Shown piece by piece: positions 1 to 64,000 of a DNA stretch of 64,000 bases. Source of the DNA: Orobanche coerulescens (lineage: Eukaryota > Streptophyta > Magnoliopsida > Lamiales > Orobanchaceae); NCBI GenBank assembly GCA_033398695.1, contig CM065804.1, forward strand, positions 54,219,501 to 54,283,500. Reading direction: 5' to 3'. The translations under genes and the position numbers were made by a program. The notes under the pieces are model-generated. The model had not been told where the DNA came from, searched no databases, and saw only the letters and a program-made list of their open reading frames with translations. How positions within the stretch are numbered: the stretch's first letter is position 1; every line of letters begins with the position of its first letter.

Positions 1-13
1 ATAGGATGCTGTC

Positions 14-22
14 CTATTTATA
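14..22 (-). promoter_or_regulatory. TATA box of the leftmost gypsy LTR
   Basis: The minus strand reads TATAAATAG. It lies 11 bp beyond the last palindrome of the adjacent array, the same order (array, then TATA) as in the LTRs at 56851 and 57778. Transcription would run leftwards out of the window. Confidence 0.55.
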
Positions 23-33
23 ATAAATGGCTA

Positions 34-326
34 TTAGCGCGCGCTAGTCTCGCCAGAAGCGTGCGCTAACGGCCTCGACTTAATCAAGTCAAGATTTAGC
101 GTGCGCTACGCATATGCCTGTAGCGTGCGCTAAGGCGTTGACTTGGCTTTTCCCGAAAGCCGTCCAGGTTCATTCGACACAATCCGACAAGGGTCCCCCG
201 GCCAGGTCTCACCTACCGCACGTCTCAATCAATTTGACCACGCATAGCGTGCGCTAATGATCCCCTATAGCGTGCGCTATGAATCCCTGTTAGCGTACGC
301 TACACGCAGACTGTAGCGTGCGCTAC
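34..326. repeat. Array of near-palindromes TTAGCGTGCGCTAA, 23-bp period
   Basis: Eight 14-bp sites have centres at about 40.5, 62.5, 102.5, 126.5, 250.5, 273.5, 296.5 and 319.5. The last four are exactly 23 bp apart. Each site has inverted 6-bp arms (TTAGCG / CGCTAA, with small variation) around TG, CG or TA. The 9-bp spacers (tgatcccct, gaatccctg, acgcagact) are unrelated. The array fills the region just upstream of the TATA box on the minus strand. Confidence 0.9.
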
Positions 327-477
327 ATGCACAGAATTTCAATCTCTATATCACATATACGGAATTATACGCTCGACAACATCGGATTATGAAATACGGA
401 GAATAGTACTCAGACAAAAGTACAATCATTACAATATCACAAGTTCCAATTACATAACAGAAATCTCGGGTATTACA

Positions 478-1113
478 TTACGGGCGTATGAAACCTTCGT
501 CCAAACTGACCGGGCACCCTGCTCGAATCGTACGGCCGTAACTGGCCAAGCCTTACGGCCGTACCTGCCTCATCTTATGGCTGTATGCCGCAACCCTTAC
601 GGCCGTAAGCCCTCATCGTCCGACATGTCCTGAAAACCACAAACGCATGTTACGGCCGTAGCCTGCTTATCCTTACGGCCGTATCTCCCCCTAGACCAAA
701 CCATCCTTAAGCCAATGAATGCATGTTTCGGCCGTAACGCCTGATTAGTTACGGCCGTAACTCAATGCTGGAAGTGACAAAAATCCGACAACTCCGTGTT
801 CTCGTTACAAAAGGCGAATGATCCGACATACAAAACTCGTATGAATGTAATTAAGTCCACTAACATGGAATAGGTTATACTTCCAACACAGGACTACCAA
901 TCACGATGATTATGATAATACTCTCGTCTCGATTCTCAAAAGGATATGAATGATGATCGGTAACTGATACATGGCTAAATCACTCAAACGAAGAATACGA
1001 AAGAATGAATCATGAATGATGAGTGATTATTAATGAGTGAAAAAAATACCGAGTGGCAATTACTGACTGATAATTACTGAATGATAATGAATGAATTACA
1101 ACTAGGTATTACA
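478..1113 (-). mobile_element. Second gypsy-type LTR remnant (U3)
   Basis: On the minus strand this starts at 1113 with TGTAATACCTAG, a gypsy-like LTR start, and continues left to 478, where the neighbouring LTR begins. It carries its own array of a different palindrome (530-760). The part between 780 and 1113 is AT-rich with many tgaatga/gattat stretches and no reading frame. No TATA box is left, which would fit truncation just before it. Confidence 0.45.
530..760. repeat. Array of TTACGGCCGTAA palindromes, 22-23-bp period
   Basis: Eight 12-bp sites have centres at about 535.5, 558.5, 580.5, 602.5, 655.5, 678.5, 731.5 and 754.5. Steps are 23, 22, 22, 53, 23, 53 and 23. The consensus is a perfect palindrome; one site is degenerate (ttatggctgtat). 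Spacers of 10-11 bp are unrelated in sequence. The palindrome differs from that of the neighbouring LTR, but the centre spacing is the same. Confidence 0.9.
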
Positions 1114-2683
1114 AATATGTAATCTATATATAAGACTAAGAAGATAATTATGCTCTCATTAACCTTCTTATACATGTGTATTCACCGTTGTTTTGAATAA
1201 ACCCAAACTCTTTGACAGTTTCATCAAAATAAAGAAGATTCTAGCTCCGAGAACCCTGCTTCAATCTATAAATGGATCTTTGAAGCTTGCAAACCTTTTT
1301 ACAATTTTCTGGATGAACAAAATCCTCAGGTTGTATCATGTACACATCTTCGAGTAAGTTTCCATTAACATATGCTGTTTTGACATCCATCTGCCATATC
1401 TTATAATCAAAGTATGCCGCAATAGCAGATAAAATTCTAATTTATTTAAGCATGACTAATGGTGAAAAGGTCCCATCTTAGTCAATACCATGGGTCTGTC
1501 TATAACCTTTTGCAACTAGTTTGGCTTTATAGGCTTATAGATTGTCGTATATGTCTCTCTTTTTTTGAAGACCCATTTGTACTCAATGGTTTTTACACCG
1601 TTAGGTAGATCTATAAAGTTCCAAACTTGATTGTCGTACATGGACTGCATCTCTGATTTCATGGCCTCTAGCAATTCCTCATACTCTGGTCCTGATGCAG
1701 CTTCTTAATAGGTACTAGGCTCATCATCTATGATCGATGCATCATCATCCTCTCTCATGAGATATCCATATCTAAAATGGTGTCTGTTCAACTACTTTAG
1801 ATGGAACACGAATAAGGGTGAATGTTGCGGCCTCAACGACGTAGTCCCAAAATGATAATAGAAGCTCCATTCGACTTATCATGGATCGAGCCATATCTAA
1901 CAAATTCGATCCCTCCTCTCAGATATGCTGTTTTGTTTCCAGGAGGAGTGTGAAACAATTCCACAATTCCTAAGATGATCATCCAATTATTAGTTCAAGT
2001 ATTCGCCATCCCAATCCGATCAAATGACTTTAAATGTCTTGCCAAGTTGATTCTGTACTTCATTGTAGAATATTTGAACATTTCAAAATATTCATGTTTA
2101 TGCTTCATAAGATAAATATATCCATACCGACTAAAATCATCGGTAGAAGTTATGAAGTATTGATATCCGCCGCTGGCATGAGTGCTAAGAGGTCCGCATA
2201 CATCAGTATGTACTAGGCCTAATAGATCACTAGCACCTTTGTCTATGACCGGTGAAAGGATTATTCATCATCTTGCCCAAAAAATAAGATCTGCACATTA
2301 CAAATGACTCATTGAGCTTAGGTTTCTTGGTTTCAATGTTATAGACTTACATAATATTGGACTCATCTACATCAATATTGTAATGGCCAATATATAACCT
2401 TGTAGTATCAAAGCAAGTCATCAAAGTAAATATGAATCATCTATTTCTCAATAATAAAATTGTATCCTTCATGATCTAATGTAGAAACTGAAATAACAAA
2501 AGCCCATTGGGTAAAACTAGATCATAAGTTCCAATGGCTAGTGCAGCAACTCTTTCTCCATTGCCGACTCTTAGATATACTTGCCTTTTATTCAGCTCTC
2601 TACTGCTTTTCAACCCCTGCATATTTATACAAATATGAGATCCAGATCCAATATCTAATACCCAGGAGTTGGAAGTAGATAAG
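1114..2683 (-). pseudogene. pol: Ty1/copia pol remnant (protease to reverse transcriptase)
   Basis: Minus-strand translation in shifting frames gives parts of a copia polyprotein in the expected order. Near 2660-2625 there is a protease motif (LDIGSGSHIC, with the catalytic Asp-Thr/Ser-Gly altered to D-I-G). A GAG-pre-integrase/integrase stretch follows at about 2360-1790. The start of reverse transcriptase is at about 1700-1150, with NQVWNFIDLPNGVKT, YKWVFKK and WQMDVKTAYVNG. It ends before the YVDD active site. Many stops and frameshifts are present. The protease side is cut at 2683 by the copia LTR that starts at 2684. This is an old, non-functional copy. Confidence 0.75.
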
Positions 2684-4625
2684 TGTTGGGGTTCGGTAAC
2701 TAAAATTGAGTTACGCAGCGGAAAAATAAAACCGGTCTAACCAAAATCGAACCCCTAATAGGGTCGATCAAGCATCATATATTGAATATAAATTGACGAG
2801 GATAAAATTAAAGAAGTCATACCCTCATAGTCCTTCGATAATTTTATCTTGATGGAAAAACTCGAGCCAAGCTTTGATAGTTTTCGGCCACCAAAAATCT
2901 TTTGTTTCTATTTGTATCAGCAACACAAAGACGAATCCAATTTGTTCAAACTTGATATGATCAAACACCGAAGATTTCGTATGTCTCTATGTCACCACGA
3001 GTCGGATATTTATCGAAAAAATTTAATATCATTTCATTCTCTAAAAATACGGCCAGGAATTGATATAGAAATTTTTCTTCCTTCTTTTCTTTTTCTTTCT
3101 TTCTCTCTAAGATGAACAAGATGAAAAAAATCTCTCCTTCTCTCTTCAATATGGCTTCGGTCAAAAATAATGTGTGTGGTTTTATTCTTGTCATGTGTGA
3201 AAAAATAATGATCCATTTTAATAAGTTTAAAGATGAGGTTCGATGATATCTCAGATCTTTACCATTTTGTCCACATACCAAAAGAAGTCCACCATATCCA
3301 CATCACACCAAGACAAAATAAGAGAACCATCATGGAAAAAGAGAGGAAATGGGGCGACCACTTTTGGGTGAGAAAATGAGCGAAGCCACTCGATTCGTGT
3401 ACCGGACATTATCATGTCTAGTCCGTTAAGTACATTTCATATTATCTCAAATTTATTTTTATTTAATTAATTAATCCAATTGATAAATTTTACCAAATAC
3501 AAAATTATAATAATATATTTTCAAGAAATAATTGAATTAAATTAATTATCAAGTAATTAATTTCAATTCACAAGACTGGAATGATTTATCAAATAAATCA
3601 AATTAGATATCCAATATCCAATATTAATAAAGAGATATTTATTATCAAATATCTTTGTGCGCGACCATAGGTCCGTCTCAGTCAGCAATGGGAGGATCCA
3701 AGGAGTGCGGGTAACACTTAGCAAGTCTAGTGGCCCGCACCACAACCCAACTGAGAACGAATGATAGAATCATTCTAAAACCATTATGTAGTGAATACCC
3801 TATATGTATAAACCATTCAATCATATTTCCCGGTCAAGTATTAGGGTCACGGTAAAGTCAAACCCTATTGTAACTTGACCCTATGCATTTGTTTATGCAA
3901 ACCAAGATCATCGAGCTCTCGTGTATCAATTAAAACTAGATCTAAAGGCTTTGGCCATGATCTCATTTGCCATTAACCGCATAGGACATTTACCTGCTCA
4001 CTTATAGGAGAAAGAATCTTATCTTGGTATTCAGTAGAGACTGCTACTTGCCCACTAAGTTGCATTTCGAGGTTGACCCGGCCGAGCGGTGATTGGATCG
4101 AACTACTCTAATGACTAACTTAATATCATATGCAAATCTCCTACTGAAACCTAAAATCAAAGGTTCACATATACCTATCACAACTTTTTGATTTAGTCAT
4201 TGATAGTCCCAGAGTGATATCCATGTAACCGAATTGAGGTGAGTCGAGGTCGAATATACTAATCCATTTATCATACCAATAACATGTACTCCCATGAACC
4301 CTTAGTGAAGATAGACACTCTACATGTCAAAGAACACATTATACAAGCCTTGTCTGAACATAAATCTTAGTTAAGTTTTATCGACGTGTGAGTCGGTTAA
4401 GCATTCGAGCCCTAAGTACTTCTAGTGCCTATCTCCTTATCTCCGTAAAGAGTGGAATGTTTGCTCTCTGATTCAAGAACTATTATTCTATATGCCAAAT
4501 CACAATGACAATGATATACAATAATATAGAAATAATAAATGCCTTATTTAATTTAATTTCATAATTACAATACAATGTTCTCACTCCTCATCCTCTGAGT
4601 CGCATTCAAGGGCATATTCCTAACA
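2684..4625 (-). mobile_element. Copia LTR (3' LTR, minus orientation), 1942 bp
   Basis: Read on the minus strand it begins TGTTAGGAATATGCCC at 4625 and ends CCGAACCCCAACA at 2684. The start, and the segment around 3650-3800 (cattcgttctcag, then gcgggc...tgctaagtg and cctcccat), match the LTRs of copia element I, so it belongs to the same family but a diverged subfamily. On the right it is preceded in sense by a purine-rich tract (AGTGTAAGTGGGAGAT, about 4626-4641), a typical PPT. It is therefore the 3' LTR of the pol remnant at 4626-6345. Confidence 0.8.
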
Positions 4626-6345
4626 ATCTCCCACTTACACTAAATGTCACAAACTACGGTATCTATTACTCATACTCGCCACATGTCTCTCTAAGCCCTT
4701 CTGAGATAGTGGCTTGGTGAGCGGATCAGCAAAGTTATTTAATGAGTGAAGTTATTTGTTGTTTCTATTCTTTGCAGTGTAATGTTCTATTTTTAAACCG
4801 TTTCTCTAACAAAATGGTACTTTCTCCCAATGTGCTTGGTATTGTGGTGAGCCTTAGGCTCCGTAGCCTACGCAACAGCCCTGCCGTTGTCACAAAATAG
4901 TGCCACGGGCCGATCTGAGTCAGGAACCACTTAAAGTTCCTTAGTGCACTTCTTAGTCCAAAATACCTCTTTAGAAGCCTCTGTGGCTGCCTGATATTCT
5001 GCTTGACTTATGGAATCGCAGTCGCAGTTTTCTTTCCACTTCTCCAAGATACTGCTCAACTATTCAGAGTAAAGATATACACTAATGTGGACATCTATGC
5101 ATCCATGTCTCCCAAAAAATCTGAGTCGGTATAACCTATCACTTTAAGTTCTCCTCCGTCGTATATAAGAACCAAGTCTTTAGTCCTCTTCAGGGACTTA
5201 AGAATATTCTTTACAGCAGTCCAATGTTCCTGCCCTGGATTTGACTGAAGCCGACTGACTACGCTCACAACATAAGCAATGTCCGGTCTAGTGTAAATCA
5301 TAGTGTACATAAGGCTACCCACTTCCGAAGCATATGGTACCTTTATAATTTCTTTTATCTCTTCCTCTCTTTGAGGACACATCTCTAAGTAATGTTTTAC
5401 GCCTGTCTCATAAGTAGGAACTCTCTTTTAGAATTTCCCATCCTAAATTGCTTCAGGATCTTTTCTATATATAGGGCTTAGGAATGACCTATCATTATCT
5501 TCGCTCTATCCTGGTAGAGACGAACACCTAGAATATAGGTGGCTTCTCCCAAATATTTTATTGAGAAGTTATTAGAAAGCTAAGCTTTCACAGAACTGAG
5601 CATTCCTACGTCGTTTTCTATAAATAGAATGTCATCCACAAATAGTACTAAGAACGTAATTTTGCTAACACTAACCTTCTTATAAATACATGGCTCCTCT
5701 TCATTTTTGACAAAATCAAACTCTTTGACTATCTCATCAAAACGAAGATTGCAACTTCGAACCCTGCTTTAGTCCATATATGTCATGGTGAAGCTTGCAT
5801 ATTTTATGAACATTGGCCTCAGATATGAATCCTTAGGCTATTCCATATTGATATCCTCCTCGAGGTAACTATCTAGGAACGCCGTTATCATATCCATTTG
5901 TCATATTTCATATTCAAAATGGGCTGCTATGGGAAGCATCATGCCAATTGACTTTATCAATGTTACATGCGAAAAGGTCTCGCAGTAATCGATTCCCTCT
6001 CTTTGGGAATAACCCTTCGCCACAAACCTGGCCTTATAGGTATCAACATTGCCATCTCCATGATCATTTCTCTTGTAAATCCATTTATTCCCAATAAGTA
6101 CTATGCTCTTAGGATGATCCACTATAGTCCAGACCTGATTAGCATGCATAGAGTCTATCTCAGCTTCCATAACCTCTTGCCACTTCCCGGAGTCCACATT
6201 TACCATCGCCTGGTCATAAGTGGGGGGATCATTCTATTGGCTTGTTTCCGTAATCTTATGAGGACCCAATTCATCTTGGTGATATCCATACCTCTCAGGT
6301 AAATGAGAATCTCTACTAGACCTATGAGTTATCAGGATAGTCGTT
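4626..6345 (-). pseudogene. pol: Copia pol C-terminal half (RT and RNase H), degenerate
   Basis: Sense is minus. From about 6330 downwards the frames give a linker (HLPERYGYH, then an in-frame stop), the first RT block (residues of NQVWTIVD, NKWIYKRN, ARFVAKGYSQREGIDY; 6206-5901) and later the RT/RNase H connection (VPYASEVGSLMY, TRPDIAYVVSVVSR, WTAVKNILKSLKRT; 5382-5095). RNase H decays into frameshifted fragments at 5090-4700. The layout parallels copia element I (44028-45353). Stops and indels break every domain. Upstream gag and integrase are missing, and at about 6345 the sequence switches to a leader in the opposite orientation. Confidence 0.8.
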
Positions 6346-6855
6346 CAAGGAGGGTTGATAAATTATGAGAGTGCATTGGATGACTTCGGTTGGAGCAAAT
6401 ATTATCCCTAGAAACCTGTTCGGTTGTCGAATAAGATCCAATTATGAAACTGACCAGCGTTGATGGTGTAAACTTAACTTGTTCATGAACTATAGAAACC
6501 ATATAGGTTGAGTGGAGGGAACAAGGGGAAAATGAAGATCGAATCATCCATTAGATATGTTTTTGCTGGACAACACTTTATAAATATTAATAGACCAGAA
6601 ACCTGTTCGGTTGCCCTCTATTAAAATTTATAAAGAACTCGATCACCACTATAAAGTAAAGCGAAAAAATACTTCCGGATTTCACAAGAGAGTGTGTCAT
6701 TCCGATAAAAAATATGCGAGTTGGGTTAAATTAATAGAGAAGTACTCAATTTTAAACTCAGACCATAATTAAACGAGTCACTAATCAATATGTCATACCT
6801 AATGCAGATAAACAAAATATCAACTCTCAAAATGACAACAAATAGAATTATCTTG
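6346..6855 (+). mobile_element. Copia leader (5' UTR) fragment in inverted orientation
   Basis: This stretch matches the leader of copia element I (about 24735-25190) on the plus strand. Shared strings include agtgcattggatgacttcgg, agaaacctg..aggttg, aaagaacttgatcaccact and aaacaagtcactaat. The pol fragment directly to its left reads on the minus strand, so leader and pol of the same family meet head to head. It contains no ORF. Confidence 0.7.
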
Positions 6856-6859
6856 CAGA

Positions 6860-8950
6860 CGATTCGTAGAAGGATTCTTCAAGATTGCTCAACCACTGAC
6901 TAGTTTGTTGAGAAAAGATAAGAAGTACACCTGGTCAGAGGCGTGTCAACAGAGCTTTGATGAGCTCAAGAGTCGATTGATATCGGCACTAGTTTTGGAA
7001 TTACCACAAGGAACTGAGGGATTCGTGGTGTATAATGATGCGTCAAGATAGGGTATTGGATGTGTGTTTATGCAGAATGAGAAGGTGATTGCCTATGCAT
7101 CGAGGCAATTATGACCTTATGAGGTCAATTACCCGACCCATGATCTGGAGTTAGAAGTTATGGTGTTTGATTTGAAAATCGGGCGCAATTACTTATATGG
7201 AGTCACTTGTCAGATTTTGCTGATCACAAGAGTCTTAGATATATTTTTACTCAGAAGGAGTTGAACATAAGACAGAGGACGTGGTTATAATTGATCAAAG
7301 ATTATGATAACGAGATCCTATGCCACCTAGGAAAGGTGAATGTGGTTGCTGATGCCTTGAGCCGTTAGACAGTATAGAAGCAAATACATGCCCATTTGAC
7401 AGTTCAGAATGTATTATAGCTAGAATTTGTGAGATCGGGGATTGATGTCTGGCTACAACGTGTACAAGGGAAACTTTGTACACTTGAGATTTCGTTGTCC
7501 CTTGATGATAATATCAGATCAAAGCATATTACGGACCCGTTGTTATTGCGAATCTAAAATGAATTAAATCAGAGGAAACCACTGGATTTGTGGTCCACAA
7601 GGATGTACTTGGGCATTTCAAGAATCAATTATGTGTACCGACAGATGAAGAGTTGAAAAACTCCATCCTAAGAGAGACCCATGCTACCTCGTACTCTGTT
7701 CATCCAGGATCTAACAAGACGTATAAGGACTTGAAATCCTATTACTGGTGAAAGCGAGAAGTTGCACAATTTGTTTCGAGGTGTTTAACTTTTCAACAAG
7801 TTAAGATTAAACATCAGCAACCGGTAAGTATGCCGAATCCACTCCCTATTCCAGAATGGAAATGGGAGGACATATCGGTGGATTTTATCACAAACTTGCC
7901 TACGAGTCATCGAGGTATGAATATGATTTGGGTGATTGTGGATTGTCTAACCAAATCAGCTCACTTCTTGGAGATCAAATACATGTGGAGTCCCGATGGA
8001 TTATCCCAGTTGTTCATTCAAGAGATCGTAAGATTGCACGAAACTCCCAAGAGTATCGGATCGGATCGTGACAGATGGATTGTGTCACATTTCTGGAAGG
8101 TGGTTCATCATGTGATGGGTACGTTGAATTTCAGTATGGTATTTCATCCACAGGTCGATGGCCAGTCTGAGAGGACCATCCAGACTTTGGAGGATATGCT
8201 GAGAGCTTGTTCTCTCGATTGGAAAGATGATTGGAAAGCCCAACTACCTTTGGTAGAGTTCACATACAATAATAGTTGGCATGCTTCAATTAAGATGGCA
8301 CCTTACTAACCGTTGTATGGCCATCTTTTCAGGTCACCATTGTGTGGGGAAGACTTGTCTGAGTATATGGATATGGAACCTGATATGTTTTTAGCGACTT
8401 GTGAAAAGATAGCTCGGATTAGGAGTCGTTTGTTAATGGCTCAGAGCTGGCAGAAGTCTTATGCAAATAACCGTTACTGACCACTTGAGTTCGAGATTGG
8501 TGAACATGTACCAGTTAAGGTGTCTCCTACCCGAGGCGTTTTTCATTTTGAAAAAAGAGGCAAGATGGGTCCAAGGTACATCCGACCATTTTAGATTATG
8601 GAACGAGTAAGCAATATGGCCTATCATTTGGCGTTGCCACTAGATTTAAGTCGAGTTCACAACGTGTTTCATGTTCCCCTATTGAGGAAGTATGTTGTTG
8701 ATCCTAGCCACAAACTTCACTTCAAAGAAATTGAGATAGCTGACGATCATTCATACGAGGTGTGTCCTATACGAATACTTTAGAGGACGATCAAACAGTT
8801 GAGAAACAAGACAATTCCCTCTGAAGATTCACTAGTCGAGACATGGAGTCTAGGAGGCTACATAGGAGACCGAGGATAGCATGCGGAAGAGATATCTCGA
8901 GTTATTTACCCCTTAGTTTCGAGGATGAAACTATTTTTACGGGGGGAGTA
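6860..8950 (+). pseudogene. pol: Ty3/gypsy chromovirus pol (RNase H, integrase, C-terminal domain), decayed
   Basis: The plus-strand frames give, in order: the end of RT and RNase H at 6860-7350 ([33 protein letters not shown]); the integrase zinc-binding region at about 7640-7800; the integrase core at 7830-8309 (WEDISVDFITNLP, a degraded second Asp region GSDRDRWIVSHFW, FHPQVDGQSERTIQTLEDML); and the GPF/chromo-side tail (GPRYIRPF, SRVHNVFHVPLLRKYV) to about 8780. In-frame stops occur in RNase H (after YNDASR), after KMAPY and after YANNRY. It ends with the chromovirus-type FRGRN/GEDE-like coda and a PPT at about 8939-8950 (ACGGGGGGAGTA). Gag, protease and most of RT are missing at the left junction (about 6855). 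Confidence 0.85.
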
Positions 8951-9192
8951 TGTAATATGCAGCTATAAATTCCCATTTTTATACTGTTGTATTGTATGTA
9001 TGATATGTGTATCATTGTTATACAATGTTTATTATATCGAGATATTTGGGAATAAAATCATTTATGTTCGACATTCGTATTGTTTTGACTGTTAGACGCT
9101 GAAGTTATGTTTTTATTTAAGTACATTAGACCTAGCGTATGCTACGGTCAGTGTCTAGCATACACTATATCGACAAGTCTTACGTACGTTGA
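8951..9192 (+). mobile_element. Start of the chromovirus 3' LTR, truncated
   Basis: Directly after the PPT the sequence starts TGTAATATGCAGC, the plus-strand equivalent of the other gypsy LTR starts. Only 242 bp remain before a new element begins at 9193. The last 60 bp hold three palindromic sites, so the cut falls in the region where the arrays of the other LTRs precede the TATA box. Confidence 0.7.
9132..9191. repeat. Truncated palindrome array in the chromovirus LTR
   Basis: Three sites, ctagcgtatgctac, ctagcatacactat and ttacgtacgttg, have centres at about 9138.5, 9161.5 and 9185.5 (steps 23 and 24). The array stops one base before the junction at 9193. Confidence 0.75.
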
Positions 9193-9727
9193 TGTTGGAA
9201 AAAATAATACCCCAAGTGTTTTGATAAATGCACCCTACAGCGCAATATCATACAACACCCAAAGAAGATAAATCCTATAGTTAAAACTTCAGAGTATAGC
9301 AAAAGAAGTCGTTGGTTATAGCAAACAATGTTGTAGGTGTTTTACTTAGGAAAAGTAGAATACAAAACCAACAGGATTGAGAATGAACTTTAAGTTGTTC
9401 AGAAATAATCTTTCCTTATTCATAAAGTATTCATGGTTTTAAAGTAGCATTTAGTGCTGACATGACAGCATTTAATACAGCCGAAGAGACTACAGATAGA
9501 AAAGTATTTAATTCGGATCAAAGAGAATATATGAAGTAGTACATGCGAGACATATTTAATTCAAACATTCTGAAGCTGCCAATCCGAGTTGTCTAAATCT
9601 CACCACCCGGCCAACGACAATATTTATAATGGATCTATTTCCAAGGTTATAAATAGCCCAAGAAATAGGACATTGCTCACACTTAGCAAACACATAAGAC
9701 AGACTGCTTACACAAGAGTTAGACTGA
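9193..9727 (+). mobile_element. LTR-like sequence, left part (split by the CACTA element)
   Basis: It begins TGTTGGAAAAAATAATACCCC, a typical LTR-like 5' end, and interrupts the gypsy LTR. A TATA box (TTATAAATAG) lies at 9647-9656, about 455 bp from the start, as expected for U3. There is no ORF. It continues at 19840-20098 on the other side of the CACTA element. The family is not recognised; a copia LTR or an endogenous pararetrovirus promoter are alternatives. Confidence 0.45.
9647..9656 (+). promoter_or_regulatory. TATA box of the LTR-like sequence
   Basis: The sequence ggTTATAAATAGccc on the plus strand is a canonical plant TATA box. The CACTA insertion 72 bp downstream separates it from its leader. 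Confidence 0.5.
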
Positions 9728-9753
9728 CACTACTATAAAAACAAGCAAAGAGA
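9728..9753 (+). repeat. CACTA left terminal inverted repeat
   Basis: It starts CACTACTATAAAAAC and matches the right end at 23 of 26 positions. It runs directly into AAGAGA sub-terminal motifs. Confidence 0.9.
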
Positions 9754-9998
9754 TCCAGACTAAAAGACCCATTGATAAAGATAATGGGTCTCTTTAATAT
9801 AAGAGACCTGATATTATAAACAACATGTCTCTTATATGTCAAATGGGCCCGCCATTTTTTTGTGAGAGACATAAGAGACCCGTTATTTTTAATGACGGGT
9901 CTCTAATGTATAAGAAATAAGAGACCCGTTGCTTTTGTTGACGGGTCTCTAAAATGTAAAGACTTAAGAGACCTGTTGTTTAACCCAACCGGTCTCTT
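9754..9998. repeat. CACTA left sub-terminal hairpin repeats
   Basis: About five units of the form AAGAGACCCGTT-loop-AACGGGTCTCTT occur, for example 9873-9905, 9919-9951 and 9966-9998, spaced about 46-47 bp. Each unit is an inverted repeat with a loop of roughly ten bases that differs between units. In En/Spm, sub-terminal motif repeats are the binding sites of TNPA; a similar role is inferred here. Confidence 0.8.
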
Positions 9999-12717
9999 CT
10001 TTTCTTCTTCATATTAGGGCTAACAAGTACTCTCTAATATCTCCATCTCTCCATCTCTCTCCCGTCTGAATCCATCCCTTGGCGGCGATCTTTGCCACTA
10101 CGATTTTCTCTCCGTCTGTAATCGATCCCACTTTGCCATCTCAATTTGTTTTATCTCAATACTCATCACCGTGGTTTCTTCCAGCGGCAGCAAGAAAACC
10201 ATTCTTCAAAGCCCAAAGGTCAGCGCTGTGATTTGCCCAAAGCTTGGATTATCTTCAAAACCCTTCTTCATTACCGTAGGTTCGTGATTTCTTCATCCTT
10301 GCGCTGTGATTATCAAAGGTTATCTTATTTGATTCGCACATGTGGTTAGCAAAAAAAAACCTTCTTCATCGCTGCGCTGTGATTTCCTATGTCCGCATGT
10401 TTGAAAGTCGTTTTTTTTTGTATGTTTTTTTTTACGCTTTGTTACCGTGTGTATGATGTTCTGTGTTCGTTTTCATTTTTTCTTATTTTTTCTCAATAAA
10501 TAAAATAATTAGTTGATTTTCGGTTCTATTGATGTGCGAGTTGTTTCTCCTTTTCCATTTTATGTTGTTGAATTCGGAAATATTTCCTGCACAGAACCAT
10601 TCACACTAACCCCTCACAGAATCCAAAAGGTATGTTCTGCACAGTGCACTTTTTGGCATGAGATCACGTGGTCCAGTTCAAGTTGTTCAACATCGAAACA
10701 GTAGTTATTTCAAAATCAAAACAAGAGTATTACTTATCTTAACTCGTGGATTAAGAATCGTCTTGGCAGTATGTTTGGTTTCATTTTCCAACCACTCTTA
10801 GTTCTCTACTGATGCTCTAGAAATAAATCCAAGAACTCGTTTTTTTTAGTATCACTGTTATATACAAAAACTCTCACTATTATGTATAAAAACTCACTGT
10901 TATGCACATAACGTTGGTATGTATAAAAACTCACTGTAATGCACATAACAGTGAAAGAGTTCATATATGAACCTGGTTCATAGGAGTAACGCTCATTTCT
11001 GAGTTTTAGTAAAGGAAAGAAAAGAAAGAGAAAGAAAGTTAGCCGGGAAAATAAAGAAAAGAAAGAAAAGAAAGCGAAACGAAATTGTAATTTGTGTTCT
11101 CGAGTTGGAAGGAGGTGAAAGGAAAATATACAATTTTAGTAGTTATATTTCCTATTTTTTGTTCGATTTTGTTTAGTTGAATGGATATTAGGTTGCCGAT
11201 TTTTGTTTTAGAATAATTTTGTAAACACCTATATCCGTTGCCACTTCCCATAATTCTTGTCAAGAGTTGCCACTTTAGGTCTATGATATCATGTAATTTA
11301 ATGTTGATTTTTCTCTTCTTTACATGTAATTGATTTATTTCTTGACATCCATTTTTGTTCTTTTTTTATTATCTCAGTTTTAGTTTCATTTTTAGAATTT
11401 AGTTTATCGATTTTTGATATTTTCATGTGATGTTTTTTGTAGGATATGTTGAACCTAAGGTTGCGCCATTGAATAGCCGATACCTTAAGAAACTGCCAGA
11501 AATCTGCCAGGTGTACCAACGTTCTTCTCAAGGATTTTTTTTTTATTTTATATGTATTTCCTGTATTTTTTGTGCATATGAGATCTGGATTTTCATTACA
11601 AAATCATTTTTTTTGTTTAGTTTTGGCTCATTTTGTTATGTGATCCAGTTAAATAAAGGATTTTCTGTAACATATCGAAGTAACTCTCTTATTTATGTTT
11701 ATATTTAACATGCAGAAGACTTCTATTCCAATTACCAAACCTGACAATTTTTCAGCTTTTTTGCTACATTTTGTTGAATGATTTTCCTTTAGTTTCTAAA
11801 AATTATCATATTTTTTGTTCGTGTTTATAATGATAAGTGTTCGTTTTGTGTCAGACAACTGGTCAGAAATAATGCACACACAAAATTCTACTGCTGCTTT
11901 CATCTTCTTGTTTTAATTTATTTTATTTGAATATGTTTATTTAAGTAATTAGTGGGCTTGGTCTCGGGGGTTAGTTTTCTACTTAAATGAGTTTTATTGT
12001 TCTGCATAGGATGCTTTGGAATTCATTCTGTTTGGCGTCCATAAGCTCGGCAGGAATTTTCTGGTGGCTATTAGGTCATCTTGATTTTTCTACTTAAGTG
12101 AGTTTTACTGTTTTATCATAAGCTGTCACGTTCTTGTTCTAATTTTTTCTGCAGCAATACCATCGTTGATTAATTAAGTGAAATAAAAACAATACTGAGG
12201 AAATAATGTAGAAGAAGCATATCATTACATCAATCTATTTTACCTTACAAGTTTCGAACGACATCCTGAACATGTCCTGAACATGGAAAGGGTAAATGAC
12301 GACTTTAGTTGGAAATTTTATAGTAGGCAAATATTTTGAAAGAACTAATTTCCTCTCATCACAAGAAGACTGGAAAAAAGACGATTGGGGCTTCACTTTC
12401 CAAAAAGATAAAAGAAAATCTAGAGGTATTTTTTGAATTTGTCCTATGCGCGCTTGTGTGTATTGCATGTGCTCCTTTTTTTGTCATGTTTGCCTTTGTC
12501 CATGTATATATGTAGTGTGTGTAGATATTTCAGCTTAATATATAGACCATATGTGTCTTTTTGAATATTAAACTCGATTGGTTTACATGTGCAACTAAGG
12601 AGTATATAAACATTTGAAAAAAATAAGAACTAAGAAGGAGAAATTATGACTACTTTTTATTCTTCTTGATGATTAAGAGAACTTTAGAATTTTGTCTTTA
12701 AAAAATAAATCATTTTG
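9999..12717 (+). other. CACTA interior without transposase; possible captured transcript leader
   Basis: The stretch 10010-10360 is pyrimidine-rich with ctccatctctccatctctc and repeated gctgtgatt/ccttcttcat phrases, reminiscent of a plant 5' UTR with its first intron. From 10400 on it is AT-rich and intron-like, with short direct repeats at 10860-10960 (tgtataaaaactcactgt). One exon-like segment is noted separately at 11443-11510. No known protein is recognisable in any frame. Confidence 0.4.
11443..11510 (+). other. Candidate captured exon, unidentified
   Basis: A T-rich tract ending in TTTTTTGTAG precedes 68 bp without stops in one frame (reading YVEPKVAPLNSRYLKKLPEI), followed by GT at 11511. 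Base composition is clearly less AT-rich than its surroundings. The product is not recognised; it could be an upstream exon of the same captured gene or of another gene. Confidence 0.35.
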
Positions 12718-13194
12718 ACATGCTGGGAAGGTGGATACTGCATTTGAAATTCTACAAGAAGCTAGGGCTAAAGGAACTCATGTTGGAATCATTTCATATA
12801 GCTCCTTGATGGGAGCCTGTAGCAATGTATGGGCATTCCAGCAATTTCTAGAAATTCATTAACAAAGTTTCTTTTGAGGTCTATATTTATAATCAAAGCC
12901 TTTTGAATGCTCTTCCTTATGATTAGTATGGTTTAAGCATGATTTTTTTTTTAGTAATGACTTTTTTATGATGTTCAGTAATGACTTTTTTATGATGCGT
13001 TGTTGCATTTTACCTTGACATTACGCCAGTTAGGGATATAAATATTCCTCATCAATAACGATGTTGACATACACCAAATAATAAAGATTTGGACAACAAC
13101 AACAACAACAACATCTAAGCCTTAGTCCCAAAATGATTTGGGGTCGGCTAACATGAATCAAACTTTGAAACCGTCAATAATCGTTACATAAATA

Positions 13195-13352
13195 ACATAA
13201 AAGGAAAAAAGAGGGAAAAAGTAGAGAAAAAAGCAAATAAAAAAAGAGAATGAATGAAAAAAAAAAAAAAGAAAAAAGAAAAATAGAAAAAAAGAAAAAA
13301 TATAACATGAAATAAAAGAAAATAGGAATTTAAAAAAAAAAAAAAAAAAAGA
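13195..13352. repeat. A-rich simple sequence in the LINE 3' UTR
   Basis: About 150 bp are nearly pure A/G (aaaaaagaaaaaag..., then a run of A at 13331-13350) between the end of the LINE ORF and its (TTG)n tail. It encodes only poly-Phe-like frames on the minus strand, which are not genes. Confidence 0.8.
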
Positions 13353-13353
13353 A

Positions 13354-16299
13354 TCAGACTCCATCCACCATCCGTATTCTTTCCCGCCACATTTGCCTCT
13401 CCAACGCCATACTTTCTCCAATTCCAAGAAACCGCATATCATTTTCAATCATCTTTATCCAAGTTTTCTTGGGTCTTCCTCTACCTTTCACAACATTACT
13501 TGCTCCCCAACTTTCTAGCCTCCTCACTGGGGCATCAATAGGTCTTCTTCTCACATGACCAAACCATCGTAATCGATTCTCCATCATCTTGTCTTCTATA
13601 GACGCAACTCTTACCTTCTCTCTGATCACCTCATTTCTGAGCCGATCCTTTTTTGTATGACCACACATCCATCGTAGCATACGCATCTCTGCCACATTCA
13701 TCTTTTGAACGTGACACTGTTTTACAGCCCAACACTCGGTGCCATATAACAGCGCATGCCTAATTGCCGTGCGGTAAAATTTACCCTTTAATCTATGAGG
13801 CATGCCGGGATCACATAAAACCCCTGTGGCACTCTTCCACTTCAACCACCCTGCCTTTATTCTGTGAGCCACATCGCCATCTAGCTCTCCATCCTTTTGG
13901 ATAATAGATCCAAGATACCGAAAGAAAGTGGATCCATGAACAACTTTCCCATCAAATGTGATCATCCCCGCCTCTCTATCACTGTTTCGCTAAACCTACA
14001 CTCCATATATTCGCCTTACTTCGCTCACCTAAAGCCTCGAGCTTCCAAAGTATCCCTCCAAAGTTCCAATTTCTGTTGCACTCCAACCTTCGTTTCATCA
14101 ATCAACACAATATCATCTGCGAACATCATACACCACGGAACGTCATTTTGAATTTCTCTTGTCAATTCGTCCATGACTATGGCAAAGAGAAAAGGACTAA
14201 GAGCAGATCCTTGATGCACCCCAATCGTAATAGGAATTCTTCATCCTCCCAACATTAGTACGTACACTTGTAGTAGCTCCCTCATACATGTCCTTTATAA
14301 TGTCAATATATTTCCGCGATACACCCTTCTTTGCTAAGGCCCACCAAAGTACTTCTCTTGGTACTTTATCATATGCCTTCTCTAAATCAATAAAAACCAT
14401 ATGCAGATCTTTCTTTTTATCTCGATAATGTAAGATAAATTGCTTCCATGGTCGATCTTCCAGGCATAAATCCAAACCGATTTTCTGTTATCTTCACACA
14501 TTTCCTGATCCTTTGTTCAATCACTCGTTCCCACAACTTCATGGTATGACTCATTAGTTTAATTCGCGATAATTAGAACAATCTTGAACATCACCTTTGT
14601 TCTTATACAAAGGGACGAGAATACTTTTCCTCCATGCAGATGGCATCTTATTGCTTCTCCAAATCTTATTGAAAAGCATAGTTACCCATTCGATCCCTCT
14701 CTCCCCCAAACACCTCCAAACTTCAATAGGTATAACATCTGGTCCTGCTTTTTTTGACCCCATCTTCTTCAATGCACTTGTCACTTCACCCTTTTGGATT
14801 CTTCTCTTAAACTCTCGGTTAACCATACTTGAGGGGATGTTTAAATTCCCAATATCTTGTTCTTGATGGCCATTGAATAGGGTATCAAAGTATGACCTCC
14901 ATCTCTCTTTTATCTCTTTATCTTGAACCAAAACTTTTTGATCAGTATCTTTTACACATTTAACTTTTCCAATATCTCGCGTCTTCTTCTCTCTCATTCG
15001 AGCAAGTTTATAGATATCTTTCTCCCCTTCTTTAGTATCTAATCTTGCATATAATTCTTGATTGACCTTTGATCTGGCATTTACCGCCTTTTTAGCTTCG
15101 TTCGAGCTTTCTTGTACTTCTCATAATTCTCATCGCTCGAGCATTTACCCGACCTTATAACATTCACGTTTGGTCTTTATCGCTTGCTTAACTTCATCAT
15201 TCCACCAAGATGTGTCCTTACTTGATGGTCTGTTTCCTTTAGATTCTCCTAGGACTTCTTTTGCAACTTCCTTTATGTTGTGTTCCAACAAGTTCCACAT
15301 CGAATCTATATCCATCTCCGTGCAATCAGACCAAATATCACTATCAGCAATCTTAGCCACAAAAGTATGTCGACTCTCCCCTTGGAGCTTCCACCACTTA
15401 ATTCGAGGGTCAACTTGTGGTCTTCTCTTTCTTAATTGCCTCTTACCTCGAAAGTCAAGCACCACAACCCTATCTTTGTGTTGCGGACTCTCACCGGGTA
15501 TTACCTTGCAATTAGTAAAACTTTTCCTCCAAACATTCCTTACTAAAAAGAAATCAATCTGACTTGCATTACCTCCGTTTCTATATGTCACCAAATGAGA
15601 GTCTCTTTTCTCGAACCAAGTGTTCATAATACCCAAGTCATGAGCTAATGCGAAATCCAATATATCATTTCTGCTTCATTCCCTGTCCCCAAAACCAAAG
15701 CCACCATGAATGCTCTCAAAGCCATCTCTGCTAACACCGACATGCCCATTGAGGTCACCACCAATGATCAATTTCTCACCCATAGGAATTCGTTCGACAA
15801 CCTCTTCCAAATCTTCCCAAAATTCTTGTTTGATCGATGCATCCAATCCTACTTGTGGTGCATAAGCACTTATGATAGTTAGAAACTCATCCCCTATCAC
15901 AAGCTTAATACTCATTATTCTATCGCTCTTTCTTGACACTTCCACCACATCATCAATGAATTCTTTATCAATGACGATACCCACTCCATTTCTACTTCTA
16001 TCCTTTCCAGTACCAAAGCTTGTAACCCCAAGGAGCTAACACTCTTGCCTTCTCGCCAACCCACTTAGTCTCTTGTAGACACATTATGTGAATTCTCCTC
16101 CTTTTCATAACCTCCCCACTTCGCCGATCTCCCACAAAGAGCCAACGTTCCAAGTTCCAAACCGCACCTTACTACCCTTACTAGCCGCAAGAACTAACTT
16201 CTCTTCTCTGTCTCCTCGTCCACGCCGCAAGGATTCTTGCACATTTGACACCACACCCATACTTCGAGGTGGCGCGCCGCTCCGGCGACGACCTAGCAA
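13354..16299 (-). pseudogene. RTE LINE endonuclease-reverse transcriptase ORF, frameshifted
   Basis: The minus-strand frames give an AP endonuclease first: VRFGTWNVGSL near 16150, LQETKWVGEKARVL near 16070, IIGGDLNGHVGVSRDGFES near 15770 and SQIDFFLVRN near 15570. Reverse transcriptase follows: WRKSILVPLYKNKGDVQDC near 14600, VFIDLEKAYDKVPREVLWW near 14390, HQGSALSPFLFAIVMDEL near 14200 and the active-site box MFADDIVLIDE near 14120. The C-terminal part (13965-13354) includes RYLGSIIQKDGELDGDV, LLYGTECWAVK and RWFGHVRRRP. Breaks occur near 16104, 15984, 15670, 15145-14997, 14550-14475, 14220 and 14000. One continuous ORF is expected in this clade, so the copy is dead. Confidence 0.88.
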
Positions 16300-16450
16300 C
16301 CTTGCATATTTTCCACTACACCCGGCCTATGAAGTGTAGCGCATCCTTGCTCATTTGACACCACCCTCGGATGTAAAGGTGGCGCGCCGCTCTGGCGACG
16401 ACCTAGCAACCCTCGCATACTTATCACCGCACCCGGCCTATGAAATGCGG
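16235..16450. repeat. 112-bp tandem duplication in the LINE 5' UTR
   Basis: Two copies share catttgacaccac, ggtggcgcgccgctc, ggcgacgacctagcaacc and cccggcctatgaa. The second copy is displaced by 112 bp (for example 16235 versus 16347) and differs by several substitutions. Confidence 0.75.
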
Positions 16451-16629
16451 CCGCTTCGAGGAGACGCCCCAACGATTTTCAATGTTTGATTCATGTCCAT
16501 GGAATGTGACGAGTTTTACGCTGGCTGCCACTAACCTACCGCAACCCTCCTCTTTTATCCGGGCTTGGGACCGGCAATGGATGTCAAGAAGACACCCACA
16601 GGCAGAGTTATAATAAAGATTTGGACAAC

Positions 16630-17069
16630 TCATTTTAATAAGGTTGACCTTTTAAGATGGAATCCCATATCTTAACATGGTATCAGCGCTCATTATACTC
16701 CAACGAGCGACTCGATCCCTTTTTATGGATGGTAAAAACATCATTTGCAAATTTCTTTAGTTTCTAGCCTATTCTTTCCTTCACATAACATCATTCAGAT
16801 GGAAGTTGTTCTAGTGTAGGCAATGCTAAGTCAATCTATTTTAACAATTTGAGATGACAAAGAATTTGATTTATGGTATCATCGTCTTTTCTATTATGAG
16901 GCCTAAGAGAAGTCTTTTATTATATATATATATATATAATATATAGTAGATCATGCAAAGGAGAATGATTGTTTTTCCTTGTTTTGGCCATGGTTTTACT
17001 AGTTCACACCTGTGTACCGGCAATGCTTGAATGGCATCATAGCTATTTGCTAAATGTATTTATGCTGGA
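16630..17069. other. Remainder of the captured intron
   Basis: AT-rich sequence between the LINE target duplication and the next MRL1-like exon. It holds a (TA)n microsatellite at about 16921-16942. No coding signal is visible. Confidence 0.5.
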
Positions 17070-19284
17070 CGCTGGCAAAAGGCACTTGGTCTGTATGGAG
17101 ACATCAAGAACTTGAATCTGAAGCCGACCATTCCGATGATGAATGCCTTGATAACTGCTTTATGTAAGTTAATTCCTTGACCAAGAACGGAACACATTTA
17201 CGTAATCAGAACGTAACTTTAGTTTTTGCATCTATTTTTCGGAATTCATGGACTGCCATGAGGCACCCTTGCTCGTTTAGATTCTCAACTTCATGGAATT
17301 TTGGTTAGAATAAGCCCTCGGTTCCACATAAAGAGTCATGTATTTAAATTTATTATTGTTAGTATGTAATTGGAATTTTGATAATATCCTTCAGATTAAT
17401 GTTATATGTTACTTGCATTAAAATGATAATTCACTGGACCAAAAACATTAAAAAAATAATTAAGAATATATGGTGTGTAAAGACTTGTACATTCACTCAC
17501 ATGACTAAAATAACAAATTTGTACCTTGTACAAAGTGGAGTCCTTGTGTGTAACGGAGGGTTGTATCAAATATGACAGCTAAAATTTGCTTTTGTTTTTT
17601 TACCGTTTGACTCAGATCCAAAAGTATAATATAAATATCCGAGTACAAAAGCTAATATTGTGTCGGCATCTGATTTTAAATTTTATTTTCCTTATCTACG
17701 TGATACCGTATGATGGAGTGTGGGAAACTATATATTCTCATTGCCCTGCAGGTGATGCGGATCAACTGCAAAAGGCCACGAAAAGTTTATTTGAAATGAA
17801 AGGCATGGGCTTGTGCCCAAATACCATAACTTACTCCGTTCTTGCCGTGGCTAGTGAAGAGTAATTGCCTCTCATTGTACTGAATTAGTATGATTTTTCA
17901 CCTTGCTTTTCAACTTGAAAGTGCGTGCTACTCACACTCTGTTGTTTCGTCTTTTCCCAGAAAGGATGATCTAGAAGCTGGCCTCATGCTTATTTCTGAA
18001 GCAAAAAAGGATGGTGTAACTCCCAACCTTGTAATGTGCCGATGTCTCATAGGTGACATTGGTGGGGGGGGGTCTTTATTTTTTGAAAAATGGTTATGCC
18101 AATGTAGTACATGATTCATATGATTAGCTGCTTTTATGGCGTTTTGTGGGAACAGGAACATTTTATTAATGCCATGTTTCAGTTATTGAGTTAACTGAAA
18201 ATTTTCATTTCTGTGAGTGGCAGCCTGACTAAGTAACTGAATGTGATTTGATATTTCTACATCCATGTCTAACTTTTTTATCTTCTTCTTCGGCCGATAT
18301 GCGAGTCAAAAGTGGATAAAATAGTATAGGAGTTGTGATTTTAAGAAGGTCATGAAAATGGAACAAACATGTTGTTTTAAAGTGCATGACACTACGTAAT
18401 ACTAGGAGAGGAAAAGTAAACTGTTCCGATTTAATACTGGCGTATTTTACGGGGAATACCTCTTTTTTTCTCTTTGTGGATCATAAACTGTGTGTCAACT
18501 CCATCATGTTACTCATTATTTTTGTTTTCTCAAGCTATGTGCTTCAGGAGATTCCAAACAGCTAGTGCATTTGGCGAGCCGGTGCTGTCTTTCACCTCTG
18601 GGAGAGTTCAGATTAATAGTAAATGGTTTGCATTCTTACCATTCTGTTATTATCTATGTTGTTAATTATCGCTTCTAGAGGAGATGCTGTAATCACATTT
18701 TACAGTCATGCATTTTTATGTTTTATTTCTTTTGAAACTAAAATGAGGCTTGAGTAGAATCTTTCGGTGGATTTAATAAAAAACGATTATGTAACTATCA
18801 TCCTAATAATCATATACTATCAGTCAACGAATAAAAAACAAGATATGCTTTTATGAAATGGCTTTATTTCTGCAGGACCTCGTTAGCCTTGATGGTGTAC
18901 AGGGCAACAATCGCAGCTGGCGTGTCACCTACAATGGATGAACTCTCGCTAGTCTTGGGTTGCCTACAACTCCCTCATGATGTACTTGTAAGAAATAAAC
19001 TCATTAAGAATCTTGGGGTTAATATTGATACATCAACAAGCTCAAATCTCTTTTCCTCGACTCAGGGTTAATATTGTATCCACCTTCCCAGCATATCTAC
19101 CTTCTCAGCATCTAGAGATTGCAATAGATGTAAAGATATCATTATAGTGTTGTTTTGTGTTGTTTTATATTTTCGGGAACGAGTAGGTTTATGATGTTTT
19201 TATGTAATGGTGAGTGTTGTTTTGTGTTTTATATTTTTGGGTATGAGCAGGATTATTATGTGTTTTTTTAAAAAAAATATGATA

Positions 19285-19810
19285 AAGAGACCTGTTAAAC
19301 TTGAAATCGGGTCTCTTAGGTTATACAAAAAAAAAAAATATTTAAACAAATAAAGAGACCCGTTATGTATAAAAACCGGCCTCTCAGGTTTTAAAATAAA
19401 AATATTAAAAAAATCAAAGAGACCCGTTAGGTGTAAAATGGGCTCTCTTAGGTTAGACAAAAAAAATATTAAAAAAATCAAAGAGACCCGTTAGGTGTAA
19501 AATGGGCTCTCTTAGGCTAGACAAAAAATATTAAAAAAATCAAAGAGACCCAGTAGATGTAAAATGGGCTCTCTTAGGCTAGACAAAAAAATATTAAAAA
19601 AATCAAAGAGACCTCATATCTCAGATAACAGGTCTCTTACCCTTTTAAATTAGTTTCCTCTTACTTGCATAACAGACCTGATTTCTTAGATATCAGGTCT
19701 CTTATATCTCAAAAACAGACCCCTCCCCCACATGAGGTGGTCTCTTTATCAAGGAGACCGCTGAGATAGAGACCCGTCCAGATGCGGTCTCTTAGGCTTA
19801 TTTGGACGGG
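19285..19810. repeat. CACTA right sub-terminal repeats
   Basis: At least seven AAGAGACC units occur with inverted partners GGTCTCTTA. In 19345-19620 they form a tandem array of about 62 bp, each unit containing an A-rich spacer (acaaaaaaatattaaaaaaatc) and caaagagacccgttaggtg. The left end carries the same hairpins at a shorter spacing. Confidence 0.8.
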
Positions 19811-19836
19811 TCTCTTTGCCTATTTTTGTAGTAGTG
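19811..19836 (-). repeat. CACTA right terminal inverted repeat
   Basis: The minus strand reads CACTACTACAAAAATAGGC from 19836. It differs from the left repeat at three of 26 positions. TGA follows immediately at 19837-19839. Confidence 0.9.
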
Positions 19837-19839
19837 TGA

Positions 19840-20098
19840 ACATCAGCTAAGAGCAATATATTTCTTCAAGCATACAGTGTATACTTGAGTGAAGAAATAT
19901 CCAAGTCCTCAACAAAGAACAGCACAACTATAGGAAGCTTACAAAGCCTACAACTACTGTTCAATTCGTAATACTTCAAATGACGATTGTTCAGACTCTT
20001 AGCCCTGTGTGGACTAAGTAAAGCTATTTTGACCTATGTGGGAAGAATAGAGTTCAAGGACGAGGCTTCAATTTGTATGAAAAGAACCAAGTCGAAGT
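19840..20098 (+). mobile_element. LTR-like sequence, continuation after the CACTA insertion
   Basis: Continuation of 9193-9727. It includes an imperfect 20-bp-arm inverted repeat (tatatttcttcaagcata ... tatacttgagtgaagaaata, about 19856-19900) downstream of the TATA box. It is cut at 20099 by the start of gypsy LTR A, so its end is not seen. Confidence 0.4.
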
Positions 20099-20669
20099 TG
20101 TAACACCCCCAGAATTCCACCGGGAATATGACACGTCGTAGACCCTTCCCAAGAGGAATTACCAGACTAAACACAACAAACGACCAAATGTTTGAGCGAC
20201 TGGGGTCAAACAGGATAACAATACGGACCGATAAGGTCACACAACTAAAAATAAACTAAAATAAATTCCTTACAACACATACCCACGCAGGGGTCCAAAT
20301 ACAAAATGATACAACACGGCGGAAGACCGAGAATAATACATTATCACAACAACAACAACAACAACAGAACTTCATAACTCTTGATTAGTATCGCAGCCCA
20401 TCATCTTCCATGCCGACCTTGTGATTGCTCCCTCGAATCCAGCATACCTGAAATGCATGATATGTATTTTCCCCATTTAAGGGGTTATAAATTCGAATTT
20501 TCCAGTACAAGTATCATAATCATATGAAATGTAGCAAGCACACAACTATCACGAATCAGATAAGGGAAACCATCCACCAAGTATATCCCGAGAGGTTTTA
20601 GCAATCTAGAATACAACACAAGTAGAGTCTTTGAAAACAAATTGTCATATCGGGAGTTTCAAATAACAT

Positions 20670-21045
20670 AAATCATTAGGAACTCATGTCCCAAGTTTGT
20701 CAAAAGCATTAGGAACTCACGTCCTAAGTTTGCTAAAATTTTTAGGAACTCATGTCCTAAGTTTGCCAAAATCATTAGGAACTCATGTCCTAATTTTATT
20801 AGAAACATTAGGAACTCACGTCCTAAGTTTATTAAACTCATTAGGAACTCATGTCCTAAGCTTGTCAAAATCATTAGGAACTCATGTCCTAAGTTCATTA
20901 AATTCATTAGGAACTCATGCCCTAAGATTATTAAACTCATTAGGAACTCATGTTCTAAGCTTGTCAAAATCATTAGGAACTCATGTCCTAAGTTTGTCAA
21001 AATCATTAGGAACTCATGTCCTAAGTTTGTCAAAATCTTTAGCAT
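20670..21045. repeat. 33-bp minisatellite in LTR A
   Basis: About 11 tandem copies of a 33-bp unit with core TTAGGAACTCATGTCCTAA followed by gtttgtcaaaatca. The core has inverted arms TTAGGA/TCCTAA. The long ORFs on both strands here are products of the 33-bp period (11 codons), not genes. LTR B carries the same array with about 9-10 copies. Confidence 0.92.
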
Positions 21046-21065
21046 TTAAAACGTGCTCATCATCC

Positions 21066-21500
21066 AATCATTCAATTAAGACAATTGTGAACTCTTGTCA
21101 CGTATACCAAACTCAACAATCACAGCACCGTGAACTCCTGTCACGTATACCAAACCCAACAATCACAACACTGTGAACTCCTGTCACGTATACCAAACAC
21201 ATCAATCAAAACACTCGTGATCTCTTGTCATGTGGCTCCATAAGTTCATCAACCCACACGGACTATGCCAATCACAATAATCATAACATCCAGTACTGAC
21301 TTCATGATCTCTTGCCATGAGTCACCATAGGCCCCGTCGTGCCCACACGGTTGGACGTACTTTGTCCTAGCCCCACGATCCCTTGCCATGTGTCGTCGTA
21401 GGCCTCGTCAGACCCGCACGATTGGACCTCAGCACCACATACTAAGTTCCGATCCCATGGTCCCCCGCCATGAATCCTCGTAGGTCCCGTCGAACCCGCA
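21066..21500. repeat. Further short tandem repeats in LTR A
   Basis: Three to four units of gtgaactc(c)tgtcacgtataccaaac-caacaatcac (about 43-45 bp, 21088-21215) are followed by about three units of roughly 80 bp built on gatc..ccatg..tcgtaggccccgtcg (21290-21500). No reading frame. Confidence 0.7.
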
Positions 21501-21611
21501 TGAGTGAACTTAGCAACACATCACACAACATTAACATTCACGTTCACATCTCATCAACAATGAACACGGTCAATCAATCACATTGATCACCACTAAATCA
21601 AGCATCACGTG

Positions 21612-23466
21612 TGTTAGGAATATGCCCTCGAATGCCACTCAGGGGATGAGAGAGTATGGGCATTGTACTTGTAATTATGGAATAATAAATAATAAAAAGG
21701 CAATTCGATTCATTCACTGTTCATTGTATTTCAATTGCATTCTTGACTTGGTAAACATTGAAGTGAAGTCCATGTAAATAAATCGAACATTCCATTCTCG
21801 TTATGGGATAAGAGAAAATGCACTGGAAGTGTTTAAAGTTTATTTACGTAAATCGTTCGCAAGTCAATAAACTTAAATGGGCATTAAGTTTTTAATAAGA
21901 CTTGTATAACTAATGCTAGGAGATGTGCATGTCTTGATAGCATAGTTATAAGTATATTGGTGGGACCAGTATACTCGAACACGACTCATACTCGATTCAG
22001 TCACACGGTATTCACTCTCGGAGAGTCGATGACGAATCGAAAGGTTGTGATAGTATACGTGGACCTTTGACTTGAGGGTTCAGTAGAAGATGTGCCTGTG
22101 ACGTTTAGTTTGTCATTAGAGTAGTTAGACTCATTTGCTTAATTGCTGAGTCGACCTCGAAGTGCGGACTATACGGGCAGGTAGCAGTCTTTACTGTACG
22201 CCAAGAAAGGATTCTATCTCCTATTAGTGAGTAGGCGAATGTCCTATACGGTTAATGGCAAATAATATCATAAGTCTTTGGCCAAAGCATTCTGATATAG
22301 TAGTATTAGATACACTATTGATCAGTTGGTCTTGATTTGCATTAACACATGTATAGAGTTTAGTCAACAGTAGGGTTTGACTTTACCGTGACCCGAAGAC
22401 TTGACCGGGACATCTGATGAATGGTCTATACGTATATAGTATTCACGACATAATGGTTCTAGAATAATCCCTTCATTCGTTCTCAGTCGGGGTTTACAGT
22501 GCGGCCCGCTAGGCTGGCTAAGTGCTGCCCGCACTCATTGGTTCCTCCCAATGCCGGCTGAGACGGACCTACGGAGTCACGCATTAGGAGCATTGACGGA
22601 TAAATGTGAATTTATTATCTCTCTATTAATATTAGATATTGGATATCTAATTATGATTTATTGGATAAATCAAATAGCGGTCTTATGAATTAAAATTAAG
22701 TTACCGGGTAATTAATTAAATTATATTTCTTAGAGAAATATATTTGTATTTGATATAATTAATTAATTAGATTAATTAATTAATATAAATACATTGATAA
22801 TTAAACGGAGTGTATTTAACGGAGTCGTTTGACGAACGTCCGGTACACGAGCCGAGTGGCTCGGCTCGTTTTCTAGGAATCTTCCTAGTAGGCCGCCCCC
22901 TCACATGACCACCTTGCATGTGTGTTGTCATGTTTTAATTGTAGAGATTCTTATTCTCAAAATAATTATAACATGATATATAATTATTATATGAGATATA
23001 ATATATATATATACACACATGATGAGATGAAACTAGATACAACTCATATTCATCTTTTGAGAGAGGAGTTCAGCCGTGTCTTCAAAAAGTGAGGGAGGAG
23101 AAATTTTTTTTCTTTTCTATTTTTCATCTTGGAGGTGATATAAAAGTTAAGAAAAAGTGATATATAAATTCCTACAACACTTCCTAGCCGTGTTCTGCAT
23201 AGAACGGAGTGTTGTAGATTTTTCCGGGCAACTTCCGACGCGTGTGAAGTAGTGGCTTCGAACTTTCGGTGCTTGGAACGTAGGGATTTCGTGTTCGGGA
23301 CGGGGTTTGTGATCATCATCATTTTACGAAGAATTATTTCAAAGGCTTCAAGGGTATGATTCTTAATCTTCGTATTTTTTTTCGTATATACGTTACTTGA
23401 TCGATCCTGTTTGGGATTCGTATTTATTTCCGCTGTGTATTTCGTTTTATTTTCGGAATCCCAACA
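21612..23466 (+). mobile_element. Copia I 5' LTR (1855 bp)
   Basis: TGTTAGGAATATGCCC ... GGAATCCCAACA. A TATA-like AT-rich stretch (taatataaatacattg) lies near 22780. It shares its start and the gcggcccgc..ggctggctaagtgctgcccg segment with the LTR at 2684-4625. Two adjacent hairpins are listed separately. Confidence 0.92.
22847..22888 (+). terminator. Two adjacent perfect hairpins in the copia I LTR
   Basis: ACGAGCCGAG-TGG-CTCGGCTCGT (22847-22869) has a 10-bp GC-rich stem. It is followed by CTAGGAA-TC-TTCCTAG (22873-22888) with a 7-bp stem. The 3' LTR has both unchanged (46642-46664, 46668-46683). They lie about 70-100 bp downstream of the TATA-like region, so they would be in the transcript. 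A role in 3'-end formation or packaging is possible but not shown; the type given here is the nearest available label. Confidence 0.5.
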
Positions 23467-25188
23467 GTGGTATCGGAGAGAGGTCAATGTTTTCGTATAT
23501 ACGATTATTTGTGCATTTTGAATGCTTTTGGATGATGATTATGATTTAGAATCATGTTTGGAATAATCGTAGATTTTAAATTGTTCGTTGTAGCATCATG
23601 TTTTTGGAAACGGGCCGAAAAACGAAGAAACGGGGCTGCCGGCAGTGGTGCTGGAAGCACTGCCTGGCCGCCGCCAGCTTGCCGAGCATGCTCGGCCATG
23701 TCTCGGCCGCAGCCGCGAGAGGCGATCGATGCTCGCGATCGAGACTCGGCCAGCCGCTAAGCATGGCTCGGCCAGCCGATCCTGGTTTTTGGCCCAATTT
23801 TGAATCGGCCGCGGTGGGCCTAAAACCGGATTATCCGGACTCGTTTAAGTTTATATTTCGTTGTAATTATTTCCCAAAATTTATATTGGATTTTAATTTG
23901 ACTAAATTAATATTTGGAATATTTTTTGTGTTAAGGGAAATAAATTAAACGAGAATATTATTTTTGCCGGATTACTTCGAACGAATTAAAATGACGATTA
24001 TTAGTATTAATTGGATTAATACCATTAAAAATGAATAGATTAATTTTATATTGATTGGATTAATATATTAATTGATTATTTAATTTTAATGCCACTTTAT
24101 ATTAATTGGATTAATTTAGTAGAAATTGAATAGATTAATTTATAGATTAATTAGATTAATTTATATTAAGATTAATTGTTTAATATCGTTGCCATTACAT
24201 GTTGTATGGAATCATTATGTGATGGTGATATAGCTCGTGGACTAGTTTTTTGATTTGTTCGATTCGATTGGGTTGTAAAGGCCGTTTTGAGCCTATTTAT
24301 ATTTACTAGAAAAACTTGTATAGGATGCAATTTTTCAATGATGTAATTATTATTTTGGGTATGAAGAAGACCAAGACAATCGAGAGAAGACGAAGAATCA
24401 AGACTGCTTTTTTTTATTGGGTCATTCGCTTGGCCCAGTACTTAGGAATTAGGTCCATGAGCTATATGTTGGTAGTAACTAGGTTACTGTTTTCTGTTTT
24501 TCATTTTGAATGATTGACAAACCAACAAATGCGCGTATAATTGAATTAATGTGCAAAGTGTAACACTAATCGCGAAATTCTCCCGACTACAAACAGACTA
24601 AGTTTGAAAAAGGTTACGAGGTTTCCTACCCTCCATCAAACTCGTAGAAAATTGATACCCGAAATTGGTGTGCTATGCTTCCGAGTTATCGGGGTAGTAC
24701 ATTTGGTAGAGGTTGAAAAATTCTTGAGTGCATTAGATGCCTTCGGTTGGTGATAAATTTCGCCCCTAGAAACCTGATAGGTTGTCGGGTGAGATTCAAT
24801 AGTCAAACTGATAGACGTTGATGGTCAACAACTTAGATAGTCTGGATTGCCAAGAAACCTGATAGGTTGAGGGCATGAAGACTAGGGGTAAAAGAAGATC
24901 AAATCATCCGTTAGACGGGTTGGTGTTAGACACCACTTTACGTAAATTAATTGGCAAGAAACACGATAGGTTGCGTCATAAAATTTGTAAAGAACTTGAT
25001 CACCACTAAGAAGTCGATCTAACCATGATTTCCGGATTATAAGATGGGAGTGTATAATTAGATAAAATTAGTGGGAGCCGAGACAAGAATTATACAAGCC
25101 CTTAAGTTCTATACTCGGTCATAATTAAACAAGTCACTAATTTAATCTTGTCTAAATCTTTGCGAAAACGAAATTGAATCTCTCTAAA
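23467..25188 (+). other. Copia I leader with PBS, GC-rich insert and AT-rich repeats
   Basis: The first bases form the PBS (TGGTATCGGAGAGAGG, complementary to the 3' end of initiator tRNA-Met with a mismatch). At 23610-23830 there is a GC-rich island with repeated CTCGGCC and a perfect palindrome CCGAGCATGCTCGG. 23990-24180 is built of attaattggattaat repeats. 24735-25180 is the conserved pre-gag leader also seen at 6346-6855. No gene is present; the small ORFs at 23554-23948 follow the GC-rich composition only. Confidence 0.7.
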
Positions 25189-25765
25189 ATGGCTAAAAAC
25201 CCACTTGCAATACTACTTGAAAAGAATCTCCTAATCGGCCCTAACTTTGTTGGTAGTTGCGGAATCGATGATTGTACTCAGTATGGAGTCTCTGGGATAC
25301 GTCTTGGAGGCGGACATTCCACCAACTCCAATCTGGACTAGGGGTAATCAGGAAGACATTGACGTCCATGAAAAATGGGTCAAGGATGACGTGCTAGTCC
25401 GTGGCTTTATGATGGGCTCAATGACTAATGAGCTGCAGAGAGCGCACGAGAAAATGACTTCGCTGGCGATTCTCGCACACTTGACCGAACTTTATGGAGA
25501 GCACGGTAGATCGCTAGATATGAGATATCGAAGCGGTTGTTCATCTTAGGATGAAAGAAGGGGAGAAAGTGGGAGACCACGTCCTCAAGATGATCTCTAT
25601 GATTGAGAGGCTCGAGGTGCTCAACTTTAATATGGATTTATCCCTTCAAATTGATCTCATCCTTCAATCTCTCCTTGTCTCTTTCACGCAGTTTGTAATG
25701 AATTTTAACTGTAATGAAATTACATGCACATTAGCTGGGCTAATGAATAAACTGGTGATGGCGTA
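25189..25765 (+). pseudogene. gag: Copia I gag, frameshifted
   Basis: The start ATG at 25189 opens MAKNPLAILLEKNLLIGPNF, a common copia gag beginning. The frame shifts at about 25240 and continues as MIVLSMESLGYVL (to 25547). It breaks again at the stop before 25551 and resumes as GDHVLKMISMIERLEVLNF and LILQSLLVSFTQFVMNFN, typical of the UBN2-type gag domain. It ends at a stop near 25765 just before the basic linker and zinc knuckle in the next frame. Gag should form the particle shell and bind genomic RNA; this copy cannot be made intact. Confidence 0.8.
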
Positions 25766-27196
25766 GTCTAACATGAAGACTAAACCGAGAGAGGCTGCAA
25801 AAAGAAGAAAAAGACCTACGAGCAGTACAAACCCAAGAAAGGGGTGCAAAAAGGAAAGAGCAAGGCCCGAAAGGTTCAAAAGGTAGGCGGTCCAAAACCT
25901 ACGGACAAATGCCTTGAATGCGGTGAGCTGGGCCACTGGCGAAGGACTTGTCCCAAGATTAATGGCGCATCAGGTATGGAACTTTTTGTTTTTGAAACTA
26001 ATTGTTCCGCTACTGTATATTTTGCTTCATTGATTATGGATTCAGGTGCCACTTCTCACATTTGTACTATGAATCAGGATCTGGAACGAAGTAGAAAACT
26101 TGAAGCTAGGGAAATAATGATCACTGTTGGAAGCGGACAAAGTGTCGAGGCAACCGATATTGGATCAATCCTTCTGGGTTTAGAATCCGGTTTTATTTTG
26201 ACATTAGATGAAGTACTTGTTTTGCCCAAAGGGCATCAAAATATTGTATCCATTCCAGTCTTGGATCGGAAAGGATTTTGTTTCTTCATTGGCAATGGCA
26301 GTTGTAAAATTTATTTTCGAAATAAATTGGTTGGAACAGCTACATTGTTGAATGGTTCATATCATCTGAACATGCAAAATAAAACAGCAGTGAACACTAT
26401 AACTAGGAAACGTGGTAGGCAAGATACTAATCAAGCTCTTAAATGGCACCTTAAACTTGGTCATGTTGGTAAGACCAAGGTTCAGAAAATAGAGAAAGAT
26501 GGACTTTTAAGTCCATTGGGTGTAGAACCCTATCCAACTTGTGAATCTTTCCTTAGAGGCAAAATGACTAAGTTCCCCTTCACAGGGACTTTTGAAAGGG
26601 CTGCCGATAAACTTGGATTGGTGTATACTGATGTTTGTGGTGCTTTAGAAGTAGCCCGAGATGGATATCAATATTTCATAACGTTCACAGATGATCATAC
26701 TAGGTATGGGATTGTGTACTTAATGAAACATAAATCCGAAGCCTTTGCTAAATTCAAAGAATTTAAGGCCCTAGTTGAAAAAAAAACTGGATGTCATATC
26801 AAAGCACTTCGGTCGGACCGAGGTGGCGAATATATGAGCACTGAGTTTGATGAGTTCCTTAAGGAACATGGAATAGTTTCACAATTCACGCCTCCAGGAA
26901 CCCCACAGTTAAGTGGTGTTTCAGAAAGGAGAAATCGGACTTTGTTGGACATGGTTCGCTCCATGTTAAATTACACTGATTTACCTATTTACCTGTGGGG
27001 GTATGCCTTACTAACCGCTGCCTATATCCTTAATAGATGTCCTTCCAAATCTGTTCCTATCACTCCGCATGAGATGTGGAAGGGTAAGAAACCAAGCCTT
27101 AATCACATAAGGATTTGGGGATGTCCAGCCTGTGTCAAAAAGGCTAAGGTGGACAAACTGGACGCGAGGTCCATAAAAGGACGTTTCATAGGATAC
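25766..27196 (+). pseudogene. pol: Copia I pol part 1: zinc knuckle, protease, integrase
   Basis: The open frame (from 25844; linker residues start earlier) has a CCHC knuckle CLECGELGHWRRTC, the aspartic protease motif IMDSGATSHIC and a GAG-pre-integrase region (LKWHLKLGHVGKTKVQ). Integrase carries its three acidic residues in YTDVCG, SDRGGEY and GVSERRNRTLLDM. The frame is uninterrupted until 27196, where element X begins inside RFIGY. The reading resumes after the GATAC duplication at 32256. The apparent C-terminus to 27250 is element X LTR sequence. The enzyme would process the polyprotein and insert the cDNA. Confidence 0.92.
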
Positions 27197-28472
27197 TGTT
27201 GTGGGAAAATCCCTCACAATATGCCGCAAGTGCACGGTGTCAACAAGTAATAAAGTGATAAGTAAAGTATCGTTCCCTCGAGGACTGATTTCACTAAGTA
27301 CCAAAATATAATCAACTCACAATTTTATTTGAAGAACAATTAAATAGAGTTTATATCTAAACTAATTGCAGAAAGTAAACAATAGTACTAATAATAATAA
27401 TAATACTAATAAGGGGTAGGATTATGATTTTCACCTCAAACAATCGGGATTGATATTTATTCGATTCAATTCACTGTTATTCAATTGATTGTAAGCCAGG
27501 AATTCCTAAATTATTCTAAAGCCTTTCCCAAGGTCGATAGAAAATACTACGAATTACTAACTCGATATATCCCTATTCGAATCAGATAATTAATAGCTAA
27601 AACAGTTCAAGAATTCCCACAATAACAGGCTTCACAATTCGCACGAGTATATTCCTATCTCACGAAAATTATGATTCGTCTAACAAGAACTATGCCTAAA
27701 TTTCATCTCCCGAATCCATAAAGACATTCAAAACAAATTAACTATTGGCCAAACAATTAAAAAGCATTAAGAACAGTAAGAAGAATCTTATTCAATAGAA
27801 TAACGAGTAAATCGAAATAATAATAAATAATCAAACCGCTTAAATCGGCCATGATCAAAATCCTACTCGAATAGATCTAAAAACTAAGATGCAGAAAAAC
27901 CGTAGGGATCCGTGGTCTTGTCGTCGCCCACAAATCTCCTCCTTGTGTTCTCCTTGATTTCTTCCCCCCGCCGATCCACACGGTTCTCCTAATTGTTGTG
28001 CCTTTTATATCATTTCTTTTTTTTCCTCCAGTAGGTTTCTTTTTCCAAGGAATTAAAATCCTCCTCCTTTTAGTGCTCCTCTCGGCACCAAAAAAGAAAA
28101 ACCAATGATTCTCCGGCCCAAAAGATGATGTGAAGACAATCAGCACACCCAAAAGCCCACATCCGCGGCCCAGTTATAAAATTCAGCACACTTGCTTTCT
28201 GTTACCGGTGGCGTCTTTTTTTTTTCTCCTGTGCCGCGGCTCACTTGGTGTCTTGGCCACAAGACACAAGATACTGATGTCTGCTGTCATTTGCTTCGTG
28301 TCTGCATGGCCCACGGCCAAAATTGCTTTTCGCCGTTTACTGCTTTTAGCTTCCGGACTCCAATCTCCTGACAAACATACAAAATTAAGGCATTAAGAGT
28401 TCATTTAAGCAAATTCACTCTAAAAAATAATACAAAATAATGATAAATAAGCGTATAAAAATACGCCTAACA
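27197..28472 (-). mobile_element. Element X 3' LTR (left copy, 1276 bp)
   Basis: TGTTGTGGGAAAATCCC ... ATACGCCTAACA on the plus strand. It is very similar to the right copy except for a block at about 28230-28330, where the two copies cannot be aligned base by base. The region 28485-28515, just internal, carries the purine-rich PPT on the minus strand. Confidence 0.9.
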
Positions 28473-30094
28473 AATACCCCCAAACTTGAGCCTTTGCTTG
28501 TCCTCAAGCAAAAAGAATTAAATTCAACAAAAGAATATCGTGAATAATCGTGCAATTCATAGTGCTCTACCTAATCAATACTATCCTGAAATTCTCTCTG
28601 AATAATACGAGTATCGTAATAGCGAGCTACACTCAGAACAATGATTCCGCAAAGTAACCAAGTTCAGTCCTAATCACTCGTTCATGAAGAAAATCCAGCT
28701 CAAAGATTAACAAACGTGAATCAAATCGACTGTCAATATGAAAAGTTAAAATAAACAAGCTAAATATGCCCCGTTCCACAGTCTAATGGAAAAATTTTCA
28801 CGAGTTTCATAATAATAATCCTCGGACAGTATTCCCTTATATATATATGCTCAAGAATTTGATTCGAGTTGACCACTAGGTTCGAATCTCGGGATGTTTC
28901 ATCGGGACAATCCTAGGGTGGTACTTTCATTCTCATGTATTGGGAAACCGTTTGACGTAAAAGTCACTCATGGGGCACATGGATACTTCTAGTTACTAAG
29001 TTCCCTTCTACAGCGGAGAAACAACTCGAATATATAATTCCCGCATGTCCGAGTCAAGGTCGATGTTTTACGCGAGAGTAAACAACGGGTCACGCGAATA
29101 CTCCCGGTTACTAGGCTTCCTATCATTGGCATATGCGAAAGTTCTAAATCACTAGTCTAATTAGGGTCGTCGTTTTACGCGAGAGTAAACAACGGGTCAC
29201 GTGAATACCCCCGATTACTAGACTTCCCCTCATAGAACAAGAATTATCTCGATTTTTGGGAAAAAAACTGACCGACTCTAAACTCAATCCCAGTGCCAAC
29301 CCGACTCATGAAATTGGACGACTAGCTAACCGAAAAGTGCAACCAAACGTATCGATGGTGATTTTAAAACACGTATGTATCCTCTCTTATCCGCTGAGAC
29401 TTCTACAATTACGAAAAATTTCGGACCTAATTGAGGACTTAGCAGAAACAGAAATTACTGACTACAACTCGACTAAAACTCGACCGTTTCTTCAGAGAGA
29501 AAAACAGTGTCGTAACATCAGTATTACACAAATAGAAGCACGAAAAATCCACGAAAAATTCATGTTTGCAAAAACCATCAACAGCATGCGAGAAAAATAA
29601 AGCAAGGATGAAATCGCAATTTATAATCAAGAAAAATTAAGAACATATCGCATGCTTCAATTTATTCCACTACACATAACATCATCAATAATAAAACTCA
29701 TGTGAAAATAAAAGAGATAAGGAAAAGTGAAACTTATTCCAAATGTCTTCTTGAAAGCCAGCACATGTCCGAGTGGAATCGACTGTCCATACGTCCAATA
29801 ACGCTCAACATCACGAGGGACCCCCCAAACTTAGTCTCTAGTCATGAAATAACAATAGACATTAAATCAAGCAAGACTAGAATATGAAGAATAATAACTC
29901 ATTGGGGTTATAAAAAGATTAGAGAAATAAGGGCCACAAGAATACACGAATCCAAACGAAATACAAAATAAAGAAAAGAAAATTATTAACGAAAAATCAA
30001 ATAAAAACAACTAACTAGAAAGCAAGTAAAAATGATGGGTTGCCTCCCATCCAGCGCTCTATTTTACGTCTTGAGCACGACGTGGCGAAAAAAT
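28473..30094 (-). other. Element X internal non-coding region
   Basis: It contains three loosely repeated units of about 108 bp (near 28960, 29060 and 29165), each with ttttacg(c)gagagtaaacaacgggtcacg or a diverged form followed by a cggttactaggcttcc-like phrase. The rest is A-rich, with no domain recognised. Near 30037 lies the conserved GGGTTGCCTCCCATCC box (minus GGATGGGAGGCAACCC). Confidence 0.6.
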
Positions 30095-30832
30095 CTAACG
30101 TGGTTTCTTTCTAGGGAGATTGCCAAATGCCCCCTTCTTGCAATCAATAAGCCTCTTATTCCACAAGGGAGGCTTTGGCTCATGCCCGGTTGCCAAAAAT
30201 AATAAATAAGAATAATTATGCGGACAACCAAAAAATGATGGAAGAATATAATAATGATAAGGCATGAAAAAATAAGCAGAGTTCGAATGGGCAAATAATA
30301 AAGCATTATCATGCACAACCTCATTAGAACTCGAAGAATCAGCCTCAACAAAATCATGAGTAATGGGGTCATTCTCTCCCATTATGGATTTAGGAAAAAT
30401 TATGCGTGGCACCGTTAATAAAATTTTTGGCACAAAAGTATTCACCTTATTAGTCGAAGTTTGATGACAATTTAATGGAATTTTTTTGGAAACATCATCA
30501 ATGGTAACTTCTTCTACAGGCTCATCACACTTTATGTAATTATCAGGTGCTGGGGGATCGACCCTAAAACTCAACATGTCATTCTTCTCAACCTCCCCCT
30601 CAACTTCAATACTAAATATATGAGCTGGAAAATAACCGTAGTGAACTTCAAGACCACGACGTGCACATTCTAACTCAAAAAGGGTACTATCAGGATTTTT
30701 AAGAGTGTCTACACATTGTTCAAGCATGGTCTTTTGTTTCGGGGGAGGGGGCTGACTGACCCTATTTGGCAAATTATTAAGAACATCGAAATTTATGATA
30801 TGCCAAGGGCAACGATACTCAAAGGAAAACAT
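30095..30832 (-). CDS. Element X ORF, unknown protein (about 245 aa)
   Basis: The first ATG of the open frame is at 30832 (MFSFEYRCPWHII). The frame is already open upstream into the PBS, where no ATG occurs. The protein has a proline patch (QPPPPKQK) around residue 29, an acidic middle part and an aromatic stretch (FFMPYHYYILPSFFGC) near residue 190. It ends in a basic tail (GNLPRKKPR). No zinc knuckle, DSG, DDE or YXDD motif is present, so it is not gag or pol. It is the only ORF in an otherwise non-coding element and has no stop over its length. Its function is not recognised. Confidence 0.55.
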   Translation of the reverse strand: MFSFEYRCPWHIINFDVLNNLPNRVSQPPPPKQKTMLEQCVDTLKNPDSTLFELECARRGLEVHYGYFPAHIFSIEVEGEVEKNDMLSFRVDPPAPDNYIKCDEPVEEVTIDDVSKKIPLNCHQTSTNKVNTFVPKILLTVPRIIFPKSIMGENDPITHDFVEADSSSSNEVVHDNALLFAHSNSAYFFMPYHYYILPSFFGCPHNYSYLLFLATGHEPKPPLWNKRLIDCKKGAFGNLPRKKPR

Positions 30833-30945
30833 AATGAAGAAAATAAAAATATAGAGACTAAAGAAAAAAAACTTCAAATTAAAATTAGAGTCGCTTGGTA
30901 TTGATATTAGCGAAAAATCAGTCCCCGGCAACGGCGCCAAAAACT

Positions 30946-32250
30946 TGTTGTGGGAAAATCCCTCACAATATGCCGCAAGTGCACGATATCAACAAGTAAT
31001 AAAGTGATAAGTAAAGTATCGTTCCCTCGAGGACTGATTTCACTAAGTACCAAAATATAATCAACTCACAATTTTATTTGAAGAACAATTAAATAGAGTT
31101 TATATCTAAACTAATTGCAGAAAGTAAATAATAGTACTAATAATAATAATACTAATAAGGGGTAGGATTATGATTTTCACCTCAAACAATCGGGAATGAT
31201 ATTTATTCGATTCAATTCACTGTTATTCAATTGATTGTAAGCCAGGAATTCCTAAATTATTCTAAAGCCTTTCCCAAGGTCGATAGAAAATACTACGAAT
31301 TACTAACTCGATATATCCCTATTCGAATCAGATAATTAATAGCTAAAACAGTTCAAGAATTCCCACAATAACAGGCTTCATAATTCGCATGAGTATATTC
31401 CTATCTCACGAAAATTATGATTCGTATAACAAGAACTATGCCTAAATTTCATCTCCGGAATCCATAAAGACATTCAAAACAAATTAACTGTTGGCCAGAC
31501 AATTAAAAAGCATTAAGAACAATAAGAAGAATCCAATTCAATAGAATAACGAGTAAATCGAAATAATAATAAATAATCAAACGTTCATGAAATTGGCTAC
31601 AATCAAAATTTTACTCGAATAGATCTAAAAACTAAGATGCAGAAAAACCGTAGGGATCCGTGGTCTTGTCGTCGCCCACAAATCTCCTCCTTGTGTTCTC
31701 CTTGATTTCTTCCCCCCGCCGATCCACACGGTTCTCCTAATTGCTGTGCCTTTTATATCATTTCTTTTTTTTTTTCCTCCAGTAGGTTTCTTTTTCCAAG
31801 GAAATAAAATCCTCCTCCTTTTAGTGCTCCTCTCGGAACCAAAAAAGAAAAACCAATGATTCTCTGGCCCAAAAGCTGATGTGAAGACAATCAGCACACC
31901 CAAAAGCCCACATCCGCAACCCAGTTATAAAATTCAGCACACTTGCTTTCTATTACCGGTGGCGTCTTTTTTTTTCTCCTGTGCCGCGACTCACTTGGTG
32001 TGTGCCGCGGCACACAGTACAGTGTGCACAACGTTCGCTGGTTGTCTTCGTGTGCCGCGGCCCACTTGCCTTGTGCCGCGGCCCACAGCCAAATTTCGCC
32101 GTTTTCGCCCGTTTCGCCTCGTTTTAGCTTCCGGACTCCAATTTCCTGACAAACATACAAAATTAAGGCATTAAGAGTTCATTTAAGCAAATTCACTCTC
32201 CAAAATAATACAAAATAATGATAAATAAGCGTATAAAAATACGCCTAACA
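30946..32250 (-). mobile_element. Element X 5' LTR (right copy, 1305 bp)
   Basis: Same ends as the left copy. Between about 31990 and 32110 it has four GTGCCGCGG motifs, including the palindrome GTGCCGCGGCAC, absent from the left copy. The PBS lies immediately left of 30946. Confidence 0.9.
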
Positions 32251-32255
32251 GATAC

Positions 32256-32773
32256 CCAGATGACTCGATGGGTTATCTATTCTACATGCCAGAAGACCAT
32301 ATGGTCGTTGTGGCATTACAAGCGCACCTCCTTGAGGATGAATTCATTCAGGAAGGTGGCTCGGGTAGAAATATCTCTTTGGAATAGCATAATGAAAGTC
32401 CTAAGGAGACATCTGATCAGGGATCAATAACCGAACATATTGCAACACAACCTCCACTTCGAAGGTCTGATAGGGTATCTCACTTACCTGAGAGGTATGG
32501 CTATACACATGTCGAGGAACTGGGTCTCCACGACACACTTGATAGCAGTGAAAACGACCCTGTCACCTATGACCAAGCGATAGTGGATATAGACTCCGAT
32601 AAATGGCAAGAAGCAATGGAAGCTGAGATAGACTCGATGCATACCAATCAGGTCTGGACTCTAGTAGATCTTCCAACTGGCATGAGGACTATTGGAAATA
32701 AATGGATCTATAAGAGAAAGACTGATGGGGATGGCAAGGTTGATGCCTATAAGGCCAGGCTTGTGGCAAAGGG
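32256..32773 (+). pseudogene. pol: Copia I pol part 2: linker and first RT blocks
   Basis: Continues the frame of 27196 directly (…RFIGY | PDDSMGYLFY). An in-frame stop follows LE near 32390. Then come the connection segment (RRSDRVSHLPERYGY) and the first RT block ([47 protein letters not shown]). The SIRE-like element interrupts it at 32774 after the AAGGG duplication. Confidence 0.9.
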
Positions 32774-34177
32774 TGTAGGTCACAAGTCGTCCAGGAACAA
32801 GTCTAGAGGGGGGGGGGGGTGAATAGACTTGTTGAAACTCTTGAACTCTTTTTTGCTAAGAGTGAGTTTCTTCAGCTGATAGTTAAACAAATGACTTGGA
32901 GTCGTTTGTTCTTGGATATGTGCGGAAGTCAGCTGATGACGAATATAAATTAACTTAATGAAACACTTAACAATGTATGCAGTAGTTAAAGTATGATGCA
33001 GTAAAACAGTAAATAACACAGGCAATTATAGTGGTCTCAGAGGTGGGGTAATCCTCTACTAATCCACTTTTCTCCAAACCAGTTGGAGATGAATTCACTA
33101 TAATTTTCAACCAGTGATAAATATTACAGTGATTCAAACCACACTACAACAGCTTCCAACCAATGGAAATCCGTGCCGTTGTACACACACTTGACTGCCT
33201 TGCACCTCTTGATCCTCGATCCTCGTATGCCTTTACAGTCTCTTACTTCAACCAGTGAAGTACCCCGTACTCAAGATTATAGATAAGAGTGTTTGTCTTC
33301 TCCAACTTAAGAGCTTCCTTAAGTATGAACTTTTAGATCTGCTCTTTTCACGATGCTATTGATTGCTTGATTGCTTGATTGCTTTGATCGCTAGAATGTA
33401 TGTTCGCACCGGTAGTTGCTCAGTTTCAAATCTTCGGATATATATAGATCACGATCTCTGAGCTTCTTCCTTGTAGCCGTTGCAAATCTTTTGAACAAAT
33501 CCATCCGTTGGAGGGAGACTTCATTGTTTATTCTTTCTGAACGTTGCAAGGCTGGATTCCCATTATTTTATTTTATCTTCTGACCGTTGTGAAGACTTCT
33601 GCATGTGAGCGCCGAATCTATTGAATATAAAAGGATTAAAGTCTTGAAGGTGGGTCTGGATGATTTATTTAAATCATATCTCTTGCGGGAATCACTCCAA
33701 TTTGTCTCTTCACGTTGCATGTGAGCTTTCCGTAATATTTGACTTTTCAACGCATGCTGACGTGGACTTGGAGTACTTGGCTGCCTTCGAGTAGCCTGAT
33801 ATGCAGCTAACATCTCTGCAGATAGGTCCTCTCATTTCACCTTTGTGACTTATCTCGGTCGTGACTTCCCGAGGTACCTCATGCACTGCAGTCAAACTTC
33901 TCTGATATATTTAGTTGACCAGAGCTACTCTGACTGGAGTCGGCTGTTCCTATCTGATGGACTAAGATGTATTTAGTACTTAGCCGTTTTTCAGCCTAAC
34001 TAATTTTGGCCTACAGAAGATACTCATTTGGTTCTTCTTTACATTTTGCCAAGTTTTATACTTAACATATTTGGCTTATGGAAGATACTCATTTGGTTCT
34101 TCCTTACATTTTGCCAAGTTATAAACATTTGATTTTATATTAATGACATCATCAAAATCTAACAAGTATTCCTAACA
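32774..34177 (-). mobile_element. SIRE-like 3' LTR (left copy, 1404 bp)
   Basis: TGTAGGTCACAAGTC ... GTATTCCTAACA on the plus strand. It has a run of 12 G at about 32807-32819, the stem-loop series at 33071-33262 and a TATA-like TATATATAG near 33440. It is close to the right copy, but the segment at about 33780-33890 has small indels. Confidence 0.92.
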
Positions 34178-34544
34178 AATTCCCCCTATTTTGATGATGG
34201 CAAAACTTTAAGTAAGAAATCAAATGACCAAGTCTGCACTTAAGTGCGAGACACAAACTAAAATCAGTCTAATATTGAGACAACTGGAAATTGTCATTCA
34301 ACAGACTGTTATAAAATTTTCTGACTTGTTATTGAAATTTTACAATAAAGTTTTAAGTACAGAAAATAAAATTACAAGTAAAAGAAATAACTAAAAGTCA
34401 TCTGCCTCTTCCTCTGCCTCTTCGAATAGCCGGCGGTGTTTGAATGGTTTGGCTCCATAGGTCTTATCTTGGTGGAGCAAGACCATATTTTCTCTTCACA
34501 ACAAGTCTTTGCGAAGTCTTGTTCTTGCCGGGATCGAATGCTTC
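34178..34544 (-). other. 3' untranslated region of the SIRE-like element
   Basis: Between the accessory ORF stop (34545) and the LTR. It contains the PPT at 34178-34192 and no ORF. Confidence 0.6.
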
Positions 34545-37500
34545 TCATGACACTAGCTTGATTTCTCTTTGAAGTGCTAACTCATCAAGTTCACCGTCCA
34601 TACGGGTCGGTGCTTCCTCTGCTCTGAAAGGAGGGATCATAGGATAAGCATTTTGTTCTTTAGCGTGCTTCTTCAGAACAGCCCAAAGCTTCGGATGGAT
34701 TTCTTCCATGAAGTTTATGAAAATTTCTTGTGGGGAGAGTTTATCATCCTGGAGTAGTTCCCAGATGTAATAGTCTTTGATGAACCTCTTCCTAGCAGCT
34801 CCCCACATCTCAAGAGCTTCAAGTGGAATGAAATCCTCAACAAACCATAGCTCCTTCCCTTCCCATTCTAGAGTAGGTCCAAAACCACCTCTAGTTCTTC
34901 TTCTCTTTCCTTCAGGCTGGTCAGCCTAGTCATTTGGTTCCACAGCTTCCTTTCTCTTTAGACTGGAGGGTCCTTCAATTTGAGGGACATCCTACTTCTT
35001 CTTGCTTCTTATTTCTCTCTCTTCAAAATCCTCAACAAACCATAGCTCCTTCCCTTCCCATTCTAGAGTAGGTCCAAAACCACCTCTAGTTCTTCTTCTC
35101 TTTCCTTCAGGCTGGTCAACCTGGTCATTTGGTTCCACAGCTTCCTTTCTCTTTAGACTGGAGGGTCCTTCAATTTGAGGGACATCCTGCTTCTTCTTGC
35201 TTCTTATTTCTCTCTCTTCCCCCTGAGCCCTTTCTTCCCCCTTTTTGCCAGCATCAACAATGGTAGTTAACTGCTGTTCCATCCTGCTCATCCAATCAGA
35301 CATGCCAAATGGCATTCTGTTGTTGGTAGGGGGAGGGGGCTGAGGAATCTCCCTCTGTAGAAGGGTGTCTATCTTGGCATTTATTGACTGAAGGTCCGGA
35401 GTGACCTGAGTTGATAGCAGCTCTCCAATAGTATCTCTCACGATTTGCTTGATCAGCTCAGTCATGGTAGGGGATAACTGAGCTGATGGAGAGTGCTCTC
35501 CTGATCCTTCTGCAAAGGAACCACTAGACTGCAGGCTCCTGTCTGCAGCTGGTAGGTCAGAGTGGGTTTTCTCCGGGGTCACGACTGGAGTCTTGACCCG
35601 ACTCTGCGTCTAGGTAGTGTCTGGGCGGGTACCACGATCTATCTGCAGCTTCGTGAGTAGGCTCTGGCTCCGGCTCTTGTTCTGGCTCCTTGTCGCCTTC
35701 TCTCTCTCTTCCTCTTTCCCTTCTTCTTCCTTTTCTCCAGAGTTTTCTTTTTCTTCTTCCTCATCTTTTTCTTTTTCATTTTCTTTTTCTGCTCCTGCTT
35801 CTCCTCCATCATCATTATCATCTTCATCATCATCATCCTTATCATCATCCTTCTCCTTCTTTTCTCCTTCATTATCCTCATCCTCCTTTTCTTCTTCATC
35901 TTTTTCTTGATCTACCTCCTCTCCTTCTTCTTCATCTCCTTCATCAGCCACTTCCTCTGTCTTCTCAATTTCTTGTGGCTGTTTTTCAACTGGAATATTT
36001 TCTTCTGATTTTCTCTCTTCTTCGTCTTCTTCAGCCACCAAATCAATAATTTCATTATCTCCATCTACTTCTTCAATCCTAATCTTCTTTTCAGCTATCT
36101 CCTCCTCCTCCTCTCCAAAAACGCCATCAAAAATGCTGAGCATGATAGAGTGGATAAAGTGGTCCATGTTTGTTTTAAAATGTGACATGAACCATTTATC
36201 CTGGAGGATTAAAGCCAAGTCTGATTCTTTGCAAAAATTCAATCAGAACCTCCTCAGTGGCTTGGGGATATTCCCAACCATCAGTTGCAATGTAGTTTTG
36301 AAGATTTGTAAAAGGCATAGTTTTGAAAGATTTCCACTCTTCAAAAATATGTACAAAAGAGTGTTTTTCTGCTTGTGGTTTAACAAGCTGGAGTTGTTCA
36401 ATAGAAAGATTGAAGGTATTATTTTCTAACAGGTTAAAAGTATAGTCAGCTTCAGGAATAGAGATTATTAGACCTGCTTCCTCTTCTTCGGATATGTAGA
36501 CTGGAGGGGTGAGAACAGGTACAATCCGAGTTTCAGTGGTGTCTGGTGCAGACAGGTCTTCCGAATGAACTGGTGATCGAACTGATGGGCTGGTAAGGTG
36601 TTCAGACTTCTCTCCCTCGCTAAACTGCAGTTTCCTTGGCCTCTTAGGAGAGGGTTCCGGTGATGACTTCAGGTTAGAGGGTCCTTCTGGGGCTGGTCCC
36701 CGTCTCTTGAATCTGATAGCAATTGGTGTATCGTCGGACTCGTTGTCGGACTCGTTGTCGGACTCGACTGCAGTTCCGATCTCAGCTGCAGGTCTGTCCG
36801 ACTCCTCTGATAAATCGTATCTTGGGTATATTCTTGTGTCCGGCAGCTCCTTCAACAACTGAGCTGCTTTCCCAGTGCCTCTGACTTTCTTCTTCTCATG
36901 GTCCATATGACCTAGCCTCTTATTGGGGTGGAAAGGGTCAGTGTTTCCCTTAGCCACTCCGGTCTTCTCCAAAAACCAACTGAGATGCGTTCCGAACGCC
37001 AACTTTGTCTTGAACTTCTTCTCATCGTCAAGCCACTCGACCTTGTTCACATCGCGCACGAGTTGCCTGAAAATATAGTCTGCCCAATCGACTTCCTCTT
37101 CCTGAATCAACGCACCCAACACCATAAATTTCGACGATGACAGTTGGTCATAACTGCCTGCCATCCCCATGACTATCTTGTTGGTGATGTCCAACGCAAC
37201 ACGGTAAATCCTTTTTAATTCATTCCTTTTGGCTGTAAACTTCAATTTTTCTGGGATATTTTCGACTTTAATTGTTTTCCAGGTTTCGGCGGCGCATTGC
37301 TTGAGGGCTTCGACCGCCAAACCACAATGCTTCATCCCGAATACAAAACAAATCTTCTCTCAATCTATGCTGATAGGTACTCCGCCGACTGTGCTGTTAA
37401 TCCCGTGTTGAATCAGATAAGCATTGCGATAGAACTCAACAACATCTTCTTTGAACAGATGTTGCGGGTTGATGTCGAGAAATGGGTAGATCCCATTAAG

Positions 37501-37635
37501 CTTCATCGCCCGAATCAAATTGAGCATATCGTAGTCCTCCAGGTATGCTTCTAATAAACCTTCAAAGTCGACAACCATGGAGAAAATGACCTGGTCCTTC
37601 ACCGCCTTCAAATTCACTCCTTCGAAAGATGCCAT
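34545..37635 (-). pseudogene. Accessory ORF of the SIRE-like element (env-position), broken
   Basis: The start ATG at 37635 is MASFEGVNLKAVKDQVIF. An in-frame TGA follows at 37360-37362, and the same frame continues (FGMKHCGLAVEALKQ...). A single-base shift near 36240 leads into a highly acidic, Glu/Asp/Lys-rich region (36100-35660). Then comes a Pro/Gln-rich part and a basic KRRRTRGG patch, a stop at 34992-34994 and a last open piece (34808-34545, FINFMEEIHPKLWAVLKKH). A 195-bp in-frame duplication lies at 34831-35220. I see no membrane segment or signal peptide, so despite its position a fusogenic envelope role is not supported. The N-terminal part resembles plant retrotransposon-associated domains of unknown function. 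Original length was roughly 1000 residues. Confidence 0.7.
34831..35220. repeat. 195-bp in-frame tandem duplication in the accessory ORF
   Basis: Units 34831-35025 and 35026-35220 are nearly identical (aaatcctcaacaaaccatag at 34831 and again at 35026). 195 bp is 65 codons, so the duplication keeps the frame. A C-to-T type change turned a Gln codon of the downstream copy into a stop. Confidence 0.9.
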
Positions 37636-37760
37636 TTCTGCAAATAGAGGATTTTTTTTAGTGTATATTTTTGCTCTGTAAATTCTAGGGTTTCTGTAAG
37701 CGTAAAGAGTAAAGTGAAAGGTCTTCTTTCCTTATAAAGAAGATGAAAAGACGTTTGTAT
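37636..37760 (-). promoter_or_regulatory. Promoter-like leader and acceptor-like site before the accessory ORF
   Basis: In sense direction: TCTTTATAAG (37731-37740), then AAACCCTAG (37685-37693), a telo-box-like element common in plant gene leaders, and TATTTGCAG ending 2 bp before the ATG at 37635, a good splice acceptor. Together this could drive a separate or a spliced message for the ORF. Inferred from sequence only. Confidence 0.4.
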
Positions 37761-38167
37761 TAGTTTATTATATATTTGAACGGTGGTACGCCTTTTGATA
37801 TTCTTTTGAATTTCAAATTTGAATTGGTGGCCCAATTTAAAATTCGACGGTTGATTCTGATTGGCCATCGTGGAGGTTGATTTAATAGGCGTTTGACGCG
37901 TGTATTAAAATTGCCACTTGGCTTATAAAAATGTATATTTAAATGCCATTTCATTAGCCAAAATAATATTATAAATGTGGCAGATAATAATTAAAAATTT
38001 AGAGGTCAGTTTAGAAAACTTAGCTGGTCTGTTTCGTTGACTGTTGACCACTCTGCAACAGGTGAGTTGACTTCTCGCCTGGTATTCTGAACAGCTAAGT
38101 TGCTTCGTCTGGCCTTCGTCTTCTCGCCTGCATCAGCTTAGGCTGATTCTGAGGGTCCGTCCTTCCT
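37761..38167. other. Spacer between pol and accessory ORF, with W-box cluster
   Basis: No ORF. It has CCAAT-like motifs (gattggcc near 37860) and three TTGACY W-boxes at 38037-38042, 38044-38049 and 38067-38072. W-boxes are the binding sites of plant WRKY factors. Confidence 0.45.
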
Positions 38168-41100
38168 TTAACTTGCTTCAGAACTAGATTCCCAATCTAG
38201 TAATCCAAGGTCTCTGCTAAGATCTAGGAACCTTTCTTCTGGCAAGGGTTTAGTGAAGATGTCAGCTATTTGGTAGTCTGTGCTGACTCTTTCAACTCTA
38301 ACCCTTTTGTTAAGCACATGGTCTCTAATGAAATGGTGCTTAACGTCAATGTGCTTCGTCCTTGAATGCAAAACCGGATTGTTGGTTATTGCAATAGCAC
38401 TATTGTTGTCACACCAGATTGGGACTTCGTTGGCAATAATATTATAGTCCCTTAACTGTTGTCTGATCCAAAGAATCATGCACTGTGACTACTGCTGACT
38501 AGGTATTCGACTCTGTAGTGGAGATAGAGTTAGAAACACGCTTCTTGCTAAACCAGATATCGATCTGGTTCCTAGGAATTGACACGTTCCACTAGTGCTC
38601 TTCTGTTGATTTTGCATCTGCGAAATCCGCATCGAGTATCGATAGCTCGAAGTTGTCATCCTTGGGATACCATAGTCCAACATTAATTGTAGACTTTAGG
38701 TACTTAATTATTCTCTTGGCTGCATCTAGGTGTGATTGCTTCGGCTTGGACTGGAATCTTGCACAAACTCCAACTGCATATGATATGTCTGGCCTGCTTG
38801 CAGTGAGGTATAGAAGAGATCCGATGAGTCCTCTGTAGTGGGTTGAGTCCACTGATATGCCTCGCTGCTCGCATCCAGGTGAGTACTTGTGCTCATTGGA
38901 ATTCTTGCGGGTTTGGCTGATTCCATTCCATATCTCTTGATAAGATCTCTGGTATACTTTGCTTGATTGATGAAAATTCCTTTTTCCATCTGCTTAACTT
39001 GTAATCCGAGAAAGAAGTTAAGCTTTCCCATCATGCTCATCTCAAATTCTCCTTGCATGAGGTTGGAGAATTTCTCGCATAGTTCTGGATTGGTTGACCC
39101 GAATATGATGTCATCCACATAAATCTGGACTATTAATATGTGGCCTTCGTGCTCCACTCTGAATAGGGTCTTGTCCACTTTCCCTTTGCAAAATCCATTT
39201 TTCTCAAGAAACACAGACAGTGTTTCATACCATGCTCTCGGTGCTTGCTTGAGTCCATACAGAGCCTTCAACAGCTTATATACTTTGTCTCCTTTGACAA
39301 AACCTGGGGGTTGCTCTACATAGACTTCTTCTTCTAGGATTCCGTTCAGAAAAGCACTTTTTACATCCATCTGGTAGACTTCAAAGTCCTTGAATGCAGC
39401 ATATGCGAGGAATAGTCTGATGGCCTCTAATCTTGCAACAGGTGCATAGGTTTCATCAAAATCTATTCCCTCACACTGTGCATAACCTTTTGCTACGAGT
39501 CTGGCTTTATTCCTAACAACAGCTCCGTCTTCATCACTCTTGTTTTTATACACCCATTTAGTGCCAATAACTTTCTTGTGATCAGTGCATGCATTAGTTC
39601 CCAGGACTTTGTTTCTTTCTATCTGCTCGATTCCTCTTGCATGGCATTAATCCATGAGTAATCTTCCAAGGCTTGTTATGTAGTCTTGGGTTCAATTTGC
39701 GACATGAAACATGAGAACATCGCCATTCTCTGGTAGGGTTGTGTCTTGTCTTAACTCCATCGATCAACTTTCCGATAATTTCTTGAATTGGATGATCCTT
39801 GAGCCATTTGGGGATATCGTCCTCTTCGGGTTTGTTCCCCCTGTTGGATTGCCACGGTGGTTATCTGCATCGGTGGGTTACGTGCACAGCGGGATCGGCT
39901 ATCGCCTTGTCATCTGCGGGTTGGTTACGATCGTAGATGAGTCTTTGTCGGCTCATTTGGTCTTCTTGGACAAGCTGGATCGGATAGGTTTGGTGATCTG
40001 TCGATCTGCGATTGGGTCTTCATCACCGCGGTTGGGTCATCAGCCGATCTGCAGTGAGTCCGCCATTCCAGTGTCATGTATAATGACTTCTTCAAGGGTT
40101 GCTGACTTGAGCTTGTTCTCAATTAGCTCAAGTTGTTTCCTGTACTCAACGGTAGATTCATCAAAAACAACATGGGGTGTTTCCTCCACAACTAAGGTTC
40201 TTTTATTAAAAACTCTATATGCCTTGCTTCTTTGGGAATATCCCATAAAGAGACCGTCATCAGTTTTAGCATCAAAGGCATTTAGCTGTGTTTTACCATT
40301 GTTGTGGATGAAACACTTACAACCAAAAACATGAAAGTAAGCAACAGTAGGAGTTCTATTATTCCAAACCTCATAGGGAGTTTTGCCATGTCTCCCTACT
40401 ATCATACTCCTGTTCTGGGTGTGGCAGGCTTTGTTAACAGCTTCAGCCCAGAACCTTTTGGGTAGGTCCGCTTCTGCAATCATAGACCTTGCTGCTTCCT
40501 TCAGGGTTCTGTTCCTTCTTTCAGCAACACCATTCTGCTGGGGCGTCCTGGCTGCAGATAGCTCATGTAGGATCCCATTCTGATCGTTGTAATCAGTTAT
40601 CGCCTTGTTGAGAAATTCTCCTCCTCTATCTGATCTGATCTTGATTATGGAGAGGGATTTCTCATTCTGGATCCTTCTCAGCAGCTCAGGTAACTTGGTC
40701 AGGGTTTCACTTTTCTTGTATAGGAAAATGATCCAGGTGTACCTTGAGTAATCATCTACTATTACAAGTGCATGCTTTCGGCCGCTCAAAGTCCTTGGCT
40801 TGATAGGACCAAATAGATCCATGTGGAGTAGATCTAAGATCCTTGATGTGAGCGTTGTAGGCTGAACTGGCTTGAACGATGCCTTGGTCTGCTTTCCCTT
40901 CTGACATGCATCACAGAGTGCTTCCTTCTTGAATGCTTCATTTGGAAGTCCTCTGACCAGCTTCTGAGAGCTAATCTTGTTGATGGCTTTGAAGTTTAGG
41001 TGACATAGTCTTTTGTGCCACAGCCATCCATTCTCAGCTACTGTCTTGGATAGAAAACAGGAGTTAGGTGTTCCTGTGTTCCAATCAATCATGTAGACAT

Positions 41101-41824
41101 CTCTTCTTCGGAAACCTTGTAGCTTTATTTCTCCAGATAAGATGTCTATCACCATACACTTCAAGATGGTGAAGACTACTAGATTCTTCTCGTCACAGAA
41201 CTGGCTTATGCTCAGGAGGTTGTACTTGAGCCCTTTGACATAATGAACTTTGGATATCACAATGTTTCCTCGGTGCAGCTCTCCAAAGCCTTTTGTCTGT
41301 CCTCTAGAGCTATCTCCAAAGGTTACATCGGGACCTCTTTCTTTGATGTATTTGGTCAGCATCTTCTTGTTCCCGGTCATATGCCTCAAGCATCCAGAGT
41401 CTACAAACCATTCTTCACCTCCAAAATTTGAGCTTGAGGAGATGTGGTTGTAGTCCTTCCACCTTTTCTCTTCATCAGCTAGGTTTTCCATCAGGCAATC
41501 ATACTCCTCGTCTTCATCAGAAAAGAAACCGCTGCTTGATTCGATATGCTCCTGGTCTTCTCCGATGAGGGCCTTTCTTCTGTCTTCCTTTTTGCCCACC
41601 TCCTTCTTGGTTTCGTCCTTCTTGAGCTCGGGACAATCCATTTGGATGTGTCCTATTTTGTGACAGTTGTAGCATTCAACTTTCCAGCTTCCAGCCTTCT
41701 GGTTCCTTCTTGGATTCTCCTTGTAGTTTTTCTTATACTTGGAGTAGTTCTTTCTGAAATTGCTGAACCTTTGCATTATGAAAGCCATTTCTTCCTCAAA
41801 ATCTAGTGGATTTGGAGGTTTCAC
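38168..41824 (-). pseudogene. pol: SIRE-like pol: zinc knuckle, protease, integrase, RT, RNase H
   Basis: The frame 41824-40040 has the knuckle CYNCHKIGHIQMDC, protease WFVDSGCLRHMTGNKK, GAG-pre-integrase (LWHKRLCHLNFKAI) and integrase with HMDLFGPI, IRSDRGGEFLN and NGVAERRNRTLKEA. A degraded linker (39560-40040) follows with several stops. RT (39553-38726) contains [33 protein letters not shown] and the active site YVDDIIFG. A frameshift near 38850 leads to the RT/RNase H connection ([17 protein letters not shown]) and RNase H to 38168 (WCDNNSAIAI, HSRTKHIDVKHHFIRD). The VDSGC and HMTGN forms are typical of the SIRE group. Confidence 0.92.
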
Positions 41825-42546
41825 ATCAGATAGGCTCTTGGCGGGGACTCATTGCCGCAATGCGATTCCCTTCTCTGCGAGGCTCGATTGAGGATGAACT
41901 TGGAAGTTCGAACTCGTAAGCCTTCGGATCGTAAACGCTCCTGAATCTTTATTTTATTCAGGTCCTTGGACTCTCTCATGGCTACGGCCTTCATGCTCCA
42001 TTCGGGATTGAGAGATCTGAGGACCTTTAGTGCCATTTCCCTGTTGCCATAGGTTTTGCCCAGGGAGTTGATCTCATTGATAATTTCAGTGAACCTTGTG
42101 TCCACTTGATCTATAGATTCACCATTCTTCATTTTAAAGTTGTCAAATTTTTGGATAGCAATTGACAGCTTGTTTTCCTTGATCAGCTCCGTTCCTTCAC
42201 ACATTAGAGCTAATGTGTCCAAAATTTCTTTGGCATTCTTACAGTTCTTGATCTTGACCATGGTGGATTTGTCAAGAGTTTGATATAATACATCTCTGGC
42301 CCGGTTGTCAAGATTGGCCAGCTTTCTTTCTTCGGGGGTCAGCTCCGTCCTCTTCTTAGGAATCTTTTCTGGCCTCCCAGCTGCGATCTCCTCGGCTGTG
42401 TTGTCCTTTTCAAAGATGAATGGACCGTCTTCAATGATGCACCACATGTCGTCATGAATTGAAGATAAGTGTGCCTGCATTCTTATCTTCCACAGATCAT
42501 ACTCGTCAACTGAAAAGACAGGGAGTCTAGAGTGCATGTGTTCCAT
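41821..42546 (-). pseudogene. gag: SIRE-like gag
   Basis: ATG at 42546, 241 codons. The N-terminal part (FSVDEYDLWKIRMQAHL) and the UBN2-like core (LYQTLDKSTMVKIKNCKNAK, ALMCEGTELIKENKLSIA, SIDQVDTRFTEIINEI, LKVLRSLNPEWSMKAVAM) are clear. The C-terminal 35 residues are out of frame: gag should run on into the pol frame with the zinc knuckle, but a shift near 41930 ends it early. It overlaps the pol frame by four bases. Confidence 0.85.
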
Positions 42547-42612
42547 TATAGAGTGAGAGTCTAATATAGATCTGGTTCGTAAAAAAAATGAACCAACCTC
42601 TCTGATACCACT

Positions 42613-44027
42613 TGTAGGTCACAAGTCGTCCAGGAACAAGTCCAGAGGGGGGGGGGGGGGGGGTGAATAGACTTGTTGAAACTCTTGAACTCTTTTTTGC
42701 TAAGAGTGAGTTTCTTCAGCTGATAGTTAAACAAATGACTTGGAGTCGTTTGTTCTTGGATATGTGCGGAAGTCAGCTGATGACGAATATAAATTAACTT
42801 AATGAAACACTTAACAATGTATGCAGCAGTTAAAGTATGATGCAGTAAAACAGTAAATAACACAGGCAATTATAGTGGTCTCAGAGGTGGGGTAATCCTC
42901 TACTAATCCACTTTTCTCCAAACCAGTTGGAGATCAATTCACTATAATTTTCAACCAGTGATAAATATTACAGTGATTCAAACCACACTACAACAGCTTC
43001 CAACCAGTGGAAATCCATGCCGTTGTACACACACTTGAGTGCCTTGCACCTCTTGATCCTCGATCCTCGGATGCCTTTACAGTCTCTTACTTCAACCAGT
43101 GAAGTACCCCGTACTCAAGATTATAGACAAGAGTGTTTGTCTTCTCCAACTTAAGAGCTTCCTTAAGTATGAACTTTTAGATCTGCTCTTTTCACGATGC
43201 TATTGATTGCTTGATTGTTTGATTGCTTTGATCGCTAGAATATATGTTCGCACCGGTAGTTGCTCAGTTTCAAATCTTCGGATATATATAGATCACGATC
43301 TCTAAGCTTCTTCCTTGTAGCCGTTGCAAATCTTTTGAACAAATCCGTCCGTTGGAGGGAGACTTCATTGTTTATTCTTTATGAACGTTGCAAGGCTGGA
43401 TTCCCATTATTTTATTTTATCTTCCGACCGTTGTGAAGACTTCTGCATGTGAGCGCCGAATCTATTGAATATAAAAGGATTAAAGTCTTTAAGGTGGGTC
43501 TGGATGATTTATTTAAATCATATCTCTTGCGGGAATCACTCCAATTTGTCTCTTCACGTTGCATGTGAGCTTTCCGTAATATTTGACTTTTCAACGCATG
43601 CTGACGTGGACTTGGAGTACTTGCAGCCTTGAGTAGGTGATATGCGGCTAACATCTCTGCAGATAGGTCCTCTCACTGCATTCCTTTATTTGTGACTTAT
43701 CCAGTCGAGTGACTTCCCGAGGTACCTCATTTGATCTGCAGTCAAACTTCTCTGATATATTTAGTTGACCAGAGCTACTCTGACTGGAGTCGGCTGTTCC
43801 TCTCTGATGGACTAAGCTGTATTTAGTACTTAGCCAATTTTCAGCCTAACTAATTTTGGCCTACAGAAGATACTCATTTGGTTCTTCTTTACATTTTGCC
43901 AAGTTTTATACTTAACATATTTGGCTTATGGAAGATACTCATTTGGTTCTTCCTTACATTTTGCCAAGTTATAAACATTTGATTTTATATTAATGACATC
44001 ATCAAAATCTAACAAGTATTCCTAACA
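42613..44027 (-). mobile_element. SIRE-like 5' LTR (right copy, 1415 bp)
   Basis: Same ends as the left copy. The minus-strand TATA CTATATATATCC is at about 43281-43292, so U3 is 44027-43310 and R/U5 about 43255-42613. U3 has a 65-bp direct repeat (gaagatactcatttggttct at 43866 and 43931). The G-run here is 17 long (42647-42663). Confidence 0.92.
42915..43106 (-). ncRNA. Series of stem-loops with a shared ACCAG/CTGGT loop in R/U5
   Basis: Plus-strand units: TCTCCAA-ACCAG-TTGGAGA (42915-42933), TTTCA-ACCAG-TGATA (42949-42963, one mismatch), TTCCA-ACCAG-TGGAA (42998-43012) and TACTTCA-ACCAG-TGAAGTA (43088-43106). The loop is constant while the stems are different and remain paired. The left LTR has the same series at 33071-33262 (one loop there reads ACCAA). 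They lie downstream of the TATA box and so are part of the element RNA. Labelled as RNA structure by inference. Confidence 0.55.
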
Positions 44028-45353
44028 AAGGTTTATACCCAAAGGGAAGGAATCGATTATCATGATACCTTCTCGCCCGTAGCTATGATAAAATCGATTC
44101 GCATGATGCTTGCCATTGCTGCCTATTATGATTATGAAATATGGAAAATGGATGTCAAAACGGCTTTTCTAAATGGATACCTCGAGTAGGAAATCTATAT
44201 GGAACAGTCTAAAGGTTTTGTGTCCAAAGCTAATATTCATAAAGTGTGTAAGCTGCAACGAGCCATTTATGGTCTGAAGCAAGCTTCTCGGAGTTGGAAC
44301 CTTTGATTTGACGAAGAAGTTAAGGACTTTGACTTCGTACGAAATGAGGAGGAACCGTGTGTTTACAAAAAGGTCAGTGGGAGCAACATTGCGTTCTTAG
44401 TACTATATGTAGATGATATTCTACTTATAGGAAATAACATAGCAATGCTCAGCACTGTGAAAGCTTGGCTTTCTATAACGTTCTCTATGAAAGACTTGGG
44501 AGAAGCTTCCTATATTATAGGGATCCGTCTTTACAGAGATAGACTGCGAAGAATGATAGGACTTTCCCAAGCCCTTTATATCGATAAAATCCTGAGAAGA
44601 TTCAAGATGGATGAATCTAAAAGAGGGTTCCTTCCCATGCGACATGGAATTCATCTCACCACGAAAATGTGTCCTCAACGTGAGGAAGACAAGAGAGATA
44701 TGAGTAAGGTACCCTATGCCTCAGCAGTGGGTAGCCTCATGAACGCTATGTTGTGTACGAGACCAGACTTAGCCTACGCTGTGAGTATGGTAAGTCGATT
44801 TCAAGCAAACTCGGGAAGGGAACATTGGACTGCCGTAAAGAACATTCTTAAGTACTTAAGAAGAACTAGAGATTTAGTTCTTACTTATGGTGGTGGAGAA
44901 TTGAAGGTGATTGGATTCACCGATTCTGATTTTCAAGGAGACAATGACGACTCTAAGTCGAAATCTGGGTATTTGTTTACTCTCAATGGAGGAGCAGTAT
45001 CTTGGAGAAGCTCCAAGCAAACCGCTACTGCAGATTCCACCTGCCAAGAAGAGTATCAAGCTGCCTCAGAGGCTAGCAAAGAAGCATTTTGGATGCAGAA
45101 GTTTATACAAGAACTTCAAGTGGTCCCTAATGCGGAGTTGCCTATATCACTATTTTGTGATAATGATGGAGCTGTCGCTCAAGCTAAGGAGCCGAGGGCT
45201 CACCACAACACCAAGCATATAGAGAGAAAGTACCACATCGTTCGAGAGATGGTGGAAAAAGGATATGTTTCATTGCAAAGAGTAGACTCAGAAGACAATG
45301 TCTCTGACCCGCTGACTAAGCCATTATCTCAGTTGTCTTGGAAAGACATCTAA
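44028..45353 (+). pseudogene. pol: Copia I pol part 3: RT palm and RNase H
   Basis: Resumes the RT of 32773. Motifs: FSPVAMIKSIRMMLAIAA, MDVKTAFLNGYLE (followed by an in-frame stop near 44190), AIYGLKQASRSWN (stop shortly after), active site YVDDILLIGN, then VPYASAVGSLMNAMLCTRPD, and RNase H with DSDFQGDNDDSKSKSGYLF, STCQEEYQAASEASKEAFW and HIERKYHIVREMV. The natural stop is at 45351-45353. The two point stops make this copy inactive, but otherwise it is well preserved. Confidence 0.92.
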
Positions 45354-45406
45354 AGAACATGGGTATTGGATACCATGATATGTGGCATTGAGTGCAAGTG
45401 GGAGAT

Positions 45407-47257
45407 TGTTAGGAATATGCCCTCGAATGCCACTCAGGGGATGAGAGAGTATGGGCATTGTACTTGTAATTATGGAATAATAAATAATAAAAAGGCAATT
45501 CGATTCATTCACTGTTTATTGTTTTCCAATTGCATTCTTGACTTGGTAAACATTGAAGTGAAGTCCATGTAAATAAATCGAACATTCCATTCTCGTTATG
45601 GGATAAGAGAAAATGCACTGGAAGTGTTTAAAGTTTATTTACGTAAATCGTTCGCAAGTCAATAAACTTAAATGGGCATTAAGTTTTTAATAAGACTTGT
45701 ATAACTAATGCTAGGACATGTGCATGTCTTGATAGCATAGTTATAAGTATATTGGTGGGACCAGTATACTCGAACACGACTCATACTCGATTCAGTCACA
45801 CGGTATTCACTCTCGGAGAGTCGATGACGAATCGAAAGGTTGTGATAGTATACGTGGACCTTTGACTTGAGGGTTCAGTAGAAGATGTGCCTGTGACGTT
45901 TAGTTTGTCATTAGAGTAGTTAGACTCATTTGCTTAATTGCTGAGTGGACCTCGAAGTGCGGACTATACGGGAAGGTAGCAGTCTTTACTGTATGCCAAG
46001 TAAGGATTCTATCTCCTGTTAGTGAGCAGGCGAATGTCCTATACGGTTAATGGCAAATAAGATCATAAGTCTTTGGCCAAAGCATTCTGATATAGTAGTA
46101 TTAGATACACTATTGATCAGTTGGTCTTGATTTGCATTAACACATGTATAGAGTTTAGTCAACAGTAGGGTTTGACTTTACCGTGACCCGAAGACTTGAC
46201 CGGGACATCTGATGAAGGGTCTATACGTATATAGTATTCACGACATAATGGTTCTAGAATAATCCCTTCATTCGTTCTCAGTCGGGGTTTACAGTGCGGC
46301 CCGCTAGGCTGGCTAAGTGCTGCCCGCACTCATTGGTTCCTCCCAATGCCGGCTGAGACGGATCTACGGAGTCGCGCATTAGGAGCATTGACGGATAAAT
46401 GTGAATTTATTATCTCTCTATTAATATTAGATATTGGATATCTAATTATGATTTATTGGATAAATCAAATAGCGGTCTTATGAATTAAAATTAAGTTACC
46501 GAGTAATTAATTAAATTATATTTCTTAGAGAAATATATTTGTATTTGATATAATTAATTAATTAGATTAATTAATTAATATAAATACATTGATAATTAAA
46601 TGGAGTGTATTTAACGGAGTCGTTTGACGAACGTCCGGTACACGAGCCGAGTGGCTCGGCTCGTTTTCTAGGAATCTTCCTAGTAGGCCGCCCCCTCACA
46701 TGACCACCTTGCATGTGTGTTGTCATGTTTTAATTGTAGAGATTCTTATTCTCAAAATAATTATAACATGATATATAATTATTATATGAGATATAATATA
46801 TATACACACATGATGAGATGAAACTAGATACAACTCATATTCATCTTTTGAGAGAGGAGTTCAGCCGTGTCTTCAAAAAGTGAGGGAGGAGAATTTTTTT
46901 TTCTTTTCTATTTTTCATCTTGGAGGTGATATAAAAGTTAAGAAAAAGTGATATATAAATTCCTACAACACTTCCTAGCCGTGTTCTTCATAGAACGGAG
47001 TGTTGTAGATTTTTCCGGGCAACTTCCGACGCGTGTGAAGTAGAGGCTTCGAACTTTCGGTGCTTGGAACGAAGGGATTTCGTGTTCGGGACGGGGTTCG
47101 TGATCATCATCATTTTACGAAGAATTATTTCAAAGGCTTCAAGGGTATGATTCTTAATCTTCGTATTTTTTTTCGTATATACGTTACTTGATCGATCCTG
47201 TTTGGGATTCGTATTTATTTCCGCTGCGTATTTCGTTTTATTTTCGGAATCCCAACA
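45407..47257 (+). mobile_element. Copia I 3' LTR (1851 bp)
   Basis: Begins right after the PPT (tgcaAGTGGGAGAT). It differs from the 5' LTR by scattered substitutions and a few small indels. It ends CCCAACA at 47257, followed by ACGTG. Confidence 0.93.
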
Positions 47258-47262
47258 ACGTG

Positions 47263-47947
47263 CACATAACACAATCTCAACAATCCAACCTTCATCAATC
47301 AATGACACACAATCAGCATCTCACGATCAATACACAATACATTGCACAACCATGTGTACAACCAAACCAACACGATTATCACAATCATGCACATATAACA
47401 CAACACAAATACACATACCAAAATAACACAGTCATCACCAAGCCTTCATAACGCATAACACATAACCAACTCACACGAAACATGTTTACAAAGGCAAACA
47501 AATAATCACAAATCCAACACGTGATTTCTAGTCAATAGATACAAGTCATATAAGCAAGATGCTTGCCTCGAATCAGCACACAAATACTCCGATGAACACG
47601 GCTCGACCGAAGTGCCTCGAAACCTACAACTTCCGAAAGAAACAACAAAAACATGATCACAACGAGGATCGAAACCAACAACAACAGAAATCACATCAAA
47701 CATTCGAAGGAAAACTCATTGGAACATTTAATTGAACATTAAATGTTCACTATTTACCAAGAACACTCGAATCGTCAATCGAGTTAAACCAACTCGAAAT
47801 ATGGATATCATCAAAATTGGACTAGAATCGAAATCAAGAACAAATCTTCAAAAAGGTCAACCCAAGGAAAAATGGGAAATTACCTCGATCCGGCGAAGAA
47901 CAACGGATTAGATGATGTTATAATCATTTAAGACTCTCTAAAACACC
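47263..47947 (-). mobile_element. Gypsy LTR A, segment 2 of 3
   Basis: Continues LTR A after copia I: cacataacacaatctcaacaatcc matches 61718 onward of LTR B. AC/CA-rich, with aacacat and cacaac phrases and no ORF. It ends at the target site TTGGA (47948-47952) of the next insertion. Confidence 0.85.
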
Positions 47948-48913
47948 TTGGATGTAACACCCCCAGATTTAACCGGAAATATTACAGCGCCGTGGGCCCC
48001 GAGATGGAACCCACAAGGCTAAAAAGAAATTTTCACAAACATTTACAAATGCCCAAGAGGCCAACGACGGTACTAACTTTAAAAATTCACAAAGACTTAT
48101 AAAATCCATTTATCAAAACCGTCGTAAAACTCATTTGAAATCGCAAGGCCAAAGCAGTGATACTCAAAAGTTTAGAAAACGATTTCCAAAGTAACCTCGG
48201 TTACGAGATACCAAAAGAGCGTCTCAAAATACTCACGCGGCGGAAAAGACCAACCAAAGCGATACTCTAGCGGCGGAAAACAAGAACCAATCAAGAAACT
48301 CAATCTACGTAACATGTCCTAGCCGGTATCCTCAGAAGCTCATCTCTTCACGACCGCTACAAGCTCGATACTCGAGAACCTAAAAAGAAATCCACGAATG
48401 GTCACCATAATATCCAACAATGATAACCGTCACATCACATTAATAATAACATACCAATGAGAATACAACATAAGAATACGACCAACGTAATCTTTACTTA
48501 CTCAAGAAATTCTCATCAGAATAACCATTATCACATTTCACATCCTGTACTCAATTAACCAATAAACTCGAACATAATATCTGTATTGTACCTTAAACAA
48601 TACTCAAGATCCTCAAACTATCATAACCAACTCACGATACGGAAATCTACCATTTCTGACCAATACGATCCATCGAATAATATCATCAAATCCCAAGACG
48701 ATAACCGATCGTCCATCAAAGACAAAGACCAAAGAAAATACGGAACATACCTCGAGATATGATGTGCCACGATAATCATATCAGTCTAATCCGAGATCAG
48801 ATCAATGTAATACGGACAAGGTCCTAACACAAGACCTACAAATGCATACTCATATGACAACGTCAATATGCTCAAAAACAATAACAACTATGTATACTCA
48901 ATGGAAATCCCAT

Positions 48914-49203
48914 GATCCAGCGCCCTCAGCATAGATCCCAAGATGATCCTACAAGATCAACACGAGGTGGATAACCAACAATATACATATGCACAACAAT
49001 AACACAATACTGGGTAATCCAACGATCCGGCGCCCTCAGCATAGATCCCAAGATGATCCCGTCGGACCAACACGAGGTGGAAAAACCCGTCCAATGATCC
49101 AGCGCCCTCAGCATAGATCCCAAGATGATCCCGTCGGACCAACACGAGGTGGACATCCGATCCAGCGCCCTCAGCATAGATCGCGCGATCCCATCGGATC
49201 AAC
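48914..49203. repeat. Four repeats of about 57 bp in the LARD LTR
   Basis: Units begin GATCCAGCGCCCTCAGCATAG and end caacacgaggtgg, separated by unrelated linkers (about 52, 15 and 6 bp). The right LTR has the same set at 54971-55259, and a diverged version in opposite orientation lies at 63890-63990. ORFs here on both strands follow the repeats. Confidence 0.88.
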
Positions 49204-49993
49204 ACAACATAAACAACACAATATGCATACGCATATGCAAAACAATATGTTCATCATCATGAACAACGCAACATGAACGACAATATGACAAATCAATTAA
49301 GACGACCTCATGTTCGACAACATGAATGATAATACGCATGATCAAATCACTAACTCTAATTGAATCAATATAAGATACTTGCCCCGAGTCCTTCGGAGAA
49401 ATCTCGATGTCCAATCATCACCGATGATTATCCTCAATGCTCGGCGATCCAAACGAACAATAAACTATAGATACTCATATCCTCGTCTTTACCATAATGT
49501 AACCTTGATACTCGAACATACCAATAATCGAGATAAGCATATACATTATGATTTATCTCCCAGAATCGAAAGAACGATATGCGATCCGAATACCCGAGTT
49601 CACAATAATAATCATCGCTATATGCATTATGAGCGAAATGAAATCAAACCATTCATTAAATATTATAACCGAGCAAGTAATAACTTGCCTCGATACCGAT
49701 ACGACGAAGTCGCTATCAACACCTTGCCTTTGTCTACGAGCTCCTCACCCCGATCAAAAGCAATACAATGGACATACTCGAACGCGACCGCAATATCCGG
49801 TTATAATCACCGATCAACAATCTCAACCTATCGAAGAAATCAAATAACACATATCCGATAACAATCAAGAATCGACAAACTAACCAATCGAACTCAACGG
49901 TTCAACACAACCTCGAATAAGCACAAGAACCAACCAAGTCAAACCATCACGAATTCCTAATCAAAACACAAAAATACCGCCTCGCCTGCCTAC

Positions 49994-50077
49994 TTAGCGC
50001 ACGTTAAACGCATAACGTAGCGTGCGCTAAGTTTCTCCCGTTAGCGCGCGCTAGGCAGTAAACGTAGCGTGCGCTAA
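49994..50077. repeat. Downstream palindrome array, left LARD LTR
   Basis: Four 14-bp sites with centres at 50000.5, 50023.5, 50047.5 and 50070.5 (steps 23, 24, 23). It lies in the transcribed part, about 0.7-0.8 kb beyond the TATA box. The same four are at 56057-56140 in the right LTR. Confidence 0.9.
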
Positions 50078-50788
50078 TGCTGTGTAGTGGCATGCATTTC
50101 AAGCATCGTCTAACACTTCCATCATGACAATGATCAACTCATCTCGAGATTAAGGATTTCATAACAATCATGACATATAATTTAATAGCTTTTCAAGAAC
50201 ACGAATTATCCAAATTCACGTTCATGATCTATAAAATGATAAAATCCGATGTGTTCTAACATCTAAAAATCCTTATTCATCATGTTCTTCGACATACAAT
50301 TCATATAACTTCAAGAATCACAGTAGCATCACCATAATCGTTACCATACGAAGTAACCAACGACAAAACATCAAAAATCCGAATTGAAGAAGGGAATTAC
50401 ATTAACATATATCTTGAATTCCATCCAAAACCATACGAAACATATCAATACTCATATATTGATAGCAACATTAACTTAGTACGGTAATCCAACTCGTTGT
50501 CATGCTCATCAACTTGTTTATATGATAATCATCAACTCAAGAACATCATATACAATCCAAAACGAAATCTCAAAGTGAAGAGTAATTACCTTTTTTTGAA
50601 GGAAAGGATTGATTTCCAAGAATCACCAATGATTTCAAGAACAAAGCTTCACTCCATGATTTCCATCTTTAATCTTGTTAAAGAGGATCATCCCTCAGTG
50701 TTTAGGAACTCCAAATGTTCTCCCAAGGTTGTCTCTATCGGGTGAAAGGAAAGAAATGGACGAAATGTTTCATGACACCCGTTTGTCC

Positions 50789-50798
50789 CTTTATATAG
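50789..50798 (-). promoter_or_regulatory. TATA box, left LARD LTR
   Basis: Minus strand CTATATAAAG, ten bases from the first palindrome. It is identical to the box in the right LTR at 56851-56860. Confidence 0.75.
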
Positions 50799-50807
50799 AA
50801 TGCACCA

Positions 50808-51297
50808 CTAGCGTGCGCTAAACCCTTATGTTTAGCGTGCGCTAGCCTTAGCGTGCGCTAACTGACTTTGTTAGCGTGCGCTATCGCATCGCGATCGAGG
50901 CTACCGTCTTGCTTCGTAAACTACCTTACGTACGTAATGCCCATGCATTAACGTCGTAAATCATCATGTCTAGCGTCGCAAGTCCTTACTCTTAGCGTGC
51001 GCTATCCGAAGTTGACTTACTACGGTGTTCACCTACCACTCGCCCCACATTCCGAAAGACATCGGCAAGGATAAGATTCCTTGTTGGTGATACATAGTTA
51101 GCGTGCGCTAAGCTAATATTTTAGCGTGCGCTAATACTTCGAGGACAACAACCGTTGACTTACGAACGTGCGCGGCGGCCGGGTCCACACGCAGATTCCT
51201 TCCGATGCATGCGCACTAGCGTCGCTAACCTATAAACGTAACGTCGCTAATCACCTTGCGATAGCGTGCGTTATGCATGAATATCGGCGTGCGCTAA
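50808..51297. repeat. Upstream palindrome array, left LARD LTR
   Basis: The same array as 56870-57359, but several sites have lost two bases (for example acgtcgtaa for acgtacgtaa, agcgtcgctaac for agcgtacgctaac), which breaks the dyad. Confidence 0.85.
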
Positions 51298-51600
51298 TAA
51301 GGCTATACTTAGCCATTTTCCGCGATTCTTGTCCAACGTCTCGACATACCAAAAGCGGACATAAGACACCGAACACAAACACCGAATCAATAATATCATC
51401 ATACGATATACCCAATATCAAAAGTACGACAACGATACACAATATCCTCAAATGTAATTGTCGACCAAATACGACAATTATACCGATATCGATATCTCGA
51501 GTCCTTTATTTATTTTATCTCTCTGCATGCATTCCACGCTGTACAATATAACTCGGATAAAATAATATTAAACACCGATAGTAGAAATTCGGATATTACA

Positions 51601-54010
51601 TTCTACACCCCTTAAAATAAGTTTCGTCCTCGAAACTTGCAATCCATCATAAAGCGAACAAACATACCGTTCAACTCAAAATATCCCAAAACCATCACGA
51701 CAACGATTAATCATCATCATTACCGAATATCCAAAAGAGCATACTTACAAGTATGCGGTCGACGATCTCTGAGATACTAGCAAGCGATCTCACATGCATC
51801 TCAATACGCTTACGATCACAATTCCACGAGTCTCAACAAAATATATCATCTTCGGATGAAACAATCCGCCGAATCAAATCACATGCCTGATTACATAATC
51901 AAGTCCCAATTAGATAAGACGAATAATACACAACACATCTACAAAACAATTGCCCAAAACAACGACACGAATCCGAAACATTAACACAAAATCCGAGCGC
52001 TCAGATGATCACCAACAATGATCAACAATCAATCGAATTTATCATCGACATGATAAATTCCAATATGACCAACCAGAGGTCAAAACCCAATCGAGAATAT
52101 CATCAACGTGATAAACTCCAATATTACCAACGAACGATCAACGACAATCGAGAATACCTTCACACGGTAAACTCCAACACGATCAACACAGAACCACGAG
52201 AAGCGTATATATGAAAGAATAACATTCTCAAAACGTCAAATCAATCACGCCGTAGATCTCAATAAACATACCCAGTAGCGAACATTTCCCTCGGCATACG
52301 AACAACGAGTCGCAAATCGACGAACATACCAATTCATACAAGGAGTGGGAACGACCACTCAATATCCAAAACAACCAGCATGGGGTCACCATCCCCATAT
52401 TTACACTTACAAAGAAATCATTCAAAGATCACTATGGTAAGATTACGCTACTACCGCACCAATGGAATCACGTAGCACCTATGTCCCTGTTTTACAAAGT
52501 CCAAAGTTCAAAAAATTACATACGTGCGATTCTACAAAATGCGGTATAATTCTCTTGGTGATCAATCCATTGATCACCCATGGATAGCCAATCTACCATA
52601 CTAAACTTGAATCTCTTTCGCCATTACCATCTTGATGTACCATCCGATTCGTGAGTCTCATTCGAACTTCACCACGATATGCATTATGCACTAAATGCGT
52701 ATGTACCTCGATCACATTTTCAAAACCAGTTTGAAATCATATATTCTTGTCACGAAGACAATTTTCGAAAGTTCTTTCAAAAATTTCAAAACTAAAAACA
52801 TAAATTTTGGTAAGATCACATAATCAATTTTAAAAATTAAATCGGCTCGCTGGTGCCAAGTTCTCGATAAAAATTCTTTTCGAATATACACGATTAAATA
52901 AAATGAATTTTATGCAAATGCTTGTCCATATCCATACCCCTGTATACCACTTCGGCTCGTCACCAATATCCACTGATATTCCATCGGAAAACCACACGAT
53001 AGAGTTCCAAATCTCAAATATAAACTCCGACTAAAAACTCCTTTCCACATATGACTCGCAACGTCAGTCATTAACCCATACTGGATCACCTTAAATATGA
53101 TATGACAAAATATTGAAACGAATCAATACAATAAAGACTTCCCGAGAAGTTCCATTTGAACAAGTAAACCAAAGCCTCGAAAGGCGGATAAAGTATTTTA
53201 CAACTCTCGGGAGTTTTTGAAAACAGGAAAGTCTTTTGAAACATTAGGGTCTCAGCCCGTATCTTGTTCCGCAATACAAGAAGTTTAAAAAGTAGGAAAC
53301 TCTTTTCGGACCCCAAGTCCTGAGTTATAAAACCATTTCAAATCGATTGGGTCTCGGCCCAAAAATCATTTTCCGTAAAACATCCGTAAAACATTCATTT
53401 TGAAAGGTATCATTTTCAAATGATCAAAAGCAGTTCATGAATTAACATGTCACATGTTCTTCTCAACCATGCACAATATTTTCTCCCAGATGCACAATTC
53501 CGTTCTAAAATCTAACCAACATACTGATTTACAAAAATCGTGGTTTCTCAAGATCATCAATCCTGTCCCACTCTGACATCTCATACTGTAACGCATGATA
53601 TCTGCTGAATCTCAAGACACATCAACTATAGAACAACAATAAATCTCAATGCAATTCAAAAATCCAAATACTTACAGATCGTGAAGCCGACGATTCCCCG
53701 TGATACTGGCACATGTCTAGACTCAAGAAAATACTCGACATAGGTATTTCAAAACACACGTTTTGCAAACTCAGTTCGACTCAAGAACACAATACATCTC
53801 ATTCCAGAGAATCTCGTTAACACCATTTGGAAAAGTTATAACAAGCCCAGTACGATACTGGCAAATCCGATAACGCGAAAGCCTGAGTGAACAACAAAGA
53901 CTCACGGCTCTAGTATTTTTCAATCGACAACTCGAATGACGCAACAAAAACACGACTCAACTCGACCCGAATGCCTAGGTTTTCTCAACCTAAGCTCCGA
54001 TACCATATTC
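51601..54010 (-). other. LARD internal region, non-coding
   Basis: 51601-51640: PPT and remnant of a chromovirus pol end. 52010-52190: three loose repeats of about 57 bp with tatcatc-acgtgataaa-ctccaata and internal dyads. 53090-53340: short phrases gggtctc(a/g)gccc repeated. 53994-54005: PBS. No gag, protease, RT or integrase motif was found in any frame. Confidence 0.75.
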
Positions 54011-56056
54011 TGTAACACCCCGCATTTAACCGGAATATTACAGCCGTGGCCCCGAGATGGAACCCACAAGGCTAAAAAGAAATTTTCACAAACATTTACA
54101 AATGCCCAAGAGGCCAACGATTACTAACTTTAAAAATTCACAAAGACTTATAAAATCCATTTATCAAAAACCGTCGTAAAACTCATTTGAAATCGCAAGG
54201 CCAAACAGTGATACTCAAAAGTTTAGAAAACGATTTCCAAAGTAACCTCGTTACCGGATACCAAAAGAGCGTCTCAAAATACTCACGCAATGGAAAAGAC
54301 CAACCAAAACGATACTCTAGCAAATGGAAAACAAGAACCAATCAAGAAACTCAATGTACAGAACATGTCCTAGCCAGTATCCTCCGGGAAGCTCATCTCT
54401 TCACGACCGCTACAAGCTCGATACTCCGAGAACCTAAAAAGAAATCCCACGACGGGGTCAGCCATAATATCCAACAATGATAACCGTCACATCACATTAA
54501 TAATAACATACCAATGAGAATACAACATAAGAATACGACCAACGTAATCTTTACTTACTCAAGAAATTCTCATCAGAATAACCATTATCACATTTCACAT
54601 CCTGTACTCAATTAACCAATAAACTCGAACATAATATCTGTATTGTACCTTAAACAATACTCAAGATCCTCAAACTATCATAACCAACTCACGATACGTA
54701 AATCTACCATTTCTGACCAATACGATCCATCGAATAATATCATCAAATCCCAAGACGATAACCGATCGTCCATCAAAGACAAAGACCAAAGAAAATACGG
54801 AACATACCTCGAGATATGATGTGCCACGATAATCATATCAGTCTAATCCGAGATCAGATCAATGTAATACGGACAAGGTCCTAACACAAGACCTACAAAT
54901 GCATACTCATATGACAACGTCAATATGCTCAAAAACAATAACAACTATGTATACTCAATGGAAATCCCATGATCCAGCGCCCTCAGCATAGATCCCAAGA
55001 TGATCCTACAAGATCAACACGAGGTGGATAACCAACAATATACATATGCACAACAATAACACAATACTGGGTAATCCAACGATCCAGCGCCCTCAGCATA
55101 GATCCCAAGATGATCCCGTCGGACCAACACGAGGTGGAAAACCCGTCCAATGATCCAGCGCCCTCAGCATAGATCCCAAGATGATCCCGTCGGACCAACA
55201 CGAGGTGGACATCCGATCCAGCGCCCTCAGCATAGATCGCGCGATCCCATCGGATCAACACAACATAAACAACACAATATGCATACGCATATGCAAAACA
55301 ATATGTTCATCATCATGAACAACGCAACATGAACGACAATATGACAAATCAATTAAGACGACCTCATGTTCGACAACATGAATGATAATACGCATGATCA
55401 AATCACTAACTCTAATTGAATCAATATAAGATACTTGCCCCGAGTCCTTCGGGAGAAATCTCGATGTCCAATCATCACCGATGATTATCCTCAATGCTCG
55501 GCGATCCAAACGAACAATAAACTATAGATACTCATATCCTCGTCTTTACCATAATGTAACCTTGATACTCGAACATACCAATAACCGAGATAAGCATATA
55601 CATTATGATTTATCTCCCAGAATCGAAAGAACGATATGCGATCCGAATACCCAGAGTTCACAATAATAATCATCGCTATATGCATTATGAACGAAATGAA
55701 ACTGAAACCATTCATTAAATATTATAACTGAGCAAGTAATAACTTGCCTCGATACCGATACGACGAAGTCGCTATCAACACCTTGCCTTTGTCTACGAGC
55801 TCCTCAGCCCCGATCAAAAGCAATACAATGGACATACTCGAACGCGACCGCAATATCCGGTTATAATCACCGATCAACAATCTCAACCTATCGAAGAAAT
55901 CAAATAACACATATCCGATAACAATCAAGAATCGACAAACTAACCAATCGAACTCAACGGTTCAACACAACCTCGAATAAGCACAGTCAGAACCAACCAA
56001 GTCAAACCATCACGAATTCCTAATCAAAACACAAAAATACTGCACTGCCTGCCTAC

Positions 56057-56140
56057 TTAGCGCACGTTAAACGCATAACGTAGCGTGCGCTAAGTTTCTC
56101 CCGTTAGCGCGCGCTAGGCAGTAAACGTAGCGTGCGCTAA
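56057..56140. repeat. Downstream palindrome array, right LARD LTR
   Basis: Four sites (ttagcgcacgttaa, gtagcgtgcgctaa, ttagcgcgcgctag, gtagcgtgcgctaa) with the same 23-24-bp steps as in the left copy. Confidence 0.9.
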
Positions 56141-56850
56141 TGCTGTGTAGTGGCATGCATTTCAAGCATCGTCTAACACTTCCATCATGACAATGATCAA
56201 CTCATCTCGAGATTAAGGATTTCATAACAATCATGACATATAATTTAATAGCTCTTCAAGAACACGAATTATCCAAATTCACGTTCATGATCCATAAAAT
56301 GATAAAATCCGATGTGTTCTAACATCTAAAAATCCTTATTCATCATGTTCTTCGACATACAATTCATATAACTTCAAGAATCACAGTAGCATCACCATAA
56401 TCGTTACCATACGAAGTAACCAACGACAAAACATCAAAAATCCGAATTGAAGAAGGGAATTACATTAACATATATCTTGAATTCCATCCAAAACCATACG
56501 AAACATATCAATACTCATATATTGATAGCAACATTAACTTAGTACGGTAATCCAACTCGTTGTCATGCTCATCAACTTGTTTATATGATAATCATCAACT
56601 CAAGAACATCATATACAATCCAAAACGAAATCTCAAAGTGAAGAGTAATTACCTATGTTGAAGGAAATGATTGAAATTCAAGAATCACCAATGATTTCAA
56701 GAACAAAGCTTCACTCCATGATTTCCATCTTTAATCTTGTTAAAGAGGATCATCCCTCAGTGTTTAGGAACTCCAAATGTTCTCCCAAGGTTGTCTCTAT
56801 CGGGTGAAAGGAAAGAAATGGACGAAATGTTTCATGACACCCGTTTGTCC

Positions 56851-56860
56851 CTTTATATAG
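56851..56860 (-). promoter_or_regulatory. TATA box, right LARD LTR
   Basis: Minus strand CTATATAAAG. The palindrome array begins ten bases upstream of it. Transcription would run toward lower coordinates into the internal region. Confidence 0.75.
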
Positions 56861-56869
56861 AATGCACCA

Positions 56870-57359
56870 CTAGCGTGCGCTAAACCCTTATGTTTAGCGT
56901 GCGCTAGCCTTAGCGTGCGCTAACTGACTTTGTTAGCGTGCGCTATCGCAGTCCAGAGGCTACCGTCTTGCTTCGTAAACTACCTTACGTACGTAATGCC
57001 CATGCATTAACGTACGTAAATCATCATGTCTAGCGTACGCAAGTCCTTACTCTTAGCGTGCGCTATCCGAAGTTGACTTACTACAGTGTTCACCTACCAC
57101 TCGCCCCACATTCCGACAAAGATCCGCAAGGATAAGATTCCTTGTTGATCGATACATAGTTAGCGTGCTAAGCCTAATATTTTAGCGTGCGCTAATACTT
57201 CGTGACAACAACCGTTGACTTACGAGCGTGCGCCGAAGCAATGGTCCACACGCAGATTCCTTCCGATCTGTCTGCACTAGCGTACGCTAACCTATAAACG
57301 TAACGTGCGCTAATTTTGCACGATAGCGTGCGTTATGCATGAATATCAGCGTGCGCTAA
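56870..57359. repeat. Upstream palindrome array, right LARD LTR
   Basis: About 15 sites. Centres at 56990.5, 57013.5, 57036.5 and 57059.5, and again at 57283.5, 57306.5, 57329.5 and 57352.5, are exactly 23 bp apart. Others are at 56876.5, 56900.5, 56916.5, 56939.5, 57166, 57188.5 and 57229.5. Sites mix TTAGCGTGCGCTAA, TAGCGTACGCTA and TTACGTACGTAA forms. Spacers in the last run (cctataaac, ttttgcacg, gcatgaata) are unrelated. Confidence 0.92.
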
Positions 57360-57772
57360 TAAGGCTATACTTAGCCATTTTCCGCAGTTCTTGTCCAACG
57401 TCTCGACATACCAAAAGCGGACATAAGACACACTGAACACAAACACTGAATCCAATAATATCATCATACGATATACCCAATATCAAAAGTACGACAACCT
57501 GATACACAATATCCTCAAATGTAATTGTCGACCAAATACGACAATTATACCGATACTGATATCTCAGTCCTTTATTTATTTTATCTCTACTGTACAGATT
57601 CCACGCTGTACAATATAACTCGGATAAAATAATATTAAACACCAGTAGTAGAAATTCCGGATATTACATTGGATGGAGCAAAAAACGACCAAAGAACCCA
57701 ACCCTGATCACCCTCGTCTCAAACCTGCGGAGAGAAGAAGAAATGAAGAAGAAATGAGGAAATAAACCTGTT

Positions 57773-57794
57773 GTCCAGTATATATATACTGGAC
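57773..57794 (-). promoter_or_regulatory. TATA box inside a 22-bp perfect palindrome
   Basis: The core CCAGTATATATATACTGG extends by two more paired bases on each side (57773-57794). Its centre (57783.5) is 21 bp from the first array palindrome (57804.5), so the TATA box itself continues the series. Confidence 0.7.
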
Positions 57795-57797
57795 AGC

Positions 57798-58161
57798 TTA
57801 GCGTGCGCTAATCATCCGTATTAGCGTGCGCTATCAAAGCACGTTCTGACCAAACACACGATTAGAATGCGCTAACTACAAGACTTAGCGTGCGCTAACG
57901 AATCACGCAACCTAGTCGAGTAGCTCCTGGACTTCCCCCGAACTACCAGTTAGCATGTGCTACCCTCCCGATAGCGTGCGCTAACTCTAGCACCGTAACG
58001 CGTGCTATCCTCACTACATAGCATGCGCTATCAACTTCCTAGCCCATGGCAGTAGCTTCTGCCTCACCTTTGGATCCTCCGTTAGCGTGCGCTAATGGAG
58101 CCTTAGCGTGCGCTAGCAATGCATAGTAGCATGCGCTATCCAAGTACCTAACGTGCGATAT
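57798..58161. repeat. Palindrome array of LTR A
   Basis: Twelve 14-bp sites with centres at about 57804.5, 57827.5, 57868.5, 57891.5, 57956.5, 57977.5, 58000.5, 58024.5, 58088.5, 58109.5, 58132.5 and 58154.5. Steps are 23, 41, 23, 65, 21, 23, 24, 64, 21, 23 and 22. Some sites are diverged (ttagaatgcgctaa, ctaacgtgcgatat). Spacers are unrelated. Confidence 0.92.
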
Positions 58162-58388
58162 TCCTGCTGTACAGGCAATAGGACCGCACCAAAGACTCAG
58201 CACAATAACGATACCTGGCAATGGAACGACAAATCATGCGACATGCAATAAAACCCCAACATCCACAGCAACAACCAGGTTACCAACAAACACGTGACGC
58301 GACCTGACACACGATCAATTTAAACATGAACAACATATAAAACACTAAAAATTCACCGCAATCGAAAACGAAAATCCGGGGTATTATA

Positions 58389-60240
58389 TTTTACCATACT
58401 AAAAATCAGTTTCGTCCCGAAACTTAAACCAAAAGCATCATGATGCTACACAACAAAACACAAACGTTCAAACATCAAGTGAACCCCTGATCTCCTGTCG
58501 CGTGTCTCCGTAGGTTCAACAACCCAAACAGAAATATTCACACCAAACATCAAGTATCAATATCAAATCTCATCACGAGATACCATCCACAAAATAAAAC
58601 ACAAAAATACCATCACTGGGCACCACTAGGCCCTCCAGGAGTAGGAACGGAATTCCGATCCCCGAACATCTTAGCAGCGGTATCGCTATGCACCGCTCAG
58701 TGTCCCGCTTGACCACACTTGAAACAATTCACTTGAGTGAATGACAATCCTGCCGTACATGGCCTACACGACTGTAGTTGAAACACGTCTTCACACCGCT
58801 CACCTTACTCATGATTACGACCACGACCACAACCTCGACCTTGTCTCCTCGTCATGCCGAACATGCAATCACTAAATACAACGAAATGTAACGTCGTAGA
58901 GCAACGTACTAAGATGCCAACTCAGCACAACACATCACAAATCAATATGGCGAAATGCCCACTCAGCATAACATACCAACGCAAGGCAACAATTATCAAC
59001 CAGACAAAACTATCCACTCCGGGTAATTACACGAATACAAGAACTATCATTGCAACAGATGGAACTTACAATCGTAAACGAATTACAAGACCGCATCAAC
59101 AGAAAACTTACGACCATTCCCGATACGACCAGGGACGTAACAACTACACATCATTATAACCAATCACTGACCACATTCTTTTTAAAACTCCACGAGATAT
59201 TCATTTAAATAATAACATTTGGAATTCATTGAATTCATATATTTTTTCGAAGTAAAATTTGAAAATACTTTTAATACCTCGGGCTGTTTTACCAAAACCA
59301 TAACCCATAGATCGCAACAGTCTCGTTTTGAAATCATTTGCAAAATAATACTCCAGAACATCATCCGGAGTACATCATATTATTTGAAAAAGGCATCATC
59401 ACAAACGTCAACACACCTGGTAATCACCTATTACCACTCAACATCATCACAATCAACAACACATAAGGTAATCACATGTTACCATTCAACATCATTAATC
59501 AACAGCACATAAGGTAATCACATGTTACCACTCAACATCATCACAATCAATAGCTCATAAGGTAATCACATGTTACCACTCAACATCTTCACAATCAACA
59601 ACACATAAGTTATCCCGTGGTTATGCTCTCTTGGCATCGACCCCCAGAGGTTTCACCGAACCACCCGGGTGGGCAACCTATTTATATATACAACAGAAAT
59701 TCCTACAAATCAACAATCATGTCTAACTCAACATAATGCATCTTAATGCGTGCTAAAGCTACACTTAGCATGCGTTAACTATCCAGCCAGGTTAGCGTGC
59801 ACCAAGCCGCACGTTAGCGTGGACTAACTGGCACAATCCAGTAAATAGATTCATTAGTTTAACAAACACAACCGATTCTAAAACACATGTTCATCCTGCA
59901 TTCAAATCTACCAGATTAACAAACATAAATTACAAACACCGGTTCGAGAACATATCGAAACCATCAATTCTTCCCGTGAGCATCTTTGATCATTACACAC
60001 GTAATGCATCACACGCACCAAATACGAACGTCATTCACAACAACTTGTGACAAAGTCAATATACATAAATTACAATAGAGGAGACTTACATCACAGATCG
60101 CACGAAGATGACAGCCACCCATGATACTAATCTTCTCTTGTCATCCGACAACTTCAAGTGACGGAATAAAACACAACTCAGCTCAACTCAACTCGAACCG
60201 ACAACCTAGGTTTCCTTAACTTAAACTCTGATACCATAAA
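58389..60240 (-). pseudogene. gag: Internal region of gypsy element A/B with a gag zinc-knuckle remnant
   Basis: Only 1.85 kb lies between LTR A and LTR B. On the minus strand near 58860-58680 there is a basic RQGRGCGRGR stretch. Two degraded CCHC knuckles follow, CFNYSRVGHVRQDC (second Cys lost) and, in another frame, CFKCGQAGH. This points to a chromovirus gag. The rest has no pol. 59400-59620 holds four repeats of about 58 bp (aaggtaatcacatgttaccactcaacatc, with dyad GGTAATCACATGTTACC). The PBS TGGTATCAGAGTTTAA is at about 60221-60236. The element is an internally deleted derivative. Confidence 0.7.
59743..59827. repeat. Small palindrome cluster in the A/B internal region
   Basis: Four sites (ttaatgcgtgctaa, ttagcatgcgttaa, ttagcgtgcaccaa, ttagcgtggactaa) with centres at 59749.5, 59771.5, 59798.5 and 59820.5, steps 22, 27 and 22. 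Most are imperfect dyads. Confidence 0.75.
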
Positions 60241-62120
60241 TATAACACCCCCAGAAATCCAACGGGGATATTACACGCCGTAGACCGTTCCCACGAGGAT
60301 CTACTAGGCTAAACACAACAAACGACCAAATGTTTGACCGGCCGGGGTCAAATAGGATAACAATACGGACCGATAAGGTCACACAACTAAAATTAAACTA
60401 AAATAAATTCCTTACAACACATACCCATGGGGGAGTCCAAATACAAAATGATACAACACAGCGGAAGACTGAGAATAATACATTATCACAACAACAACAA
60501 CAACTACAGAACTTCATAACTCTTGATTAGTATCCAACCCATCATATTCCACGCCGATCCTGTGATTGCTGCCACGAATCTAGCATACCTGAAATGCATG
60601 ATATGCCTTTCCCCAATTTAAGGGGTTAGTAATTCGAATTTGCCAGTACAAGTATCATAACCATATGAAATGCAGCAAGCACACGACTATCATGAATCAG
60701 ATAAGGACAACCATCCACCAAGTATATCCCGAGAGGTTTTAGCAATCTAGAATACAACACAAGTAGAGTCTTTGAAAACAAACTGTCATCTCGGGAGTTT
60801 TAAATAACAGAAATCATTAAGAACTCCTGTCCCAAGTTTGTCAAAAGCATTAGAAACTCACATCTTAAGTTTGTTAAAATCTAGGAACTCATGTCCTACG
60901 TTTGCCAAAATCATTAGAAACTCATGTCCTAAGTTTATTAAAATCATTAGGAACTCACATCCTAAGTTTATTAAACTCATTAGGAACTCATGTCCTAAGC
61001 TTGTCAAAATCATTAGGAACTCATGTCCTAAGTTTATTAAATTCATTAGGAACTCATGTCCTAAGCTTATTAAACTCATCAGGAACTCATGTCCTAAGCT
61101 TGTCAAAATCATTAGGAACTCATGTCCTAAGTTTGTCAAAATCTTTAGCATTTAAAACGTGCTCATCAACTAATCAATCAATTAAGACACTCGTGAACTA
61201 TTGTCACGTATATCAAACTCAACAATCACAGCATCATGAACTCTTGTCATGTATACCAAACCCAACAATCACAACACTGTGAACTCCTATCACGTATACC
61301 AAACACATCAATCATAACACTCATGATCTCTTGTCACGTGACTCCGTAGGTTCATCAACCCACACAGACTATGATAATCACAACAATCATAACATCCAGT
61401 CCTGACTCCATGATCTCTTGCCATGAGTCACTGTAGGCCCCGTCGAGCCCACGCGGTTTGACATACTATGTCCTATCCCCATAATCCCTTGCCATGTGTC
61501 ATCATAGGCCTCGTCGGACCCCCATATTGGATCTCAGCACCACATACTAAGTTCCGATCCCATGGTCCCCCGGCATGAATCCTTGTAGGTTCCGTCGAAC
61601 TCGTATGAGTGAATATAGCAACACAGCACAGAACATTAACATTCACATTCACATCTCATAAACAATGAACACAGTCAATCAATCACATTAATCACCACGA
61701 AATCACGCATCACGCGCACATAACATAATCTTAACAATCCAACCTTCGTCAATCAATGACACACAATCAGCATCTCATGATCAATACACAATACATTGCA
61801 CAACCATGTATACAACCAAACCAACATGATTATCATAATCCTGCACACAGAACACAACACAAATACACATACCAAAATAACACAGCCATCACCAAGCCTT
61901 CATAACGCATAACACATAACCAACTCACACGAAACATATTTACGAAGACAAACAAATCATCACAAACCCAATACGTGATTTCTAGTCACTAGATACAAGT
62001 CATATAAACAAGATACTTGCCTCGAATAGGCATGCAAACACTCCGACATATACAGCTCGATCGAAGTGCCTCGAAACCTACAACTTCCGCAAGAAACAAC
62101 AAAAACATGATGAAAACGAG
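60241..62120 (-). mobile_element. Gypsy LTR B, 3' part of the 5' LTR, truncated on the right
   Basis: Starts TATAACACCCCCAG (TG changed to TA) next to the PBS and matches LTR A through the 33-bp minisatellite and beyond (61718-62110 corresponds to 47263-47655). The match stops near 62115-62120, where sequence of another LTR in opposite orientation begins. Its U3 with the palindrome array is therefore missing. Confidence 0.85.
60806..61145. repeat. 33-bp minisatellite in LTR B
   Basis: Nine to ten copies of the unit seen at 20670-21045, with TTAGGA...TCCTAA arms. ORFs on both strands are artefacts of the period. Confidence 0.9.
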
Positions 62121-64000
62121 TTGATATGTATGATTATGAGATGGAGATGGTTATCTCTTTGGATTATGATTATTGATGGTTCTTGTGGTTTTGAATTGTG
62201 TTGTTTATCTTCGAGAGATATATTCGTTAATCCCTCTCTTCATTTTGGGTTCTTGATGTTGTTTTTTGCTTTGTATGATGATAAATATGGAAATGGTGTT
62301 ATGATTCTTGGTGTTTCATGGAGTTTGTACTGAGGAAGATGGTGATATGATGATATATATCTTGGATTATGAGTTAGATGATGGTTTAGATGTTAGAACA
62401 CATTGGATTATGTCATTTTATTGATTATGAACCTGATTACGGATTAATGGATGTTCTTGAAGAAGATCTTGGTGAATATAACATATTAAGATTATTATAT
62501 GTTGAAGTATTGATTTTTAGATATGAACATGGAATGTTTTGGATTATGAGTTAGATGATGGTTTAGATGTTAGAACACATTGGATTATGTCATTTTATTG
62601 ATTATGAACCTGATTATGGATTAATGGATGTTCTTGAAGAAGATCTTGGTGAATATAACATATTAAGATTATTATATGTTGAAGTATCGATTTTTAGATA
62701 TGAACATGGAATGTTCATATATAGAATCAAGTTATGGTAATTGATGATATGATTTTCAGATAAGAATAGCAGACGGATAAGTGGTTAATGAGATTATTAT
62801 TCATCCTTGAGTATATGTGTTCATAAGTATCGAACGAGTATTCAGTACGGATGTTAGGATTACTTGATAACCTTGGAATTGTGATTCTCATGAATTTGAT
62901 GGATATAAATAAGGGATGAACACATTATTTTGGAAATGAATTTGAATTTGGAAAGATTATGATTAATCTTGGAATATGATTATTCATAATATTGAACTAT
63001 TCGGATAGTTACATTAGTGATTATATCGTTATTATTGTGTTACTATAAATTTGCGATTATGAACAAGGAGGAATCATGTTAATTCGTATATGAGGTTGAA
63101 TTTGGAATTATGTTATAATCCTTGTTATTGGATTGAATTGATGTTGATTTGACTATCATATTGTGAATCGTATTGTGGTTATAAGTTCGTAATTATTTGA
63201 GTTGAATTGTTCGGATTTGTGTTTAATCGAGATATTGTGGAACCGTTGGGTTTGTTGATTGGTTAAAACGATTGTTGATTGTTATCGAACTTGTTGTTTA
63301 TCAATTCTTGCAATAGGTTGTGAGAATTGATTGTTGATTAGAATCGTATGTTGCGGTCGAGTTCGAGGATGTCCGTGAATTGCTTTGGTAGAAGTCAATG
63401 AGCTCATAGACGAAGACAGAGAATTGGTAATGGCTTCAGTATCATTGTATCGATATCGAGGCAAGTTTATACTTGTTCAGTTTATAATATTTAATGAATG
63501 GTTTCGGTTTCATTTCATTTATAATTCATAAAGCAATGAGTATAAGTGTGAATTTGGATATTTAGATTGTATGTTGTCTTCTGGGTTTTATAGTTAAATC
63601 ATAAGGTATATGGTTTGTATTTTATTATTGGTATACTTGGGTATCACGAATATATTTTGGTAAATACGAGGATATGAGTTATCTACAATCTACGGTATTT
63701 TAGATCGTCAAATATCGAGGATATCGTTGGTGATGGCTTTGACATCGAGATTGTCGTCCAAGGATTCAGGGCAATTACTCTAATCATTTTTGGCATTTAG
63801 TGTTGATCATGTTAGGGTACATTTGTGTATTGTTGTTATCATGCATTTGTGTATTGTTGTTATCATGCATCTGTGCATTGTTATTGTATGTCCACCACGT
63901 GTTGGTCCGACGGGACCATTGGGATCTATGCTTCCGTGCGATGGATCATTGGATGGATTTTCCACCATGTGTTGATCCGACGGGATCATGTTGGGTACGC
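62121..64000 (+). mobile_element. Partial LARD-family LTR in plus orientation
   Basis: It is the diverged reverse complement of the transcribed half of the LARD LTR. gatgttagaacacattggatt matches the complement of about 50240-50265. The segment near 63460-63510 (cgaggcaagtttatactt, aatatttaatgaatgg) matches the complement of about 49650-49700. 63890-63990 carries the ggtccgacggga..atgggatctatgc repeats. The first half (U3, TATA, array) is absent and the right end leaves the window. No gene is present. Confidence 0.75.
62364..62716. repeat. 177-bp tandem duplication
   Basis: Copies 62364-62540 and 62541-62716 (both starting ggattatgagttagatgatgg) differ at only a few positions (for example attacgg/attatgg, tattgat/tatcgat). 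The other LARD LTRs have one copy of the corresponding region, so the duplication arose here or in this sublineage. Confidence 0.88.

Follow-up and report, generated by a model that had tools for sequence, protein, structure and literature searches.

The window analysed here, a 64,000-nucleotide stretch of the Orobanche coerulescens genome, holds whole and partial LTR retrotransposons in which short CpG dyads recur in rows (Table 1). LARD has TGTAATATCC at its tip, GTGTTACA at its end and TGGTATCGGAGC downstream, and no pol was recognised in it: the longest stop-free internal piece is 83 aa, and seven pieces lack a Pfam match. Judging from the map, LARD interrupts the LTR of E3, both of whose ends are mutated (TATAATA and GTGTTATA), with TGGTATCAGAG downstream, and in which Pfam recognised no pol. 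TG..CA LTRs with a tRNA-iMet-type primer site, which we take to be a signature of Tekay/Del-like chromoviruses, are present (LARD; E1 with its tip TGTAATACCC; E3 with the mutated ends). Among the elements here, of which E1 and E0 are truncated, a Ty3-type pol with integrase was seen in E2 only, as fragments of RT_RNaseH_2, Integrase_H2C2 and SH3_Tf2-1 (Pfam). A 185-aa integrase piece of E2, without a Pfam match at 0.001, is 55-68% identical to 14 aligned proteins, the named ones being from plants (best match 68%; a Dionaea match 63%). A chromodomain search (E<=0.1) of two short pieces gave SH3_Tf2-1 only at 8595-8780 and nothing at 8784-8876. For copia, the best matches are 58-59% identical. 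The LTR that carries a third core presumably has an Athila/Tat-like leader, from which its minus strand is taken. One E0 site, at 478-489, abuts the E1 LTR tip. The initial annotation had placed the arrays in at least five LTR contexts; the arrays are there, at coordinates correct to within one base, but one LTR pair had been counted double. For the array at 530-760 the LTR context is inferred: its neighbour is the E1 tip at 477, and the window shows no TATA box belonging to it.

Table 1. Elements, dyad arrays and promoter features, by position in the window
Feature	Position	Strand	Detail
E1 partial LTR	1..477	-	U3 tip TGTAATACCC at 477; cut by window edge; from sequence
E1 TATA box	17..22	-	TATAAA; 24 bp from last-dyad start
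E1 U3 dyad array	35..325	-	8 sites, TAGCGNNCGCTA; gaps 22, 40, 24, 124, 23, 23, 23
E0 array	478..760	.	core TTACGGCCGTAA; 8 sites at 530-760, one at 478-489
E2 pol remnants	6842-8960		upstream of its LTR
E2, start of 3' LTR	8951..9192	+	decayed Ty3 element
E2 array remnant	9133..9191	+	3 decayed dyads; gaps 23 and 24
Third dyad core	31981..32084	-	GTGCCGCGGCAC; 4 sites in an LTR; gaps 21, 50, 21
LARD target duplication	47948-47952 and 57669-57673		TTGGA
LARD	47953..57668	-	LTR element without recognised pol
LARD 3' LTR	47953..51600	-	
LARD 3' LTR, counterpart of second dyad cluster	49995..50076	-	4 sites
LARD 3' LTR TATA box	50792..50797	-	23 bp from last-dyad start
LARD 3' LTR U3 array	50809..51296	-	13 sites
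LARD 5' LTR	54011..57668	-	96.7% identical to 3' LTR
LARD 5' LTR second dyad cluster	56058..56139	-	4 sites; gaps 23, 24, 23; ~720 bp downstream of TATA
LARD 5' LTR TATA box	56854..56859	-	23 bp from last-dyad start
LARD 5' LTR U3 array	56871..57358	-	14 sites, including TTACGTACGTAA
E3, first part of 3' LTR	57669..58388	-	chromovirus-type
E3 TATA box	57783..57788	-	within 24-bp palindrome (57772-57795); 22 bp from last-dyad start
E3 U3 array	57799..58160	-	12 sites; 21.9-bp lattice
E3 weak internal cluster	59744..59826	-	4 decayed sites; gaps 22, 27, 22

Exact copies of TWRCGNNCGYWA number 44 in the window, against 0.39 expected (mean of 100 shuffles; shuffle maximum 2). A scan that assumed no motif found 26 recurring near-palindromic 10-mer seeds, 23 of which are these same dyads, compared to at most one seed in each of 100 shuffles. 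The sites had been described as CpG-rich perfect or near dyads; near-dyads they mostly are, 12 bp long and oriented, with perfect dyads in the minority, and the centre reads TG rather than CA at a ratio of 31:1 (6:0 in E1, 11:1 in LARD and 14:0 in E3). The base flanking the dyad on either side is complementary in 44% of cases compared to 29% when shuffled (P 0.007), and the dyad may therefore span 14 bp; the same symmetry test gave no signal at offsets 2, 3 and 4. A comparable signal at offset 5 (P 0.008) was not placed.

Spacing was analysed in seven non-redundant arrays with 53 sites and 46 neighbour gaps. Conditional on array regions already picked, 31 of these gaps measure 22-24 bp against about 3.95 expected, and 20 are exactly 23 bp against 1.3. 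The 22-24 bp excess is found separately in E1, E0, the LARD U3 and the E3 U3 (each P<=0.0001), is weaker in the LARD cluster (P 0.0098) and in the E3 internal cluster (P 0.032), whose sites match 7-8 of 10 arm letters, and is not significant for the three decayed sites of E2 (P 0.077). The initial annotation held that a 23-bp step keeps the sites from lying strictly on one face of the helix, whereas in E3 the whole array follows a 21.9-bp lattice (R 0.96), near two helical turns. E3 is also the one array whose long gaps fall on a lattice (P 0.016); the fit fails in E1 (P 0.38), LARD (0.69) and E0 (0.48).

The DNA between the dyads behaves differently from the dyads themselves. Mean identity among the 11-bp spacers (n=20) is 26.5% compared to 25.4 +/- 0.9% for shuffled spacers and 73% for the dyads. 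As the likeness of the spacers does not exceed that of the shuffles, the arrays are not tandem repeats. Replication slippage or some other passive tandem expansion could produce same-orientation repeats of one 12-mer, and true tandem repeats occur elsewhere in these LTRs, but with spacer likeness at chance level and the 12-mer common to otherwise unrelated U3s we rejected it as very improbable. The U3 regions of E1, LARD and E3 match one another through the dyads alone: masking these lowers the number of blastn matches (E<=0.05) from 36 (E1/LARD), 31 (E1/E3) and 34 (LARD/E3) to zero, compared to 9, 6 and 2 matches remaining when the 12 bp after each dyad are masked instead, and 5 to 28 per pair, never zero, with 20 random masks of equal size. 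Masking chops the arrays into short pieces, so that weak spacer similarity could escape blastn; the direct test of spacer identity nevertheless agrees in finding none. By sequence, at least three retrotransposon families have rows of the same 12-bp near-palindrome just upstream of the TATA box. Pattern scans and a protein-alignment scan of viral contigs found no relatives of the arrays, and the open-licence literature yielded no description of them. A match in Aurantiacibacter among genome contigs (two sites 22 bp apart) was taken as chance.

The distance from the start of the TATA box to that of the last dyad is 24 bp in E1, 23 bp in LARD and 22 bp in E3, about one array step, with a joint chance of roughly 1e-4 (calculated post hoc). 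This bears out the earlier proposal that an array lies directly upstream of the TATA box where the promoter is intact, and places repeated short sites in the U3 of all three elements. The clustered Su(Hw) sites of the Drosophila gypsy element offer another reading, in which the arrays would act as an insulator or boundary; the scale is similar, with 12 sites within 340 bp of gypsy (PMC2374998) and the same number within 362 bp of E3. Gypsy sites, however, lie in AT-rich DNA of the 5' UTR, whereas the main arrays here precede the TATA box by a fixed step, with small clusters downstream of it in LARD and inside E3, and we consider an insulator quite unlikely.

Changes within the dyads are informative in two respects. 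At CpG positions 16 of 18 are C>T or G>A, the pattern that past cytosine methylation would leave, and at the remaining arm positions 12 of 23 are transitions. It is barely credible that the CpGs are instead a base-calling artefact in which methylated CHG was misread as CG. The LARD 3' LTR does have CWG words replaced by other, CG-richer letters (among 56 differing groups, CWG is found in the 5' LTR only in 21 and in the 3' LTR only in 2), and the 5' LTR is itself CWG-low (0.64 observed/expected), but the same dyads occur in E1, E0 and E3 with ordinary CWG (0.81, 0.88 and 0.93; window 0.81). The second respect is pairing: 37 arm changes affect one arm and only 2 affect both (one of these complementary), and there is thus no sign of within-family paired selection. 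Nor do neighbouring sites covary (P 0.25), as against the hairpins between neighbouring dyads that an RNA or cruciform structure would involve, for instance in dimerisation, packaging or siRNA production. Such a structure seems very unlikely to us, though the raw folding energy of the LARD array is well below that of dinucleotide shuffles (z -4.95 on the sense strand and -9.2 on the antisense strand). When dyads were kept and spacers shuffled, as good an antisense fold was reached in 1 of 60 cases for LARD, whose antisense strand is thus unusually stable, and in 5 of 60 for both E1 and E3, which tend in that direction; G-U pairing of the TG centres fails to explain this because the shuffles retain the dyads. 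On the sense strand, where the CA centre cannot self-pair, the counts are 6 of 60 for LARD and 16 of 60 for both E1 and E3, so that most of the raw signal disappears and folding there is not markedly out of the ordinary, which speaks against a role in RNA; E0 gave nothing on either strand (25/60 and 37/60).

From the sites, their pitch, their unrelated spacers and single orientation, their sharing by three U3s and the TATA box one pitch downstream, we think it rather probable that the U3 arrays are bound by a trans-acting activator of the TATA promoter, probably host-encoded and excluded by CpG methylation. The array would be a U3 enhancer platform common to several Ty3-type families, on which copies of a protein bind side by side to the 12-bp CpG dyads and activate the adjacent promoter. 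Units about two helical turns apart may act cooperatively, with the next position left free for TBP, and methylation of the dyads would be the likely off-switch. Selection on active master copies could have kept the sites while the spacers drifted, and a single factor may be used by several families, LARD included despite its lack of a recognised pol. A host transcription factor seems about twice as likely as one encoded by the elements; no element-encoded factor was seen in the small pieces of internal regions searched. Of the initial proposal, the regular multi-site arrays shared between families beside the TATA box stand, but a plain homodimer on symmetric sites, one of the possibilities it named, is weakened, as it would not require a centre oriented 31:1. 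To bind the cores of E0 (TTACGGCCGTAA) and of the third array as well, the factor would have to be tolerant, or else a different one would be needed. Among named candidates BZR1-type proteins offer a weak lead: the BRRE is given as CGTGT/CG (PMC3343102), and its core CGTGCG occurs in 24 of the 53 sites on the plus strand (25 counting either strand) and is absent from TA-, CG- and GC-centred sites. The motifs known for NAC, SPL, FHY3/FAR1, CAMTA, VOZ and LBD proteins were also considered and did not match.

Two further readings seem unlikely to about the same degree. A protein from an autonomous relative might bind the array and remove DNA methylation, as VANC does on VANDAL elements. The differing cores (TAGCG, TTACG and, in another lineage, GTGCCGCGGC) fit such co-diversification, as does the variation of VANC motifs between related elements (PMC5735166, PMC10398659), and with no pol recognised in LARD any such factor would act in trans. 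VANC targets are, however, tandem repeats (PMC5735166), whereas the dyad spacers are unrelated, which weakens the VANC parallel that the initial annotation drew as a mechanism. One core is also common to families with unrelated U3s, and no candidate gene was noticed within the window. VANDALs, furthermore, are DNA transposons. The other reading, equally doubtful, is an operator code common to retroelements at large: within one plant, LTR families without kinship would have converged on, and would stay in step with, a single polar dyad, at 22-24 bp pitch into the TATA box, for a filament-forming, methylation-blocked reader, from which core-changing families (TTACGG, GTGCCGCGG) would escape to private factor/site pairs.

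If the preferred reading of a shared activator is true, several retrotransposon families would answer to one trans factor together, and because its sites are laden with CpG, methylation would switch that control directly. Binding and promoter tests can draw exact predictions from the dyads, their pitch, one-way centres and TATA distance, and the dyad is a motif that can be counted in any plant genome.

Several known systems resemble the arrays in part. The EBNA1-binding stretch at Qp of Epstein-Barr virus, as printed in PMC2921154, includes the same 12-mer, TAGCGTGCGCTA. The match is chance or convergence; the two are unrelated, and we claim no homologue. In the subterminal repeats of the DNA transposon En/Spm, a 12-bp site recurs and is recognised by the protein TNPA. 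Arabidopsis VANDAL elements similarly have repeated short motifs in noncoding transposon DNA (PMC5735166, PMC10398659), but these are true tandem repeats, and the element has its own VANC gene. Gypsy shares clustering in a retroelement and a 12-bp motif (PMC2374998), and differs in lacking CpG dyads and in its zinc-finger insulator protein. CREB1 activates mouse IAP elements that lack methylation through methylation-sensitive binding to a CpG-containing CRE in the promoter (PMC9729108). This is an animal system. We know of no array at these elements. Tnt1 belongs to another superfamily than the Ty3-type elements. The U3 of this tobacco Ty1/copia element has several short-motif BII boxes, said in PMC3316501 to bind defence-induced factors, in a plant LTR promoter that can be methylated and silenced. 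As repeated U3 sites are thus already known, the present arrays are a variant of a known idea, and differ from the BII motif in being CpG dyads, 8-14 sites long, with unrelated spacers, in several families and with the TATA box one pitch off.

The window is made up of nested LTR elements whose closest named protein relatives come from plants. Arrays of a 12-bp near-palindromic CpG site (dyad) are located in the U3 of a partial LTR (E1), of both LTRs of an LTR element in which no pol was recognised (LARD), of a chromovirus-type LTR (E3) and of a decayed Ty3 element (E2), whose integrase remnants are up to 68% identical to Ty3 proteins, and also in a flank (E0) whose own element is out of view. 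The repeat map suggests that LARD and a further large insertion split the E3 3' LTR. In contrast to the dyad arrays, true tandem repeats of 33 and 43 bp lie within E3 LTRs (20670-21230 and 60811-61339).

Elements carrying dyad arrays
Element	Position	Strand	Features
E1	LTR tip at 477	minus	
LARD	47953-57668	minus	target duplication TTGGA, LTRs 96.7% identical
E3		minus	3' LTR

The sequence TWRCGNNCGYWA occurs 44 times in the 64-kb window, compared to 0.39 expected. A motif-free scan for recurring near-palindromes gave 26 seeds, where each of 100 shuffles gave at most one; 23 of these are the dyads, with the remaining three at 24037, 32003 and 59472. For the tests we used 53 sites, drawn from seven regions and each matching 7 or more of the 10 arm letters. 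The second LARD LTR, with 13 + 4 sites, duplicates the first and was left out; the site of E0 at 478, outside these regions, entered only the flank-symmetry and RNA-folding tests and the U3 blastn comparison. A third CpG dyad, GTGCCGCGGCAC, is found four times at 31981-32084 (gaps 21, 50 and 21) within an LTR whose other end adjoins a GGCGCC leader that we take to be Athila/Tat-like, and the companion LTR (27197-28479) has kept one site of this type.

Neighbouring dyads are regularly pitched, with gaps of 22-24 bp in 31 of 46 cases (3.95 expected) and of exactly 23 bp in 20 (1.3 expected). The twenty 11-bp spacers have a mean identity of 26.5% (shuffled 25.4 +/- 0.9), against 73% for the dyads. 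When U3s were compared by blastn at E<=0.05, we obtained 36 matches for E1/LARD, 31 for E1/E3 and 34 for LARD/E3, and none for any of these pairs once the dyads were masked. In the mask-control run, with the E cut-off set inside blastn (unmasked counts 35, 31 and 30), 9, 6 and 2 matches remained when the 12 bp that follow each dyad were masked instead; random masks of equal size, 20 in all, left 5 to 28 per pair. As matches vanish on dyad masking and survive the control masks, our main result, judged from sequence, is that these families have in common the sites and not their surroundings. Even unmasked, E0 and E2 produced no match at E<=0.05, and their sharing is thus carried by core and pitch alone.

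The arrays also stand at a similar distance from the TATA box, with TATAWA starting 24 bp (E1), 23 bp (LARD) and 22 bp (E3) after the start of the last dyad; TA runs add more starts, which in E3 are at 24 and 26 and in LARD at 25. Over three families such agreement has a joint chance of about 1e-4, by a test devised after seeing the data. The 12 E3 sites all fall close to the positions of a 21.9-bp lattice (R 0.96), which the long gaps fit (P 0.016); those of E1, LARD and E0 do not fit a lattice. The E3 TATA box is itself the centre of a perfect 24-bp palindrome, TGTCCAGTATATATATACTGGACA (57772-57795). Long gaps in LARD (57066-57182) and E1 (133-244) both contain GTTGACTT, CACCTACC and CCGACAA in different order; these words might be separate factor sites.

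The centre dinucleotides of the 53 sites on the plus strand are TG in 31, TA in 8, GC in 8, CG in 4, CA in 1 and AG in 1, and because TG dominates, the commonest sense-strand form is TAGCGCACGCTA. Deamination striking a CG centre at random would yield TG and CA equally. The 31:1 ratio does not stand for 32 independent events, descent being shared within a family; E1, LARD and E3 agree nonetheless. Changes at dyad CpG positions are C>T or G>A in 16 of 18 cases, and those at other arm positions are transitions in 12 of 23. Since E3 has 10 of 120 arm letters changed and its LTR pieces are 88-91% identical, the arrays look to have been near-perfect when inserted and neutral after. Two apparent insertions abut a dyad, at 477-490 (E1 tip beside TTACGGGCGTAT) and at 9180-9200 (an LTR-like start, TGTTGG, right after TTACGTACGTTG), perhaps reflecting insertion into open promoter DNA.

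Sequence errors in the assembly are likely. The LARD 5' LTR has 52 CAG/CTG words versus 28 in the 3' LTR, and 185 CG versus 210. Differences between these LTRs (47953-51600 and 54011-57668) are clustered, and among 56 differing groups CAG/CTG is found only in the 5' LTR in 21 and only in the 3' LTR in 2, a pattern that resembles miscalled bases at methylated CHG sites more than mutation. Such error is ruled out as the origin of the dyads, since CWG levels are ordinary in E1, E0 and E3, which carry the same dyads. Between the two LARD arrays, 10 of the 168 columns in dyads and 35 of the 320 in spacers differ; these are small differences that base-calling error blurs and that we therefore do not take as evidence of selection.

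The most economical reading of the sequence is a row of predicted binding sites for a trans-acting protein. These would adjoin the core promoter, in step with it, and would be maintained in active copies and decay in dead ones. The CpG content and decay pattern suggest that methylation may matter, a principle of control at retroelement sites that mouse IAP/CREB1 illustrates (PMC9729108). CGTGCG is shifted by BZR1 in rice (PMC3343102). On the plus strand CGTGCG is present in 24 of the 53 sites, namely the TG-centred ones with both CpGs intact, and absent from TA-, CG- and GC-centred sites.

The counts describe one 64-kb window of one plant. We found no account of such arrays in the open-licence literature. 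Aurantiacibacter xanthus (396-429) has a pair of TAGCGCACGCTA sites that lie 22 bp apart and share their flanks, either by chance or as a bacterial operator. In EBV Qp, the stretch bound by EBNA1 contains the exact 12-mer (PMC2921154), meaning that such a near-dyad can sit in a protein-bound region, with no kinship implied. VANC targets are similar in that their motifs are repeated and vary from family to family, but they are tandem repeats, which the arrays here are not; the nearest in kind are the Tnt1 BII boxes and the gypsy Su(Hw) cluster.
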